This document shows positions 1 to 64,000 of a DNA stretch of 64,000 bases, piece after piece (position 1 is the first letter of the stretch; each line of letters begins with the position of its first letter). The notes under the pieces are model-generated. The model was not told where the DNA came from. It saw only the letters and a list, made by a program, of their open reading frames with translations, and searched no databases. The translations under genes and the position numbers were made by a program. This DNA comes from Mesobacillus jeotgali (GTDB taxonomy: Bacteria; Bacillota; Bacilli; Bacillales; Cytobacillaceae): positions 4,148,001 to 4,212,000 of the forward strand of contig NZ_CP109811.1 of the NCBI RefSeq assembly GCF_014856545.2. The letters are read 5' to 3'.

Positions 1-150
1 ATTATATTTTTAAAAGGGGGTCAATTTCTACTCCTATAATACCCCATGATTGTTTCACTACTGTTACAGTAGAATTAATAAATAATTACGTTTTGTTAAT
101 TTATGCCGAGACATGCTGTTTTTACCATTAGATTGGAAAAGCGTTTAAAG

Positions 151-176
151 AACCCGCTGAATCAATCCAGCGGGTT
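151..176 (-). terminator. Terminator downstream of trxB
   Basis: A 9-bp inverted repeat, AACCCGCTG at 151-159 and CAGCGGGTT at 168-176, lies just past the trxB stop codon. On the minus strand the stem is followed by CTTTAAAC, so the U-tract is weak. It is probably the trxB terminator. Confidence 0.6.
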
Positions 177-187
177 TGGCATTTACA

Positions 188-1539
<1,352 letters not shown>

Positions 1540-3048
1540 TTAAATGCTGTCTTCTTCATGAAGAAACTCGTTTGCCAAATTTATATATTTGGACAGAGTT
1601 GATACGGACAATCCGTATTTTTTCGCTACTGTCGCTTTTGAAGTCTTGATATTTCTCAGCTTATCCCAGAGATAATCAACCGCTGCGGCCCATGCTTTTT
1701 TGTTCTTGAAGTCATAGCCAGCTTCTGATGCCTGCTCGAATACCGAGAACCACATGATGTATACCCCAGCTTCATTTTTTCCGATCGGCTGGTGGTGGTC
1801 ATAAAGGAGCTTTGCCGTTTCGTGCGCGCCCTTTACTTCATCTTCCTTGCTGCTCAATTTGCCGGATGCCACAAATGCAAGATATGATTTTTCCATTTCG
1901 GTCATTTTATCCGTTGACGTCTCCGCTGCGAGAATCTCCTTCTTTTTAGCGGATAGTGATGTAAGGAATAGCGCAAAAAGCCGTTCCTCCGGATAATCAC
2001 TGTTCAGCTGGTTCAGGATCGCCGAAACCTGCGTTTCGAACTTTACGCCCGGCTTGTCAGCCCAAGGCTCCATTCCCTCTTTTTCAGGACTGAACTCGAG
2101 CACCTTTTTCCAGGCAGACACTGCTGTATTTTCCCTGCCGGTAAAATAGGAAGCATGCGACAGCCAGTAATAGAAAGCACCGTCGCCTTCAAAACCTGTT
2201 TTTTGCAGCTTTTTCAGCCAACGGTAAGCCAGTTCGTACTCGCCGACCAGCGCAAATGTGGCGCCAAGCTTGAACTGGTGTTCAATGTGGATCGGATGTA
2301 TTTTTTCCAGGGAATCCTTAAGATCCTGGCCTTCCTTCTCATGTCCCTGGTAATGCGCAAACACAAGCGCATTGCACAATGCATGCAGGTTGCCAGGGTT
2401 CCGCTCAAGCACATCATTCAGGATGTCACGTGCCTTGGTTGTCTCGCCAAGGTAAAAATATGCCAGCGCCAGATTATTGTATGCTGACCAGTATTCAGGA
2501 TACTCCTCGATGACCTCCTGGAAGATCTCGATCGCCTTTGGAAACTCGCCGGATTCCAGATGATTGCGGGCTTCCTCCTGCTTGACGATCAGGTCATCTT
2601 CTTCATAATAATCCTCATCCATCTCTTCCGCTTCCATCGTAAGAAGCTCAAGCAGATCATTCGTATCTTCCGCAAACTCGCCGTCTTCATTCAATTCCAA
2701 ATAAAGATTAGCATGCCTGAACGCATCACGGAACAAACCCATATGAGCGTAGTTATTCGCTAAGAAATAATGGCACTCGGCCATGTTTTCATCAAGTTCT
2801 TCGAGGACCAAGTGCAATAGGCGGTTAGACTGCTGGTATTCACCAAGCTCCGACTGTACGATCGCCAACTGGCAAACGATCATCGGCTCGCCAGGCTCAA
2901 GATGCATCGCGCGCTGGAAATACTTCTCAGCCTTTTTAAGGTCCCGCCTGTGGAAAGCTTTGATCCCTTTGGTGAAATAATACTCACCAGTAGGAACGAA
3001 TGACAGCAATTGGCCTTTTTGCTTCATTGCTTTAGAGTCTTTTCCCAT
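1540..3048 (-). CDS. Tetratricopeptide repeat protein, YvcD-like
   Basis: A soluble 502-residue protein built of TPR units in the N-terminal two thirds, for example AEKYFQRAMHLEPGEP and AIEIFQEVIEEYPEYW, with acidic stretches between them. TPRs mediate protein-protein contacts; the partner is unknown. The C-terminal part ends in a short helix-turn-helix-like segment, KATVAKKYGLSVSTLSKYI. Its place beside trxB matches B. subtilis yvcD. The ATG at 3048 is chosen because GGAGGATCAC directly precedes it, whereas an in-frame codon at 3114 has no such site. Confidence 0.85.
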   Translation of the reverse strand: MGKDSKAMKQKGQLLSFVPTGEYYFTKGIKAFHRRDLKKAEKYFQRAMHLEPGEPMIVCQLAIVQSELGEYQQSNRLLHLVLEELDENMAECHYFLANNYAHMGLFRDAFRHANLYLELNEDGEFAEDTNDLLELLTMEAEEMDEDYYEEDDLIVKQEEARNHLESGEFPKAIEIFQEVIEEYPEYWSAYNNLALAYFYLGETTKARDILNDVLERNPGNLHALCNALVFAHYQGHEKEGQDLKDSLEKIHPIHIEHQFKLGATFALVGEYELAYRWLKKLQKTGFEGDGAFYYWLSHASYFTGRENTAVSAWKKVLEFSPEKEGMEPWADKPGVKFETQVSAILNQLNSDYPEERLFALFLTSLSAKKKEILAAETSTDKMTEMEKSYLAFVASGKLSSKEDEVKGAHETAKLLYDHHQPIGKNEAGVYIMWFSVFEQASEAGYDFKNKKAWAAAVDYLWDKLRNIKTSKATVAKKYGLSVSTLSKYINLANEFLHEEDSI

Positions 3049-3251
3049 GTGATCCTCCATTTGTATTTTAGTAAAACTATATCCTTTGAACCTTTGAATT
3101 GTATAAGAATACACAAACAGTGTTATATCGAAGCAACTTTAACTAATGTAGTATAACATACGGACAGAGTGTTCGAGAAGGTGTGGATTTGAATTTGTGG
3201 TTTTGGGATATATCCAGTTGGTGGAAAAAGTCTGGTGTGTTGGCGGTTGGT

Positions 3252-3362
3252 CGAATTATTGTGAAAAGTGGTCGATATAATTAAAAATCCGCCGATATAT
3301 CGCAAAATGTGGTCGATATAATTAAAAATCCGCCGATATATTGAAAAATGTGGTCGATATAT
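3252..3362. repeat. Periodic intergenic array, family C, copy 1
   Basis: Six CGA(T/A)TA cores begin at 3252, 3273, 3293, 3314, 3334 and 3355, with spacings of 21, 20, 21, 20 and 21 bp. Cores alternate between TGGTCGATATA and CCGCCGATATA contexts, so the full repeat is 41 bp. The array lies between the divergent TPR and NERD genes. The same motifs, on the opposite strand, recur at 44804-44910. Confidence 0.85.
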
Positions 3363-3451
3363 TTCACTAATCGTGAATCTGTACGGTAAAAGAAGGTATT
3401 TTCGGTGATGCAGTCGAATATTACAGTACTAATATTAAGGAGTGATAGCAT

Positions 3452-4423
3452 TTGATTGGGAAAACAAGAGAATACCCTAAAGAGATCATGATTTTAGAAG
3501 CAATAGTAAGACGTTTTCCTCCTGATGACTTCAAAAAAGCAGAATTCGAGAAGAAACTTTACCGAAAACGGGCAGGCTACAAAGGAGAAAAGACACTGGA
3601 TTACTTTTTAGAACAAGTTGACCACTCTGAGATGGTAATTTTGCACGATTTGAGAATTCCGATCAACAGTACTCACTTCCAAATCGACACCCTCATTATT
3701 ACCCCTTATTTTCTCCTCATCATTGATTCCAAAAATTACGCAGGAACACTCATTTTCCTTCCAGAATTCAATCAATTGATCAGAATTCAAAACGATATAG
3801 AAGAAGTTTTTCCCGACCCGATACTCCAGGCTAAAATCCAGGCATCCCAGTTAAAAGCTTTTCTCAAAAAATTTCATATTACACCGCCACCAACTGAATA
3901 TCTAGTTGCAATTAGCAATACACAGGCCCTCATTAAAAATCCAACCAATGACAAGGAAGTCAGTTATAGAGTCTTCAGGTCATCGAATGTCGCTTTCAAA
4001 ATCCCGCCAATTTACAAAAAACATCCCCAGTCACTTCTTTCCAAAAATGACATGAAGAAGATAGCCAGACTTTTAATTAAGGCGCATGAACCGTTGGTAC
4101 CAGACCCGAAGTCTATGAACCTTCCGATTGAGAAAATGGTTAAGGGTGTGCAGTGTGCTTCCTGCGAGACATTCGGTATGGACTACCATCAGGGGAAATG
4201 GACGTGTAAAAGCTGCGGTCAAAAATCTTTGGATGCCCATATTCAAGCCTTGAGAGATTATTTCCTTATTTACGGACCTTCTATTACAAACAAACAATTC
4301 CGGGATTATCTAAAATTAAATTCTTCATCTACCTCAAAAAGACTCTTGTCTTCCATGGATTTGGTGTTTTCCGGCACAAATAAAGGGAGGATCTACTCTC
4401 CGGGAAAAAGCTTCTTTGATTAA
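3452..4423 (+). CDS. NERD domain protein with C-terminal zinc ribbon
   Basis: A 323-residue protein with an N-terminal nuclease-related (NERD) domain: GYKGEKTLDYFL near residue 43 and HFQIDTLIIT...LLIIDSKNYAG near residues 74-98, the region holding the acidic and lysine residues of the fold. A CxxC...CxxC zinc ribbon (CASC and CKSC) follows near residue 231. NERD domains resemble archaeal Holliday-junction resolvase-type nucleases, but activity is unproven. The start is TTG at 3452 after AAGGAGTGATAGCA. The gene is AT-rich compared with its neighbours and sits inside an otherwise conserved block, which hints at acquisition. Confidence 0.8.
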   Translation: MIGKTREYPKEIMILEAIVRRFPPDDFKKAEFEKKLYRKRAGYKGEKTLDYFLEQVDHSEMVILHDLRIPINSTHFQIDTLIITPYFLLIIDSKNYAGTLIFLPEFNQLIRIQNDIEEVFPDPILQAKIQASQLKAFLKKFHITPPPTEYLVAISNTQALIKNPTNDKEVSYRVFRSSNVAFKIPPIYKKHPQSLLSKNDMKKIARLLIKAHEPLVPDPKSMNLPIEKMVKGVQCASCETFGMDYHQGKWTCKSCGQKSLDAHIQALRDYFLIYGPSITNKQFRDYLKLNSSSTSKRLLSSMDLVFSGTNKGRIYSPGKSFFD

Positions 4424-4455
4424 AAGCTATTTTGGCAGCCTAAATGCAAATAAAA

Positions 4456-4484
4456 CCCAGCGCAATCTATTCTCCTGCGCTGGG
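4456..4484. terminator. Bidirectional terminator shared by NERD gene and his operon
   Basis: CCCAGCGCA (4456-4464) pairs with TGCGCTGGG (4476-4484). T-rich runs flank both sides: CTTCTTTCTTTT on plus and TTTTATTTG on minus. Half of the stem lies inside the last codons of hisIE and the loop contains its stop codon, so gene end and terminator overlap. Confidence 0.85.
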
Positions 4485-5150
4485 CTTCTTTCTTTTATTC
4501 AATACTACTAGTACTTCTTTTAGCGGCAGTTTCTGTTCCTGCAGCAAGACCATCAGGTGGTAGAGCAGGTCGGCAGCTTCCCACTTCAACTCTTCGGGAT
4601 CGCGGTTTTTGGCGGCGATGATGACTTCCGATGCTTCTTCACCGACTTTTTTCAAGATCTTGTCGACGCCTTTTTCAAATAGATAGGTGGTGTAGGCGCC
4701 TTCCGGCATGTCCTGTTCGCGCTGGCGGATCGTACTTTCCAGCTCGAGCATGACGGCAAAATCGCCCAGTGAAGCGAGCTGGCCATCGGATCGCTCCAGC
4801 GTGCTTTCCGGTGAATCACCATCATCGGAACGCTCCAGAAGGTTTTCAGAGAAACAGCTGACTGCACCTGTATGGCATGCCGGCCCTGCTGGTTCGACGA
4901 GGACCACAAGGGCGTCCCCGTCACAGTCGTATTTAATCTCGACTATTCTCTGGGTGTTGCCGCTTGTTGTGCCTTTATGCCAGAGCTCCTGGCGGGAACG
5001 GCTGTAAAACCAGGTTTCCCGTGTTTGAAGCGACTTGCCAAGGGATTCTTCATTCATATAGGCAACAGTCAGGACTTCACGTGTCGTTGCATCCTGGACG
5101 ACTGCGGGAATCAGGCCATTAGCATCAAACTTTAATTCTTCAATTTTCAT
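4467..5150 (-). CDS. hisIE: Bifunctional phosphoribosyl-AMP cyclohydrolase / phosphoribosyl-ATP diphosphatase
   Basis: It catalyses steps two and three of histidine synthesis. The HisI domain covers about residues 1-115, with the zinc/magnesium region [16 protein letters not shown] and [10 protein letters not shown]. The HisE domain covers about 130-220, with [14 protein letters not shown]. The linker holds a short duplication, [13 protein letters not shown] then LERSDG, which makes the 227-residue protein longer than the usual 210 or so. Its start overlaps the hisF stop as ATGA. It is the last gene of the operon. Confidence 0.96.
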
Positions 5151-5905
5151 CGTACGGTCACTCCTTTTTCTCGGAGATAGGATTTTACTTCTTTTACAGA
5201 GGTTTCGCGGTAGTGGAAGATCGATGCAGCCAGTGCGGCATCTGCTTTCCCTTCGGTAAAAGCATCAGCAAAATGGTCGGCGTTTCCGGCACCGCCAGAG
5301 GCAATCACCGGGACCGTCACCGCTTCGCTCACAGCACGGGTCAACGCCAGGTCAAAGCCTTTCTTTTCGCCATCACTGTCCATGCTTGTCAGTAGAATTT
5401 CCCCTGCTCCAAGGCGGACAGCCTCTTTTGCCCAGTCAATCACTTCCCAATCTGTCGGCTTCCGCCCGCCATGGGTATAGACACGCCATGATCCGAGCTC
5501 AGGGTCGTACTTTGCATCGATGGCGACGACAATGCACTGGGCGCCAAAGAAATCAGAGCCTTCAGCGATTAATATCGGATTGTTGACAGCTGCGGTGTTC
5601 AAGGATACTTTATCTGCACCTGAACGAAGCATCCTCTTCATATCCTCAAGTGTGTTAATGCCCCCTCCGACTGTGAACGGGATGGCCAGTTCTGACGCTA
5701 CTTCCCTGACCACCTCGACCATTGTCTTCCTTCCTTCAACGGAAGCTGATATATCAAGAAAAACGAGCTCATCGGCTCCTTTCTCATCGTAGAAACGCGC
5801 CAGCTCGACAGGGTCGCCGGCATCGCGGAGCTGCACAAATTGCACTCCTTTTACGACGCGGCCGTCTTTTACATCTAGGCAGGGAATGATCCGTTTGCTT
5901 AGCAT
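5147..5905 (-). CDS. hisF: Imidazole glycerol phosphate synthase, cyclase subunit
   Basis: HisF is the (beta/alpha)8 cyclase that uses ammonia from HisH to make imidazole glycerol phosphate and AICAR. The 252-residue protein has the catalytic aspartate regions [12 protein letters not shown] (residues 9-20) and VVAIDAKYD (near 130), and phosphate-binding VGGGI and ASGGAG loops. Its ATG overlaps the hisA stop as TGATG, which suggests translational coupling. Confidence 0.97.
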
Positions 5906-6636
5906 CAGGACTCCCCCGCTTCCAACGCAGATTTCACCGAGAACCGGCCTTCATAAATGGCTTTGCCGACGATTGCACCGCTGACACCATCTTCACGCAA
6001 CTGTCGAAGGGCTGCCAAATCATCAAGCGAGCTGACCCCTCCTGAAGCGATGACACTTTTGCCCGTTTCCAAAGCAAGCTGGCGGGTTGCCGCGACATTT
6101 GGCCCTGTTAGTGTACCGTCCGTGGCAATGTCGGTAAAAATGAATGTCTCCGCTCCGGCATCGGCGAATCTTTTGCCAAGCTCGACAGCACTTACCTCGG
6201 AAGTGTTCAGCCAGCCATGTGTCGCGACGAAGCCATTTTTCGCGTCAAGGCCAATCGCAATTTTCGCGCCATATTTCCTGACCATTTCCTCAGCGAACTC
6301 CGGATTGGAAACGGCAATGCTGCCAATGATGACTCGGGTGACGCCATTATCAAGATAGTGGTTGATATCATCTTCACTTCGGATGCCGCCGCCAATCTGG
6401 ATGTTCACGCCAAGCTCCTTTGCAGCCTGGATGACAAATTTGTCATTGACCCGCTTGCCGTCCCTTGCGCCATCGAGGTCGACCATATGAATCCACTCTG
6501 CCCCTTCATCAGCGAATTTCTTCGCCATTTCAAAAGGGGAATCTCCATAAACAGTTTCCTTGTCATAATCACCTTGCAGCAGCCGGACACATTTTCCGCC
6601 GCGCATGTCGATCGCCGGGTAGATTGTGAATTTCAT
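5905..6636 (-). CDS. hisA: ProFAR isomerase
   Basis: HisA converts ProFAR to PRFAR by an Amadori rearrangement. The 243-residue barrel has the catalytic aspartates in [14 protein letters not shown] (residue 8 region) and GLDAKNG (near 129) with phosphate loops GGGIRS and ASGGVSS. I start it at 6636 (MKFTIYP), which overlaps the hisH stop as TAATG and has AAAGGAAG upstream. A longer open frame to 6747 runs back into hisH. Confidence 0.96.
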
Positions 6637-7274
6637 TAGTTTGTCTTCCTTTCTGTTGCAAGGTTGGCAAAATTCCGGAGCAGTGCCATTCCCATATCGC
6701 TGCTTTTTTCCGGATGGAATTGCATCCCGAAGATATTGTTCCTGCAAACGATGGCCGGCACTTCAACATCATAATAATCGCCGACTGCCACCAGGACTCC
6801 CGGCTCGTTCGTTTTTACATAATAGGAATGGACAAAGTAAACATAATCTTCTTTAAGTGATGCCACCAATGGCGATTCACCTGTAAAACGAAGCTTGTTC
6901 CAGCCCATATGCGGAACTTTATAGTTTTCCCCTACAGCCGTCTGGCCGGTAAACCGCTCCACTTTTCCAGGCAGCAGGTTCAAGCCCTTCGTCAGGCCAT
7001 TTTCCGTGCTTTCTTCGAACAACAGCTGCATGCCCAGGCAGATTCCGAGCACAGGCTTGCCGGTAGCGGCGAAAGCGTGGATCATTTCCGTCAAACCGGT
7101 ACGGTTCAATACTTCCATTGCATCACGGAATGAACCGACGCCTGGGACAAGCAGTGCATCTGCTTCCATCAAATTGCCCTTATATTGTGAGATAAAGTAT
7201 GGTGCATCCAGCCGTTCGAGCGCTTTGCTTACGCTGAACAGATTGCCCATGCCGTAATCGACGATGCCAATCAT
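6636..7274 (-). CDS. hisH: Imidazole glycerol phosphate synthase, glutaminase subunit
   Basis: HisH releases ammonia from glutamine and channels it to HisF. The 212-residue class I amidotransferase has the nucleophile Cys in [11 protein letters not shown] (near residue 80) and the His/Glu pair in FHPEKS near the C terminus. The start [11 protein letters not shown] is standard. It follows hisB after a 110-bp gap, the largest inside the operon. Confidence 0.96.
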
Positions 7275-7312
7275 GAGTTAACTTCCTTCCTGTACAGATT
7301 GCGTGTTTTCTT

Positions 7313-7372
7313 TCACACCACGGAGGTCACTGCCTCATCCTTCGCTTCAAGTTCAAGGATTTTTCTTGGCAT
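7313..7372 (-). CDS. Possible 19-residue peptide between hisB and hisH
   Basis: Past the hisB stop codon an AAGGA site precedes an ATG at 7372, opening a short frame, MPRKILELEAKDEAVTSVV, that ends with TGA at 7313. Nothing is recognised in it. It could couple translation across the hisB-hisH gap, encode a tiny protein, or be chance. Confidence 0.25.
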   Translation of the reverse strand: MPRKILELEAKDEAVTSVV

Positions 7373-7384
7373 GCTTCTAGTTCC

Positions 7385-7972
7385 TTAAAGCATACCCTTC
7401 GATGAAGGAACGCCTTTAACCCGCGGATCGATGGTCGTCGCTTCATCTAGCGCACGGCCAAGAGCTTTAAATACTGCTTCGATCATGTGGTGAGTATTTT
7501 TTCCGTAATGGACGATGACATGCAGGTTCATTCTTGCCTCGAGCGCCAGTTTCCACAGGAATTCGTGCACTAGCTCGACATCGAAGGTGCCAACCTGCTG
7601 GGCAGGGAATTCTGCGCGCATTTCGAGGTGCGGGCGGTTGCTGAGATCGATGACTACCTGCGCCAGGGCTTCATCCATTGGGACAAAAGCGTTTCCGTAG
7701 CGTTTGATTCCTTTTTTATCGCCGAGTGCATCGCGAAGCGCCTGTCCGATGCAGATGCCGATATCTTCGGTTGTATGATGTCCATCCACCTCAACATCAC
7801 CCTTCGCATCAACTTTCAAGTCAAACTGGCCATGCTTTGCGAATAAATCGAGCATATGGGAAAGAAAAGGCACACCAGTTTCCAGTTCCGTTTTCCCCTC
7901 ACCATCGATGCTAAAATCAAGATCTATCTTTGTTTCATTCGTATATCGATTCACCGTTGCGGTGCGTTCCAT
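7385..7972 (-). CDS. hisB: Imidazoleglycerol-phosphate dehydratase
   Basis: HisB removes water from imidazole glycerol phosphate in a manganese-dependent reaction. The 195-residue protein shows the duplicated metal-binding signatures DGHHTTEDIG (about 63-72) and THHMIEAVFKALG near the C terminus. It is the single-function form without the phosphatase domain of enteric bacteria. The start at 7972 (MERTATVNR) has GGAGGG seven bases upstream. The in-frame ATGs at 7987-7990 overlap that site and are less likely. Confidence 0.96.
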   Translation of the reverse strand: MERTATVNRYTNETKIDLDFSIDGEGKTELETGVPFLSHMLDLFAKHGQFDLKVDAKGDVEVDGHHTTEDIGICIGQALRDALGDKKGIKRYGNAFVPMDEALAQVVIDLSNRPHLEMRAEFPAQQVGTFDVELVHEFLWKLALEARMNLHVIVHYGKNTHHMIEAVFKALGRALDEATTIDPRVKGVPSSKGML

Positions 7973-7992
7973 GAGCGTTCCCTCCATCATAA

Positions 7993-9258
7993 CTATTTTA
8001 GTCTTGCCTCCACGGCCCGGGCGTGGGCTTCCAGGCCTTCAAGCCTGGCGAACTGAGCAATCTTTGCACCATTGTCATTCATTGCTTTTTCGCTGTAAAG
8101 GATGATGCTTGATTTCTTTTGGAAATCCTCGACACTCAACGGGCTTGAAAAACGCGCTGTCCCATTCGTAGGCAGGACATGGTTCGGTCCGGCAAAATAA
8201 TCACCTACAGGCTCTGAGCTGTATCTCCCAAGGAAAATCGCGCCAGCGTGCTTTATTTTCCCCAAAAGCTCCATCGGATTGTCCGTGACGATTTCCAGAT
8301 GCTCTGGTGCAAGCTGGTTGATGGCGCTGACTGCTTCTTCCATATCAGCGGCCACATAAATTGCCCCGAAGTTTTCGATAGCCTGTGTGGCGATCTCTTT
8401 TCTCGGCAGTTGCGAAAGCTGCTTATACACTTCATTTTGTACGTCTTCAGCTAGAGTACGCGATGTTGTCACTAAAACCGCACATGCCCGAGGATCATGC
8501 TCGGCCTGGGAAAGCAAATCGGCCGCAATTTCATTGGCCCGCGCTGTTTCATCAGCCAGGATGCCAATTTCGCTTGGTCCGGCGATCATGTCAATCGCGA
8601 CGTCTCCGAAAACCTCACGCTTGGCGAGGGCGACATAGATGTTTCCTGGCCCTGTGATTTTATCGACCGGCTTGATCGATTCAGTGCCGTATGCCAGTGC
8701 AGCAATCGCCTGTGCTCCACCGACTTTATAGATTTCTTTTACCCCGGCAATATCTGCGGCAACGAGCACGCCTGCTGGAAGCTTTCCGTCCTGTCCTGGC
8801 GGTGATACCATCACGATCCGCTCAACACCGGCGGTTTTTGCCGGAATGACATTCATTAAGACCGATGAAGGATAAGCGGCTGTCCCGCCAGGCACATACA
8901 CACCGACAGAATCAAGCGGTGTCACCTTCTGGCCAAGCATCGTGCCATTTTCTTCTGTCGTCATCCAAGAAGGGCGCAGCTGTTTTTCATGGTATTTACG
9001 TATATTGTCAGCTGCCTCTGTGATGATGTCCACGAGCTCGCTGCTGATCGTTTTATAAGCATCTGAGATTTCCTCATCCGTCACCAGGAAATCATTGAGC
9101 GCCACTCTATCAAATTTTTCGGTAAAAGTCCTGAGCGCCTGATCACCTGAAGCGCGGACTTCCGCGATTATATTCTGTACGGCTTTTCGCTGCTCTTCCG
9201 TTCCGCCATCAACGGTTCGTTTGAGTGACAGACTTCCATCTATCTGTAAAATTTCCAT
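7993..9258 (-). CDS. hisD: Histidinol dehydrogenase
   Basis: HisD oxidises histidinol to histidine in two NAD-dependent steps, using zinc. The protein carries the family signature around [15 protein letters not shown] (middle third) and [24 protein letters not shown] in the C-terminal third. I start it at the ATG at 9258 (MEILQIDG), which fits homologue length at 421 residues. AAAGGA lies about 12 bases upstream. An in-frame GTG at 9285 is possible, with a poorer ribosome binding site. Confidence 0.95.
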
Positions 9259-9288
9259 GGGAGAATCAAATCCTTTCAGATTCACAAT

Positions 9289-9912
9289 CTATATGACTTC
9301 ATCCAGCCGTTTGATCAGGTCATTGATCCGCTCATCCTTGATCCGGTAGCTGACGGGATTGACGATCAGCCTCGATGTCACGCTTGTAATCGTTTCATAC
9401 TCTACCAGGCCATTTTCCTTCAATGTCCTTCCGGTTGAAACGATGTCGACGATCCTGTCGGCGAGCCCGATCAATGGCGCAAGCTCGATTGACCCATTCA
9501 GTTTGATGATTTCGACCTGTTCGCCCTGTTCGCGGAAATAGGCTGCAGCGATGTTCGGGTATTTCGTCGCGATTTTCGGGGCGACATCATTCATTTTTGT
9601 ATCTGGGAGCCCTGCAACGGCAAGATAGCAGCCGCTTATTTTTAAATCGAGCAGCTCGTACACGTCCCGTTCTTCCTCAAGCAGGACGTCCTTGCCGGCA
9701 ATCCCTAGATCAGCGACACCATGTTCGACGTATGTAGCCACATCCATTGGCTTCGCTAAGATGAAGCGGAAGTTTTCTTCTTCCACGTCAATGATCAGTT
9801 TGCGGGAATCATCAAATTCAGGAGGCAAATCAAAGCCAGCGTTCCGCAGCAGTTCAACCGCTTCAGTAAAAATCCTGCCCTTTGGCATCGCAATGGTCAG
9901 CTGTTCATTCAT
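9289..9912 (-). CDS. hisG: ATP phosphoribosyltransferase, short catalytic form
   Basis: HisG joins ATP and PRPP in the first, feedback-regulated step of histidine synthesis. At 207 residues it is the short form, which needs HisZ as regulatory partner; hisZ is directly upstream and overlaps it as ATGA. Motifs seen are [15 protein letters not shown] at the N terminus, [13 protein letters not shown] near 66 and the PRPP loop [11 protein letters not shown] near 150. Confidence 0.96.
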
Positions 9913-11084
9913 TGCACTCCCTCCTTCCCAACAAGGTAAACGACATCAGCATAAGCGGCAGAACATGCATCAAGATTGCGTACGGCGCTGATGTCCTGGA
10001 GAATGATCCGTTCACCGTCTTCCCTGCGCTGTGCTGCAAGCTGATATGCTTCCTTTCTCCGTTCCTGACTGAAAAGGATGCAAGTGACCGGCTCAGGCGC
10101 GCCCAGATCGCCAAGGCTTTCAAGCAGGCGGTCGAGCCTGATCGCGAACCCTGTGGCTCCGGTTGATTTCCCGAATTTCTCGAGCAGCTTGTCATAGCGG
10201 CCTCCATTGCCGATTGGAAAGCCGACCATTCCTGCATAAACCTCAAATAAAATGCCTGTATAGTAGCTCATATGGCTGACAATCGTTAAGTCAAATTTGA
10301 CCCGGGTGCTTTCACCGAAGTCTTCGATGATTGAACAAAGCAGCTTCATTTCATCCAGCGCCACTCTGCCTTTTCCGTTTTCGATGAGCTCGGACGCTTT
10401 GTCAATCACTTCCGGCCCCCCGCGCAAATCAAGGAAAGCGAGAAGTCTTTGTGAATCGATTGATGACAGCGGCAGTGCTTTGACATGTTCTCGATAACCG
10501 ACATAATTCTTTTCATATAAAAATTTCGTCAGCTCCCTGGCTCGGTCCTCTGTGCCAAGTATCTGTACAAACAACTCGTTGACGAAGCCAACATGACCAA
10601 CAGAAAGCTGAAACTGTTCCAGCCCAGCTTTTTTCAGCGAAGAAATCGCAAGTGAGATCATTTCGCCATCCGCGCTGACCGAATCATCACCAATACACTC
10701 GACACCAATCTGCTCGAATTCCGCCGGCCTTCCGCCTTCCCGCTGCTGAGCACGATAGACATTTGCAGAATAGGCCAACCTTAATGGGACCTGGTCCTTG
10801 AACAATTTAGACGCCGCAACCCTGGCAATCGGTGCGGTCATATCCGGCCGCAGCACGAGTGTATGCCCCTGCTGGTCCAATAGCTTGAACAGCTGCTGAT
10901 CCAGGATTGCTGAAGCCGTTCCCACTGTTTCGTAATATTCAAGCGCAGGCGTTTCGATAAATTGGAAACCCCATTGCTTCATTTCTTTTTCGATTGTGCT
11001 CCGGACTCTTTCCTTCGCTTCATGCAATTCCGGAAGTGTATCCCGCATGCCAAGCGGCTTTTCAAACATGAATAATCTGCTCAT
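9909..11084 (-). CDS. hisZ: ATP phosphoribosyltransferase regulatory subunit
   Basis: HisZ is a histidyl-tRNA synthetase paralogue that binds short HisG and confers histidine feedback. The 391-residue protein starts [20 protein letters not shown] and keeps the class II synthetase motif 2 region ([13 protein letters not shown]...[12 protein letters not shown]) but has no anticodon-binding domain of a true HisS. I chose the ATG at 11084 with GAGGGTGG upstream; a GTG at 11093 is an alternative. It is the first gene of the operon. Confidence 0.94.
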
Positions 11085-11174
11085 TGTTTCCACCCTCTTC
11101 GTTGCTGGTGTTATCTATCTTAATTATCTAAATCCTTTAGTTCGCTAATATGGTAACAAGATGAAGTTATATGT

Positions 11175-11203
11175 AGTTTATCGTTGATTCTATTATTCGT
11201 CAA
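11175..11203 (-). promoter_or_regulatory. Predicted sigma-A promoter of the his operon
   Basis: On the minus strand TTGACG (11198-11203) and TAAACT (11175-11180) are 17 bp apart, about 90 bp upstream of hisZ. No T-box consensus or leader-peptide histidine run was found between it and hisZ. Confidence 0.5.
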
Positions 11204-11423
11204 CCTTAAGCTGTTCATGTTCTGCTTTTTAAAATAGAGCTGGAAGTCGGCGACCAGATCACGGACCTGATAGCCGCAGAAAGATCCGTTTTAAGGGCTG
11301 TTCCTTCCGTGAAGCACACGAGTTTGCTGACAAAACCATCAATTGTTATTGGAAATTTCATATGAATAGGCAATAAATTTTAAGATTGACTATTGCTGGC
11401 CGCCCATTTTAGCTGGATGAGAC

Positions 11424-11535
11424 TTTTATTGGCGAAAAAATTTTTTATTGGCGATTTTCAAATTTTATTGGCGATAATTTGATTTTATTGGCGATTTTCA
11501 CAACTTTATTGGCGAAAATCAATTTTTATTGGCGA
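11424..11535. repeat. Periodic intergenic array, family A
   Basis: Six copies of TTTTATTGGCGA (one with CTTTATTGGCGA) end at 11435, 11454, 11474, 11494, 11515 and 11535, so the spacing is 19-21 bp. The bases between cores are A/T-rich and differ. The array sits in the 590-bp gap between the his promoter and the yvoF terminator. The rest of the gap, 11210-11400, holds a short stretch open on both strands that I could not identify. Confidence 0.85.
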
Positions 11536-11642
11536 CTTGGAAATTTTCGCTGATTTTTTCCAGTTCATGAACTCAAGCGCACCCGTTTTTTCATCGCAGG
11601 CCACAATTCGATATAGTCAGGATCAACTATGAAAAAATGCAA

Positions 11643-11676
11643 AAAAGCGAAGCGGAGTAGAATCCGTTTCGCTTTT
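11643..11676 (-). terminator. Terminator of the lgt-yvoF gene cluster
   Basis: AAAAGCGAA-GCGGA pairs with TCCG-TTTCGCTTTT around GTAGAA. On the minus strand TTTTTTGCATTTTTTC follows. It lies just past the yvoF stop codon at 11679. Confidence 0.85.
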
Positions 11677-11678
11677 AG

Positions 11679-12212
11679 TTAGTTGTTTGTCCCATAAATT
11701 TCATCATTTGCCCAGCGTTGTGCCAGTTCTTCCTTTGTGTAGATCACACGCATCGGGTTGCCGCCGACAAAGGCTCCGGCCGGGACGTCTTTGTGGACTA
11801 GTGTTCCGGCGGAGACGATGGCGCCGTCCCCGATCCTGATGCCGGGCATGATGGTGGAATTGGCGCCAATCATGACTTCGCTGCCAATCTCAACATCGCC
11901 GAGGCGGTATTCCTTAATCAAGTATTCATGTGCCAGGATGGTCGTGTTATAGCCAATGACCGTATTGCGGCCAACGGAGATTTTTTCCGGGAACATGACG
12001 TCGAGCATGACCATCAGCGCAAAGGAGGTCTGGTCGCCGACCTTCATCCGCAGAAATGTACGGTACAGCCAGTTTTTTATACCGAGGAACGGCGTATATC
12101 GTGCCACCTGGATGACGGCGAAATTTTTGACGACCTTCCAGAACGGGACGGTTTTATAAACATGCCAGAGTGAGTTTGCTCCTTCTACTCGATAACGAGT
12201 CGTCCTTCTCAT
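11679..12212 (-). CDS. yvoF: Left-handed beta-helix acyltransferase YvoF
   Basis: A 177-residue protein of the hexapeptide-repeat acetyltransferase family. The C-terminal half shows the repeated [LIV]GxxxxI pattern, such as IGSEVMIGANSTIMPGIRIG, and ends with the typical GGNPMRVIYT. The acceptor is unknown. I start it at the ATG at 12212 with GGGGTGTAGA before it, matching B. subtilis YvoF. An in-frame TTG at 12224 falls inside ppaX. It closes the yvoD-ppaX-yvoF cluster. Confidence 0.9.
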   Translation of the reverse strand: MRRTTRYRVEGANSLWHVYKTVPFWKVVKNFAVIQVARYTPFLGIKNWLYRTFLRMKVGDQTSFALMVMLDVMFPEKISVGRNTVIGYNTTILAHEYLIKEYRLGDVEIGSEVMIGANSTIMPGIRIGDGAIVSAGTLVHKDVPAGAFVGGNPMRVIYTKEELAQRWANDEIYGTNN

Positions 12213-12213
12213 T

Positions 12214-12858
12214 CTACACCCCAAGGATTGGCAGGATATCAGCCATGTTTTCCAGAATGTAGTCTGGCTTGTATTCCTCTAGATGCTCTCTTCCTTTTAT
12301 GGACCAGGCAACTCCAGCCGTTTTTGTGCCGGCGTTTTTGCCGCCGAGGATATCATGATGGTTATCACCGACCATGATCGCACGGTCCGGTGAGGATCCA
12401 AGCATGTCCAATGCTTTTAAAAGCGGCTCGGGATCGGGCTTCGCTTTTTCAACATGGTCAAGTGCGACGACCACCTCGAAAAACTCGTCCAAACCTGTCA
12501 GCTTCAAGCCCATTTGAACTACATCAGATCGCTTAGTCGTGACGATTCCCATATGGAAGCCGTTTTCCTTCAGCGTCCTGACCGTTTCATACACTCCCTC
12601 GAAACCTTTTACCAGCAGGTCGTGGTTTGCCAGGTTGTAAGTCCGGTAGGTTGTGATCATTTCCTCGTAGCCTTCTGGATCCAGCTTCTCGAATGATTCC
12701 TTTAAAGATGGCCCAAGAAACGGAAGGACATCCTCCCGTTTGTATTGGCCGGGATAATAGGTTTCCATTGTATGGAGAAAAGATGAAATAATCAGTTCGT
12801 TTGTATCAATCAAAGTCCCGTCAAGATCGAACAGGACTGTATCTATTTTATTGCTCAT
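12214..12858 (-). CDS. ppaX: Pyrophosphatase PpaX, HAD family
   Basis: PpaX hydrolyses the pyrophosphate released when HPr(Ser-P) is dephosphorylated by HprK; the hprK gene is in the same cluster. The 214-residue HAD hydrolase has the nucleophile motif DLDGTLID (residues 11-18), the motif II threonine in GIVTTKR (near 107), the lysine KAKPDPEP and the acidic pair VGDNHHD (near 170). It overlaps yvoD by 11 bp. Confidence 0.93.
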
Positions 12859-13792
12859 ATACTGCTTCCTTTCTTTTCGCGATGTCCGCGCGGTTCCAGA
12901 TGATCGCGACTGTGATTGTCAGTAATATTGCTACACCAAGGCGGATCAACAACAGCGGCAGCACTGGAATGCCAAGCGGAACGAAAATCAATGTATCCTC
13001 AACTACAGCGTGGCAGGCAACAAGGAAAATAAACGCCAGCGTGACATCCTTTTTGCTGACTCCATCCTCCTGGACTGCCTGGATCATTACGCCAGCGCCA
13101 TATGCAAGCCCGATCAGCAGGCCGGCTGCCATTGTCGTCGAGGTGTTCTCCTTCATGCCGAGCGCTCTTGTTGCAGGTGCCATCCATCTTGAAAAAACGG
13201 CAAGCCACTGCTTATCCTTCATGATCTGGACAACGACCATCAGCGGTATGACGATGATGGCCAGCTGAAATATGCCGAGCCCCGCCTTCGTAATGCCTTC
13301 AAGCAGGATCGCTCCCCATCCTGAAACCTCTTCACTTTTAGCAGGGATCATCCCGTATTTCGCGATTTCAGATCCGCCATTCCAAACAAGATTGATGACC
13401 ACTGCAGATATGAACGCAAGCCCTAAACGTACGAGGACGATGATCCACAGCTTGACGCCAACCTTGACGGCTACACTCGATTCAACCAGCATATTATGCG
13501 AAAAGCTCAGCATCACCGCAATGATGAAGACTTCTTTTACCGTCAAATCAAGCGTCAGGATTGCTCCAATTGCTGCGTATAAATTAAGGAAATTCCCAAT
13601 GACAAGCGGAATCGCCGCATCTCCTGACAAGCCGAACAGCGACATCAAGGGCGTGATCAGTTTGATTAACCACGGAAGGATTGGGGTGTATTGTAGGATC
13701 GACACAATCAAGGTGACGGGAAAGATGACCTTCCCGAGCGCCCAAGTTGTGTTCAAGCCAACCATCAACCCTCTTTTTAATGTAGAACCCAT
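12848..13792 (-). CDS. yvoD: Membrane protein YvoD, nucleoside-recognition (Gate) domain
   Basis: A polytopic membrane protein of about 314 residues with Gate-type hydrophobic repeats, related to spore maturation SpmA/B and nucleoside transporter gates. Its substrate is unknown. I prefer the ATG at 13792 (MGSTLKRG) because GGGAGAG lies eight bases upstream; the ATG at 13828 has no ribosome binding site. It lies between lgt and ppaX, and overlaps ppaX. Confidence 0.85.
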
Positions 13793-13865
13793 TGAAGCAT
13801 CTCTCCCATTTGTTATGCCTTGATTCATTTTATTTATTGATTTTCACTTTTAGTAACCCGAAATT

Positions 13866-14678
13866 CTAGTTCTCTAAATATCGTACTTTCGAATAGCCTT
13901 TGACTCTTCTGAAAATCCATAAGCCGATTGCAAAAACAATCAATGCGATCGAAATGGTCTGGGCAATCCTCAATGATTCTGTCAGCATCAGGCTGTCTGT
14001 GCGCATTCCTTCAACGAAGAAGCGGCCGATTGAGTACCAGATAACATAGCTGAGGAAAATCTCCCCGCGGCCCAGGTTGACTCTGCGCAATGACATCAGC
14101 AGGATGAAACCAAGCAAATTCCAAATTGATTCATACAAGAACGTTGGATGATAATATGTTCCATTGATATACATCTGGTTGATGATGAACTCAGGCAGGT
14201 AGAGGTTCTCCAAAAACGCCCTCGTCACTTCCCCGCCATGTGCTTCCTGGTTCATGAAGTTTCCCCAGCGGCCGATTGCCTGTCCAAGGATGATGCTGGG
14301 CGCTGCGATATCCGCAAGCTTCCAAAACGAAACGTTCCGTGACTTCGTAAAGAAATACGCAGTTACAACGGATCCGATCAGCGCACCGTGAATCGCGATG
14401 CCGCCATTCCAGATCTTGAAAATCTCGCCTGGATACTGTGCGTAATACTCCCATTGAAAAATTACATAGTAAAGTCTCGCTGATAAGATCGCGATCGGTA
14501 TGGCCCAGAGCATCAGATCCGCAAAAATATCTTTTGGCAGACCGCGGCGTTCACCTTCTCGCATGGCAATCCACAATGCAAGCGCAATCCCAAGCCCGAT
14601 GATGACGCCATACCAGTGTACCTGAATCGGCCCGAGCGAAAAAGCAATCGGGTCAATCGGCTGAATATTTTTCTCCAT
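13866..14678 (-). CDS. lgt: Prolipoprotein diacylglyceryl transferase
   Basis: Lgt moves diacylglycerol from phosphatidylglycerol to the lipobox cysteine of prolipoproteins in the membrane. The 270-residue protein has seven predicted membrane segments and the Lgt signature [14 protein letters not shown] (near residues 135-150) preceded by [12 protein letters not shown]. Lipoproteins in this window that depend on it include PrsA and the GerC-type protein. It is downstream of hprK in the conserved hprK-lgt-yvoD-ppaX order. Confidence 0.97.
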
Positions 14679-14700
14679 GTCATTTCCCCTTTTTCACAAG

Positions 14701-14820
14701 AAAAGCGCAAGCTACTTGTCCAGCCCCGACAAGCGCTGGAGGGCCGACCGGTGAAGTCGTTCTTTGACTTCATTGGGCGGACCGAAGCGACTCGAGGGGC
14801 TAGGCGCTGAAGCTGGACAA
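14701..14820. repeat. Palindromic 120-bp intergenic repeat element
   Basis: A GC-rich, highly self-complementary block between hprK and lgt. Outer arms TTGTCCAGC (14716-14724) and GCTGGACAA (14812-14820) match perfectly. Inner arms TGAAGTC (14752-14758) and GACTTCA (14766-14772) form a central hairpin, and AGCGCT-like and CAGCCCC/GGGGCT segments can pair between them. Similar elements are, from memory, common between genes of Bacillus-related genomes. It looks like a small non-autonomous repeat. It appears only once in this window. Confidence 0.65.
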
Positions 14821-14888
14821 TTCTCGAAGTGAATTTTATATATAGCGAATAATTTTAAAAATCATTCGTACCAACACTTTAGCCGTTA

Positions 14889-14908
14889 TTAATCAAACGT
14901 TTGATTAA
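14889..14908. promoter_or_regulatory. 20-bp perfect palindrome, possible operator
   Basis: TTAATCAAACGTTTGATTAA is a perfect palindrome centred on CG. It recurs with 18 identical leading bases at 26968-26987. A CG centre is usual in LacI-family operators. It lies between hprK and lgt, about 210 bp upstream of lgt. Confidence 0.5.
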
Positions 14909-14996
14909 GGCTTATTATTGTTTTCAAATCAAGGTTTTCAAGACCCTCTTGTAAAAGAGTCCCCACTTCATTCATGCAATTAGCTTTGTTTACTTC

Positions 14997-15932
14997 TTAA
15001 TGTTCATCATGGTCGCCGTCTTCGATGACATCGGACAGCCTGTTGGTGAATTGCTCTGCTGCATTGACACCCATGCGCTTCAGCCTGAAGTTCATCGCTG
15101 CTACCTCGATGATGACAGCAAGGTTTCGGCCGGGACGTACAGGAATTGTCAGCTTGGTTATATCGGTGTCGAGAATTTTCATCTTCTCTTCATCAAGGCC
15201 CAGTCTGTCATAGGATTTTTTCTGATCCCAAATCTCAAGGTCAATGATCAGTGAAATCCGTTTATGCGAACGTACGGCACCAGCACCGAACAGCGTCATC
15301 ACATTGATGATTCCTACCCCGCGAATTTCCAGAAGATGCTCAATCAAATCCGGCGAATTTCCGACCAGAGTCCCGATATCCTCCTGGCGGATTTCAACAC
15401 AATCATCGGCTACGAGACGATGTCCCCTCTTTACCAATTCGAGCGCTGTTTCACTTTTACCAACTCCGCTTTTTCCGGTGATCAGGACGCCGATTCCATA
15501 TAAATCGACCAATACCCCGTGAACTGCAGTTGTCGGTGCCAGCTTGCTCTCGAGATAGTTTGTCAGATGACTGGAGAGCCTAGTTGTTTTTTGCTTCGAA
15601 CGCAGGAGTGGCACTGATTCTCGCTCTGCCGCCTCGACCAGTTCAACTGGAACCTCCATGTCCCTTGTGACAATGATGCCCGGAGTAATATCTGTACAAA
15701 GCTTTTGCATCCGCTCTGTCCTGTCGCGAGAGTTCAATTTCTCAAAGAAGGTCAGTTCTGTTTTACCGAGAAGCTGCAGGCGCTCCGCAGGATAGTATTC
15801 AAAATAACCAGCGATTTCGAGGCCCGGCCTTGAAATATCAGTAGTCGTAATCGGACGATTGATTCCTTCCTCTCCGCTTACCAATTCCATGTCGAATTTC
15901 TTGATGAGGTCTTTAGTACGGACTTTTGGCAA
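14997..15932 (-). CDS. hprK: HPr kinase/phosphorylase
   Basis: HprK phosphorylates HPr on Ser46, and reverses this, controlling carbon catabolite repression through CcpA. The 311-residue protein has an N-terminal MurF-like domain and a C-terminal kinase domain with the P-loop [16 protein letters not shown] (near residue 152) and the HprK signature around [21 protein letters not shown] (near 200-220). RBS is GGAGGAAC. A 320-bp gap with a repeat element separates it from lgt. Confidence 0.97.
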
Positions 15933-16082
15933 AGAAGTTCCTCCTTTATTAGGACGTTAATTTTCCACATGATAACAATACTTTTTATTTTAGCACTTTT
16001 TCATGAAGAACCAAATACAAGGAGCTAAAAAACAGCTTAGATTCGCAGAGAACATTTGAATTCGTATTAGCAGAGACGAGTG

Positions 16083-16118
16083 GCGGTCTATACAACCGCT
16101 GGCGGGCATTTGTATAAT
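16083..16118 (+). promoter_or_regulatory. nagAB promoter with NagR/DasR-type (dre) operator
   Basis: The core GTCTATAC (16086-16093) fits the GntR/HutC-family consensus GTMTAKAC and lies in a GCGGT/ACCGC inverted repeat. It overlaps a candidate -35, TATACA (16089-16094). A perfect -10, TATAAT, is at 16113-16118, 18 bp downstream. This arrangement would let a NagR-type repressor block transcription of nagAB. Confidence 0.6.
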
Positions 16119-16172
16119 AAGAGTAACAAAGGGTAAAGAAAGAAGAACAGGACATAACTATCAGGTGATAAA

Positions 16173-17342
16173 ATGAAGGATTTAATGCTGATCAATGCCA
16201 GTGTGTTAACACAAGATGGCATGATTGAAAAAGGTTACATTTTAATAAAGGACGGGAAGATTGCCGAAACGGGATCCATATCCTCCCTCCCCCAACATCA
16301 GGCAGAGGTTGTCGCGCTTCCAGAAGACAGCACGATTGTCCCAGGATTTATCGATGTGCACATCCACGGTGCAGGTGGAGCCGATACGATGGATGCGACC
16401 ACTGAGGCGCTCACGACGATGGCGTCAACCCTCCCTGAGGAAGGAACCACAAGCTTCCTGGCAACGACAATCACCCAGGAGCAAAAGGCCATTATGAATG
16501 CTTTGGAGAATGCTGCCGAATATATCGAGCACCATAACCAGCCGGGTAAAGCTGAGGTACTTGGGCTTCATTTAGAAGGTCCTTTCATCAATGAATCGCG
16601 AAAAGGAGCTCAGCCAGCACAGTACATCCTCACACCGGATATCGAGCAGTTCATGAGGATGCAGGAAGCTTCGGGAAACAATATCAGGCTTGTAACACTC
16701 GCTCCGGAAAAAGAAAATGGCAATAAACTTATAGCTTACCTGGCCGAAAATGGTGTCATCGCCTCGGTCGGCCACTCGGATGCCACTTACGGTCAAATGG
16801 CTGAAGCAGTAAAAGCAGGAGCTACCCATGTGACGCATTTGTTCAATGGCATGCGCGGGATGCATCATCGAGATCCGGGCGTAGCCGGTGCTGCCCTGCT
16901 TTTTGAAGAGTTGAAGATTGAAATGATTGCGGACGGAATCCATGTCGTTCCCGAAATGGTCGATTTATCGATTCGCGCCAAAGGAACGGATGGAGTCATT
17001 TTGATTACCGACTCAATGAGAGCGAAGTGCCTTAAAAGTGGCACTTACGACCTTGGCGGACAGGAAGTCAGCGTCGCGGACGGGAAGGCTCTTTTAGCTG
17101 ATGGCACATTGGCTGGCAGTATTTTAAAAATGAAAGATGCTTTGAAGAATATGATGGAATTTACAGGCATCAGTCTTGAAGAAGCAGTTAAGCTTGCCAG
17201 CGAGAATCCCGCCAGGCAGCTGAAGGTTTTTGACCAAAAAGGAAGCATTGCACCTGGCAAAGACGCTGATCTTGTCGTATTGGACCGTAACCATCAGGTT
17301 GCCATGTCGTTTTGCCGTGGAGTACCTAGCTATACTCGATAA
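16173..17342 (+). CDS. nagA: N-acetylglucosamine-6-phosphate deacetylase
   Basis: NagA removes acetate from GlcNAc-6-P, the first step of amino-sugar catabolism and of cell-wall recycling. The 389-residue amidohydrolase has the HxH metal site DVHIHGAGGADT (near 59), GLHLEGPFI (near 130), the SVGHSDATY and THLFNGMRGMHHR motifs (near 200-225) and the catalytic Asp in LITDSM (near 275). The start has AGGTGATAAA upstream. nagB follows 27 bp downstream. Confidence 0.97.
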   Translation: MKDLMLINASVLTQDGMIEKGYILIKDGKIAETGSISSLPQHQAEVVALPEDSTIVPGFIDVHIHGAGGADTMDATTEALTTMASTLPEEGTTSFLATTITQEQKAIMNALENAAEYIEHHNQPGKAEVLGLHLEGPFINESRKGAQPAQYILTPDIEQFMRMQEASGNNIRLVTLAPEKENGNKLIAYLAENGVIASVGHSDATYGQMAEAVKAGATHVTHLFNGMRGMHHRDPGVAGAALLFEELKIEMIADGIHVVPEMVDLSIRAKGTDGVILITDSMRAKCLKSGTYDLGGQEVSVADGKALLADGTLAGSILKMKDALKNMMEFTGISLEEAVKLASENPARQLKVFDQKGSIAPGKDADLVVLDRNHQVAMSFCRGVPSYTR

Positions 17343-17369
17343 CAACAGCTTTGAAAGAGGTGATGACGT

Positions 17370-18095
17370 ATGAAATTGATTTCAACTTCAAACTACGAGG
17401 AACTGAGCCAAAAAGCTGCAGAGGAAATCATCTCACGAATAAAGCAGAATCCATCGCTCAACCTTGGACTTGCTACCGGGAGTACGCCAACTGGCCTCTA
17501 TCAGGAGCTCATCAGGGATCATAAGCAGAACAGGACCTCCTACAAAGAAATCAACACATTTAACCTGGACGAGTACATTGGAATTCCCAAAAAAGATCGA
17601 AATAGCTATCACTACTTTATGTGTGAACATTTATTTGAGCACATTGATATTCCGCTTGACCAAACTCATATTCCAGATGGAACAGCGAACAACCTGGACG
17701 AGGAATGCATGCGCTATGAACAGTTCATTGTTGAGCATGGCGGCATTGATCTGCAGATTCTCGGAATAGGACAGAACGGGCATATTGGTTTTAACGAACC
17801 AGGGACTCCCTTTGACAGCAGAACGCATATCATCGACCTGGCAGAAAGCACACGGAAAGCAAACTCCAGGTTCTTTGAATCATTGGAGGATGTTCCTAAG
17901 CAAGCGATCACCATGGGAATTGCCTCGATCATGGATAGCAAAGAAATCTTCCTGCTTGTTTCCGGAGCCTCCAAGGCAAAAGCACTATCTCGTTTAATCA
18001 ATGGCGAAGTCAGCGTGCAATTCCCTGCCTCCATCCTTCAAAAGCATGAAAATGTGACGATTTTTGCTGATAAAGAAGCGACAGGATTACTTTAA
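17370..18095 (+). CDS. nagB: Glucosamine-6-phosphate deaminase
   Basis: NagB isomerises and deaminates GlcN-6-P to fructose-6-P and ammonia. The 241-residue protein has the phosphate loop GLATGSTPTGLYQ (about 33-45), catalytic LDEYIG (near 65) and the GIGQNGHIGFNEPG motif (near 133-146). It is the short Bacillus form without the allosteric C terminus of E. coli NagB. A nagR gene, which often follows nagB in bacilli, is absent. Confidence 0.97.
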   Translation: MKLISTSNYEELSQKAAEEIISRIKQNPSLNLGLATGSTPTGLYQELIRDHKQNRTSYKEINTFNLDEYIGIPKKDRNSYHYFMCEHLFEHIDIPLDQTHIPDGTANNLDEECMRYEQFIVEHGGIDLQILGIGQNGHIGFNEPGTPFDSRTHIIDLAESTRKANSRFFESLEDVPKQAITMGIASIMDSKEIFLLVSGASKAKALSRLINGEVSVQFPASILQKHENVTIFADKEATGLL

Positions 18096-18136
18096 GACTT
18101 CTATATGAAAATGCTCTTTTCGCAGAAAGTATATAG

Positions 18137-18160
18137 AGACCCAATTTTAGGGTCTTTTTT
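18137..18160 (+). terminator. Terminator of nagAB
   Basis: AGACCC (18137-18142) pairs with GGGTCT (18150-18155), followed by a T run. Confidence 0.85.
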
Positions 18161-18311
18161 TAATGAGAAGTGAGAGCTGATTTTCGTTAAATGTCGAAAA
18201 GGAAAATAAATCATTGCTTATTTCCACGGAAATAATCGAACCTGCCTGTCGAAATATTTGTCTCGCTCGCTTAAAATGAGGGTACTACATAAAACAAAAG
18301 GGGTAGATGTC

Positions 18312-18539
18312 ATGTTGAAGAATTTCCAGATTGATGATCACATTAAGAACCAAATGACGGATGAAATAAAGAGATATTTCCTTGAAGAACGTGGAGAGGA
18401 GCTAGGGGATCTGGCTGCATTGCTGATTCTTGAGTTTGTTGCAGATAAGCTCGCTCCCCACTTCTATAACATCGGAATCCAGGATGCCCACGAGTTTATG
18501 TCGCAACGGGTTGAGGATATTTTTGAATTGAATAAATAA
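18312..18539 (+). CDS. DUF2164 family protein
   Basis: A 75-residue acidic protein of unknown function. It has the DUF2164 pattern EIKRYFLEERGEELGDLAA (about 20-38) followed by a conserved FYNIGIQDA segment. The start at 18312 has AAAGGGG nine bases upstream; the longer frame from 18258 lacks such a site. It stands alone between the nagAB terminator and the amidase. Confidence 0.75.
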   Translation: MLKNFQIDDHIKNQMTDEIKRYFLEERGEELGDLAALLILEFVADKLAPHFYNIGIQDAHEFMSQRVEDIFELNK

Positions 18540-18701
18540 TAGCTGAGTTATTTTCGGAGGATAAGTCCCCTGTAGAAGGATGGTTAAGAAAAGCAATACC
18601 CCATTTAAAAACTGGCTTTATCTAATGTCACTATGTCCTTTTTCTGCCTTTGGTCATATATATACTGATGAGGAAATCTTTTATCGGAAGGTGTGATAAT
18701 C

Positions 18702-19463
18702 TTGAAGATCATGCTTGATGCTGGGCATGGCTACAACACCCCGGGTAAGCGAAGTCCTGATGGTATGAGAGAATATGAGTTTAACAGGGCTGTGGCGAAT
18801 TACGCCAGACAGCTGCTGGCAAACTATAAGAATGTTACAGTGTATTTTTCTCATTCCGATCAGCGGGATGTATCATTGAAGGCTAGGACAGATAAGGCAA
18901 ACAGCCTGAATGTAGATATATTTGTTTCGATTCATGCCAATGCTTTTGGCAGCGGCGGCTGGAGCAATGTCGGCGGTATTGAAACATTTGTCTATCCAAC
19001 AAGGCCGCCTGTGGCTTATCAGTTAGCGCAAAAGATTCAACGCACCCTTGTCATCTCAACAGGCCTCGAAAACCGTGGTGTAAAAACAGCCGATTTCCAT
19101 GTCCTAAGAGAAACTGAAATGGACGCCGTGCTGGTGGAATGCGGCTTCATGACCAACCGAAATGAAATTAAACTGCTCCGTTCTGAAACATATCGCCGAA
19201 CGATTGCAGAAGGAATTGTGAAAGCATTAGCAGAACAGTTCAGGCTGCAGCGCAAGGCTAATGCTGCACCGGCACCTACACCAGCGCCCGCACCAAAGCC
19301 AGAACCAACGCCTGCTCCGTCATCCGCCAAATCCTCTGCGCCAGCCAACAAAGGCGGGCTATATAAGGTTCAGGTTGGAGCATTCGAAAATGAGGAAAAT
19401 GCCCAGGAACTTGCACAACGATTACTGAAAGCGGGCTTTGAGGTCTATATAGATAAAGAATAG
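18702..19463 (+). CDS. N-acetylmuramoyl-L-alanine amidase with SPOR domain, CwlC-like
   Basis: It cuts the amide bond between MurNAc and L-Ala in peptidoglycan. The 253-residue protein has an Amidase_3 domain (about 1-175) with zinc-ligand regions LDAGHG, the Glu of EYEFNRAV and SIHANA, then an Ala/Pro-rich linker (about 185-213) and one SPOR domain (LYKVQVGAFENEENAQELAQ) that binds denuded glycan. No signal peptide is seen, as in B. subtilis CwlC, which acts from the mother cell at spore release. The start is TTG at 18702 after GGAAGGTG. Confidence 0.9.
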   Translation: MKIMLDAGHGYNTPGKRSPDGMREYEFNRAVANYARQLLANYKNVTVYFSHSDQRDVSLKARTDKANSLNVDIFVSIHANAFGSGGWSNVGGIETFVYPTRPPVAYQLAQKIQRTLVISTGLENRGVKTADFHVLRETEMDAVLVECGFMTNRNEIKLLRSETYRRTIAEGIVKALAEQFRLQRKANAAPAPTPAPAPKPEPTPAPSSAKSSAPANKGGLYKVQVGAFENEENAQELAQRLLKAGFEVYIDKE

Positions 19464-19465
19464 AT

Positions 19466-19494
19466 AAAGGCCGACACAAATGTGCCGGCCCTTT
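19466..19494. terminator. Bidirectional terminator between amidase gene and yvlD
   Basis: AAAGGCCGaCACA and TGTGCCGGCCCTTT pair around AA between two convergent stop codons, with A- and T-rich flanks. Confidence 0.85.
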
Positions 19495-19498
19495 ATAT

Positions 19499-19855
19499 TT
19501 ATTCTTTTGATTCACGCAAGAATGTGTTCTGGATGACCAGATTTGCGATTGACATGATGATTGCCGTAAGCAGTGCCATGCCAAAACTGGAGATCTCGAA
19601 AGAACTTCCCATCAAACTATCTGTCAGTGTCAGCGTGATTGCATTGATGACAAACAAGAATAGTCCCAGGCTAATCACAGTTACAGGAAGTGTCAGCAAA
19701 ATCAAGATTGGCTTAACGAGAACATTCAAAATGGAGAGAATGAAACTTGCTCCTAAAGCGGCACCGAAGCCAGAAAGATATATATCATTCTCGAAATAGC
19801 CGGCAAGAGCCATGAAGAGAACAGCGTTAATGACAATCCCTAACAGCCACCTCAT
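19499..19855 (-). CDS. yvlD: Phage holin family 4 membrane protein YvlD
   Basis: A 118-residue protein with four predicted membrane segments, of the Phage_holin_4_2 / YvlD family. A role in lysis is not implied: this is a chromosomal gene at the end of yvlABCD, a cluster tied to cell-envelope stress in B. subtilis. The spacing to yvlC is only 4 bp. Confidence 0.85.
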   Translation of the reverse strand: MRWLLGIVINAVLFMALAGYFENDIYLSGFGAALGASFILSILNVLVKPILILLTLPVTVISLGLFLFVINAITLTLTDSLMGSSFEISSFGMALLTAIIMSIANLVIQNTFLRESKE

Positions 19856-19859
19856 CTTT

Positions 19860-20060
19860 TTAATACCCTTCCCTGTTTGGCATGACGAACACTAATATAA
19901 GGTAGATCATAGCCATTGGAAAAAATGCTGTACTGAACGTCAAGATTACAAATAATATGCGCAGCAGCCCCGGACTCATCCCAAAGGATTCGGCCATGCC
20001 CCCAAGCACGCCTGCCAGCATTCGATTTTTCCTTGAGCGGGTTAATTTCATTTCATTCAC
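19860..20060 (-). CDS. yvlC: PspC domain protein YvlC
   Basis: A 66-residue protein made of a single PspC domain: KLTRSRKNRMLAGVLGGMAE at the start, then a hydrophobic segment that should span the membrane. PspC proteins act in phage-shock and envelope stress responses. It is third in the yvlABCD order. Confidence 0.88.
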   Translation of the reverse strand: MNEMKLTRSRKNRMLAGVLGGMAESFGMSPGLLRILFVILTFSTAFFPMAMIYLILVFVMPNREGY

Positions 20061-20079
20061 CCTTCCTGTTTTCGCATTT

Positions 20080-21192
20080 CTATTGGATTAATTTCTTAAC
20101 GGCAATTGAGCCAGTTTTTGTATCCGCATGGAGACTGACAGCTTTTTGCCCGCTATCCGCAGGCTTGAAACGCAGGTTTTTCTGGACCATATCGCTTTTC
20201 TCCTCAACCACCTGGATGCCGTCGATTTCAATTGTAAAACCGCCCAGATTTGATTTCAGCTCACCGCTGGCCGGTGTCTTCTCAGGCAGGAAGACCTCGA
20301 TGCTGCCGGTAGTCGCCTTCACTTCCACACTCTCACAATCTTGATTTTTCACAGTACATGTCACATTACCATTGAAAGACTGAAGATCGACATGATCGAA
20401 AAAGCCATCCGCCTTGATGGCGCCATTGATTGTTTCAGCCTCCAGTTCCTTGATTGCGCTTCTGGTGATATTGATCTGGCCATTTGCTGTTTCTGTTTCG
20501 AGCTTTCCGCACTCAAGATTTCCAAGCAACACTTTCCCGTTCGCTGTTTTTGCGCGGCAATCCTTCACTGTTAAGTTTTCACCTTCGATAGAGCCATTAA
20601 ACAGGCGGATTCGAACATTCTCATATTCTTCTTTAGGAATATGGATGACCGCATCGACCTTCATCCACTTTTGCTGGACCGAAAAACGGAGTTTCTGGTT
20701 TTCAATTGTGAAAATGGCATCCTCTAAAAACTTCCTGCGCGCCTCATCCTGGTTTTCCACTCTGTATACTTTCGCGCTGCACTCGATGCGTACATCCTTT
20801 TGCTCCCATGGCACAACCTTAACAGATCCATTTGCCATATCGATATCCACCTGATTCAGATAGGCGTCGCCCTGCTGGAAAATATGCGTGATATCGACAG
20901 ACTGGCCAAAGTTAAGGTCCAGATCAAAGTCCTTAATTTTTTTGAATGCTGAATCAACAAAATCCAGCACCTTGTCTTTCATTGTGTTGAATTTATAGGA
21001 ATTGAAGTCTTCTTTTTTGAACTCTTCTTTTTTCGCATCCTCAAACTTTACATCTGTTGACAATGCAGTTGATTTCTCCTGGTGCTGTGCATTCCCGTGC
21101 TCCAGCTGCTCGATCATGAATAAAGCTTCATCAACTGTCAATTTTCCTTCTTCAACAAGCTTAAGAATCCTTTTACGTTCTTCCTTCATCAT
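20080..21192 (-). CDS. yvlB: DUF4097 adhesin-like protein YvlB
   Basis: About 370 residues. The N terminus, MMKEERKRILKLVEEGKLTVDEALFMIEQLE, is the SHOCT-like bihelical motif of this family. A long C-terminal DUF4097 region (about 110-365) forms repeated beta strands, for example NGSIEGENLTVKDCRAKTANGKV. Its function is unknown. No signal peptide is seen. The ATGs at 21192/21189 follow AGGGGG; the longer frame at 21207 overlaps that site. Confidence 0.87.
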   Translation of the reverse strand: MMKEERKRILKLVEEGKLTVDEALFMIEQLEHGNAQHQEKSTALSTDVKFEDAKKEEFKKEDFNSYKFNTMKDKVLDFVDSAFKKIKDFDLDLNFGQSVDITHIFQQGDAYLNQVDIDMANGSVKVVPWEQKDVRIECSAKVYRVENQDEARRKFLEDAIFTIENQKLRFSVQQKWMKVDAVIHIPKEEYENVRIRLFNGSIEGENLTVKDCRAKTANGKVLLGNLECGKLETETANGQINITRSAIKELEAETINGAIKADGFFDHVDLQSFNGNVTCTVKNQDCESVEVKATTGSIEVFLPEKTPASGELKSNLGGFTIEIDGIQVVEEKSDMVQKNLRFKPADSGQKAVSLHADTKTGSIAVKKLIQ

Positions 21193-21203
21193 TTCCATCC
21201 CCC

Positions 21204-21518
21204 TCAATTTATATTAAGCACTTTTATCCCTTTGACCAGATTCCAAATTAACACGATGAGGCTCAATATGACCATCAATATAGCGCTGCTGAACATGAGT
21301 ACAGGGAAATCCCCCGTTCCTCCTGTAAAATCCAGAAAAGCTGAAATTAAAATAAGCGGCAGCGGGATCAGCGGAATGAGATGAGACAAAAGAGCCTTTT
21401 TCGCATGAACCTTTACATCCTCATCCTCTGATGCAAAATAAGCTACAAGAGGAAACAAAATCCCGGCAAACATAATACTGAAATAACACAAAGCAGATAG
21501 AATCCTTTTCGTATCCAT
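21204..21518 (-). CDS. yvlA: DUF4870-type membrane protein YvlA
   Basis: A 104-residue membrane protein with three predicted segments. It has the family pattern of a charged EDEDVKVHAKKALLSHL loop between segments. It is the first gene of yvlABCD. The ATG at 21518 has AAGGAG at nine bases; a TTG at 21527 is too close to it. Confidence 0.8.
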   Translation of the reverse strand: MDTKRILSALCYFSIMFAGILFPLVAYFASEDEDVKVHAKKALLSHLIPLIPLPLILISAFLDFTGGTGDFPVLMFSSAILMVILSLIVLIWNLVKGIKVLNIN

Positions 21519-21755
21519 CCTCTTCAACTCCTTAGAAATTAATACGCTCGGGAGTCATGGAAGTTTCATTTCTTTATGAAATTAGTTCGACAAATTGCGA
21601 TGTAACCCTTGTTTATCTTCAATTCTAGGTGGTGAAAGTTATGTGAATGTTTTTCGTAGGGGATTTCCTTTTGATTTTCGTCGTTTTATAGGATTTTCGA
21701 GTGATATTGATTAAATTCACCTGGCTGGAAAATTTATTCTCTTACTCATAACCCT

Positions 21756-21848
21756 TAATTGCATCTAGAATCATCATAATTGCACAAAGATAGGTGATAA
21801 TTGCACGCTTGCAGGCTGTAATTGCACGGAAATCATGAATAATTGCAC
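21756..21848. repeat. Periodic intergenic array, family B, copy 1
   Basis: Five cores TAATTGCAC (the first TAATTGCAT) start at 21756, 21777, 21798, 21819 and 21840, an exact 21-bp period. The 12 bp between cores are unrelated to one another. A weaker run of TTTTCG at 21651, 21675 and 21694 lies next to it. The array lies about 40 bp beyond the uvrA terminator. The same core and the same exact period recur at 54654-54725. Confidence 0.92.
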
Positions 21849-21888
21849 CTTCACCCTAATTTTGGAAAAACAAACCCACTTTTCACAA

Positions 21889-21916
21889 AGAAAAACCCTT
21901 CCATAAAACGGAAGGG
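21889..21916 (-). terminator. Terminator of uvrBA
   Basis: CCCTTCC (21896-21902) pairs with GGAAGGG (21910-21916) around a 7-base loop. On the minus strand TTTTTCTTTG follows. Confidence 0.9.
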
Positions 21917-21925
21917 CACGAATTA

Positions 21926-24808
21926 CTAATACGCATTGCTTGTGCTTTTTTCTTTTTCCTTTATTTGTTCTTTCATCCGCAATCTGTCGCGTTCCAATAT
22001 CGGTTTGAGATACTTGCCTGTGTAGGAATCAGCCACTTCGGCAATCTTTTCTGGTGTTCCGGTGGCAACGATCGTGCCGCCGCGGTCACCGCCTTCAGGT
22101 CCGAGGTCGACGATGTAGTCGGCTGCTTTGATGACATCAAGATTATGCTCAATCACCAGAACGGTATCCCCGTTTTCGACGAGTCGCTGCAGGACTGTCA
22201 GCAGGCGGGAAATGTCATCGACATGCAAACCTGTTGTTGGTTCGTCTAAAATGTACAGCGACCGGCCGGTTGAGCGGCGATGCAGCTCGGAAGCCAGCTT
22301 CACACGCTGAGCTTCCCCGCCGGAAAGAGTCGTCGCAGGCTGGCCAAGTGTGATGTATCCAAGTCCTACATCGTAAATCGTCTGGAGCTTGCGGGCAATC
22401 TTAGGAATGTTCGCGAAAAATTCCACCCCGGCTTCAACCGTCATTTCCAGGATATCGGAAATGTTTTTGCCTTTATACTTTACTTCCAGAGTCTCGCGGT
22501 TGTAGCGCTTGCCATGGCAGACTTCACAAGGCACGTACACATCCGGCAGGAAGTGCATCTCGATTTTGATGATGCCGTCGCCGCGGCATGCTTCACAGCG
22601 CCCGCCTTTGACGTTGAAGCTGAAACGTCCTTTTTTATAGCCTCGGACCTTAGCTTCATTTGTGGATGCAAATACGTCCCGGATATCATCAAAAACACCC
22701 GTATAAGTAGCCGGGTTCGATCTCGGCGTGCGTCCTATTGGCGACTGGTCGATGTCGATGACCTTATCGAGGTGCTCGACACCCTTGATTTCCTTGAACT
22801 CGCCTGGCTTGCTTTTCGCACGGTGCAGCTGCATCGCCAGCGATTTATGAAGGATTTCATTGATCAGCGTACTTTTACCAGAACCGGAAACACCAGTCAC
22901 AGCCATGAAGGTTCCAAGCGGGAACTTCACACTGACATTTTTCAGGTTGTTTTCCTTGGCGCCCTTGATTTCAATATAACGGCCATCTGGCTTTCGTCGC
23001 TCAATCGGCAGCGGGATGAACTTTTTACCGGACAGGTACTGGCCTGTCAGTGAATTAGGATCATCCATTACCTCAGCAGGCGTACCCTGGGAGATGATTT
23101 CCCCGCCATGGACACCTGCTCCGGGACCGATATCGATCAGGTGATCGGCCGCGAGCATTGTGTCTTCATCATGCTCAACAACAATCAAGGTATTGCCGAT
23201 GTCGCGCATGTTTTTCAGCGTATCGATCAGCCTGTCATTGTCGCGCTGATGCAAACCGATGGATGGCTCATCAAGTATATAGAGGACACCAGTCAGGCGC
23301 GAACCAATCTGGGTTGCCAGCCTGATACGCTGGGCCTCACCTCCGGATAGCGTTCCAGCCGAGCGGCTCATCGTCAGGTAATCCAATCCGACATTGATCA
23401 GGAAGCCAAGGCGTTCCGTAATCTCACGGAAAATCATATTAGCAATCTTCATTTCTTTTTCCGAAAGTTCAAGACTCTGGAAAAATTGATGCGCTTCCTC
23501 AACCGATAATGAGGTCACTTCACCGATATGGCGACCGTCCACAAGGACAGCAAGCGTTTCCCGCTTCAGCCTGTATCCTTTACAGGTCGGGCAGGCGTGC
23601 TCGCCCATATACTTTTCCATCTGTTCGCGTATATAATCGGAGCCTGTTTCTTTATAGCGGCGCTCGATATTTTTCAATACGCCCTCAAAAACAATATAGT
23701 TCTCACGTACCTGGCCCCAGTCATTTTCATAGCGGAAATAAATCCGGTCTTTTTCTGAGCCATAAAGGATTTTGTCCATCTCATGGTCAGGCAGGTCCTT
23801 CACTGGTACGTCCATATCGATTCCATAATGATTGCAGACCGCTTCAAGCAGCTGCGGATAATACTGCGAGCTTGTTGGTTCCCATGGGGCGATTGCATGC
23901 TGCTTCAATGAGAGCTCCTTGTTCGGGACAACCAAGTCCACATCAACCTCTAACTTTGCACCGAGCCCGTCACATTCCGGGCAGGCACCAAACGGGCTGT
24001 TGAAAGAGAACATACGAGGCTCAAGTTCGCCGATTGAGAAGCCGCAAATCGGGCAGGCGTGGTTTTCACTGAACATCAGCTCTTCTTCTCCGATTACGTC
24101 GATCAGGACATTTCCTTCGCCTAGCTTGAGAGCAGCTTCCATGGAGTCCGCCAGACGGGCAGCAATGCCTTCCTTGACGACAATCCGGTCGATGACGACT
24201 TCAATCGAATGTTTCTTATTTTTCTCAAGTTCAATTTCGTCGCTCAGGTCATGCATCTCTCCGTCAACACGGACACGTACATAGCCTTGCTTTTTCACAT
24301 CCTCAAAAACCTTTACGTGCGTCCCCTTCCTTCCGGAAACAAGCGGAGCAAGGATTTGCAGTTTTGTCCTTTCTGGATATTCAAGCACACGGTCGACCAT
24401 CTGCTCGATTGTCTGTGAGGAAATTTCGATATTGTGAACCGGGCAGGTTGGACGTCCTACTCTGGCAAATAGCAAACGTAAATAATCATAAATCTCAGTC
24501 ACCGTTCCAACTGTTGAACGGGGGTTTCGGCTCGTCGTCTTCTGGTCGATGGAAATGGCCGGGGATAATCCTTCGATTAAGTCAACATCCGGCTTGTCCA
24601 TCTGGCCAAGGAATTGGCGCGCGTACGCAGACAATGACTCTACATAACGGCGCTGTCCTTCTGCGTAAATCGTATCAAATGCCAGCGAGGACTTTCCTGA
24701 ACCGGAAAGCCCTGTCAGCACAACAAGCTTGTCTCTCGGAATGGTGACATCTATATTTTTCAAGTTATGGGCCCTGGCGCCTTTGACAATCAATTTATCC
24801 ATAGCCAT
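21926..24808 (-). CDS. uvrA: Excinuclease ABC subunit A
   Basis: UvrA finds DNA lesions and loads UvrB in nucleotide excision repair. The 960-residue protein has two ABC ATPase halves: Walker [10 protein letters not shown] (near 33) and GVSGSGKST (near 640), and two LSGGEAQR signatures (near 490 and 830). Zinc-finger cysteines are visible in CPICG...CPEC and CEACRGDG...CEVC. RBS is GGAAGGATG. It follows uvrB by 7 bp. Confidence 0.98.
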
Positions 24809-24815
24809 GGTATCG

Positions 24816-26795
24816 TCATCCTTCCGCTTTTAACTCAAGAATGAGGTCACGCAGCTCGGCAGCCCGTTCGAAGTTGAGGGCCTTCGCTGCTTCCTTCATT
24901 TCTTTTTCCATATTTAAAATCACTTGTTCGCGATCTTTCTTCGTCAATTTCTTCAGGCCTTCTGCCGGGCTGTAGTCTTCCTGCTCCTCGGCAGCAATCG
25001 TCGCCCGGATCACATCGCGGATACTCTTCTGGATCGTTTGCGGCGTGATGCCATGCTTTTCGTTATATTCTTCCTGGATCTCACGGCGGCGCTTCGTCTC
25101 GCTGATCGCCTTTACCATCGAATCCGTCATCCTGTCGGCATACATGATGACATGGCCATTCGAATTCCTCGCCGCACGTCCGATTGTCTGGATGAGCGAT
25201 CTTTCCGAACGCAGGAAGCCTTCCTTATCCGCATCGAGAATGGTGACAAGGGATACTTCCGGAATATCCAAACCTTCCCTCAACAGGTTGATCCCGATGA
25301 GGACATCGTATTTTCCAAGCCGCAGCTCGCGGATGATTTCAATCCGCTCGAGTGTCTTAACCTCTGAGTGCAGGTATTGAACCTTGATACCGATTTCCTT
25401 CAGGTAATCGGTCAGATCCTCGGACATCTTTTTCGTCAAAGTCGTCACGAGTACGCGCTCGTTTCGCTTCGTCCGCTCCTGGATTTCGCCGATCAGGTCA
25501 TCGATTTGGCCTTCGATCGGCCTTACATCGATTGTCGGGTCAAGCAATCCTGTCGGGCGGATGATCTGCTGGACCATTTCCGGGGTATGCTCCAGCTCGT
25601 ACGGACCTGGAGTCGCCGATACGAACACGGCCTGCTTGACGTGTTTCTCGAATTCAGCAAATGTCAGCGGCCTGTTGTCCATCGCGGACGGCAGGCGGAA
25701 ACCATGATCTACCAGCACCTGTTTACGTGCCTGGTCACCATTAAACATTCCCCGTATTTGCGGCAATGTAACATGCGACTCATCGACCACAATCAAGAAG
25801 TCTTCCGGGAAGTAATCAAGCAAAGTATATGGAGTTGCACCAGCCGGCCTTAATGTCAAATGGCGGGAATAGTTTTCGATGCCAGAACAAAAGCCCATTT
25901 CACGCATCATCTCAAGGTCATATCTTGTCCGCTGCTCAAGCCTTTGGGCTTCAAGCAGTTTTTCCTCGGCACGAAGCACTTCCAGGCGCTCTTCCAGTTC
26001 TTTTTCAATGTTCTCGATGGCAATTTTCATTTTCTCTTCGCGGGTAACGAAGTGGGACGCCGGGAAAATCGCAACATGATCACGTTCGCCGATAATCTCG
26101 CCAGTCAGCGCATCGACCTCGCGAATCCGGTCGATCTCGTCGCCAAAAAACTCAATCCTCATGCAGTGTTCATCACGGGATGCTGGGAAAATCTCGACAA
26201 CATCGCCGCGGACACGGAACGTCCCGCGCTTGAAGTCAATGTCATTCCGTTCATACTGGACATCGACGAGCTTGTGGAGCAGCTTGTTCCGTTCAATTTC
26301 CATACCTGTCCGGAGTGACACAACCATGTCACGGTATTCATCCGGATTACCGAGACCGTATATGCAAGAAACACTGGCAATGATGATGACATCTTTGCGC
26401 TCAAATAATGAAGATGTAGCGGAGTGACGCAGCTTGTCAATCTCATCATTGATGCTCGCGTCCTTCTCAATGAATGTGTCCGTCTGCGGCACATACGCCT
26501 CTGGCTGATAATAATCATAGTAACTGACGAAGTACTCTACCGCGTTGTTCGGGAAAAATTCCTTAAACTCGCTGTAGAGCTGCCCGGCCAATGTCTTGTT
26601 ATGGGCAATGACAAGCGTCGGCTTGTTCACTTCCTTGATCACATTGGAAATCGTGAACGTCTTCCCTGTTCCTGTCGCTCCAAGGAGTGTCTGATGCTTC
26701 TTGTTATCGCGGATTCCCTGCACAAGCTCTTTGATAGCCGCAGGCTGGTCTCCCTGCGGAGAATACTTCGAGACTAATTCAAATTGGTCCTTCAC
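24816..26795 (-). CDS. uvrB: Excinuclease ABC subunit B
   Basis: UvrB verifies damage and recruits UvrC. The 659-residue protein has Walker [11 protein letters not shown] (near 39), the beta-hairpin region [16 protein letters not shown] (near 92), DESHV (near 338), helicase motif [11 protein letters not shown] (near 540) and the C-terminal UVR motif that contacts UvrA/UvrC. The start is GTG at 26795 with AGGAGG seven bases upstream. Confidence 0.98.
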
Positions 26796-26903
26796 AGAAA
26801 AGCCTCCTGTAATTTAAAATTTCATCTATATACGCCTTACATAGTTGTCAAAAAGTCATATCCTCATTCTACCACAAAGAAGGTAAAACAAACCAACAAA
26901 AAG

Positions 26904-26917
26904 CGAACAGACATTCG
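26904..26917 (-). promoter_or_regulatory. LexA (DinR) box upstream of uvrBA
   Basis: CGAACAGACATTCG differs at one base from the Gram-positive SOS box CGAAC-N4-GTTCG. It is about 110 bp upstream of uvrB. A -10-like TAGAAT lies 30-50 bp closer to the gene on the minus strand. This fits SOS control of uvrBA, as known in B. subtilis. Confidence 0.75.
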
Positions 26918-26967
26918 AATTCATATTTTAGTTTTCGAGGTGGATGCAGTATTTAGTCGAAAGCTTG

Positions 26968-26987
26968 TTAATCAAACGTTTGATTGA
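26968..26987. promoter_or_regulatory. Second copy of the CG-centred palindrome
   Basis: TTAATCAAACGTTTGATTGA matches the palindrome at 14889-14908 in 18 of 20 positions. It sits between the csbA terminator and the uvrBA LexA box. Confidence 0.5.
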
Positions 26988-27004
26988 ACCTTGGTTCAAG
27001 CTGC

Positions 27005-27047
27005 TATAAAAAGAAAAACCCGCCGAACAAAGTTCGACAGGCTTACT
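27005..27047 (-). terminator. Terminator of csbA
   Basis: On the minus strand AAGCCTGTCGAAC pairs with GTTCGGCGGGTTT (with G-U pairs) around TTT, followed by TTTCTTTTT. Confidence 0.8.
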
Positions 27048-27054
27048 TGAAGTT

Positions 27055-27288
27055 TTATGATTGCTTCTTGTTGCGCTTCATCATCCGGTTCGCAAAATAG
27101 AAACCGACAGTTAATGAAAAAGCATCGACGACAATCAGCAAGAAAGAATCTGTGTACCCTTTATAAACAGAAGCCGCAATCAACGCGACCGTCAACACGA
27201 GCGCAAGGATGTGGTTATAGGCTACCCTGGTGAAAAACACGACCATGAAACCAGGCAGGAACAGTGCGGACAAGTATTTCAGCACCAA
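27055..27288 (-). CDS. csbA: CsbA family small membrane protein
   Basis: CsbA is a sigma-B-controlled membrane protein of unknown role that lies upstream of uvrBA in B. subtilis, as here. The C-terminal 77 residues (LPGFMVVFFTRVAYNH, then KGYTDSF) match that family and its usual length of 76. I therefore start it at TTG 27288 (or GTG 27285), with GAGGTG nine bases upstream. The open frame continues to 27453, but that extension has no counterpart in the family. I saw no convincing sigma-B promoter. Confidence 0.8.
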   Translation of the reverse strand: MVLKYLSALFLPGFMVVFFTRVAYNHILALVLTVALIAASVYKGYTDSFLLIVVDAFSLTVGFYFANRMMKRNKKQS

Positions 27289-27468
27289 TTGATTAAACAC
27301 CTCATTCAGAGAAAATAACGAAAATTTTAAATAACCTATTAAAAATATAACTTTTTTGTTCATTGGATACAAGAATCTTCCTAACATTGATTGAAGCTCT
27401 AGTATATTTCCCAGGGGTTTCCTTTTCGCTATTAAATGAAAAAGCATGCGCATGCATGCTCAATGGAT

Positions 27469-28710
27469 TTATGGATTCACTTCGCTTAAAACCTTGGTGG
27501 CCCAGTCACTTGCTTCGCCATAGAGCCTGAATAGTTCCTCCTTTGGTATTTTAGTAGGATTGAACGTCAACTCTAAGTCTTCGTGAAAGGAGTGTTCGAT
27601 GTCTTTTAAAAATTGAAGCATAGCGTATTCATCGTTTTTTTCACCCGATAAGGCGGCCTTCATTTCATTGCTTAACGGCAGGTCTTCAAGGAGCTCCTCC
27701 ATTGGATGATGCAGTAAGGAATCCATCAAGGAAAACATTCCGAGCAAGAAGTATTTTGACGCCAACACTTCCCTGCCTACCTTCCTGCCAATTAATTCTC
27801 CCAGTTTCCCACGCTTAAGAGACAACTCAATGATTTCCCGTTCCTTGGAACCACCCGATCCTTTGTCGGCTCCCCTGATTGCCAGCACGTAAATCCATTT
27901 TTTGATTTCATTAAGGCCCAATAGAATGATGGCTTGCTTTATCGAGGAAACTTCATTTCTTGGCCTGAAAACCGGGTTATTGATTAGTCTCAGCAGTTTA
28001 TAGGAGAGTGAAATATCCTTCTCGATAACATCCTTTATTTTTTCAATATCAGGATCCGGACTTTCGATCTCTTTTAAAATCTGAAAATACGAATGATAGT
28101 ATGATGGGATATCATAGCTGTTCAGGATGACAGGTTTACTGAAGTAAAAACCCTGGAAATAGACAAAGCCATCCTCTTTTGCCTCTAGGTATTCTTCAAT
28201 CTTTTCAACTTTTTCAGCAAGGAACTTGATGTTCCTGCCTTTTATAAAACGAATCATTTCCTGCCTGTCAGTTCGGTTCGTCGCTCGGAAATCGATCTTG
28301 ATAATATCAATATAATCCAGGATCTGAATCGTCAATTCGTTCCATTGCGAAACGAAAAAGTCATCGAGCGCAATTGTATAACCATGCGCCTTCAACTCTT
28401 TACAGATCCCCAAAATGTCTTCATTCAGTTCTACTGTCTCGAGAATCTCCACAACGATGGATAATGGATTGAAATAAGACGGAACACCCAGTTTTAATAG
28501 TTTTTCAGTAAAATTAATAAAACAAGGCCTGCCATTTGATAATTCCTTGATTCCAATATTCAAGAAACTATTCACGATTACATCCGTAGTGGCCTGATCC
28601 CCATCTGTGTGCTGATAATTATTGACTGAGCTGTTTCTATATAATAATTCATAGGCAACAGTCTCTTCATTTATATCAAATATAGGCTGCCTGGCAACAT
28701 AGATATCCAT
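27469..28710 (-). CDS. EAL-HDOD domain protein, YuxH-like
   Basis: A 413-residue cytoplasmic protein. The N-terminal part (about 1-200) is EAL-like: VARQPIFDINEETVAYELLYR. It lacks a clear full set of phosphodiesterase residues (the EAL triplet reads ELL), so it may bind rather than cleave c-di-GMP. The C-terminal part (about 210-400) is an HDOD domain. Start at ATG 28710 with GGGAGG seven bases upstream. A role in c-di-GMP signalling is likely but not shown. Confidence 0.85.
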   Translation of the reverse strand: MDIYVARQPIFDINEETVAYELLYRNSSVNNYQHTDGDQATTDVIVNSFLNIGIKELSNGRPCFINFTEKLLKLGVPSYFNPLSIVVEILETVELNEDILGICKELKAHGYTIALDDFFVSQWNELTIQILDYIDIIKIDFRATNRTDRQEMIRFIKGRNIKFLAEKVEKIEEYLEAKEDGFVYFQGFYFSKPVILNSYDIPSYYHSYFQILKEIESPDPDIEKIKDVIEKDISLSYKLLRLINNPVFRPRNEVSSIKQAIILLGLNEIKKWIYVLAIRGADKGSGGSKEREIIELSLKRGKLGELIGRKVGREVLASKYFLLGMFSLMDSLLHHPMEELLEDLPLSNEMKAALSGEKNDEYAMLQFLKDIEHSFHEDLELTFNPTKIPKEELFRLYGEASDWATKVLSEVNP

Positions 28711-28850
28711 ATACAATCCTCCCGGGGACTTAAAACGACAAACAGTTCTATTGTAGGAAAAATATACTATTATTTTACAAGTATTACAAGAGGAAGAAGG
28801 TGATTACCAAAAATTCCAGGCAAATGGACTCTATGTCCGGTCCCAAAAAA

Positions 28851-28874
28851 GAACAGGCTAGTTTTAGCCTGTTC
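28851..28874 (-). terminator. Terminator of the SLH protease gene
   Basis: GAACAGGCTA pairs with AGCCTGTTC around GTTTT; the minus strand continues with TTTTTT. Confidence 0.9.
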
Positions 28875-28884
28875 TCATTCTACC

Positions 28885-31341
28885 TTATTTCAAAAATGCG
28901 TTATAGTAGCGTGTCATGGCAACGGCAAAGTCGCCGCGTGTATTTTTCACAGATGGGTTGAAGCTTGCTGTTACCTTTGGTTTTAAATCATAGGGCCCCT
29001 GTGTCACAGCGAATTTCGCATTGAGGATATTCAGGTCGAGAGCCACCTGGACATAGCCTTTCAGGTGTTCAGGCACTTCTGCGGCATCTGAAATCGCGAT
29101 TCTTTCAGAGTTATATAGTACTGTCAGATTTCCGCTGAACTCTTCCGCCTCTTTTTGCAAACCTAATGCCTGAACCAGTGAGTATGCTAATTCTGCACGA
29201 GTCACAGCATCCTTTGGAGCGAACTTGCCGTTTGCTCTCGGCAAGATAACCCCTTTCTGGACATGCTGCTGATCGCGGAATGAAGCTCCTTTTGCTGTTG
29301 CTGCCTCAACGAATGGAAGGTCTGTGCTTGATACATCAGTGAAGCTCGGCGCCGCTGGCAATGATTGCTTGATTTCAGCACCCATCACCAGGTATTTTGC
29401 CAGCTCTGCTCTTGTTAAAAGCGCATCCGGTTTGAATGCTCCATTCGAGAAGCCATCGAATAATCGTTCACTCACACCCATTTTAATGGCATTTGCTGCT
29501 GGATGGCCAGCAATATCGTTCAGTCCTGAAAACCCGCTGACCTTCGTGAACGCCATTTCGCCTTTTACTGTTTCGGGTAAAGCAAGGCCAAGTGGATTGG
29601 CATCTGCGCCGCGAAGTCCGCGGATTTCAGCCTTCCATGCACCGGGTGCCGGCGAAGTCACCGATACGGTGCGGTCATAGTAGAGCGGGAACAGCAGGCT
29701 GACGCCCGAGCTGTATTCTGTGCCATCCGGTGCGATCAGCACAAGGTTGATTGGATTGCCTGTTTGTTCCATTAGACCCGCTCCATCAACTTTTGCTACA
29801 AGGCTGGACAGCCCTTCTTCGACTGTGAATGCGTACTGATTATCAGAAATTAATGTCAACGGGTTATAATCAACCGAGAATTCCTTGCGTTCTGTGGAGG
29901 ATTTAACATTGCTGTTAAATGTCTGAGTTGAGTTCAGTGTTGCGCCATATGTTGTATCATTGAATGCCTGATCAATTGCAGCATAGGCATTCACATAGCC
30001 TGCGCCAACTTCCCAGGTTTCATAGCCTGGCATATTCGTAGCTGTCTGTTCAAGAATCGACTTGACTTCAGCCGGTGACAGCAGCGGGTTCGCCTCAAGC
30101 ATCAGCGCCACGATTCCCGCCACATGAGGTGTCGCCATCGATGTACCGCTCATTGTTGTGTAATAAGGAAGGTACGCCGGTTCAATTGTTTGGGCATCCT
30201 GGTCGATTGCAAGTGTCGAAACCGGTGCGATGACTCGCGTTGATACGATATCCACTCCTGGAGCCGTGACGGTCGGCTCATCCTTCCAGCTCCATTCCTT
30301 ACCATCCATTGTAAAAGTACCGCCGACACCTTTTGTTCCTCTTGAAGAGAAATCGGCTAACTTACCATCCTTGACTCCCGCAGCGACTGAAATGACCCAC
30401 GGAGCCTTTGCATATGGGTTGTGCGTGTTCTCTCCTGGTCCTTCATTCCCTGCTGCAAAAAGAACCGTGATACCGCGGTCGTGCGCTTTTTTGCTGGCAA
30501 TGTTAATTGGGTCATTCGGGTCAAAGTCTCCTGATGAACCCCAGGAATTTGTGATGACTCGGATATTGTATTGAGACTGATGTGTAATCGCGTAGTCGAA
30601 TCCTCCGATGCCATCAAGGACGAATAATGCTGCTCCAGACCCGTAACCAATCAAATCCGCACCAGGTGCAGCGCCTTCATACTTGCCGCCGGACATCGCA
30701 CCGGTTCCGCCGACCGTGCCGGCAACATGTGTACCGTGACCGGAATTTGTATCAGTATTCGGAACGTTTTCCAGGTAAGAGACTGGCAGCAATCCTGGTG
30801 CCAGTGCATTCAGGTTGGTGGAACCCATGACATTCTGGACAAGGTTTTTCCCAAATTCGTGGTCCTTATGGGTTCCGTCAACACCGCTGTCGTTCACGAC
30901 GACTCCGATTCCTTTTCCTGAAACAGGCAGGCCGCCGTTTGCCTTGCGGAAGCTGTCATCTGTCCTCGCTTTATCGACGCCTGTGATTGCGGTGGCATCC
31001 GCGTTGAAGTAACTAAGCTTTCTGTTCATGTAGATCGACTGAACTTCCGGATTTGCCGCAAGCTTTTCAATTTGCGCTTTTGTCGCGATGACTCCGGCAA
31101 TCGGCAGGGATTTCATACTGATTCCCGTTTCGATCCCGAGCGTTTTTAACAATGATAATTGTGAGCTTGTTGGAGCGCTGTCTCCTTTAAAAGTAACAAT
31201 GACTTCCAGTGAACTTGCAGTGTCAAGCGCCTTGCTGACAAGCGGATCGACAACAGCCAGGCTGCTCGCCTTCCCCTGTGGTGCAGCAAATACCGGAAAA
31301 ATGAGCAACATGGCAAACAGCAAATACATAAAACGTTTCAT
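28885..31341 (-). CDS. Secreted subtilisin-like S8 protease with SLH domains
   Basis: An 818-residue exported serine protease. A signal peptide (MKRFMYLLFAMLLIFPVFAAPQ) precedes an inhibitor-like propeptide (about 40-110). The S8 catalytic domain (about 140-460) has the Asp in VVVNDSGVDGTH, the His in NSGHGTHVAGT and the Ser in MSGTSMATPHVAG. A beta-rich middle part is followed by three SLH-like segments from about residue 610 (DGFSNGAFKPDALLTRAELA, GKFAPKDAVTRAELAY and a diverged third). These should anchor it to the wall. It is a tandem paralogue of the next protease. Confidence 0.92.
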   Translation of the reverse strand: MKRFMYLLFAMLLIFPVFAAPQGKASSLAVVDPLVSKALDTASSLEVIVTFKGDSAPTSSQLSLLKTLGIETGISMKSLPIAGVIATKAQIEKLAANPEVQSIYMNRKLSYFNADATAITGVDKARTDDSFRKANGGLPVSGKGIGVVVNDSGVDGTHKDHEFGKNLVQNVMGSTNLNALAPGLLPVSYLENVPNTDTNSGHGTHVAGTVGGTGAMSGGKYEGAAPGADLIGYGSGAALFVLDGIGGFDYAITHQSQYNIRVITNSWGSSGDFDPNDPINIASKKAHDRGITVLFAAGNEGPGENTHNPYAKAPWVISVAAGVKDGKLADFSSRGTKGVGGTFTMDGKEWSWKDEPTVTAPGVDIVSTRVIAPVSTLAIDQDAQTIEPAYLPYYTTMSGTSMATPHVAGIVALMLEANPLLSPAEVKSILEQTATNMPGYETWEVGAGYVNAYAAIDQAFNDTTYGATLNSTQTFNSNVKSSTERKEFSVDYNPLTLISDNQYAFTVEEGLSSLVAKVDGAGLMEQTGNPINLVLIAPDGTEYSSGVSLLFPLYYDRTVSVTSPAPGAWKAEIRGLRGADANPLGLALPETVKGEMAFTKVSGFSGLNDIAGHPAANAIKMGVSERLFDGFSNGAFKPDALLTRAELAKYLVMGAEIKQSLPAAPSFTDVSSTDLPFVEAATAKGASFRDQQHVQKGVILPRANGKFAPKDAVTRAELAYSLVQALGLQKEAEEFSGNLTVLYNSERIAISDAAEVPEHLKGYVQVALDLNILNAKFAVTQGPYDLKPKVTASFNPSVKNTRGDFAVAMTRYYNAFLK

Positions 31342-31530
31342 CTAATTCTCCTCTCATCCAATAGAAAATTTTGAATATTTCTAACTTGATTATCATGAAT
31401 TCACCGCTGGAAAACTATTATTCAAAGGTCATAAAATCGAATTCCGAAATATCTATTCTGACATCGTACAAAAGTTATAGATGGAATAGTGCTTTCTAGG
31501 AGGAGGTTTTCCAATCGCAGCGGAGTAAAA

Positions 31531-31556
31531 ATCTCCCTTGCTCGAGCAAGGGAGAT
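31531..31556 (-). terminator. Terminator of the short S8 protease gene
   Basis: A perfect 26-bp palindrome with centre CTCGAG. The minus strand continues TTTTACTCC. It follows the stop codon at 31567. Confidence 0.75.
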
Positions 31557-31566
31557 CAACTCATTA

Positions 31567-32994
31567 TCATTCATTTTTATTAAAAGCTGCATCCACTGCA
31601 CCATATGCATTCACATAGCCTGCGCCGACTTCCCATGCTTCGTAATCCGGCATGGATGTGGCTGTATTTTCAAGGATCGACTTCACCTCGGAAGGCGACA
31701 GCAATGGATTTGCCTCAAGCATTAGCGCAATGATGCCGGCGACATGCGGAGCGGCCATCGATGTTCCGCTCATCGTCGTGTAATAAGGCAGATAGGCGGG
31801 ATCGATGAATTCAACATCCGCAGTCGCACCAAGCGCTACGAGCGGGCTGATGACCCTGGTTGATACGATGTCGACTCCAGGCGACGTCACGGTCGGCTGA
31901 TCCACCCAGTTCCAAGTCTGCCCGTCAACTGTTACCGTTCCGCCATGCCCCTCTTCACCGCGGGAAGAGAAATCTGCGAGATTGCCAGACTTATCTCCAG
32001 CGGCCACGGTAACGACCCAAGGAGCCTTTTTATAATTACCGGAAATCGTTTTAGCGTCCGGACCTGAGTTCCCTGCGGAGAAGACGGTTACGATTCCGCG
32101 GTCATACAGCTTTTTCGTTGCGATATTAATAGGATGATAGGGATCGAAGTCGGTCCCTGCGTCTCCGGTGTCTCCCCATGAATTTGTGATTACGCGGATG
32201 TTGTATTCCTGCTGGTGAGTAAGCGCATAATCAAAACCGCCAATTGTATCAAGCATCGCGACTGCCGCTCCTGACCCGTAGCCAATCAGGTTCGCACCAG
32301 GTGCAACTCCCTCATATTTGCCTCCTGACATTTCGCCAGTTCCGCCAACAATACCGGCTACATGCGTTCCATGGCCGGAACTTGAATCAGTGTTCGGGAC
32401 ATTTTCAACATAAGAAACAGGCAATAGTGCACTAAGCGCATTCAAATTAGTCGATCCCAACACATTTTGAACGAGATGGCTGCCAAACTCCAGGTCACGA
32501 TGCGTCCCGTCAACTCCGCTGTCATTGATGACGACGCCAATCCCCTTTCCAGTGACCGGCAAGCCGCCATTCAGCTTTCTCATTGTGTCATCTGTCCGGA
32601 CCTGGTCCACTCCGGTGATGTCTGTTGCTTCTGCATTTTCGTATTTCAGTTTCTTGTTCAAATAGATGGAAACAACCTGGTCACTCTGGGAAAGCTTATC
32701 AATCTGTGATTTTGTCGCGAGAATCCCTGCGATCGGCAGACTGTTCAGTGTCAAACCCTTGGTGATACCAAGCGTCTTCAGAAGATTCACCTGCTCCGGC
32801 AGAACCCCCTCTTCACTTTTAAATGTAACAATTGCCTCGACCGGGGTGATGGTCGTCAAAAGCTTTTTCGTCAACTCGGAGTCAACCACCGCGTTGACAG
32901 GCTCGACTGCCTTTGTCGACGTCCCGGGAACGAGCGAAGCAAACACCGTCGCGGCCATCAGGATAAAAGATAAAAATGCAGCTTTAAACTTCAT
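31567..32994 (-). CDS. Secreted subtilisin-like S8 protease, short form
   Basis: A 475-residue exported serine protease close to its downstream neighbour over signal peptide, propeptide and catalytic domain. The triad lies in VVINDSGVDGTH (near 155), SSGHGTHVAGI (near 205) and MSGTSMAAPHVAG (near 410). It stops right after the catalytic domain and lacks the middle and SLH regions, so it should be released into the medium. The start has AAGGAGCTG upstream. The pair probably arose by duplication. Confidence 0.92.
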   Translation of the reverse strand: MKFKAAFLSFILMAATVFASLVPGTSTKAVEPVNAVVDSELTKKLLTTITPVEAIVTFKSEEGVLPEQVNLLKTLGITKGLTLNSLPIAGILATKSQIDKLSQSDQVVSIYLNKKLKYENAEATDITGVDQVRTDDTMRKLNGGLPVTGKGIGVVINDSGVDGTHRDLEFGSHLVQNVLGSTNLNALSALLPVSYVENVPNTDSSSGHGTHVAGIVGGTGEMSGGKYEGVAPGANLIGYGSGAAVAMLDTIGGFDYALTHQQEYNIRVITNSWGDTGDAGTDFDPYHPINIATKKLYDRGIVTVFSAGNSGPDAKTISGNYKKAPWVVTVAAGDKSGNLADFSSRGEEGHGGTVTVDGQTWNWVDQPTVTSPGVDIVSTRVISPLVALGATADVEFIDPAYLPYYTTMSGTSMAAPHVAGIIALMLEANPLLSPSEVKSILENTATSMPDYEAWEVGAGYVNAYGAVDAAFNKNE

Positions 32995-33098
32995 TCAATA
33001 TTTCAGCTCCTTAACATTTTTCTTAATATTCCCACAATATTTACATTGAAACTATTCTGCATTGGAATTAAAAAATAATATCCTCTGTACTAATCTTA

Positions 33099-33118
33099 GA
33101 TACTACTAAAGTAGTATC
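33099..33118. promoter_or_regulatory. 20-bp inverted repeat upstream of the S8 protease gene
   Basis: GATACTAC-TAAA-GTAGTATC lies 105-124 bp upstream of the start. Each arm with its neighbour (GATACTACT) matches 8 of 9 positions of the ScoC/Hpr consensus RATANTATY. A possible promoter, TTTCAA and TATTAA 17 bp apart on the minus strand, lies closer to the gene. Confidence 0.45.
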
Positions 33119-33141
33119 CAGGTATAGCGCTCGCATGAAAA

Positions 33142-33166
33142 AAGAGCCCTCGTTAAGAGGACTCTT
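33142..33166 (-). terminator. Terminator of the two-component operon
   Basis: AAGAGCCCTC pairs with GAGGACTCTT around GTTAA; the minus strand continues TTTTTTC. Confidence 0.88.
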
Positions 33167-33172
33167 CTCTTC

Positions 33173-33829
33173 TTATGCTCCGTTCGTTGTCGGCGGGATT
33201 GGCACGAGCTGGTGCTGGACAGCGTGGATGACGACCTGGGAGCGGCTTTTGACGTTCAGCTTTTTGAAGATTTTGCTGACATGGATTTTGACAGTTTTGT
33301 CGCTGATGAACAGCCGGTCGGCGATTTCTTTGTTGCTGAGCCCTTCAACTAGACAGAGCAGCACTTCCTTTTCACGCTCGGTCAGGGTTGTGTCCTCCTG
33401 CTTTGTTTCTTTTTGCTGGTGGAAGGCGAGCAGCTTCCTCGTCATCGACGGATGGATTACCGATTCGCCGCGGGCGACGGTCCGGATGGCCTCGACGACC
33501 TGGTCGGAAGGTGCATCCTTCAATAAATAACCGTCCGCCCCCTCGCGAATCGCGGACATAAAGTATTCTTCATGACTGTGCATCGTCAGCACAAGGACTT
33601 TGATATGCGGGTATTTCTTTTTCAAAATGCCTGTGACTTCAACGCCATTTCTCATCGGCATGTTGATATCCATCAAGATCATATCCGGATTGCATTTTTC
33701 CACCTGCAAAAGGGCATCGTCGCCAGTAACAGCTTCGCCGACGACTTCGATATCTTCTTCAACCGATAGGATATTGCGGAGTCCGTCGCGGAGCACGGCA
33801 TGGTCATCCACTAGCATGAGCCTGATCAT
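33173..33829 (-). CDS. NarL/LuxR-family response regulator
   Basis: A 218-residue DNA-binding response regulator. The receiver domain (1-120) has the acidic pair VDDH, the phosphoacceptor Asp in MILMDINMP (near 54), Thr in VLTMHS and Lys in LLKDAP (near 104). The C-terminal LuxR helix-turn-helix (about 150-205) reads [21 protein letters not shown]. It overlaps the kinase gene by 26 bp. The targets are unknown; the neighbouring protease genes are candidates. Confidence 0.93.
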
Positions 33830-35663
33830 TCGTATTTTCCCCCTCGATTCCCATTCTGGGAACGGTGATGCTGACTTCCGTTCCCGAGCCTTCCTTGCTG
33901 TCTATCTGCAGGGAAGCGTTGATTTTTTCAGCGGCATCGTTCATTTGCAGGATACCGAAATGCGGCTGGTTCCTCGCCTTCAGCATCGCCTGGAACAGCG
34001 AGAATCCTTTTCCTTCATCCTTGACTTTTAAAAGGATATGTTCCGTTTGATAGCTTAAAAGAACCTCTACCTTAAGTGCCTGCGAATGCTTGATGGCATT
34101 GTGGAGGCTTTCCTGGAAAGTGTCGAACAGAACTTTTTCGACCATCGGGCTAAGCTCCTGCTCCTGCCCTCTGATTTCGAATTCGATATCCTGCCGGTAT
34201 TCCTTCTGGACAGCTTCGATTTTTCGTAAAATCGCTTCTGCCAGCGTAGCTTTTTGAGTTGGGTATGGGCGCAGCGCGTAAATTGATTCACGTACCTCCT
34301 TCAGGCTTTCCCTAAGGCCGCTGACACTTTCGTCCATAAGCTTCCTTGTTTCCTCGGGATTTTTAGTGAATTTCTTTCCTGCCGTTTCCAGCTTCATGAC
34401 TGCACCGGCAAGTGTCTGTGCCACACCGTCATGGATATCGCGGGCAATCCGATTCCGTTCCTCTAGGACAATCACCTTTTCTTTTTCGGTAAAAAGCATC
34501 CGCGTCTTGATGATGACGGCAAGCTGGTTGGCAAGCGTCGCAATGGATTGGACATCGTGGTCCTCGAAGCTTTTCGTCCGGCTTCGGGCGACAATGAACA
34601 TTCCAATGGTCTCGTTTTCGATGACAAGCGGCGAGTAGACGAACGCCTTCACGTCTTCTTCAAAGCAGGCAGCTGCCACACCGCCATCTTTTTTTCGGTC
34701 ATTATAGACCACGGGTCTGCGCATTCCATCGAATTCAGCAAACGCCCCTGATGTCAGCTCGCATTTCGATCGCGCCCTGCCATCTTTGAAGCTAAGCTCC
34801 CAATCGCCATCCTTTTTGATCCATAGTAAACTGGCCTCTGCGCCAATCAATTCATTGAAGCTTCCTCTTAAAGCTGAAAGCCAGTCTTGCGAAGGAAGCA
34901 TTTGGTTCAACTGTGAAGTGATAGAAAAAAGCAGCTTCAAACGATTTTTCTCTCTTTTCAGCCTGGCAATCGTCGCGCTTAACAGCGAGATTCCGACAAG
35001 CGGCGAGAAAAAGAAGAAATATGCAAAGACATCGATTTCACCGCGATTTTGACTGCCGACGACATACAGGGTGATTCCGTAAATCAAGGAAATACCCGCA
35101 CTATTCAGTTCCGTGAAACTCTTTTGCTTCCACATTTTAAAAGAATAATGCTGCGGCCTGATAAAAAGAACAAGATCGACAATCACGTTGTTGACCAACA
35201 CATAGATTGCCAGCAGCATAATATAACCCAGCATTCCTGCGATAATCGGTGTGGGTGCCAGCTGATCCAGCAGCGGTTCCAGCAGCGGCAGCATGGTTGC
35301 GGCAGCGTAAAAACTGAGCACCAGCTGGGCAGGATTGAACAATACTGTTCGGAGCGGCCTTCTATGCATAAGGTTCACAATCAGGACGGCACAGGCATAA
35401 GCAAGCGCAGTATACGAAAATCCATACAGCAAAAATAGCACGTAGACAACCGGGAATGTGATCGCCGTATGCCCTCGCCAAACCGGCATCGGATAGTACT
35501 CGCTAATTAGCAGGAATAAAAATAAAAGAGCCAAAACAACCGGTTCAGCAGGCGGTTCTAATTTTACAAAGGAAAAAAGGATGAGCACCCAGCCAATCAA
35601 TGAGACACTGTTCATGAACAGCTTTGCGGACTTTTCCCTTCTTTGAGAAATTCTCTTTTCCAA
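33804..35663 (-). CDS. Membrane sensor histidine kinase with GAF domain, NarL-type
   Basis: A 619-residue sensor kinase. The N-terminal 235 residues form seven or so membrane segments. A GAF domain (about 265-405) and a HisKA_3 domain follow, with the phospho-His in [18 protein letters not shown] (near 415). A HATPase_c domain ends the protein, with NAIKHSQA (N box) and VKDEGKGFS (G1 box). The start is TTG at 35663 with GGAGG seven bases upstream. It pairs with the overlapping response regulator. The signal is unknown. Confidence 0.92.
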
Positions 35664-35731
35664 TCAGCCACCTCCCCATAAGTTTAGAATTTTCAGTTAA
35701 TTAATTTTATACCGCATGCCCTTAAAAGACA

Positions 35732-35782
35732 AATAAAACCCACTCACTGGCCGAATGGGAGTGCCACTAGCCAATGAATGGG
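35732..35782 (-). terminator. Terminator of the ABC permease operon
   Basis: CCCACTCACTGGC (35739-35751) pairs with GCCAATGAATGGG (35770-35782) over 13 bp with a few G-U pairs. On the minus strand TTTTATTTG follows. Confidence 0.75.
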
Positions 35783-35895
35783 CCAAACTCACGAAGAGTT
35801 TTGTTGAAAACTATTATGGCAAAATATTTGCGAGCAGACTATTCATCAAACGGGGTATTTTTATAGTACGAAAGTGTTATAGTGATCTACTCCCC

Positions 35896-36825
35896 CTACA
35901 TATCCCTGTTCTTCCTGACCATATCCTTATGCTTGAAAAAGTCGCTCAGCGCCTTATTGATCATTGCCACACTCAGGGCAGTCAATGCGAAAAACAGGAT
36001 CGGTACATAGACAATCCACTCATATGCAAGCATAAAACGCTTGTTGAGACCAATCAATCCTGACCATTCATGTGTGACCGAGGACGGAGGACCCTCACCC
36101 GTGATCGTCCCTCCAAACAGAACTTGCAGGACGCCAAGATGGATGAGGAGCGCCAGTACCTGCAAGAACTGCTGGCCAAACATCAAAATCCATTCTTCGT
36201 ACAGCTGCGGAAGGACATGCTTGAAGTAAATATGCCGCTTGCTCCCGCCAAGCGTAATCGCCGATTCTATAAATTCTTCCTTCCAGACCCTGCGCTTTTG
36301 CTCGATCAGCTGGACGGTCAACGCTGGCAGCGCAATCACGACCAGAATGATAAACTCATAGACCACCCTGACCCATAAAGGATGATGGAAGCCGTGGATT
36401 GTATACATGACAACTGTGACCAGCAGGAAGTAGGCAATCAGCGTCTGCGGGAAAAAGGATAATGGTTCCGAGACCGTTTTTACCAGATTGAAGATCCGAT
36501 CCGGCAACCTGAATAGAAAATAACTCAACAAAATGGATAAGAACATCCTTAAAAAAGCGACAACCAGCACGATGCCAATCGAATACTTTGCCCCTTCAAT
36601 CACGGTGTGGAGCATATCATAGCCATACATATCCGAGCCAAACAGAAAAACATCAAACGGCGGGTATGGCGGCGCTTTTTCCAGGGTCCCATCTTCATTG
36701 TAGATGAACTGAATCTGTCTTATTTTCCCGTCATTCACAACGGTGTTCAAAATGCTCAGGGTCAGCAGGAGCGTCAGAAAAGATACTCCAAATAGGAATT
36801 TTTTCGTTTTCAGCAATCTGATCAT
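35896..36825 (-). CDS. ABC transporter permease, DppC/OppC-like
   Basis: A 309-residue inner-membrane permease of the dipeptide/oligopeptide type, with six or so membrane segments. An extended domain after the first segment (FDVFLFGSDMYGYDMLHTVIEGAKYSIGI) is the typical GTDxxGRD-like entry. The EAA loop region is near ESAITLGGSKRHIYFKHVLPQLYEEW (about 210-235). It overlaps the upstream permease as ATGA. No solute-binding protein or ATPase gene is adjacent. Confidence 0.85.
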   Translation of the reverse strand: MIRLLKTKKFLFGVSFLTLLLTLSILNTVVNDGKIRQIQFIYNEDGTLEKAPPYPPFDVFLFGSDMYGYDMLHTVIEGAKYSIGIVLVVAFLRMFLSILLSYFLFRLPDRIFNLVKTVSEPLSFFPQTLIAYFLLVTVVMYTIHGFHHPLWVRVVYEFIILVVIALPALTVQLIEQKRRVWKEEFIESAITLGGSKRHIYFKHVLPQLYEEWILMFGQQFLQVLALLIHLGVLQVLFGGTITGEGPPSSVTHEWSGLIGLNKRFMLAYEWIVYVPILFFALTALSVAMINKALSDFFKHKDMVRKNRDM

Positions 36826-37671
36826 ATCGATACCCTTCTAAAATCTATTAGTCTGTAAATCAGGAAAAAAGGCGTAAAGAACAGGATGCAGCTAAACACA
36901 AACAGCTCGACGGAAACATACTTGATATTGAACAGCATCAAACCATTAAGATTAAATATGTATTCGACCATGAACAGCGTCGAGAGCATCATCCAGACAA
37001 TCGTCTTGAAGTGCCCTTTCAAATCCTGGCTGATATTCCGGACCACGTGGACATTCAGCATGTAAAAATATGACAGCCCTTTCGCTTTCGCTAATAAAAT
37101 GTATTGTTTATCCAGCTCTTCAAAGATTTTAAGGACGATAATCTGCGTCAAAAAAAAGAAAAGTCGGCAGGCTCAGGCTGATAAGCGGAAGCAGGACAGC
37201 CTGATGATCACTTCCGAGCGAGGTCGTCTGGACGAATTTCACACCGTATGTTTTAAAAATCCAAATCACTGTAGCCTGCAAAAGGAACATCCATAACACA
37301 TCAGGGATGGAACGGATGATTTCTATGAAGCTGAGAATATAGTCTTTTTTCTTTTCAAAAAAGAGCACGATCAAATAGGATAGCAGGAACGCCAGCGCTG
37401 TGGCAGCGAACAGAGCCATGCCCAATGTCTTCATCGAATAGAAGAAGCGGCCCAGCACTGCCGGCAGCATCTCGTGCTGGCCATCGTAAGTCAAATTGCT
37501 TAATGTGAAAATTTTAACGGCCAGATCGCTAATACTGTTAAAATAGCCCTCCGTGTCAAAGGTCAAATCCCTTAGGAGGACGGGCAGGCTTCCAATGATA
37601 ATAAACAGAAGCACGCCTGTTATGTACTGCAAAATAAATGCTATGAAACGCATTGCACTGCTTTTCACCAT
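36822..37671 (-). pseudogene. ABC transporter permease, DppB/OppB-like, frameshifted
   Basis: Two overlapping frames together make one permease of about 280 residues. The N-terminal part (37671 to about 37150) ends ...LPTFLFF and then runs out of frame. The C-terminal part resumes as LTQIIVLKIFEELDKQYILLAKAKGLS, the EAA-loop region. The break is at a run of eight T on the minus strand near 37150-37160; one extra T would restore the frame. It could be a real mutation, phase variation or a sequencing error. RBS GAGGAG supports the start. Confidence 0.82.
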
Positions 37672-37707
37672 GACGAATCTCCTCAGCTCTACCTTTAGTC
37701 CATAAAA

Positions 37708-38223
37708 TTATAGTTGACTTCTCTGTTTATTTCCAGTTTTTTCATGACGGACGCTTAAGTGGTAGAACACAATAATCATCGTCTGAGAAAGGAGGTAGAT
37801 AGGGAATGACCAGTACATTTTGTACCCTTTATCGAAATGGAACAAGCCAACCTTTAGCCCGATCCATTCCAGCAGCATCGAGAGCCCAGACCATAACAGG
37901 ATATAGGGAATGATTTTAAGCTTCTTAATGTTCCATTTAACATAAAAGTAGACAAAGAAATATCCATATGGACCATACATCACATAGCTCAGGAAATCGA
38001 TGAACTGATAGGATGAGTTGTCGTTGACATCATAATAATCCCAGGGCTTAATTGAGAGGGTATGATCATAAAACAAGCCAATGTAGATGCCGAAAATATA
38101 ATACCCGACACTCTCCAGCTTGCTGAAAATTTTGGGAGCGAACCATATAGCCAGGTTCATGACGATGATGCTGATGATCACGAACCATTCATTTTCATTG
38201 AACGCAGAGTCATAAACTTTCAT
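37708..38223 (-). CDS. CBO0543-like integral membrane protein
   Basis: A 171-residue protein with five predicted membrane segments and a polar WDYYDVNDNSSY loop. It resembles the CBO0543 family of uncharacterised spore-former membrane proteins; this is from memory of the pattern. RBS GGAGAATCG lies inside the upstream gene, and the two genes overlap by 14 bp. Function unknown. Confidence 0.6.
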   Translation of the reverse strand: MKVYDSAFNENEWFVIISIIVMNLAIWFAPKIFSKLESVGYYIFGIYIGLFYDHTLSIKPWDYYDVNDNSSYQFIDFLSYVMYGPYGYFFVYFYVKWNIKKLKIIPYILLWSGLSMLLEWIGLKVGLFHFDKGYKMYWSFPIYLLSQTMIIVFYHLSVRHEKTGNKQRSQL

Positions 38224-38692
38224 TTTGACGATTCTCCAATGTCTGTATGAATGATACCAGCTTCAAAACACCTACGGACGAGAGCAGGAAGCCGGCATTC
38301 AATAAAATCGTATAGAATAAGTTCCACTTAATATAGGTAATGATATGAAATTGCACAGCAAGCTCATGCGTGCCAACCATCACTGCCAGCGAGAGCAGGA
38401 AGGTTACTGCTTTATAAAATGGTGAGCTGGCGTGCACATAATAATTCGCAAAAAGCACAGCGACCATCGGAGTCAGAATGTCCCGGCAAAGGATCAAACA
38501 AATGAACAGCCAATGATCCTCGGTCATTTTAAAAAAATGCCATTCCAGCGCCAAAAGTGTCACGCATTGGCGGGTAATGATGGCAATCACCATAAAAACC
38601 AGCGCGTTCTGCAGGAAATTCAGCGGTTTTTTTACATGATAAGCAAAATGCAGCAGCAATATCGTAATCGTGATATAAATCGAGATAGCCAT
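38210..38692 (-). CDS. Small integral membrane protein of unknown function
   Basis: A 160-residue protein with five predicted membrane segments and little soluble sequence. I recognise no family; it may be distantly related to its downstream neighbour, with which it overlaps. The start has GAGGATG upstream. The two membrane proteins and the two permeases could form one transcript. Confidence 0.6.
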   Translation of the reverse strand: MAISIYITITILLLHFAYHVKKPLNFLQNALVFMVIAIITRQCVTLLALEWHFFKMTEDHWLFICLILCRDILTPMVAVLFANYYVHASSPFYKAVTFLLSLAVMVGTHELAVQFHIITYIKWNLFYTILLNAGFLLSSVGVLKLVSFIQTLENRQNESL

Positions 38693-38772
38693 AAAAACAT
38701 CCTCAAATAAAATTCAATTCATCATTCCTTACTTTGTCCATCTTCAAGCATCCTAACCATTTGAATTTAAAT

Positions 38773-38798
38773 AAGCATACAGCCGGAACTGTATGCTT
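38773..38798 (-). terminator. Hairpin downstream of the MATE gene
   Basis: AAGCATACAG pairs perfectly with CTGTATGCTT around CCGGAA. The minus strand continues ATTTAAATTC, a modest U-tract. Confidence 0.65.
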
Positions 38799-38802
38799 GT
38801 AG

Positions 38803-40245
38803 TCAATAATTATTGGCACAGGCGGACATGTTTTCTTTTGCCGTTTGCGGATGGCAGTGAGATTCTGGATCTGGCGCTTTTTCGAGTGCCATCCATTTCC
38901 CGCGTTTGAACTGAATAGCCAGCACAATGGCACGGAATGCAATGTCGGCGCCAATCGCGATCCAGACACCCGCAAGGCCCCAGCCTAGCTTGATTCCAAG
39001 GAGATAGACTAGCACCGTCCGTACAGCCCACATCCCGAATCCTGTCAGATACATCGGGAACTTGGTGTTGTTCGCACCCTGGAATGCGCCAGTCAGCACC
39101 ATCAATACGGCTAGGAATGGCTGGAAAACACCTGAAATTTTCAGTGCTGTACCGATATTGTTAATAACCTGTTGATCTTCAGTAAAAAAGCTGCCGGCCC
39201 AGTCGCCCAGGAAAAAGAGCAAGGCTCCGAGTACGGTCATTGAGCCAACTGTAAGATATGTCGATAGCCTGGCATAATGCTTTGCCTCATCCAGGTTCCC
39301 GGCTCCGATTTGCTGGCCAACAAGGATGGTGGCCGCTGTGGCGAAGCCGTAGCCAATCATGTAAGAAAACACTTCAATGTTGCCGGCAATCTGGTGGGCC
39401 GCAAATGCATTGGTTCCGAGGGCTACGACGAAACCAAAATAAACGATTTGCCCCGCGCGCATGACCAGCCTCTCACCCGCGGCAGGAGCTCCGAGGGTTG
39501 TCAGCTCCATCAAATGAGTCTTGTCAATGCTCCAGTAATCCTTGCGGAAGGTAAGCGTTTCTGTACGATTCACATAGTAAAATAATGCAATGCTGCCAAT
39601 CAGGCGGGAGAATACCGTTGCCAATGCGGCTCCGACAATCCCCATTTCAGGGATGAACAAGAACCCGAAGATGAGAACGTAATCCAAAACAGCATTGATG
39701 ATATTAATGACAATGCTGACCTTCATCGGTGATTTTGTATCGCCCGCCCCCCGCAGGATGGCGCTTAAAACAAACATAAAGCTCATTACAATGGACGGAA
39801 TTCCGACAATCCTGAAGTATAGGGCTCCTGCTTCGAGGACTTCGGCTTCTATGCCCATAAGCTTCAGCAGCGGCTCTGCAAATATCAACGTTATAATTCC
39901 TGTTAAAATACCAAAAACCGCTGCAAGGACGATGGATTGCTGTGAAATATGCCGGGCTTTTTCCGGCAGATTCGCACCAAGGAAGTTCGCAATCCTGACA
40001 TTGGCCGCTACCCCGATTGCCATGAACAAGGCAAAATAAATAGCAAGGACTGCATTGGTTACCCCTACGGCTGAGACTTCGGCCAGCCCAATTTTAGAAA
40101 CAAAGTAGGTGTCAACAAAACCGAGGACCGTCTGGAAAAAATTCTCGATAACTGCCGGTATTGCCAGCACAGTAATGATTTTCAGCCGCCCTTTGTTTGT
40201 TTGCGGCATGCTGATTTTCCCTTCAATAACTTTATCCTTCAACAC
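38803..40245 (-). CDS. MATE family multidrug/cation antiporter
   Basis: A 480-residue membrane protein with twelve predicted segments in two six-helix halves, of the NorM/DinF-like MATE family. Visible family features are GFVDTYFVSKIGLAEVSAVG in the first helix pair and FAAHQIAGNIEVFSYMIGYGFATAATILVGQQIGAG at the start of the second half. It should export organic cations driven by sodium or protons; the substrate is unknown. It stands alone. Confidence 0.92.
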   Translation of the reverse strand: MLKDKVIEGKISMPQTNKGRLKIITVLAIPAVIENFFQTVLGFVDTYFVSKIGLAEVSAVGVTNAVLAIYFALFMAIGVAANVRIANFLGANLPEKARHISQQSIVLAAVFGILTGIITLIFAEPLLKLMGIEAEVLEAGALYFRIVGIPSIVMSFMFVLSAILRGAGDTKSPMKVSIVINIINAVLDYVLIFGFLFIPEMGIVGAALATVFSRLIGSIALFYYVNRTETLTFRKDYWSIDKTHLMELTTLGAPAAGERLVMRAGQIVYFGFVVALGTNAFAAHQIAGNIEVFSYMIGYGFATAATILVGQQIGAGNLDEAKHYARLSTYLTVGSMTVLGALLFFLGDWAGSFFTEDQQVINNIGTALKISGVFQPFLAVLMVLTGAFQGANNTKFPMYLTGFGMWAVRTVLVYLLGIKLGWGLAGVWIAIGADIAFRAIVLAIQFKRGKWMALEKAPDPESHCHPQTAKENMSACANNY

Positions 40246-40278
40246 ATATAACCTCCCTATTTAGAAACTAAAAGAAAG

Positions 40279-40297
40279 GCACACTACGACAGTGTGC
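40279..40297 (-). terminator. Terminator of the cupredoxin-like remnant
   Basis: GCACACT (40279-40285) pairs with AGTGTGC (40291-40297). The minus strand continues CTTTCTTTTAG. It follows the remnant's stop codon at 40316. Confidence 0.7.
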
Positions 40298-40315
40298 ATT
40301 TGTTTTTAGCATAGC

Positions 40316-40425
40316 CTACTCCTGGACCTCTATTACAAAAGGAGCGGTATATAGTTTCCCTTTGTACTTGAATTGTCCCCAGATTTTGTACAACCCTTTG
40401 CGTGGGAAACTTGTCATATACTCAA
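40316..40425 (-). pseudogene. 3' remnant of a secreted YtkA/cupredoxin-like gene
   Basis: The last 35 or so codons, EYMTSFPRKGLYKIWGQFKYKGKLYTAPFVIEVQE, look like the C-terminal strand pair of a secreted copper-associated beta protein. Upstream of this the frame runs antisense through a multicopper oxidase fragment and has no sensible N terminus. The family assignment is from pattern memory. The right boundary is approximate. Confidence 0.5.
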
Positions 40426-40600
40426 CAACGGCAATCCCCCGCCAGCCAACGAACGCGGCTGGAAGGATACGATTTTGGTCGAGCCAGGCGAAAAAGTGAG
40501 GGCAATCGCAACCTTCGACCATAAAGGTTTGTTCATGTACCACTGCCATATCCTTGAGCATGAAGATGCAGGGATGATGGGACAGTTCAATGTGGGATAA
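40425..40600 (+). pseudogene. 3' remnant of a multicopper oxidase gene
   Basis: Residues NGNPPPANERGWKDT and MYHCHILEHEDAGMMGQF are the C-terminal copper signature of CueO/CotA-type multicopper oxidases (HCHILEHEDxGMM holds type 1 and type 3 ligands). Only about 57 of some 500 codons remain. The 5' side is replaced by the tail of an oppositely oriented gene. A terminator follows at 40661-40695. Confidence 0.8.
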
Positions 40601-40632
40601 ATGTTGAGCTCCGATTCACATTGATTGAAAAT

Positions 40633-40815
40633 AACCGGAAAAATTCCGCTTAAATTTGAAACGACCCTTGTTTTCTTAAAAATAAGGGTCGTTTTTCCGG
40701 TTATTTAATCCAAATCGTTCGATTTTGTTATATTTATATTAGTTAGCCGGAATATCTCCGCTTATTTCAGCTTCATAAGCGTATTTATATACAATAGCCG
40801 GAAATTCTCCGCTTA
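40633..40815. repeat. Dispersed intergenic repeat, family D
   Basis: Three related 20-mers occur on the plus strand: AACCGGAAAAATTCCGCTTA (40633), AGCCGGAATATCTCCGCTTA (40745) and AGCCGGAAATTCTCCGCTTA (40796). The last two are 51 bp apart. A partial reverse copy (TTTTTCCGGTTATTT) is near 40693. The block fills the gap between the oxidase remnant and the next terminator. Confidence 0.75.
40661..40695 (+). terminator. Terminator downstream of the multicopper oxidase remnant
   Basis: ACGACCCTT (from 40661) pairs with AAGGGTCGT around a 14-base loop, followed by TTTTT on plus. Confidence 0.8.
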
Positions 40816-40877
40816 AGAATTCATATACCTACATCAAAATTCAACAATGAATCATAACTGGCTTTTCAAATAAAAAA

Positions 40878-40902
40878 AGCATGGGCTCAGCTTGCCTATG
40901 CT
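40878..40902 (-). terminator. Terminator of the siroheme-type redox gene
   Basis: AGCATGGGC pairs with GCCTATGCT around TCAGCTT; the minus strand continues TTTTTTTATTTG. Confidence 0.85.
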
Positions 40903-40927
40903 AGTTGTTTTCAGGATAAAAAATCCC

Positions 40928-41554
40928 CTATTTTAACAGTTCAATTAACTCGGCTTTTCCGAACCGGTTGATGAATTTGTGCATTTGCTCGCGTTTTCTT
41001 CCTTGCTCACTATAGATTTCGATTAATCTGTCTACCTTTTGATAAAGTTCATCTGGTGTCAGCTGTTCGAATAACAGGGTCCCAGCTGCAGCGTCCTGGC
41101 CCTTTGATTTTCCGCCAGCATACAGGCTGTAGCCGTCTTTCACTTTCATGATGCCGATGTCGTTGATCAGCGGTTCACCGCAGCCAACCGGGCAGCCGGT
41201 ATAGGCTGGTTTCAGGGTAAAAGGAACAGGTTTGCCAGCAATCCTTTTGTTGAGTTCGATTGCGACCGGCATTCCTTCCTCCTCCGCTCCTTTGCAAAAA
41301 TTGCAGGTCCGCAGGCTTTTCACGAAGCTTCCGACAGGATAACAGCTGAGTCCAGCCTGTTCAAACTCTGCTATGGCCTCATCTTTCCTGCTTTCCGGAA
41401 TTTCAATATATAACTGCTGGAACGTAGTCAGCTCCAGTTCCTGATCTTCTTCCATATATTTTGCCAGGACGAGCAGCTGTTTTGAGTTCAGTTTGGAGCC
41501 AAATCCAATCCCGCCATTAACAGCAAGTTTCACTAAATTATCCATAGTCGTCAT
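40928..41554 (-). CDS. Nitrite/sulfite reductase-like hemoprotein, short form
   Basis: A 208-residue protein with an N-terminal ferredoxin-like half domain and then the iron-sulfur/siroheme motif: RTCNFCKG (near 82) and GCPVGCGEP (near 120), a C-x2-C...C-x3-C pattern. It is much shorter than assimilatory reductases and carries only one module, so its reaction cannot be named. No siroheme synthesis or nitrate genes are near. RBS is GGGGAGG. It stands alone. Confidence 0.8.
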   Translation of the reverse strand: MTTMDNLVKLAVNGGIGFGSKLNSKQLLVLAKYMEEDQELELTTFQQLYIEIPESRKDEAIAEFEQAGLSCYPVGSFVKSLRTCNFCKGAEEEGMPVAIELNKRIAGKPVPFTLKPAYTGCPVGCGEPLINDIGIMKVKDGYSLYAGGKSKGQDAAAGTLLFEQLTPDELYQKVDRLIEIYSEQGRKREQMHKFINRFGKAELIELLK

Positions 41555-41653
41555 TAACCCGACCTCCCCTATTTATAACCATATCATAAATGGCAAAAAT
41601 GAAGAATGTGTGCAGATTCTCTCACTTGGCATTGAAAGCATCTTTAGGTAAAA

Positions 41654-41687
41654 TGATATCGAATTTCGTTATTGGATTTCGATATCA
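41654..41687. promoter_or_regulatory. Inverted repeat upstream of the PadR gene
   Basis: TGATATCGAA (41654-41663) and TTCGATATCA (41678-41687) form a perfect 10-bp inverted repeat with a 14-bp spacer, 20 bp before the padR-like start. It is a likely site of autoregulation. Confidence 0.55.
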
Positions 41688-41706
41688 ATGAAAGAAGGAA
41701 TTTTTC

Positions 41707-42015
41707 ATGGAGGATAAAGTCCTCAGGAAACTTTTTCTCGGATTCATCCAAATACATATTTTGCATCATGCGAAGGAAGAGCCGATTTTTGGGCTATGGA
41801 TGCTGGAGGAGCTTAAGGAGCATGGCTACACCATTAGCGCGGGCACCCTATATCCAATCCTCCACAGTATGGAATCGGACGGTCTTCTGTTAAAAGAAGA
41901 AAGAAATGTTGAAGGGAAAATCCGGAAATACTACCGGACAACAGATAAAGGCAACAAAGTGCTTGGTGAAGCCCGGAAAAAGGCTTATGAATTGTTCAGG
42001 GAAATCAAGGATTGA
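41707..42015 (+). CDS. PadR family transcriptional regulator
   Basis: A 102-residue winged-helix regulator. LWMLEELKEHGYTISAGTLYPILHSMESDGLL (about 30-62) is the PadR helix-turn-helix and KIRKYYRTTDKGNKVL the wing. It lacks the long C-terminal helix of larger PadR proteins. RBS AAGGAA. It precedes fetAB-chrA on the same strand and probably controls them; the ligand is unknown. Confidence 0.88.
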   Translation: MEDKVLRKLFLGFIQIHILHHAKEEPIFGLWMLEELKEHGYTISAGTLYPILHSMESDGLLLKEERNVEGKIRKYYRTTDKGNKVLGEARKKAYELFREIKD

Positions 42016-42065
42016 GAAAGCTTGAAAGCAGTTTGGGTTAGCCGGATTCATGGGAGGGAAGCAGT

Positions 42066-42701
42066 TTGTTTGAGCTTAAGAATGTACAAGTAGATGGGAT
42101 CGTTCATATCGATGAGTTGACCATTCCGTCCAATCAATTCACCTGCATCGTCGGACCAAGCGGCAGCGGAAAATCGACGCTCTTGAGATTATTGAACGGT
42201 CTATCGAGCCCAGACCATGGAGAAATCCTTTTTAAAAATAAATCCATCAGCACCATGGATCCCCTTCAACTCAGGAGAACCGTTGTCATGGTTTCGCAAG
42301 CGCCGGTCATTTTTGATGGAAGCATTGAAGACAACCTGCAGATTGGCCGTTCTTTTTCTGAAAAAGAGCCGGCCAGTGTTAAGAAAATGGAAGAAATGCT
42401 ACAGTTATTTCTGCTTGATAAAAGATTGGACGAGGAAGCGGAACACCTTTCCGGAGGCGAGAAACAGCGGCTCTCCTGGGCACGGGCAATGCTGCTTGAT
42501 CCTGAAGTGTTTTTGCTGGACGAGCCGACGTCTGCGCTGGATGAGGATACAGCCCGTACTGTGTTATCAAGATTTTATGAATATGCTAACAGAAATTTTA
42601 AAACAGTCATCATGATCACCCATTCGAAAGAACTTGCGGGCCTTGTCGCCGAGAATACAATTGACATGTCGCAATATTCAATCGACAGCGGGGTGAGCTG
42701 A
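42066..42701 (+). CDS. fetA: ABC transporter ATP-binding protein, FetA-like
   Basis: A 211-residue ATPase with Walker A GPSGSGKST (near 32), Q loop SQAP, signature LSGGEKQRLSWARA (near 125) and Walker B VFLLDEPTSALD (near 148). With the UPF0014 permease next to it, it matches the FetAB pair that exports iron in E. coli under oxidative stress. The start is TTG at 42066 after GGGAGGG. The stop overlaps the fetB start as TGATG. Confidence 0.85.
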   Translation: MFELKNVQVDGIVHIDELTIPSNQFTCIVGPSGSGKSTLLRLLNGLSSPDHGEILFKNKSISTMDPLQLRRTVVMVSQAPVIFDGSIEDNLQIGRSFSEKEPASVKKMEEMLQLFLLDKRLDEEAEHLSGGEKQRLSWARAMLLDPEVFLLDEPTSALDEDTARTVLSRFYEYANRNFKTVIMITHSKELAGLVAENTIDMSQYSIDSGVS

Positions 42702-43495
42702 TGGACGTTGTAATGGATTTATCCTTTCTGCAGCTTGCAGCAGCATATATTTTCATCCTGATTTTGATCGTCATTGTCAGGGTCCGCGGGATTCCGCGAG
42801 AGAAAGAAATCCTGCTGGCGACCGTGCGCATGTCCCTCCAGCTAGTCCTGGTCGGGTATCTGCTCGTTTATCTTTTTGATAATCCGAATCCCTTTTATAC
42901 GTTAGTGATCATTGCCATCATGCAGATTTTTGCGATTTATAATGTCTACAAACGGACGAAGTATCCGCTCGGCGGGGCGATGAAAAAGCATATTGCCTTT
43001 GCGATGGCAATCGGCATCCTGACGAGTCTGTTCTTTTTCATTCTCGTTGTCCTGGATGTTACTCCATGGTACGAGCCGCGTTATTTCATCCCGATTGCCG
43101 GGATGATCATCGGGAACTCGATGACAGGTGTTTCCCTCGGTGTAAACAACTTGGTATCAGGATTCGAGGCGAACAAAGCACAAATCGAGGGGGCTCTGAT
43201 GCTTGGGGCAACTCCGAAGCAGGCGGCGAAAAAAGTGGTCAACCAGGCCTTTGACGCCGCAATGCTGCCAACGATTAACTCGATGGTCGGCATGGGGATC
43301 ATTTTCCTGCCTGGAATGATGACAGGGCAAATCCTCTCCGGAACATCGCCAATCGTCGCGGTAGAATACCAGATCGCGATCATGCTCGGAATCGTCGGCA
43401 GCGTGTCACTGTCGGTGATTCTCTATTTGCAGCTGGCCTATAAATCGTTCTTCAATGAACGACTACAATTAGTGATGAAGGAGAAAAAGAAATGA
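42701..43495 (+). CDS. fetB: Iron export ABC permease, FetB/UPF0014
   Basis: A 264-residue membrane protein of the UPF0014 family with about seven segments. The conserved GMIIGNSMTGVSLGVNNL (near 139-156) and LGATPKQAAKKVVNQAFDAAMLPTINSM (near 174-201) are seen. It is partner to FetA. The stop overlaps the chrA start as ATGA, so the three genes are translationally linked. Confidence 0.88.
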   Translation: MDVVMDLSFLQLAAAYIFILILIVIVRVRGIPREKEILLATVRMSLQLVLVGYLLVYLFDNPNPFYTLVIIAIMQIFAIYNVYKRTKYPLGGAMKKHIAFAMAIGILTSLFFFILVVLDVTPWYEPRYFIPIAGMIIGNSMTGVSLGVNNLVSGFEANKAQIEGALMLGATPKQAAKKVVNQAFDAAMLPTINSMVGMGIIFLPGMMTGQILSGTSPIVAVEYQIAIMLGIVGSVSLSVILYLQLAYKSFFNERLQLVMKEKKK

Positions 43496-44685
43496 CAGAG
43501 AAAAAAAGAGTTACCTTCCAGTCGCTGCTGGAAATTCTGATGGTTTCCACCAGGCTCGGCCTGACATCATTCGGCGGGCCTGTCGCCCACCTCGGCTACT
43601 TCCATGAAGAGTATGTCCGCCGCAGGAAGTGGTTGGATGAAAAAAGCTATGCTGATCTGGTGGCATTATGCCAGTTCCTTCCCGGTCCCGCAAGCAGCCA
43701 GGTTGGTATCGGCGTTGGTTTAATGCGCGGCGGATTGCTCGGTGGATTGTTCGCATTCCTCGGATTCACGCTGCCTTCGGTTTTGGCACTGATTATTTTT
43801 GCGATTATTTTACAGGGATTTGATATTGGCGACGCAGGCTGGATTCATGGCTTGAAAATTGTCGCTGTAGCAGTAGTGGCCCACGCGATCCTCGGAATGG
43901 CGCAGAAACTGACTCCCGACCTGCCGCGGAAGACGATTGCATTATTTGCGCTCGCTACAACGCTGCTGTGGCAGACCGTGTTCACGCAAATCGGCGTCAT
44001 TATCGTTGCGGGTATTTTAGGATACGTTTTATTCAAGTCCCATCATGCAGCAGAGGATGACAGGATGACTTTTTCACTATCCAAAAGTGTGGGCTATATC
44101 AGCCTTGCTTTGTTTTTCGGCTTGCTGATCCTCCTGCCTATTTTACGAGAGGCGACTTCATTGAATTGGATCGCGATGTTCGACAGCTTTTATCGTTCCG
44201 GCTCGCTTGTGTTTGGCGGCGGCCATGTAGTCCTGCCATTGCTTGAACGTGAATTCGTTCCGACTGGCTGGCTGAGCGAGGAAGCCTTCCTTGCTGGTTA
44301 TGGTGCTGCCCAGGCTGTTCCTGGCCCATTGTTCACATTCGCTGCCTATATCGGGGCGATGATTAACGGCTGGCAGGGCGGCTTGCTTGCGACACCGGCA
44401 ATCTTTTTGCCGGCATTCCTGCTGATTCTTGGTACTCTTCCATTCTGGGACGCGTTAAGGAGAAACAGCAAAATCAGCCGCGCGCTAATGGGCGTTAATG
44501 CAGCCGTTGTCGGAATCCTGATCGCCGCGTTCTACCATCCAATCTGGACGAGTTCAATTCTTGAGCCAAGTGATTTTGTATTCGCGGCCGTGCTGTTCAG
44601 CATGTTGGTATATTGGAAGCTTGCACCGTGGATTGTTGTTGTTACCGGAGCGGTTGGCGGATTGGTTTTATCGATGATTTTCTAA
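43492..44685 (+). CDS. chrA: Chromate transporter, two-domain form
   Basis: A 397-residue CHR-family membrane protein with two homologous halves. Signatures are LGLTSFGGPVAHLGYFHEE and QFLPGPASSQVGIGVG in the first half, SLVFGGGHVVLPLLE and AAQAVPGPLFTFAAYIG in the second. ChrA-type proteins expel chromate. Linking it to an iron exporter under a PadR regulator suggests a metal or oxidative stress response; this is inference. Confidence 0.92.
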   Translation: MTEKKRVTFQSLLEILMVSTRLGLTSFGGPVAHLGYFHEEYVRRRKWLDEKSYADLVALCQFLPGPASSQVGIGVGLMRGGLLGGLFAFLGFTLPSVLALIIFAIILQGFDIGDAGWIHGLKIVAVAVVAHAILGMAQKLTPDLPRKTIALFALATTLLWQTVFTQIGVIIVAGILGYVLFKSHHAAEDDRMTFSLSKSVGYISLALFFGLLILLPILREATSLNWIAMFDSFYRSGSLVFGGGHVVLPLLEREFVPTGWLSEEAFLAGYGAAQAVPGPLFTFAAYIGAMINGWQGGLLATPAIFLPAFLLILGTLPFWDALRRNSKISRALMGVNAAVVGILIAAFYHPIWTSSILEPSDFVFAAVLFSMLVYWKLAPWIVVVTGAVGGLVLSMIF

Positions 44686-44686
44686 A

Positions 44687-44713
44687 ATAAACCGGGCTGA
44701 TGTCCGGTTTATT
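44687..44713 (+). terminator. Terminator of padR-fetAB-chrA
   Basis: AATAAACCGG pairs with CCGGTTTATT around GCTGATGT. The U-tract downstream is short. Confidence 0.75.
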
Positions 44714-44803
44714 GCTATTTAACTAAGGTTTCATTGATATAGTACTATTATCTCGCTTCTTTTTTTCGGTAAAGTTGGTTTTTTTTGCGTAAATCAGATT
44801 TTA

Positions 44804-44910
44804 TCGACCACATTTTTGAATATATCGGCGGATTTTCGAACATATCGACCACTTTTTCGAATATATCGGCGGATTTTTAATTATATCGACCACATTTCCG
44901 AATATATCGA
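44804..44910. repeat. Periodic intergenic array, family C, copy 2
   Basis: Six TATCG cores have their TCG at 44804, 44825, 44845, 44866, 44886 and 44907, with spacings of 21, 20, 21, 20 and 21 bp. Contexts alternate TATCGACCAC and TATCGGCGGATTTT, except that the last two are both of the first type. It lies between two convergent terminators. It is the reverse-strand counterpart of 3252-3362. Confidence 0.9.
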
Positions 44911-44944
44911 CCAAGTGAATCAAACACACATGCATAGAGTAAAA

Positions 44945-44972
44945 AAGAACCTTGACAATGGTCAAGGTTCTT
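44945..44972 (-). terminator. Terminator of iadA
   Basis: AAGAACCTTGAC pairs perfectly with GTCAAGGTTCTT around AATG; the minus strand continues TTTTAC. Confidence 0.9.
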
Positions 44973-44976
44973 CTAC

Positions 44977-46140
44977 TTATTCAAATGTCCCTTTCACAAT
45001 TGGAAGCTTATTCTCTACCATGACCTTCCCCATCGCAATGACAGTGTCAATCTCAAGACTGTCATCAAGCAGGACTAAATCTGCATCCCGTCCAGCTTCA
45101 ATCCTGCCTTTTTGCGATAGTTTCAGGACTGCCGCCGGGTTTGCGGTAATGACACGGATGGCAGCTTCGAGCGGGATGCCCTCACATAAAACAGCATCCT
45201 TGACCGCTTCGTATAAAGAGGAAACCTGCCCGATCTGCAAACCCATCAATTCACCATTTTCATCAAATTCAGGCAGGCTCGCCTGTCCGTCAGAGGTGAA
45301 GGTGATTTGTCCGATCTCAACTCCGGCTTCAAGCATGCGTTTCAGCGCAACACTGCACTTAACTTCGCCCTCCTCCAAAAACTTCGGAATCGAACTTGTT
45401 GTAAAATCAACCCAGCCGCCTTTCTTCGCATACTCAATGCCTGCTTCGAACAGATGCGGATTCCGGTTAATATGGGTCGGATAAAACTGCCTGATTGGGA
45501 TATCGGTATGCTCGACTACTTCCTCGATCAGCTTCAAATGGTCAAAGCTGTCACCGACATGGACATTGACGATGCCGCTCTTGCCAGAAAGCATTCCGCC
45601 AATGCGCGCTGCCGAAGCGATTTTTGCCAGTTCTTCAGTAGTCGGCTGCGAGGAGCGATGGTCGGCAATCGCGATCTCCCCGGCCCCGATGATTTTATCG
45701 ATTAAAATGATATCGTCCTCGATTTTTCCGGTCAGCGTTTTGACTGGGACCTGATAGGAACCTGTCTGGACATAGGTAGTAATCCCTTCTTCCTCAAGCG
45801 CGCGGGCCTTGGCAATCAGGTCTGGCATCGTCCGGGTCGTCCCGTCGGTGCCGAGCACACCGACTAGCGTCGTGATGCCAGCGGTCGTTGCCTGTGTCAG
45901 CTGGATCTCCGGCGTTCTCGTGCGGAATCCGCCCTCACCGCCCCCGCCAATCAGGTGGACATGGGCATCGATGAATCCCGGAACGATCTTCTTACCTGTC
46001 GCATCAATAACCTTCACGTATTTTTCAGCAAGCTCGATTTCCTCCTCTATAAACCCGATTTTCCGATCGACTATCAGTAAATCCTTCTTACCAAGATAAT
46101 CCGGGGCAAAAACCTCTCCATTTTTTATCAGCGTGAGCAT
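44977..46140 (-). CDS. iadA: Isoaspartyl dipeptidase
   Basis: It hydrolyses beta-aspartyl dipeptides formed during protein ageing. The 387-residue amidohydrolase has the HxH metal site DAHVHLIGGGGEGG (near 59), NVHVGDS and YPTHINR histidines (near 198 and 220) and the catalytic Asp in TSDGQAS (near 283). It stands alone between the chrA operon and the T-box transporter, and is divergent from the latter. Confidence 0.93.
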   Translation of the reverse strand: MLTLIKNGEVFAPDYLGKKDLLIVDRKIGFIEEEIELAEKYVKVIDATGKKIVPGFIDAHVHLIGGGGEGGFRTRTPEIQLTQATTAGITTLVGVLGTDGTTRTMPDLIAKARALEEEGITTYVQTGSYQVPVKTLTGKIEDDIILIDKIIGAGEIAIADHRSSQPTTEELAKIASAARIGGMLSGKSGIVNVHVGDSFDHLKLIEEVVEHTDIPIRQFYPTHINRNPHLFEAGIEYAKKGGWVDFTTSSIPKFLEEGEVKCSVALKRMLEAGVEIGQITFTSDGQASLPEFDENGELMGLQIGQVSSLYEAVKDAVLCEGIPLEAAIRVITANPAAVLKLSQKGRIEAGRDADLVLLDDSLEIDTVIAMGKVMVENKLPIVKGTFE

Positions 46141-46200
46141 TTGAATTCCTCCATTTTTCGCACAATGTATCCTTATTATAAATTAAAAAGACAGAATCTC

Positions 46201-46229
46201 TTGACACTTTTTTATTATCATACTATAAT
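46201..46229 (+). promoter_or_regulatory. Consensus sigma-A promoter of the T-box transporter transcript
   Basis: TTGACA (46201-46206) and TATAAT (46224-46229) are 17 bp apart, a perfect consensus. It is followed within 25 bp by the T-box leader. Confidence 0.92.
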
Positions 46230-46249
46230 TTCAAAAAACATTTTAATAA

Positions 46250-46497
46250 GTTGAAGCGTTGAAGAGAGTCTATTAAGCCGGTCTCCCTGTTAATAGAGAA
46301 TCAGTGGTTGGTGGAAACTGATACAAAGGCCTGGTGAATTTCGTTCTTGGAGCTTTTCCTTTTTTTAAAAAAAAGGAACGGTTGTGGCCGTTATCCAGTA
46401 ACTTGAGCGGGAAGCAGCATGCTTCCAAATAGGGTGGTACCGCGTGTTCAGCCACGTCCCTATCCAGATTGATGGATGGAGGCGTGGCTTTTTATTT
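46250..46497 (+). promoter_or_regulatory. T-box leader, predicted tRNA-Phe specificity
   Basis: The T-box sequence AGGGTGGTACCGCG is at 46431-46444. Upstream is a Stem I with the GAAGAGAG loop-E side (46261), the distal loop GTGGAAACTG (46311) and a specifier loop in GAATTTCG before TTGGAGC. TTC at 46340-46342, followed by a purine, is the best specifier, so uncharged tRNA-Phe is the likely ligand. A terminator with stem AGCCACG/CGTGGCT (46450-46489) and T run ends the leader. Confidence 0.88.
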
Positions 46498-46549
46498 TGC
46501 CGTGACATCAATCCCCCGCTGAAATAGAGAGAAAAAGGGAGAAATCAAC

Positions 46550-47887
46550 ATGGAGAAAGAACAATGGTCATCGAAAATCGGGTTCGTCCTGGCCGCTGCC
46601 GGTTCGGCAATTGGCATCGGAGCGATCTGGAAGCTGCCATATGTAACGGGAGTGAGCGGCGGCGGGGCATTTTTCCTGATGTTTATTCTATTTTCGTTAT
46701 TCATCGGACTGCCCTTATTGCTGGCGGAGTTTGTCATCGGCCGCAGTACCGGCAAGGAAGCGATCCGTGCCTACTTGGAAATCGCGCCGAAAAGCAAATG
46801 GTATTTGATTGGGATACTTGGAGTCGTCACCAGCTTTGTGCTGCTTAGCTTCTACAGTGTGGTCGGCGGCTGGATCAGCCTTTATTTTGTAAAAGGGCTG
46901 GCTGGCGGAGTGATCAAAGAAGGAGCCGATTATGGCGAGCTGTTCGGACAGACGATCAGCAGTCCCAGGAGTGTGCTCGCAGCCCAGGCTGCCTTCTTAT
47001 TGATTACGATTATGGTCGTGGCCAAAGGAGTGCAATCCGGGATTGAAAAAGCGAGCAAAATCCTGATGCCAGCTTTGTTCCTGCTTTTCATCATTCTGAT
47101 CATCCGTTCACTGACGCTTGATAACGCGCTTGCTGGCGTGAAGTTTTTCCTCGCTCCTGATTTTTCAAGTATCACTTCGGAAAGCATCCTGTTCGCGATG
47201 GGGCAATCGTTTTTCTCCCTGAGTGTCGGCGTATCGGTAATGGTAACCTACAGCTCATACCTGCCGAAAAAAGGCAGCATCGTCCAGCCTGCCCTATCGG
47301 TTGTCGGGATGAATCTTTTTATCGCACTGCTTGCCGGGCTGGCGATCTTCCCTGCGGTTTTCTCGCTCGGATTTGAACCGGCAGAAGGACCTGGGCTGTT
47401 ATTCGTCGTCCTGCCAGCTGTCTTTGAAAAAATGGTTTTCGGGGAACTGTTCCTGCTGCTGTTCTTGGCATTGTTCCTGTTTGCGACACTGACCTCCGCT
47501 TTCTCGATGCTTGAGATTGTCGTTGCCACCCTTGCAAAAGGCAATCAGAAAAAGCGGGCAAAATTCTCATGGATTGCCGGCGGATTGATTTTCCTGCTTG
47601 GGATCCCTTCTGCCCTTTCATTCGGAACGATGGCAGAAGCGGCGATATTCGGGAAGAACATCTTCGACACAGCCGATTTCCTTGTAAGCAACATTTTGAT
47701 GCCGCTTGGAGTACTGCTGATTTCGATATTTGTCCCACTTAAAATCAAAAAGGAAGTACTGCGACAGGAGCTGCTGCAGCAATCAAAGGCCGGGAGCTGG
47801 CTCTTCACTCTCTGGTACAATGTGATGAGGTTTGTCGTGCCTCTAGTTATTATCATCGTGTTCCTTGATTCACTAGGAGTTTTATAA
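46550..47887 (+). CDS. Sodium-dependent amino-acid transporter, NSS/SLC6 family
   Basis: A 445-residue membrane protein with eleven or so segments. The N terminus, [36 protein letters not shown], is the NSS signature for TM1 with its unwound sodium and substrate site. The fold is LeuT-like, which should bring in a hydrophobic amino acid with sodium. Control by the preceding T-box points to phenylalanine or another aromatic as substrate. It lies 50 bp past the leader terminator. Confidence 0.93.
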
Positions 47888-47891
47888 TTGG

Positions 47892-47920
47892 AAGCTGACA
47901 ATACGTCAGCTTCTTTTTTT
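47892..47920 (+). terminator. Terminator of the NSS transporter gene
   Basis: GAAGCTGAC (47892-47900) pairs with GTCAGCTTC (47906-47914), followed by a T run. Confidence 0.9.
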
Positions 47921-48006
47921 CATACAATCACAGAAACTATCATCAGTATAATTTTTCCCTTTAATGCAAAACCTTTTGTGTAGGTGATTGCATCGGAGGG
48001 ATTTTG

Positions 48007-49512
48007 ATGTTCTTTAAGAAAAAGAAAGCAGAAGCCGACAACAGCAGCAAGAATCAAAAAAACCTCGACGAAAAGGAATTAATCCCTGTAGATAAGGCCG
48101 AATTTATTCAAAAAATCAAGGAATGCCTTCATGATAGTGCGGATTTAAATATTAAGGAACTCCAAAATGGCTTTACACTGATTTTCTTGGACACATTGAC
48201 GGATAAGAAGATGCTGAATGGAGACGTTCTCGCTCGTCTTGAAGATGCGCAAGCTTCCCCAAACGAGGCGCTTAAGCATATTACAGTATCCAGTACTTCC
48301 AAACATAAATATGTCGAAGATGTGGTTGATTCGATTTTACATGGAGCAGTGGTGGTCCATTCGCAAGGCCACCCTGTCATCATCAGCGCATTGGTTGGTA
48401 CCCAGGAAAACCGGTCCTTGACCCGGCCGGAAAATGAATCACAGGTTTTGGGGCCTCAAATCGCCTTTAACGAGAGTCTTGCAACCAATATATCTCTTAT
48501 CCGCCGATTTCTTACAAATCCAAATTTATGCAATGAGAGCTTTTCTTTAGGAAAACAAACGAATTCAGCGATTTCGCTTCTCTATTTAAAGGGAATTGCG
48601 GACGATGATATGATCGATCGGATGCGTGAGCGGATCAAATCAATCGACATTGACGGGATCCTTGACAGCTCAATTCTGGTACAGCTGATTGAAGACAATT
48701 CATTTGCCATTTTTCCGCAGCTGCTGCTGACAGAAAGACCGGATCGTGCCTGCGCCTGGCTCTTGAATGGAAAAATGGTGGTCCTTGTTGATGGCAGTGT
48801 GCAGGTTATCGGTGCACCGCAAACATTCATCGAGTTTTTCCAGAGTATGGAAGATGAAAGTGTTAGATGGCAAATCGCGACATTTCTCAGAGTCTTAAGG
48901 GTGTTCTCCATGGTTGTTTCGATTTTTTTCACGGCAATCTATGTGGCAGCTCTGACATTCCATTATGAAATTATCCCGCAAACCCTGCTGATCCCGCTTG
49001 GTGAGTCGAGGTCACGTGTACCCTTCCCGCCCATAATCGAGGCATTATTGCTGGAAACGATGATTGAACTCTTGCGGGAAGCCGGAGCCCGGCTGCCAAC
49101 AAAAGTCGGCCAGACGATGGGTATCGTTGGCGGTATCGTCGTCGGGACTGCTGCCGTAGAAGCTGGATTCACAAGCAACATCCTGATCATCATCATCGCC
49201 GTTAGTGCACTCGCTTCGTTTACAACGCCAAACTATATGATGGGCAATGTTATTAGAGTCTTGCGTTTCCCATTAATCATACTTGCAGGATTCTGGGGAT
49301 TTTACGGATTGATGGTTGGCTTTTGCTTCCTGCTGATCCATCTGCTCCGCCTATCCAGTCTGGGAACACCGTTTTTGGCGCCTTTTTATCCGCCGAGAAT
49401 TGAAGATTGGCGAGACAGCATCATACGCCTGCCTATCGGATGGACAAACAACAGACCGTTGCAGACTAGGCCAATGGACAGATTGAAGTATCAGAAACGA
49501 AAAACCAAATAA
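48007..49512 (+). CDS. Spore germination protein, GerA/GerKA family
   Basis: The A subunit of a Ger-type nutrient receptor in the spore inner membrane. The 501-residue protein has a hydrophilic N-terminal domain (about 1-290) and a C-terminal membrane domain of five or so segments. The family motifs are DGSVQVIGAPQTFIEFFQSMED (near 260) and PFPPIIEALLLETMIELLREAGARLP (near 340-365). I start it at ATG 48007, six bases past GGAGGG. It is first in a three-gene A-B-C operon. The germinant cannot be read from the sequence. Confidence 0.93.
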   Translation: MFFKKKKAEADNSSKNQKNLDEKELIPVDKAEFIQKIKECLHDSADLNIKELQNGFTLIFLDTLTDKKMLNGDVLARLEDAQASPNEALKHITVSSTSKHKYVEDVVDSILHGAVVVHSQGHPVIISALVGTQENRSLTRPENESQVLGPQIAFNESLATNISLIRRFLTNPNLCNESFSLGKQTNSAISLLYLKGIADDDMIDRMRERIKSIDIDGILDSSILVQLIEDNSFAIFPQLLLTERPDRACAWLLNGKMVVLVDGSVQVIGAPQTFIEFFQSMEDESVRWQIATFLRVLRVFSMVVSIFFTAIYVAALTFHYEIIPQTLLIPLGESRSRVPFPPIIEALLLETMIELLREAGARLPTKVGQTMGIVGGIVVGTAAVEAGFTSNILIIIIAVSALASFTTPNYMMGNVIRVLRFPLIILAGFWGFYGLMVGFCFLLIHLLRLSSLGTPFLAPFYPPRIEDWRDSIIRLPIGWTNNRPLQTRPMDRLKYQKRKTK

Positions 49513-49530
49513 TAAGTTGTGGTGTTATAA

Positions 49531-50649
49531 ATGAAAGTTCACATCGAGCCTAAGCCTCAAAACATGGTCAATACATTCCTGCTTATCTTCGTGATTCATT
49601 CTATGCAGGTGGGCGTTGGCATCCAGGGCTTCCAGCGGATCATCTATATGGAAGCAAGGCATGATGCCTGGATTTCCGTCATTCTTAGCGGGATTGCCAC
49701 TGCCATCATAGGGTTCATTATGGTAAAAACATTAAGTTTATATGAGAATTCTGATATATATGGAATCCAATATGATGTGCTTGGAAAGTGGCTCGGCAAC
49801 CTGATTAATATCTTGTTTGTCATCTATTTTCTTGGAGGCTTCCATATTATCGTTCGGAATTATGTCGAAGTTCTGCAGGCATGGGTTTTCCCTGAAGTCC
49901 CGAACTGGCTGATTGCTCTGACTCTCGTATACCTTGTTTACTATGGCTTGAATGGCGGGCTGCGGACAGTTGTGGGTGTCAGCTTTTTTAGCGTTATCCT
50001 ATCTTTGTGGCTGATAATGCTGCTCGCCTACCCCTTCCAGTTCACTAACTGGGATTACTTATTTCCGATGTTTGAAGCGAAGATAACTGAAATACTAAGA
50101 GGGGCAAAGCAAATGACATTCACGGTCATCGGCTTTGAGATCATTTACGTTATCTATCCCTTTTTAAAAGAAAAAGACAGGGTCCATAAATATATGCAAT
50201 ATGGTCTTGGGTTCACGACTATCCTGTATCTTGCGCTCATGGTCGTCTCCCTGGCCTATTTCAGCGGCGGCCAGCTGGAACGGACAATTTGGGGTACGCT
50301 TTCCCTTTTTAAAATCGTTCGCTTTCCCTTTATTGAACGCTTTGAATACGTGGCAATCACTTTTTGGGTCTTGCTGATCCTGCCAAACCTGATGCTCTAT
50401 ATGTGGGCAGCCACTCGGGGAATCTCAAGGATTTTCAATAAAAAAGAACAAAAAGTAAGCTGGGTTCTCTTACTATTCATTTTCCTGACCCTGCTTTATC
50501 CGCTCAGCAGAGTGCAGATTAATCTATTTAACGATTATTTCGCGAGGGGTGCTCTCTATATTGTTTTTGCCTATCCATTACTCCTGTTCGGCGTTGTTCT
50601 GATCAAGAAGAAATTATTCGGTAAAAAGGATGAAGCCAATGCGCAATAA
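49531..50649 (+). CDS. Spore germination permease, GerB/GerKB family
   Basis: The B subunit of the receptor, a 372-residue APC-fold membrane protein with ten predicted segments, for example FLLIFVIHSMQVGVGIQGFQRII in the first segment. GerB subunits bind the germinant amino acid in the family's known members. It follows the A gene by 18 bp and overlaps the C gene. Confidence 0.92.
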   Translation: MKVHIEPKPQNMVNTFLLIFVIHSMQVGVGIQGFQRIIYMEARHDAWISVILSGIATAIIGFIMVKTLSLYENSDIYGIQYDVLGKWLGNLINILFVIYFLGGFHIIVRNYVEVLQAWVFPEVPNWLIALTLVYLVYYGLNGGLRTVVGVSFFSVILSLWLIMLLAYPFQFTNWDYLFPMFEAKITEILRGAKQMTFTVIGFEIIYVIYPFLKEKDRVHKYMQYGLGFTTILYLALMVVSLAYFSGGQLERTIWGTLSLFKIVRFPFIERFEYVAITFWVLLILPNLMLYMWAATRGISRIFNKKEQKVSWVLLLFIFLTLLYPLSRVQINLFNDYFARGALYIVFAYPLLLFGVVLIKKKLFGKKDEANAQ

Positions 50650-51763
50650 AATCCATAAGCTCATGATTGTAATCCTTGTGATTCTCCTTTCTGGCTGCGC
50701 TGAAGAGAAAACTCTGGAGAAAATGGGTTTGCTCACCACAGTGGGCTATGATCTTACAGAGGATAAGCAGATTCTAGCGACAATGGTTCTTCTCCAAATC
50801 GACCCGGAGGCTCCGCAAAGTTCTGTCATCCTGACGGCAAAATCGGCAACAAGTAAAGGTGCGAGAAATGAGGCAGATTTGAAAAGCCCTAAAAGGCTGC
50901 AGTCAGGGCAGCTGAGGGTAGCACTTTTCAGTGAAGAAGTTGTTCGTACAGGTCTTATCAATCTGGCAGATACACTCGCACGCGATCCATCGATTAGTGA
51001 TCTTACCTATCTCGCGGTAGTTGAGGGAAGCACCAATAAGCTACTTAACCAAAAAAATGAACAATTTTCCGATATCAGCCAGCTCATTTATAAGGAATTG
51101 GATCAAAACATAAAAGGTGAAAAAATCCCATCCTCCACCCTGCAGGAAGTATTGCATGATTTCTATGCACCAGGAATTGATCCCATCCTGCCAACTTTAA
51201 AAGGTGATAATGGCATCGTTAAAATTTCCGGGATGGCTCTAATAAAGAATGATAAAATGGTTGGCAAAATCACCCCAAAAGAAGCCTTTTATTTAAAATT
51301 GGTTAATGACCGCTACGAGGCAGGAGCCATAGAGCTTGAAATTGACAAAAAAGATTTTGATCTGCCCGAGTCTACTGAATCGCCCGTCAAACTCGCAGTA
51401 GTTCTTGACACAATCCATAGCAAAAGTGACATCAACCTGATCAGCAAAGAAAACCTGCAATTCGAACTGAATGTCAAATTACAAACAAGACTGCTTGAAG
51501 TCAATCAGGCACTGGACTTAAAAAACCCCAAAGAGCTTTTGCTGCTCGAAACCAAGCTAAAAGAAAAAATTACCTCAGATATTGAAAAATTGATCAAAAA
51601 AGCACGGGAATCAGGGGCAGATCCATTCGGGTTTGGAGAGATCTATCGAAAAAGTGTCAGACAGGCCAACTTGACCACCGAGAAATGGCATGGCATGTAC
51701 CCGGAAAGCAAAGTCGATGTGAAGATCGAGTTTGAGATTATGAGGACTGGAGTCGTGGAATAA
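50639..51763 (+). CDS. Spore germination lipoprotein, GerC/GerKC family
   Basis: The C subunit, a 374-residue lipoprotein anchored outside the spore inner membrane. The signal peptide ends in the lipobox LLSGC (Cys near residue 20), which needs Lgt. The GER-family start KTLEKMGLLTTVGYDLT follows. The ATG at 50639 has AAGG nine bases upstream; the ATG at 50630 abuts that site. It overlaps the B gene by 11 bp. Confidence 0.92.
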   Translation: MRNKIHKLMIVILVILLSGCAEEKTLEKMGLLTTVGYDLTEDKQILATMVLLQIDPEAPQSSVILTAKSATSKGARNEADLKSPKRLQSGQLRVALFSEEVVRTGLINLADTLARDPSISDLTYLAVVEGSTNKLLNQKNEQFSDISQLIYKELDQNIKGEKIPSSTLQEVLHDFYAPGIDPILPTLKGDNGIVKISGMALIKNDKMVGKITPKEAFYLKLVNDRYEAGAIELEIDKKDFDLPESTESPVKLAVVLDTIHSKSDINLISKENLQFELNVKLQTRLLEVNQALDLKNPKELLLLETKLKEKITSDIEKLIKKARESGADPFGFGEIYRKSVRQANLTTEKWHGMYPESKVDVKIEFEIMRTGVVE

Positions 51764-51774
51764 AAGAAAAAAGC

Positions 51775-51800
51775 GGGAGCCCCGGTTTAGTGGTGCTCCC
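51775..51800 (-). terminator. Hairpin between the germination operon and the GGDEF gene
   Basis: GGGAGC pairs with GCTCCC. The minus strand continues GCTTTTTTCTTTT, so it mainly terminates the GGDEF gene; on plus the T run is weak. Confidence 0.75.
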
Positions 51801-51841
51801 ACTTTGTTAATCAGAACCCGATAGAGGGGGATAAGCTACTT

Positions 51842-52870
51842 CTAAATCATTGTAACTCTATTCCGCCCTTCATGCTTTGATTGATACAATCCTCTGTCCG
51901 CCCGGCTTATTAATGTATCGACTGAGTCACCCGCTCTAAACTCAGTCACCCCAAAACTTACTGTCTGTCTGCCAGCTGTTTTAAAATGGTATTCACTGAT
52001 TTTTAAACGAAGTTCTTCAGCCAGCTTCAGTGCATTTTCACCGGATTGAGAGGAAATGATAATAAACTCTTCCCCTCCCCAGCGGCCAAATTGTTCATTA
52101 GGTGTCAGATTTTGTTTCACAAGTACAGCTAATTCCTTAAGGACCGAATCCCCAACTTTATGTCCGTATGTATCATTAACAGCCTTAAAATGATCAATGT
52201 CGAAAAATAATATAGATACTGGTGCTTCCTTTGTTCCCGACACTTTTTCATCCAGCCAGATGTCGATTTGATGACGGTTGGCTGTTCCTGTCAATGCATC
52301 AGTAAAAGCATTCTCTTTCATATTTTCAAAGTCTGAAAAAAGCTTAATTAATAACCGTGAGTAATAAATAATCAGGATGTAAAAAAGATAGGCTACATAA
52401 AACTGAATAACCGATATTAAATAATCCTCTGACATCTCAGGAAAATTCATTAAACCCATAACAAAGATGACCAAAAATACAGATAGGGAGAAGACAAGCC
52501 CCCGCCTAGCTCCGAGAATAAGAAAAAAGCTGAGAATCACAGCAGGAACCCACATAACTGTAACTCCAAATGCACCAGCTTTATCAGTGGCAATATAATT
52601 AAAAAAGCCATCGTATACTGTTCCTATATGCATAGCAGAAATGATTATTAATGTACCATACTCCACAAGAGGCATGAGCCTTTTGTGATATAACAGTATT
52701 AAACTGATGGTAAACCAGCAAGTCAGAACTACTGTAAGTATTAAATATTTCCCATGCCCTGGCTGGTTGAATACGAAAAGCATGTAAGAGATCATAGCCA
52801 GCAGACTGGGAATAATCATACTTAGATAGACAGTACGTTTAAAGTCCTTCAGAGAGCCCAATTTCTCCAT
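51842..52870 (-). CDS. Membrane-bound diguanylate cyclase
   Basis: It should make c-di-GMP from two GTP. The 342-residue protein has about six membrane segments (1-180) and a GGDEF domain (about 185-342) with DALTGTANRHQID at its start, FFDIDHFKAVNDTYGHKVGD and the active-site loop GRWGGEEF. No RxxD inhibitory site precedes the loop, so product inhibition of the usual kind seems absent. It stands alone; the sensory input is unknown. Confidence 0.92.
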   Translation of the reverse strand: MEKLGSLKDFKRTVYLSMIIPSLLAMISYMLFVFNQPGHGKYLILTVVLTCWFTISLILLYHKRLMPLVEYGTLIIISAMHIGTVYDGFFNYIATDKAGAFGVTVMWVPAVILSFFLILGARRGLVFSLSVFLVIFVMGLMNFPEMSEDYLISVIQFYVAYLFYILIIYYSRLLIKLFSDFENMKENAFTDALTGTANRHQIDIWLDEKVSGTKEAPVSILFFDIDHFKAVNDTYGHKVGDSVLKELAVLVKQNLTPNEQFGRWGGEEFIIISSQSGENALKLAEELRLKISEYHFKTAGRQTVSFGVTEFRAGDSVDTLISRADRGLYQSKHEGRNRVTMI

Positions 52871-53091
52871 TGTGTTTTCTCCTTTATGTCAAAAGAGACC
52901 AATCAATCACCTGATTAGTCCCATTATACCTGGAATCAGTAACTGGCTGACGCAGCCTTGGCCGGCCTAAGTTCCTTTAGTTTTGAGGCTTCATTTTAAA
53001 AAAATTTGCCGCAATATCCAATTTTAATTATACTCAATTTTCAACTGATAACTGAAGATAGTTTATATATAAGGAATAATCTATAAAAATA

Positions 53092-53126
53092 GAAAGTCCT
53101 TCGAGACATTATCTCCAAGGACTTTC
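53092..53126 (-). terminator. Terminator of minJ
   Basis: GAAAGTCCTT (53092-53101) pairs with AAGGACTTTC (53117-53126). The minus strand continues TATTTTTATAG. Confidence 0.85.
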
Positions 53127-53168
53127 CAGCACGCCAATTAAATTTAATAAGCTTTCAAAGAAACAAAA

Positions 53169-54382
53169 TTAAACAACGGCACTGTCCCACTTCTTTTCAC
53201 CCTGGACAAAAAGGATGCCAAGTTCGTGGTGATCGCCTTCATACAAAGCCCTCTGCACGAAGCGGATTTGCCCGTTCGTATCAAGGACTTCAAGCTTGCA
53301 ATGCGCCCTGTTTCGCGACAGAGCTTCATAGAAGGTTTGTTCATCATGGACATTCGTGCCGTTGACCTTTGTGACAAGCTCGCCTACACCAAGAGCCATT
53401 TTATCGGCCGGGGATTCAGGAAGGACTCCGAGAATCATCACACCATGGTTCTTTTTCGAAAATAAAACGGCCTGCTTTCTTCCTGCATCCTTTGCATGAG
53501 CGTCAAGGCTTCGCGTCCAATCATGGCAATCGCAACAGCTACAATGGAAGCGATTGGGTACCAGTATCCCGCTGCAGCAATCAGCGTGATCAGGATACCG
53601 AGCCCAACGACGCGGCTGCCCAATTGACTGACAGCTTCTTTTGGCAGCATGCTCTGGATTTGCTGATGTAAACCGATCGCAAATGGAACGAGGATCAGTG
53701 AATATGTATTGTCGCCGAGTGCGAACACAGGCCACCATTCGAACGGCAGCGTCAGAATTTCGCCCGGAATGAGCATGAATGCCGGAACAACCCATAGTCG
53801 CTTTACCTCGTGGACACCAACCGTCTGGCCGCGCTTGCTCTTGATCAATTTAGGAGAAGTTCCCTTTTTTCCATTTCGTAAAATAAGGAAGCCTTCGCCA
53901 ATCGTTAATAATGCTAACAAAATCGCAATCGATGGAAAGATTTTTTCATCAAGGCTTGAAAATAAGTCGCCTGCTAAAGGGAGATCGATTTGCCTTCCTG
54001 ACAGGAAAATCAATGCGAAAAACGCTGCCCCGACTGTAAATGCAGGAGCAAGCAGTCTGACCCTTGTTGTCAGACTCAATAGCAGTGTTGCTGCAGATAC
54101 TAAAACGATTGCTGCGAATGGAATCGCGATCCCCGCGGCAATGGTTATGATCGAAATGGCGAGCCCGACCAGCAATCCCAGCGGAAACAGCTGCCTGAGC
54201 TCAAAATAAGCATCCTTCGCCCTTACCGTAAAGTTTTTCCGCTCCCGCTTCACGCGCGAAACACCCAGGACAGCCGCCAAAAATAAAGAATAATAGAACA
54301 CAGGGTGAAGCAGAAGCCTGCCCATCCCTTTCAAAAGTTCAATGAACCAATCCTGTGCCACCCCTATGTCACCAGCCTTCAT
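53169..54382 (-). pseudogene. minJ: MinJ-like cell-division topology protein, frameshifted
   Basis: MinJ links DivIVA to MinCD at division septa and poles in B. subtilis. The N-terminal frame (54382-53438) gives a membrane domain of about eight segments starting DWFIELLKGMGRLLLHP. The C-terminal PDZ domain (SKKNHGVMILGVLPESPADKMALG) is in another frame, ending at 53169. One extra A in the A5 run near 53457 would join them as ...FRKKNHGVMILG. ATG 54382 lacks a clear ribosome site; GTG 54361 is an alternative start. Its position upstream of ctpB agrees with B. subtilis. Confidence 0.8.
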
Positions 54383-54653
54383 AAATTACATGATATTAAG
54401 CTTATTCTATCAAATCTGGGTGGTAAAACCTATCAATAGTTGAGGAAACTTGATGGGATTTTTTTCTTGTGGAGCTGTTTTAGGGCTGAATCTTGGGATG
54501 GGGTCAGGAATTTGAATAATTATAGGCAGATCTAAGTGTCACTTCGGCAGTCAAGGTACTTCCAAGTATGAAATTCACCCAATTTTGAAGTGAATCCAGA
54601 GGGTTTCATTAAAAAAAGGTCGCTGGAAAAATTATTCTGTAGGTTCAACTCAA

Positions 54654-54725
54654 TAATTGCACGTTCAGCTTTAATAATTGCACTGACATTAGCCATAATT
54701 GCACACTCAGACACATTAATTGCAC
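54654..54725. repeat. Periodic intergenic array, family B, copy 2
   Basis: Four perfect TAATTGCAC cores start at 54654, 54675, 54696 and 54717, an exact 21-bp period. The spacers differ from each other and from those of copy 1 at 21756-21848. The array lies about 25 bp beyond the ctpB terminator, in the same relation to the ended gene as copy 1 has to uvrA. Confidence 0.92.
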
Positions 54726-54743
54726 GTTCATCCAAATACAAGC

Positions 54744-54791
54744 AAAAAAAAGCTGCACCCCATTTTAACCAATCAAATGAGATACAGCTTC
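54744..54791 (-). terminator. Terminator of ctpB
   Basis: On the minus strand AAGCTG-x-A...CATTT pairs with AAATG...CAGCTT around a short loop, followed by eight T. Confidence 0.8.
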
Positions 54792-54793
54792 TT

Positions 54794-56248
54794 TTATTGA
54801 TTCGCCAGCAGCCTCAATGCGGTCTGCAGCTGAAGGTCGTTTTCTTCTTGTTTCATCGCTTTCCTGGCCGCGTCTTCGAGTGCGGAGGCAGTTTTTGCAT
54901 CAATGACACCTGTTACAGTCATGTCATTTTTGCGCTGGAATGCTTTGACGGCGATTTCGGTCATGCCGCTGAAGTATCCATCCGTACGGCCCGGCTCAAA
55001 CCCGAGCCCAGCAAGGATTTCCTGGGCATTTTTGACCTGCTCGTTATTCATGTCCAGCTTGAGCGGTTTTTCAGCCTGGATAGGATGGGTATCATAAAGC
55101 GCCGGCTGATTGACCTCGACGGTTGGCTCGATGCCTTTTTTATGGATCCAGTTGCCGTCTGGTGTCAGCCATTTGAACAGCGTCAGCTTGATATTGCTGC
55201 CATCCCCCATCGGCACAGCCTGCTGGACTGTCCCCTTGCCGAAGGTCTTTTCGCCAATGACTGGATAGCCGCCTGCTTCCTTCAATGCCCCGGCCAAAAT
55301 TTCCGATGCGGATGCACTGCCGTCATCTGTCAGCACAGCAATAGGATACTGCTTCGCTTTTTCCAGATTGGAGAAGTAGCGAGTCTTATCGCCGCTACGT
55401 TCTTCGATTTGATAGAGCGGCTTCTCCTTGGAAATCAACTCTCGTAAAATTTCTTCAACACTGGAAAGCAGCCCGCCAGGATTGCCGCGTACATCGATCA
55501 GCAGCGCATCCAGCCCTTCTTTTTCAAAAGCCTTAAGCTCCTTATTGAACTCTTTGGAGGTATCTTCTGAGAACGAGGTAATCTCCATGTAACCAATCTT
55601 CTCTCCGTTCACCTTTTTCATGTCAGCATGGACGGTAATCTGCGGAATCTCATCGCGAATCACTTTAACCTTCAGTGAATCCTTCAAGCCTTTACGCTCG
55701 ATTTCCAGCACTACAGGTGTCCCTTTTTTGCCGCGGATTTTCAAAGTCGCCTCATATAAATCCAATCCCTCGATACTCTCGCCATCGACCGTTAAAATCT
55801 GGTCATTTGGCTTCAAACCCGCTTTCTCTGCGGGGGAATTTTTAAAAGGAGAAACGATCACGATTTTTCCATCGACCGTACTGACTTCAGCACCAATTCC
55901 TTCAAAGGACGACTCCAGCGTCTCATTGAATTGTTTGGCCGTTTCCTTGTCCATATAGACCGAATACGGATCCTCCAGGGTGGAAAGCATCCCCTGGATC
56001 GCTCCTTCAACCAGTTTTTCTTCTTCTACCTTTTCTACGTAACTGTTAAAAATCAAACTGTATGCCTGCTCGACTTTTTCGAGACTGCTTGCATCGCCTG
56101 CCTCTGCACCTGCATGATCTTTCAGGGGCACAATCTGGCGTTCCAGCACACCTGCCTTGCTTTCGTACCATTGCATGCCGGCGTATGTACTTCCTGCACC
56201 AGTCAGCAGCGAGCCCGCCATCAAAATGGCAATCCACTTACGCTCCAT
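54794..56248 (-). CDS. ctpB: S41 family C-terminal processing protease
   Basis: CtpB cleaves SpoIVFA and helps activate SigK during sporulation in B. subtilis. The 484-residue exported, membrane-tethered protein has one N-terminal hydrophobic anchor, a PDZ domain (about 100-185), the S41 core with Ser in DDGSASASEILAG (near 315) and Lys in IGEKTFGKGTVQ (near 340), and a C-terminal peptidoglycan-binding domain. The ATG at 56248 sits nine bases past GGAGG; a TTG at 56254 is too close. It lies upstream of minJ on the same strand. Confidence 0.93.
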   Translation of the reverse strand: MERKWIAILMAGSLLTGAGSTYAGMQWYESKAGVLERQIVPLKDHAGAEAGDASSLEKVEQAYSLIFNSYVEKVEEEKLVEGAIQGMLSTLEDPYSVYMDKETAKQFNETLESSFEGIGAEVSTVDGKIVIVSPFKNSPAEKAGLKPNDQILTVDGESIEGLDLYEATLKIRGKKGTPVVLEIERKGLKDSLKVKVIRDEIPQITVHADMKKVNGEKIGYMEITSFSEDTSKEFNKELKAFEKEGLDALLIDVRGNPGGLLSSVEEILRELISKEKPLYQIEERSGDKTRYFSNLEKAKQYPIAVLTDDGSASASEILAGALKEAGGYPVIGEKTFGKGTVQQAVPMGDGSNIKLTLFKWLTPDGNWIHKKGIEPTVEVNQPALYDTHPIQAEKPLKLDMNNEQVKNAQEILAGLGFEPGRTDGYFSGMTEIAVKAFQRKNDMTVTGVIDAKTASALEDAARKAMKQEENDLQLQTALRLLANQ

Positions 56249-56600
56249 TGCCAAACTCCTCCCTGTTTACCGCATCTACTGCTCCTCTGCCGTAAAAATT
56301 TCTATGATTCCCATTATATGACGAACAGGGACAGGGTATGAAGGATAAATTTAGCAGCTGATCTCGAAAGAGGTATCATCCAGTGGTGATTTGTGCCCGT
56401 TTTTTAGTACGAGCCTGAAGATTCAGTTAGCACCACAAGAATATCACACCTATCTTTAAAAACATCAAGTTTACATACTCTTCAATCATCATAAACTTTA
56501 TCTGGACACCTATCCTTGCATGGCTCCTAGCAATGATTTTTTCAGGTGACAATCCTGCGTAATATATTGGATTTATCATGAAAGTTCTAGCTTTAAATTA
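56249..56600. other. Intergenic region upstream of ctpB
   Basis: About 350 bp between ctpB and a small membrane gene. It holds the ctpB ribosome site and presumably its promoter, but I cannot place one with confidence. I see no gene, hairpin or repeat array in it. Confidence 0.4.
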
Positions 56601-56816
56601 TTAATCTCTAACCCTGGCCTTTCTTATCAAAAAATAGCCAATTACATAATATATAAATGCAGACCCAAGTATAAATAGTCTGTACTCAAGCAATTGACCT
56701 TTCCCTGCATAATATTCTCCATCAATAACGGATGTAAGGAACATCCCCCCGAAAACAACCAATCCGATGATAATAAACACTTTCTTGCTGCTGAAGGGTT
56801 GGTACTCTTTTGGCAT
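56601..56816 (-). CDS. Small two-segment membrane protein
   Basis: A 71-residue protein with two predicted membrane segments and a basic C terminus (LIRKARVRD). RBS GGAGG lies seven bases before the ATG. I do not recognise the family. It stands alone on the minus strand. Confidence 0.65.
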   Translation of the reverse strand: MPKEYQPFSSKKVFIIIGLVVFGGMFLTSVIDGEYYAGKGQLLEYRLFILGSAFIYYVIGYFLIRKARVRD

Positions 56817-57172
56817 TTTTCATCCTCCTATCCATTCTTTATAATTAATGAAAAAAAGCTTGGTATTAAGGCAAATTTGAAATACTCAACCATTTCTACA
56901 AATACTGTACCTTTGAGGATTACGTCCTCAACAATTAAACTCCTCTGTACCCTAGTAGCTTATAGTGATATATTTTTACGCATTAATTATATACCATTAC
57001 AGTATAGAACCAAAACAGAGTAAGAAAGGCCATCGTATGAGTACGACGGCCTTTCTTACTTGGGTAGGGACTTATATTCAAAAGGGGGTTTGATGTCCTA
57101 GCTATTTTAGAATAATATATGATTTTGCAGATATTATGCAAAAGGCATTACGAATATATTACATTTTTTCAT
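56817..57172. other. Intergenic region containing the ctaG terminator
   Basis: About 350 AT-rich bases. Apart from the terminator at 57022-57057 and the promoter that the small gene needs, I see nothing in it. Confidence 0.4.
57022..57057. terminator. Terminator downstream of ctaG
   Basis: AAGAAAGGCC-AT-CGTA pairs with TACG-AC-GGCCTTTCTT around TGAG, a 14-bp stem with one interior mismatch pair. Confidence 0.85.
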
Positions 57173-58009
57173 TCACAATTCCCTCAAATTATTCAAATAC
57201 TCTTCTTCATATTCTCCTAGTTTGTTTTCCAATTCATCATTCTTTTGATCCTTTGACCAGGCAAAGAAGATGAAGCCAATGACTGTCCCATATATGATTT
57301 CCTGGATGAACTTCATGAATGCGCCACCTGCTTGCTGGTCATCTAATGGGCCAATTCCAAATAATTGCGGTGCTTGCATATATGAAGTATATAGCAGGTC
57401 TTTTGAGAAAATGATTAGCGCACATGCCGGAGTGAGCAGGATGCCCATCACGCATATATAGGCTATTTTATATAACGGCTTCATCGTTCCCTTGAATTCC
57501 GCCGGAGAGACGACTGGCCACCACATAATTAGGGCCAGGACAAATAAAACAAATGTCGATAAACCCATGAAAAAGGAGTTGGTCATTAAATAATCAAAAA
57601 TAAATGGAACATGGTAAAAAGAAAAAATTCCATTAAAAAGCAAAACCGCAATTACGGGTTTGGTTAAGAATCGTATTGAGCTTTGTAATACACCAACCCT
57701 GTTCAAAACTTCTCCCAGTTTTCTTTTTGGAAGACCATAAAGCAATAACGGCGGAACTGCTAGGTAAATGATCGATTGGATGACCATATGGACAGAAAAA
57801 AGATAATGGCCAATACTATATACAGGAGTCCCCATTGCTATAGCAAATAAGGCTAATCCAGTGTAGAATGAGCCTTTTTGCTTTTGCGTTAACTCCATTT
57901 TAATAGCTTGTTGTTTCCGTTGATAGTAAATGCCAACAGCAAAGCACCCAAGCAAAAGCAATATATTCCATTCATAAATAATTCCACTAATCGGGTTATG
58001 TTCCATCAT
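57173..58009 (-). CDS. ctaG: Cytochrome c oxidase assembly factor CtaG
   Basis: CtaG is needed for copper insertion into caa3-type oxidase in B. subtilis. The 278-residue protein has about seven membrane segments with family residues in YSIGHYLFSVHMVIQSIIYLAVPPLLLYGLP (near 64-94) and WWPVVSP (near 168). The charged C-terminal tail faces the cytoplasm. It lies 6 kb from the qox operon, with a 32-residue membrane gene just upstream. Confidence 0.9.
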   Translation of the reverse strand: MMEHNPISGIIYEWNILLLLGCFAVGIYYQRKQQAIKMELTQKQKGSFYTGLALFAIAMGTPVYSIGHYLFSVHMVIQSIIYLAVPPLLLYGLPKRKLGEVLNRVGVLQSSIRFLTKPVIAVLLFNGIFSFYHVPFIFDYLMTNSFFMGLSTFVLFVLALIMWWPVVSPAEFKGTMKPLYKIAYICVMGILLTPACALIIFSKDLLYTSYMQAPQLFGIGPLDDQQAGGAFMKFIQEIIYGTVIGFIFFAWSKDQKNDELENKLGEYEEEYLNNLREL

Positions 58010-58042
58010 TACAATTCGATTCCCCTTTGTTTCTGATCCAAT

Positions 58043-58141
58043 CTAGCGCTTTCCCTTTTTATATGCTTTATAAAGAAAGATGCCGTAAACAATTGAAAGC
58101 GTAATAAGCACGACAATCAACAGTATAAACATTTGCATCAT
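58043..58141 (-). CDS. 32-residue single-span membrane protein
   Basis: GGGGTGATAAA precedes ATGATG at 58141. The frame encodes one hydrophobic helix (MFILLIVVLITLSIVYGIFLY) with a basic tail KAYKKGKR and ends with TAG at 58043. Strong ribosome site, helix plus basic tail, and its place 34 bp upstream of ctaG support a real small gene. Function unknown; an oxidase assembly or accessory role is a guess. Confidence 0.65.
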   Translation of the reverse strand: MMQMFILLIVVLITLSIVYGIFLYKAYKKGKR

Positions 58142-58324
58142 TTTATCACCCCTTCAGTTTCTACTGTCCAAAACAGGTTCGAGTTTTCATTTTAATTTTG
58201 ATATAGTGCAGTAGTCAGTTCTCAACTTCCTATTTTTGGATTTTAGTATAAAAATTATGAAGAAAATAGAAAATGTGCAGTCTTCTATCATACTAGTAAT
58301 AAACATTCACATTACGACAATAAA

Positions 58325-58354
58325 CTCCCTAACCGGTTAGGATTGGACAGGGAG
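58325..58354 (-). terminator. Terminator of prsA
   Basis: CTCCCT pairs with AGGGAG; an inner palindrome CCTAACCGGTTAGG offers an alternative stem. The minus strand continues TTTATTG. Confidence 0.7.
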
Positions 58355-58379
58355 CTGATTGATTATGGCAAGTTTCGGA

Positions 58380-59234
58380 TCAACTATCGGCCAGAATACC
58401 TTTCAAGTCTTTGTCCTTCACAACTAATCCAGCATCTTTTAGTTCCTTTTGCAAAATATCCTGTGCTTTAGATTGGTCAATTTTCGAAAGTTTCAATTGA
58501 TATTCTAACTCTTTTGCCATCGCATCAAAGGATTTTTTTTCTTTTCTATCAGTTAGCTCAATGATGTGATACCCTAATGAGGACTTAACGGGATCGCTAA
58601 CTTGTCTTACTTCTAATGAATAAGCTGCTTTCTCGAACGCAGGATCCATTTTTCCAATTCCAAACCAGCCAAGATCCCCACCACTTTCTGCTGAAGACTT
58701 GTCGGTGGAATATTCTTTTGCTAACTTCTCAAACTTATCACCATTTGCCAATTTACTTTTAACTTCATTCGCGGTCTTCTCATCCTTTACCAGAATATGT
58801 CTTGCTTTGATTTCTGGCTTGTAGGCATCATAGCTCTTCTTAATTTCCTGATCAGTGACTTTTATATCTTTAATTAGAGCCTTTTCCATTAAGAGTTGAC
58901 TTTTCAGCACTTCTTTCAACTCATTTTCATCCTTTATACCATTTTGCATTAGTACCATTTCAAAGTTTTCACCCGTCTGGTCCTTGATTTCCTTCAATTT
59001 TCCACTTACTTCCTTATCACTTACCTTGTATTTGTTAGCAAGGACTTTTTTATAGACAAGGTCTTGCAATACTTGTTCTCCATATTTACCTTTCATGGAT
59101 TCGTACAATTCTTCCTTAGTAATATTTCCGGCTTCTGTTTGTACAATCACCTCGGAGTTTGCGGGACCTGTGGAACAAGCACTTAAACTGATTATTCCTG
59201 CAGCCAACGAAATGCCAACTAGTGTTTTCTTCAT
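58380..59234 (-). CDS. prsA: Foldase lipoprotein PrsA, parvulin-type
   Basis: PrsA is a lipoprotein that helps exported proteins fold at the membrane-wall interface. The 284-residue protein has a signal peptide with lipobox LSAC (Cys near 20), a SurA-like N-terminal domain and a parvulin domain (about 132-222) with ARHILVKDEKTANEVKSKL, SGGDLGWFGIGKMDPAFE and LGYHIIEL. It probably serves the secreted proteases in this window, among others. It diverges from the PrsW-like gene. Confidence 0.93.
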   Translation of the reverse strand: MKKTLVGISLAAGIISLSACSTGPANSEVIVQTEAGNITKEELYESMKGKYGEQVLQDLVYKKVLANKYKVSDKEVSGKLKEIKDQTGENFEMVLMQNGIKDENELKEVLKSQLLMEKALIKDIKVTDQEIKKSYDAYKPEIKARHILVKDEKTANEVKSKLANGDKFEKLAKEYSTDKSSAESGGDLGWFGIGKMDPAFEKAAYSLEVRQVSDPVKSSLGYHIIELTDRKEKKSFDAMAKELEYQLKLSKIDQSKAQDILQKELKDAGLVVKDKDLKGILADS

Positions 59235-59423
59235 TTAAATACACCTCTAAGTAGTTTAATAGTTAATGTAAGTTACTGCATGATGATTCGAAAATGAATT
59301 ACCTTTAATGCTTATATGCTCATATATGCATTATGTTATACTAATCATTATAGGTCAAGTTGTTTATTGATCTTTTTAAAGCGTTTGAATGATTCAAATC
59401 TATAAAAATATCGGGAGGATGTA

Positions 59424-60065
59424 TTGTTGCTCGCTACTATTGCTGCAGGCCTGGCACCGGGATTAGCGCTATTATGTTACTTATATTTAAAAGATAGATA
59501 TGATCAAGAGCCATTATCGGTAGTGGCTAAAGTATTCTTTTCAGGTGCCTTGTTAGTTTTCCCGATCATGTTTATTCATTACGTTTTGGATACAGAAGAC
59601 TTGATACCCAGTTCAATTATTGAATCGTTTATTACCGTTGGCTTACTTGAGGAATTTTTCAAATGGTTCATTTTGTACAACATGGTATACAGCCACTTGG
59701 CATTTGACAAACCTTATGACGGTATTATATATAGTTCGGCTGTTTCTCTTGGGTTCGCTTCTGCGGAGAATATCCTTTACCTGTTTGCTAATGGATTGGA
59801 ACTCGCATATAGCCGTGCACTATTACCCGTTTCAAGTCATGCAATATTTGGAATTATCATGGGCTACTATTTTGGGAAAGCGAAATTCTCAAGTAGCCCG
59901 CCCCTTAGGTGGATAGTCCTGTCCCTGATCATACCCACACTACTTCATGGAGGATATACATACATCCTTCTTACAGTAGAAGATTGGCTGCTGCCTATTG
60001 TCTTTTACATGGCTTTCCTCTGGTTTTTAGGGATTAGGAAGTTTAGGCTAGCAACATTAGCCTAA
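59424..60065 (+). CDS. PrsW family intramembrane protease
   Basis: A 213-residue membrane protein with about seven segments. The PrsW/CAAX-type motifs are EEFFKW (near 71), GFASAENILYL (near 104) and SSHAIFGIIMGYYFG (near 130), with a final LLHGGYTY (near 172). B. subtilis PrsW cuts RsiW to release SigW; here the substrate is unknown. The start is TTG at 59424 after GGGAGGATG. Confidence 0.88.
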   Translation: MLLATIAAGLAPGLALLCYLYLKDRYDQEPLSVVAKVFFSGALLVFPIMFIHYVLDTEDLIPSSIIESFITVGLLEEFFKWFILYNMVYSHLAFDKPYDGIIYSSAVSLGFASAENILYLFANGLELAYSRALLPVSSHAIFGIIMGYYFGKAKFSSSPPLRWIVLSLIIPTLLHGGYTYILLTVEDWLLPIVFYMAFLWFLGIRKFRLATLA

Positions 60066-60093
60066 AAAAATCACCATGTTTATTAGATTAGAA

Positions 60094-60126
60094 AGGCTCC
60101 TTCATTACTGAAGGGGCCTATTTTTA
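60094..60126 (+). terminator. Terminator of the PrsW-type gene
   Basis: AGGCTCCTTC pairs with GAAGGGGCCT around ATTACT, followed by ATTTTTA. Confidence 0.8.
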
Positions 60127-60275
60127 ATAGAGTACATGTTCAAGACCTTCTAACAAAACATAGTATGTCGGCCGCTTTATAAGTTAATGAATTGCTTGGT
60201 TTGAATCGCATTCGTGAACAAATTTGACAATTTAGTGAATATTTTGAATAATATGTACAAAGGTGGTGAAATGAA

Positions 60276-60512
60276 ATGACGAATGAAAAAATTCTTCAGA
60301 CAGTTAAATTGCTGGGTGGAACCCTTCTTTGTATTGGAATATCGACTTTTCTCACAGGTCTTTTCGTAAGTAAAGGCGAAATTCTGGCAGCAATTGGAGC
60401 AGGCACGATTGTGGGTGCCGTTTTCATCTTCCTGATGGGGATCTTTTTTGTTGCTTCAGGAGAGGTATTGGAAAAAACACAACATAAGAATAAAAAAAGA
60501 GCGCCATTTTAG
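60276..60512 (+). CDS. Small two-segment membrane protein
   Basis: A 78-residue protein with two predicted membrane helices and a basic C terminus (KTQHKNKKRAPF). AAAGGTGGTG precedes the ATG. I do not recognise the family. Its stop codon is 21 bp from that of qoxD on the other strand. Confidence 0.65.
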   Translation: MTNEKILQTVKLLGGTLLCIGISTFLTGLFVSKGEILAAIGAGTIVGAVFIFLMGIFFVASGEVLEKTQHKNKKRAPF

Positions 60513-60533
60513 ACGCCCCGTTGATTAACACAT

Positions 60534-60818
60534 TTATTCATAACCCCATATCAGGGTAAGCAATGAACCAAAGATGGTAACTAAAGCAATGAAAACTGCG
60601 TAATAAATATTGGTGTAAATGGACGGTTTATCTTCGCTTTCACCAGCGTGCATAAACACAACCAACTGCACCGCCGCCTGGATGAAGGCTGTCACCAGCA
60701 GAATGGACATTCCAATGGTATAAGACAGATCCATGAAATAAACAGCAAGAGCCACTGCAGTGAGGATTAAAGAAAATACAAACCCCATTACTTGTTTTAA
60801 AGGAAATAAATCTTTCAT
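60534..60818 (-). CDS. qoxD: Cytochrome aa3 quinol oxidase subunit IV
   Basis: A 94-residue membrane subunit with three predicted helices and the subunit IV motif GFVFSLILTAVALAVYFM, then LLVTAFIQAAVQLVVFMH. It is last in the qoxABCD order. It helps stabilise the oxidase complex. Confidence 0.93.
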   Translation of the reverse strand: MKDLFPLKQVMGFVFSLILTAVALAVYFMDLSYTIGMSILLVTAFIQAAVQLVVFMHAGESEDKPSIYTNIYYAVFIALVTIFGSLLTLIWGYE

Positions 60819-60820
60819 GT

Positions 60821-61417
60821 TTACATCATTCCTTTCAAGTAGACGAAGCTGAAGATAAATATCCAGACCACATCTAGGAAGTGCCAGTACAACGAAAATA
60901 TGAACGATTTATTGGCTGTTTCAGGCGTAAGACCTCGTTTCTTGATTTGCATAATGATCGCAAGACCCCAGAACAAACCAAACGTTACGTGTGCACCGTG
61001 TGTACCCAATGTAGTAAATAACGCAGCTGAAAAACCGCTAGTCTGCAGTGTCAGACCTTCATGGATATATTGTACAAATTCATAAATCTCCAAACCTATG
61101 AATCCCAGTCCTAGAATAAGAGTAATGATGAAGAAATTGATCATCGCTTTTACTCTGCCAATCCTCATAGCATGAATTCCTAAGCCAATTGTGAAACTGC
61201 TAGTCAAAAGTAATAGAGTTTGAATAATCAGGGTCGGAGCTTTAAACACTTCTTCCCCGCTTGGGCCGCTTCCGGTTCGGTCCACTAAAATAAAGTATGC
61301 AGCGAAAAGCGTTGCAAACAGGGCTATTTCCGCCCCCAGGAAAATCCAAAAACCTAAGATTTTCAACCTATTTTCTTCTGTACTATATTCAAGCGGGAGT
61401 GATTGATCGATTTTCAT
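60821..61417 (-). CDS. qoxC: Cytochrome aa3 quinol oxidase subunit III
   Basis: A 198-residue membrane subunit with five helices. It has GFWIFLGAEIALFATLFAAYFIL (near 26-48) and LGTHGAHVTFGLFWGLAI (near 140-157), typical of heme-copper oxidase subunit III. It lies 2 bp downstream of qoxB. Confidence 0.95.
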   Translation of the reverse strand: MKIDQSLPLEYSTEENRLKILGFWIFLGAEIALFATLFAAYFILVDRTGSGPSGEEVFKAPTLIIQTLLLLTSSFTIGLGIHAMRIGRVKAMINFFIITLILGLGFIGLEIYEFVQYIHEGLTLQTSGFSAALFTTLGTHGAHVTFGLFWGLAIIMQIKKRGLTPETANKSFIFSLYWHFLDVVWIFIFSFVYLKGMM

Positions 61418-61419
61418 TT

Positions 61420-63363
61420 TCAGATACCTCCCAATTTCTTTTCAGTTTCTTTGATTTCCTTAACGGAAATGTAGTGGCCATGGTCCTTCTCGAAAGAACG
61501 GTATAACATACAACCAAATATCCCTAATACAGAAAGAATAGCTAGTGTCCACATGCTGAATACCATCGCGAATCCAAATACAAAGAAGAAAGCACTCAGA
61601 ACAAAAGGCAACCCACTGTTATTTGGCATATGAATCTTCTTGTACTCACCCGGGAACAAGTCATGACCGTTTTTCTTTGCATCCCAGAACGCCTCAGATG
61701 AGTTCACATGAGGCACAATCGCAAAATTGTACTCCGGTACCGGACTGTGAGTAGCCCATTCAAGAGACCTTGCATCCCATGGATCAGATCCGATATTTCG
61801 AGGTGCATAGCGAGTGCTGTAATAGATATTGTATACAATCAGAGCAAATCCTATGGCGAGACCTATTGCTCCAATAAAGGAAAGTCCATTCCAAATTCCA
61901 TATCCTGTCGACTCAGAATAGGTATACATGCGACGCGCTTGTCCGTCAAGACCAGAAATAAACATCGGGAAAAATGTCAAACAGACACTAATCGCGATGA
62001 ACCAAAACGACCATTTTCCGATGCGTTCATTCAACATGAAACCAAAAATCTTCGGCCACCAGTATGTCATTCCCGCGATCATCGCGAATACTACACCTGG
62101 GATGATAACCAGATGGAAATGGGCCACAAGGAACATCGTATTATGATACTGGTAATCCGCACTAGCCATGCCAAGCATGACGCCTGTTACTCCACCGATT
62201 GTAAAAATCGGGATAAAGCCAAGGGAGTATAACATAGGAACCGTAAACCTGATTTTTCCTTTCCACAGTGTAAGAAGCCAGTTAAAGATCTTAACCCCTG
62301 TAGGAATTGCAATTGCCATAGTCGTTATCGAAAAAATACTATTCACAAGGGCACCCTGTCCCATCGTGAAGAAATGATGGACCCAGACGACAAAGGACAA
62401 TGCCGAGATCGCCACAATCGAAACGACCATAGACTTGTATCCATATAGATTTCGGCGGGCGAAAGTCGGAATGATTTCACTGTAGATCCCGAATGCTGGC
62501 AGGATTAAAATATAGACCTCTGGATGGCCCCAGACCCAGAAAAAGTTGGCCCACAGCATATCCATGCCGCCATTTGTTGTCGTAAAGAAGTTGGTCCCAA
62601 ATAAACGATCCATTGTTCCCATCGCCAATGCCACTGTTAATACCGGGAAAGCGAAAACAATTATTACATTGGTAATCAGTGCTGTCCATGTAAACATCGG
62701 CATCTTCATTAACTTCATACCTGGCGCTCTCATTTTTAAAATGGTAACAATGAAGTTAATACCTGTGATTAAAGTACCAAGGCCTGCAATTTGAATTGCA
62801 AGCATATAATAGTTCGTTCCTACTGATGGACTGAATTCATTTCCAGCGAGAGGGAAATACGATGTCCAGCCTGAATCAGGAGAACCACCTACCACGAAAG
62901 AAATGTTAAATAACATCGCTCCCATAAAATATAACCAGAAACTTAAAGCGTTCAACCGGGGAAAGGCAACATCACGTGCTCCAATCTGCAAAGGGACCAC
63001 AAAGTTCATTAAAGCCATGACGAAAGCCATAGCCATGAATAAAATCATCACTACTCCGTGTGTCGTAAAAACCTCATTATATTCCTGGGCATTCAGTAAT
63101 GTATTCTCAGGTATAGCAGTTTGAGCGCGCATCATCAAAGCGTCGACCCCGCCTCGGAATAACATCAGCAAAGCGGAAATGAGATACATGATGCCAATGC
63201 GTTTGTGGTCAACCGTTGTTAACCATTGCTGCCACAGATAGCCCCATTTTCTAAAATAGGTCAGCCCAGCTAAAATAGCTATAATTGTAAGACCAATGGC
63301 TACCATCGAAGCGTAAATCGTTGGGCTTGGATTCGGGACAATAAATCGATCAAAAAATTCCAT
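61420..63363 (-). CDS. qoxB: Cytochrome aa3 quinol oxidase subunit I
   Basis: The catalytic proton-pumping subunit that reduces oxygen to water. The 647-residue protein has 14 or so helices, the CuB ligands and His-Tyr link in [15 protein letters not shown] (near 280), HHFFTMG (near 330) and the heme ligands in [13 protein letters not shown] (near 415). RBS is AAAGGAG. It is second in the qox operon. Confidence 0.97.
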
Positions 63364-63421
63364 ACTCCTGCAACTCCTTTCAAGAAGTTTTAAGTTGTTA
63401 TACTACCTTACTTATAATCTT

Positions 63422-64000
63422 CTAGTGATTCATATCCTCCATATCATTTTGATCCATTTCTCCATCAGGATTTTGTTTTTCATCACCATTATTATCCTTT
63501 TGAGTGCTTGCCGCTTCTTTTTTGTGATGGCCCTCTGGAGGTGGAGAGAAGGATAAATGTGTTCCTGTATAAGTTAATTGACCTAGATGGCTGGGTTTTA
63601 ACAGTTCATTGAATTTTTCTTCAGTTAATGGTTTAGCAGTTTTCTTGATCTCTTCTACCCATTTCTCGTATTCAGCCTGCTTCATAGCTGTTACATTAAA
63701 GCTTTGCTCTGCGAAACCAGAACCTGTAAAATTCGCATTCCTTCCGCCGTACTCACCAGGTACGTCTACAGCTAGATTTAACTTATTAACCATATCTGCC
63801 ATCGCATATTTTTGGCCCCCTAATTGAGGAATCCAAAAACTAGAAATCGGCCCATATGAATACAGACGGAACTCAATTGGTCTGTTCGTTGGGATAAAAA
63901 GATAGTTGACAGTTTCAATATTTTCTTCTGGATAGCTGAAATGCCATTTCCAATTTGAGGAAGCAGCATATATCACTAATGGTTTCTGATTTTCATAGCC
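63422..64000 (-). CDS. qoxA: Cytochrome aa3 quinol oxidase subunit II, partial
   Basis: The C-terminal part of subunit II; the frame stays open to the window edge (GYENQKPLVIYAASSNWKW), so the N terminus lies beyond it. The cupredoxin-like domain FRLYSYGPISSFWIPQLGGQKYAM lacks the CuA cysteines, which agrees with a quinol rather than cytochrome c oxidase. The C-terminal tail is rich in Asp, Glu, Asn and His. It is the first gene of qoxABCD. Confidence 0.93.
   Translation of the reverse strand, partial: GYENQKPLVIYAASSNWKWHFSYPEENIETVNYLFIPTNRPIEFRLYSYGPISSFWIPQLGGQKYAMADMVNKLNLAVDVPGEYGGRNANFTGSGFAEQSFNVTAMKQAEYEKWVEEIKKTAKPLTEEKFNELLKPSHLGQLTYTGTHLSFSPPPEGHHKKEAASTQKDNNGDEKQNPDGEMDQNDMEDMNH

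What the first reader, a model, noticed from the sequence alone, without database searches (positions are those of the whole stretch)
3252..54725. Unrelated intergenic core families share one 20-21 bp period
Five gaps (3252-3362, 11424-11535, 21756-21848, 44804-44910, 54654-54725) hold 4-6 copies of a short core at a 19-21 bp step, close to two turns of B-DNA, while the bases between cores vary. A sixth gap (40633-40815) holds related 20-mers with looser spacing. Cores on one helix face suggest phased protein binding, curvature or a copying mechanism. Most arrays lie just beyond a terminator, in DNA unlikely to be transcribed. Parts of the families look alike (ATTGGCGATTTTCAAA in A and ATCGGCGGATTTTCGAA in C), so they may descend from one element. 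I know of no described function.
Basis: partly seen in the sequence, partly recalled or inferred. Interest (0 to 1): 0.78.

Follow-up and report, generated by a model that had tools for sequence, protein, structure and literature searches.

The report
Helix-phased repeat arrays at gene ends
Short DNA words repeated every two turns of the helix sit between many genes of this Bacillus relative, and evolution protects both the word and the spacing, so they probably line up a DNA-binding protein that has not been identified.

Summary
All five gaps carry 4-6 copies of a core at 19-21 bp steps; they are three families, not five (AC: 3252, 44804; N: 21756, 54654; B: 11424). The sixth gap fits a second class with a 51-52 bp step. 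The class is published: Subirana and Messeguer 2021 (PMC8161180) catalogued constant-length 20-21 and 52 nt repeats in Bacillus, probably including this genus, function unknown. New here: (1) arrays are discrete modules, dispersed with unrelated flanks; several families with different cores share a TTTTTCCA(G) tail, in B/D/E half of a dyad with half-site centres 21 bp apart. (2) In 13 ortholog pairs cores change 2.4%, spacers 9.8%, flanks 11.5%; small indels are about six-fold rarer inside arrays. (3) At four of six orthologous sites compared, congeneric species hold different words at the same pitch, partly through loss from stacked modules. (4) No array folds better as RNA than its shuffles, and most dyad changes break the pairing. 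Best reading: phased binding arrays for a sequence-specific DNA-binding protein, usually past terminators. The protein is unknown; its role (boundary or anchor) is inferred. Class known; anatomy and constraint apparently new.

The parts
3248..3363 (-). AC-family array (TATCGACCAC / TATCGGCGGA alternating; steps 21,20,21,20), between divergent genes
11425..11567 (+). B module: six TATTGGCGA cores plus terminal dyad; matches to it elsewhere in the genus mostly stop at the same right end and begin at the same left end or one unit later
11536..11564 (+). terminal dyad of the B module (CTTGGAAATT-N8-TTTTTTCCAGT), half-site centres about 21 bp apart
11643..11678 (-). terminator-like hairpin of the gene 11679-12224 (-), between that gene and the B module
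21725..21741 (-). CTGGAAAATTTATTCTC, the shared tail (TTTTCCAG on the - strand) of the N module
   Evidence: sequence
21756..21848 (+). N-family array: four TAATTGCAC at step 21 plus one degenerate copy (TAATTGCAT)
40635..40815 (+). three copies of CCGGAA-N4-TCCGCTTA at 40635, 40747 and 40798; the last two are 51 bp apart; assigned, tentatively, to the 52 bp class
44802..44913 (+). AC-family array, six units (21,20,21,20,21), between convergent genes with a terminator-like hairpin on both sides
54623..54639 (-). CTGGAAAAATTATTCTG, the shared tail (- strand) of the second N module
   Evidence: sequence
54654..54725 (+). N-family array, four TAATTGCAC at step 21

Best explanation
Each array is a cis-acting DNA element: a row of near-identical short sites, two helix turns apart (20-21 bp), that a sequence-specific DNA-binding protein, or a family of paralogous proteins, occupies along one face of the helix. 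A common end site (TTTTTCCA(G); in B, D and E one half of a CTGGAAA dyad with half-site centres 21 bp apart) marks most modules and may nucleate assembly. SHOWN: modular anatomy, fixed pitch, free spacers, conserved core and conserved spacing between orthologs, dispersed module copies, and an intergenic position usually past a terminator. The word at a site changes between species, at least in part because modules are copied to new places, stack in the same gap and are lost one by one.
For: Constraint: in 13 close ortholog pairs substitutions are 11/460 in cores, 50/512 in spacers and 340/2952 in flanks (core v flank p about 1e-11; spacer v flank p 0.29), and indels of at most 12 bp number 2 in 1016 bp of array against 36 in 3013 bp of flank (p 0.002); the only other array indels are whole units of 20 and 21 (p-values treat positions as independent). 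A multiple-alignment count on 7 ortholog sets gives the same order: 5.9%, 27.3%, 22.4%. Shared tail: 92 of 127 arrays of 9 families against about 1.1 in shuffles; other side or strand 7, 5 and 11. Dyad: N8 in 100 of 104 unique dyads; over its eight pairs 54 changes break pairing, 17 give G-U and 7 are compensated (3.45 expected by independence). No RNA fold: z from -1.5 to +1.6 for 5 arrays on both strands. Pitch differs by family: D 20.00, B 20.34, E 20.52, AC 20.67, and 21.00 in N2, F, G, H, I, J; N is 21 in the own genome. Mean step falls with AT content across 11 families (Spearman -0.63, p 0.04) and within B (-0.49, 43 arrays, p 0.0007), as helix phase rather than a fixed ruler would predict. 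Terminator between gene and array on 22 of 33 sides. Site replacement.
Against: No protein has been identified; no binding, ChIP or expression data exist. Ortholog pairs were picked because both sides hold the same family, which favours conserved cores; decayed arrays exist (D site of L082 in G005, G006, G019). One site (E) is empty in most species where I could read it, so no single array is indispensable. Pairs and arrays are not independent. The pitch trend is not significant against A-tract content across families (-0.39, p 0.23), family J is A-tract-rich with step 21 (one array), and the N mean (20.34) is contaminated by unrelated hits. The seven compensated dyad changes all fall on one pair and slightly exceed chance. 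Several different words in one genome require several proteins or a loose reader. The tail is rare in AC (4 of 17) and absent in H (0 of 3). One of six sites kept the same word in 9 of 9 genomes read (L082 B site).
Confidence: 0.6

Rival explanations
1. A purely selfish miniature element: the cores and the dyad are binding sites of a transposase or recombinase supplied in trans, and intergenic sites are merely where insertion does little harm.
For: Modules are discrete (similarity between loci begins at the first core and stops about 30 bp after the last), dispersed and mostly flank-independent, e.g. window 11425 v G000:489293 at 90% over 144 bp; presence or absence varies between species (E site); modules stack (G018, G013 and G007).
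Against: Orthologous copies keep core and spacing while spacers drift; a dead selfish copy would lose all parts alike. No inverted pair joins the two ends in three modules checked. One Y1 transposase-like gene in the genome, with no array core or CTGGAAA in its 3.3 kb locus. No plasmid match; the viral pattern hits have mean steps of 18, 19 or 21-22, none of 20.
Confidence: 0.2
2. An RNA element: arrays are transcribed and act as small RNAs, sponges or 3' end structures (suggested by Subirana and Messeguer).
For: 52 nt arrays of B. coagulans are reported as transcribed (PMC8625621, passages only). Among tandem gene pairs the right-hand end, with cores written as here, faces the upstream gene in 16 of 22 (p 0.05), but only 12 of 18 (p 0.24) without N, whose tail is at the other end. 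A small excess of compensated changes at one dyad pair.
Against: Fold energies no better than shuffles; dyad changes mostly break pairing; no Rfam match to any array of the window (gathering threshold); mostly beyond terminators; a strict two-turn pitch has no obvious meaning for single-stranded RNA.
Confidence: 0.08
3. Topoisomerase (gyrase) or curvature sites: phased AT-rich DNA that wraps or bends and takes up supercoils at gene ends, like BIME-gyrase sites in enterobacteria (recalled).
For: Position between transcription units, usually past a terminator; module length of about 110-150 bp; pitch near two turns.
Against: Identical words within an array are not needed for bending; A-tract content differs greatly between families. 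Only 6 of 32 arrays lie between convergent genes.
Confidence: 0.08
4. Neutral satellites: slippage makes tandem repeats, and apparent core conservation is a by-product.
For: Whole-unit gains and losses occur (indels of 20 and 21); a long homogenised D array in G011 (773719-774065).
Against: Spacers have diverged to the flank level while cores and spacing have not; two step sizes dominate.
Confidence: 0.04

Closest known systems
20-21 nt constant-length tandem repeats of Bacillus (Subirana and Messeguer 2021, PMC8161180; first report J. Bacteriol. 2020, JB.00229-20, not held)
   Same: Non-coding arrays of at least 4 repeats, 20-21 nt (some 40-41), several families of different sequence per genome, a short conserved signal in the repeats, coexistence with 52 nt arrays. 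Their Table 4 lists B. selenatarsenatis with 30 arrays of 20-21 nt and 49 of 51-53 nt.
   Different: In what I read of that paper (parts 1-3 of 5 of the text, tables and legends, and a term search that found 0 of terminator, hairpin, palindrom-, intergenic, orthologous, origin of replication) there is no shared tail or dyad, no placement relative to terminators, no core v spacer rates and no word replacement at orthologous sites.
REP / BIME elements with RAYT transposases (recalled; listings)
   Same: Short, intergenic, many copies, often at gene ends, modular.
   Different: Units are direct repeats, no REP-type tag seen on reading, and the single Y1_Tnp gene is not near arrays.
BOX elements and other MITE-like repeats (recalled)
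   Same: Modular, variable number of inner units, dispersed copies.
   Different: No terminal inverted repeats in three modules checked; inner units keep only the core and the pitch.
Plasmid iterons and partition centromeres (recalled)
   Same: Direct repeats about two helix turns apart read by a DNA-binding protein.
   Different: Many chromosomal loci; of ten genes beside window arrays that were scanned, nine have a Pfam family and none is a rep or par family.
CRISPR arrays (recalled)
   Same: Constant and variable stretches alternate.
   Different: Unit 20-21 bp in all; spacers drift in orthologs at the flank rate instead of being replaced; many loci per genome.

Membership tests
20-21 nt constant-length tandem repeats of Bacillus | at least 4 repeats, most with the same length of 20-21 (+/-1) nt | tested here: met
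   5 of 5 window arrays of the class
20-21 nt constant-length tandem repeats of Bacillus | several families with the same length and different sequence in one genome | tested here: met
   N, AC, B, D in the own genome; E
[quoted passage not shown]
   31 of 32 own arrays overlap no ORF of 110 aa or more (crude ORF caller); steps of 20 are not multiples of three
20-21 nt constant-length tandem repeats of Bacillus | species-specific sequences | tested here: inconclusive
   D arrays in 18 of 21 genomes of the genus and 0 of 40 outside it; TAATTGCAC arrays recur under titles of several Bacillaceae genera, some of them possibly coding
52 nt constant-length repeats of Bacillus (sixth gap) | repeat of 51-53 nt, at least 4 repeats | tested here: inconclusive
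   only three copies, two of them 51 bp apart; full 52 bp arrays exist elsewhere in this genome
REP/RAYT | short palindromes with a cognate Y1 transposase gene beside members | tested here: not met
   one Y1_Tnp; no array core or CTGGAAA in its 3.3 kb locus
structured RNA element | fold more stable than shuffles, or covarying stem | tested here: not met
   54 breaking and 17 G-U changes against 7 compensated (3.45 expected), the 7 all at one pair
MITE | terminal inverted repeats and target duplication | tested here: inconclusive
   no inverted pair between the two ends in three modules; target duplications not tested
CRISPR | cas genes and foreign-derived spacers | not tested
   no cas search was run; spacer drift argues against

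The most novel reading that the evidence does not exclude
A genome-wide address system: one conserved factor reads the constant CTGGAAA / TTTTTCCAG end site and builds on it a helix-phased filament whose word is supplied by interchangeable array modules; modules with different words compete for the same gene-end sites, mostly in the origin-proximal half of the chromosome (22 of 26 own arrays of families B, AC and N), so the chromosome's anchoring points stay put while their recognition words turn over.
Probability: 0.22. Interest if true: 0.82.

Novelty: new member of a known kind. Interest (0 to 1): 0.6.

Why it matters
Constant-length, variable-sequence satellites have been an enigma in Bacillus since 2020-21. 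If the anatomy shown here is right, they are not mere satellites but phased binding arrays under selection, most of them with a constant end site. That constant site and the two-turn pitch give a direct biochemical handle (bait DNA, half-turn insertions) on an abundant, unidentified DNA-binding system of a large group of bacteria.

Tried and rejected
Curvature as the common function: rejected because A-tract content differs between families. RNA structure: disfavoured. RAYT/REP: one Y1_Tnp gene with no arrays near it. Phage or plasmid origin: no plasmid match (one B module as query); the 29 viral hits for D are 45 or 49-51 bases long, i.e. mean steps of 19 or 21-22, none of 20, and the two for B have step 18; 18 and 21 would fit coding repeats, but I did not translate them. 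RacA-like origin anchoring: one literature search (listing only); no sequence test made, a lead only. Segregation of the 52 bp class to the terminus: suspected from the first sample, then dropped, because one search shows one 52 bp family all round the chromosome.

Counts mended: a first dyad count counted registers up to three times and was replaced; the compensation figure (22 against 23.2) included a ninth position that is not a pair, and was replaced (7 against 3.45). The orientation figure (16 of 22) mixes in N, whose tail lies at the other end; without N it is 12 of 18. The N value mixes in unrelated hits.

Rows dropped: one search lists arrays with at least 3 exact cores, or 2 at step 20/21 for B, AC and N, that have a gene on both sides; weaker ones are not in it. 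One search uses 28 of those 32 arrays (4 have no gene reading in) and 33 of 34 sides (one at more than 350 bp dropped). One search uses 13 hand-picked pairs at two sites. One search uses 19 own B and D modules with at least 3 exact cores. At site C two species hold a long insert (G009, G019) and were not used in the rates. One search read 16 of 21 genomes. One search gave 55 stretches, 33 of them with Bacillaceae-type titles or on a contig of this genus (L061); 22 others were not followed beyond those printed.
Full report
1. THE OBSERVATION. Allowing the gap to float over more than ten values, the whole genome (4.84 Mb, one contig) returned TAATTGCAC pairs only at step 21 (11 of 11), TATCGRCSR pairs only at 20 or 21 (15 of 15) and TATTGGCGA pairs at 20 or 21 in 48 of 49, with no match to the reversed patterns. 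The five gaps are three families: AC (3252 and 44804, opposite strands), N (21756 and 54654) and B (11424). In the sixth gap two of the three copies are 51 bp apart. In 400 kb taken evenly from the genome, arrays at 52/53 bp are the commonest (13 loci with at least 4 copies; one search shows the class), 20/21 gave 1, every other bin 0, and shuffles 0. With at least 3 copies the figures are 15, 2 (one doubtful) and 0-2. A 324 kb sample of 20 other genomes of the order gave 3 at 20/21 and none at 52/53 with at least 4 copies. So two pitches exist here, about two and about five helix turns, and the sixth gap fits the second.

2. ANATOMY. Sampling round the arrays revealed further families in the same genome: D (TATAGCGA; all 136 single steps read are 20) and E (TATTCGCAA). 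B, D and E arrays end in the same 29 bp dyad, ACTGGAAATT-N8-TTTTTTCCAGT. Among 104 unique dyads the gap is 8 in 100, so the half-site centres lie 21 bp apart. Over its eight pairs 754 cells are consensus, 54 broken, 17 G-U and 7 compensated (3.45 expected by independence; all 7 at the second pair). Four inner pairs hardly vary and say nothing. The motif TTTTCCA follows the last core within 70 bp in 92 of 127 arrays of nine families (B 43/47, D 27/39, E 4/5, F 5/5, G 3/4, N read in reverse 5/5, N2 read in reverse 1/2, AC 4/17, H 0/3) against about 1.1 in shuffles; counts on the other side or strand are 7, 5 and 11. These arrays include orthologs and paralogs and are not independent. An exact search for the dyad (CTGGAAATT-N6-9-TTTTTTCCAG) hit 7 of 7 genomes of the genus that were drawn and 0 of 242 others of the order. 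Among 19 own B and D modules, similarity between loci starts at the first core (median 0; 5-95%: -19 to +24) and stops about 30 bp after the last (median 30; 5-95%: -6 to +71; 116 alignments of at least 100 bp). The flanks are otherwise unrelated, except that L086/L091 extends 77 bp to the left and 85 to the right, and L089/L091 51 bp to the left. Matches to the window's B module at many other places in the genus mostly stop at the same right end and begin at the same left end or one unit later (capped list).

3. POSITION. Of 32 own arrays, 31 overlap no sizeable ORF; 22 lie between tandem genes, 6 between convergent and 4 between divergent genes. Of 33 gene sides reading into an array, 22 have a terminator-like hairpin before it, against 6 of 33 shuffled (p 0.0001). 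An orientation bias is not established: with cores written as here the right end faces the upstream gene in 16 of 22 tandem cases (p 0.05), but in 12 of 18 without N (p 0.24). With the origin near 0 and the terminus near 2.5 Mb by GC skew, 22 of 26 own arrays of families B, AC and N lie in the origin-proximal half (p 0.0003). D arrays in four relatives give 15/19, 16/19, 12/13 and 3/6, from the places listed and assuming that those records start at the origin.

4. CONSTRAINT. In 13 hand-picked close ortholog pairs at two sites, cores differ at 11 of 460 positions, spacers at 50 of 512 and the rest of the intergenic gap at 340 of 2952; indels of up to 12 bp number 2 in 1016 bp of array and 36 in 3013 bp outside. 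Spacers thus drift like their surroundings, but their length does not. A multiple-alignment count over seven ortholog sets gives the same order for core against the rest (5.9%, 27.3%, 22.4%), with the bias that core columns were chosen by conservation. The mean pitch is 20.0 in D, 20.3 in B, 20.5 in E, 20.7 in AC and 21.0 in N2, F, G, H, I and J. Across families it falls with AT content (-0.63, p 0.04, n 11), not significantly with A-tract content (-0.39, p 0.23; J is a counter-example), and within B with both (-0.49 and -0.53, n 43). This is what constant helix phase rather than constant length would give, but relatedness is not removed.

5. TURNOVER. Six orthologous gaps were compared; at four the word differs between species while the pitch stays. 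At the window's B site (16 of 21 genomes read): B in G000, G003, G009, G005, G019 and G013; AC in G018, G004, G007, G017, G016, G014, G011, G020 and G001; nothing in G012. At the 54654 site: TAATTGCAC, AATTGCCC, AATCACTACG or WTCTCTACG by clade. At the 44804 site: AC in most, TAATCTCCC in G003 and G004, TTATTCCCCGTTG in G002. At the D site of L082: D, B, or both. G018 at 54654 and G013 and G007 at the D site carry two modules in a row, and relatives carry one or the other, so replacement can be loss from stacks. The B site of L082 kept B in 9 of 9 genomes read, with 2-6 units. The E site is filled in seven genomes and empty in others, including near relatives.

6. WHAT IT IS. Free spacers, a fixed core, a fixed two-turn pitch and no RNA fold (z from -1.5 to +1.6) point to a protein read-out on double-stranded DNA. 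The protein is not known, and that step is inference. Placement past terminators suggests a boundary or anchor between transcription units, which is a further inference.

7. PRIOR ART. Subirana and Messeguer 2021 (PMC8161180; read: text parts 1-3 of 5, figures and tables, one term search) describe constant 20-21 and 51-53 nt repeats in 176 Bacillus genomes (781 and 1886 of 4029 arrays), species-specific families, a short conserved signal, and the two-turn remark; they propose a polymerising protein or small RNAs. Table 4 counts 30 and 49 such arrays in B. selenatarsenatis. Their transcription paper (PMC8625621) was seen in passages only. The 2020 paper is not held. Five searches aimed at this class or at intergenic repeats, seen as listings, showed no functional study of the class. 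So the phenomenon is known; the module anatomy, constraint and site turnover are, as far as those searches and that reading go, new.

Noticed in passing
L203-L222 (own genome, 400 kb sample), e.g. L213:12493-13146, L215:6313-6870: Abundant 52 bp arrays, several with inverted arms in each unit (e.g. GACAGSTTT ... AAASCTGTC); arms of one unit are often not complementary at the sixth base, which argues against RNA hairpins. Several begin just after a terminator-like stretch (read by eye).
   Followed up: partly
window 11230-11400: Relic of the 3' end of a gene that by its motif looks like a HAD hydrolase (recalled motif, no search) and stands upstream of the array in many relatives; the window species and G018 have lost most of it.
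   Followed up: no
G011:C1:773719-774065: Long D array (about 18 units) with two alternating spacer types, a 40 bp higher-order repeat.
   Followed up: no
window 46250-46464 (+) and 52935-53020 (-): T-box leader and c-di-GMP-I riboswitch (Rfam).
   Followed up: no
   Followed up: no
L021, L028, L043, L044, L056, L070 and others: TAATTGCAC arrays at 20-21 bp steps, without a long open frame, under titles of other Bacillaceae genera: the same word recurs across genera, which suggests a conserved reader or exchange. L025, L038 and L055 have long open frames over the array and may be coding.
   Followed up: partly
G000:C1:4307853-4308179: The only Y1 transposase-like match of the genome; no array core near it.
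   Followed up: partly
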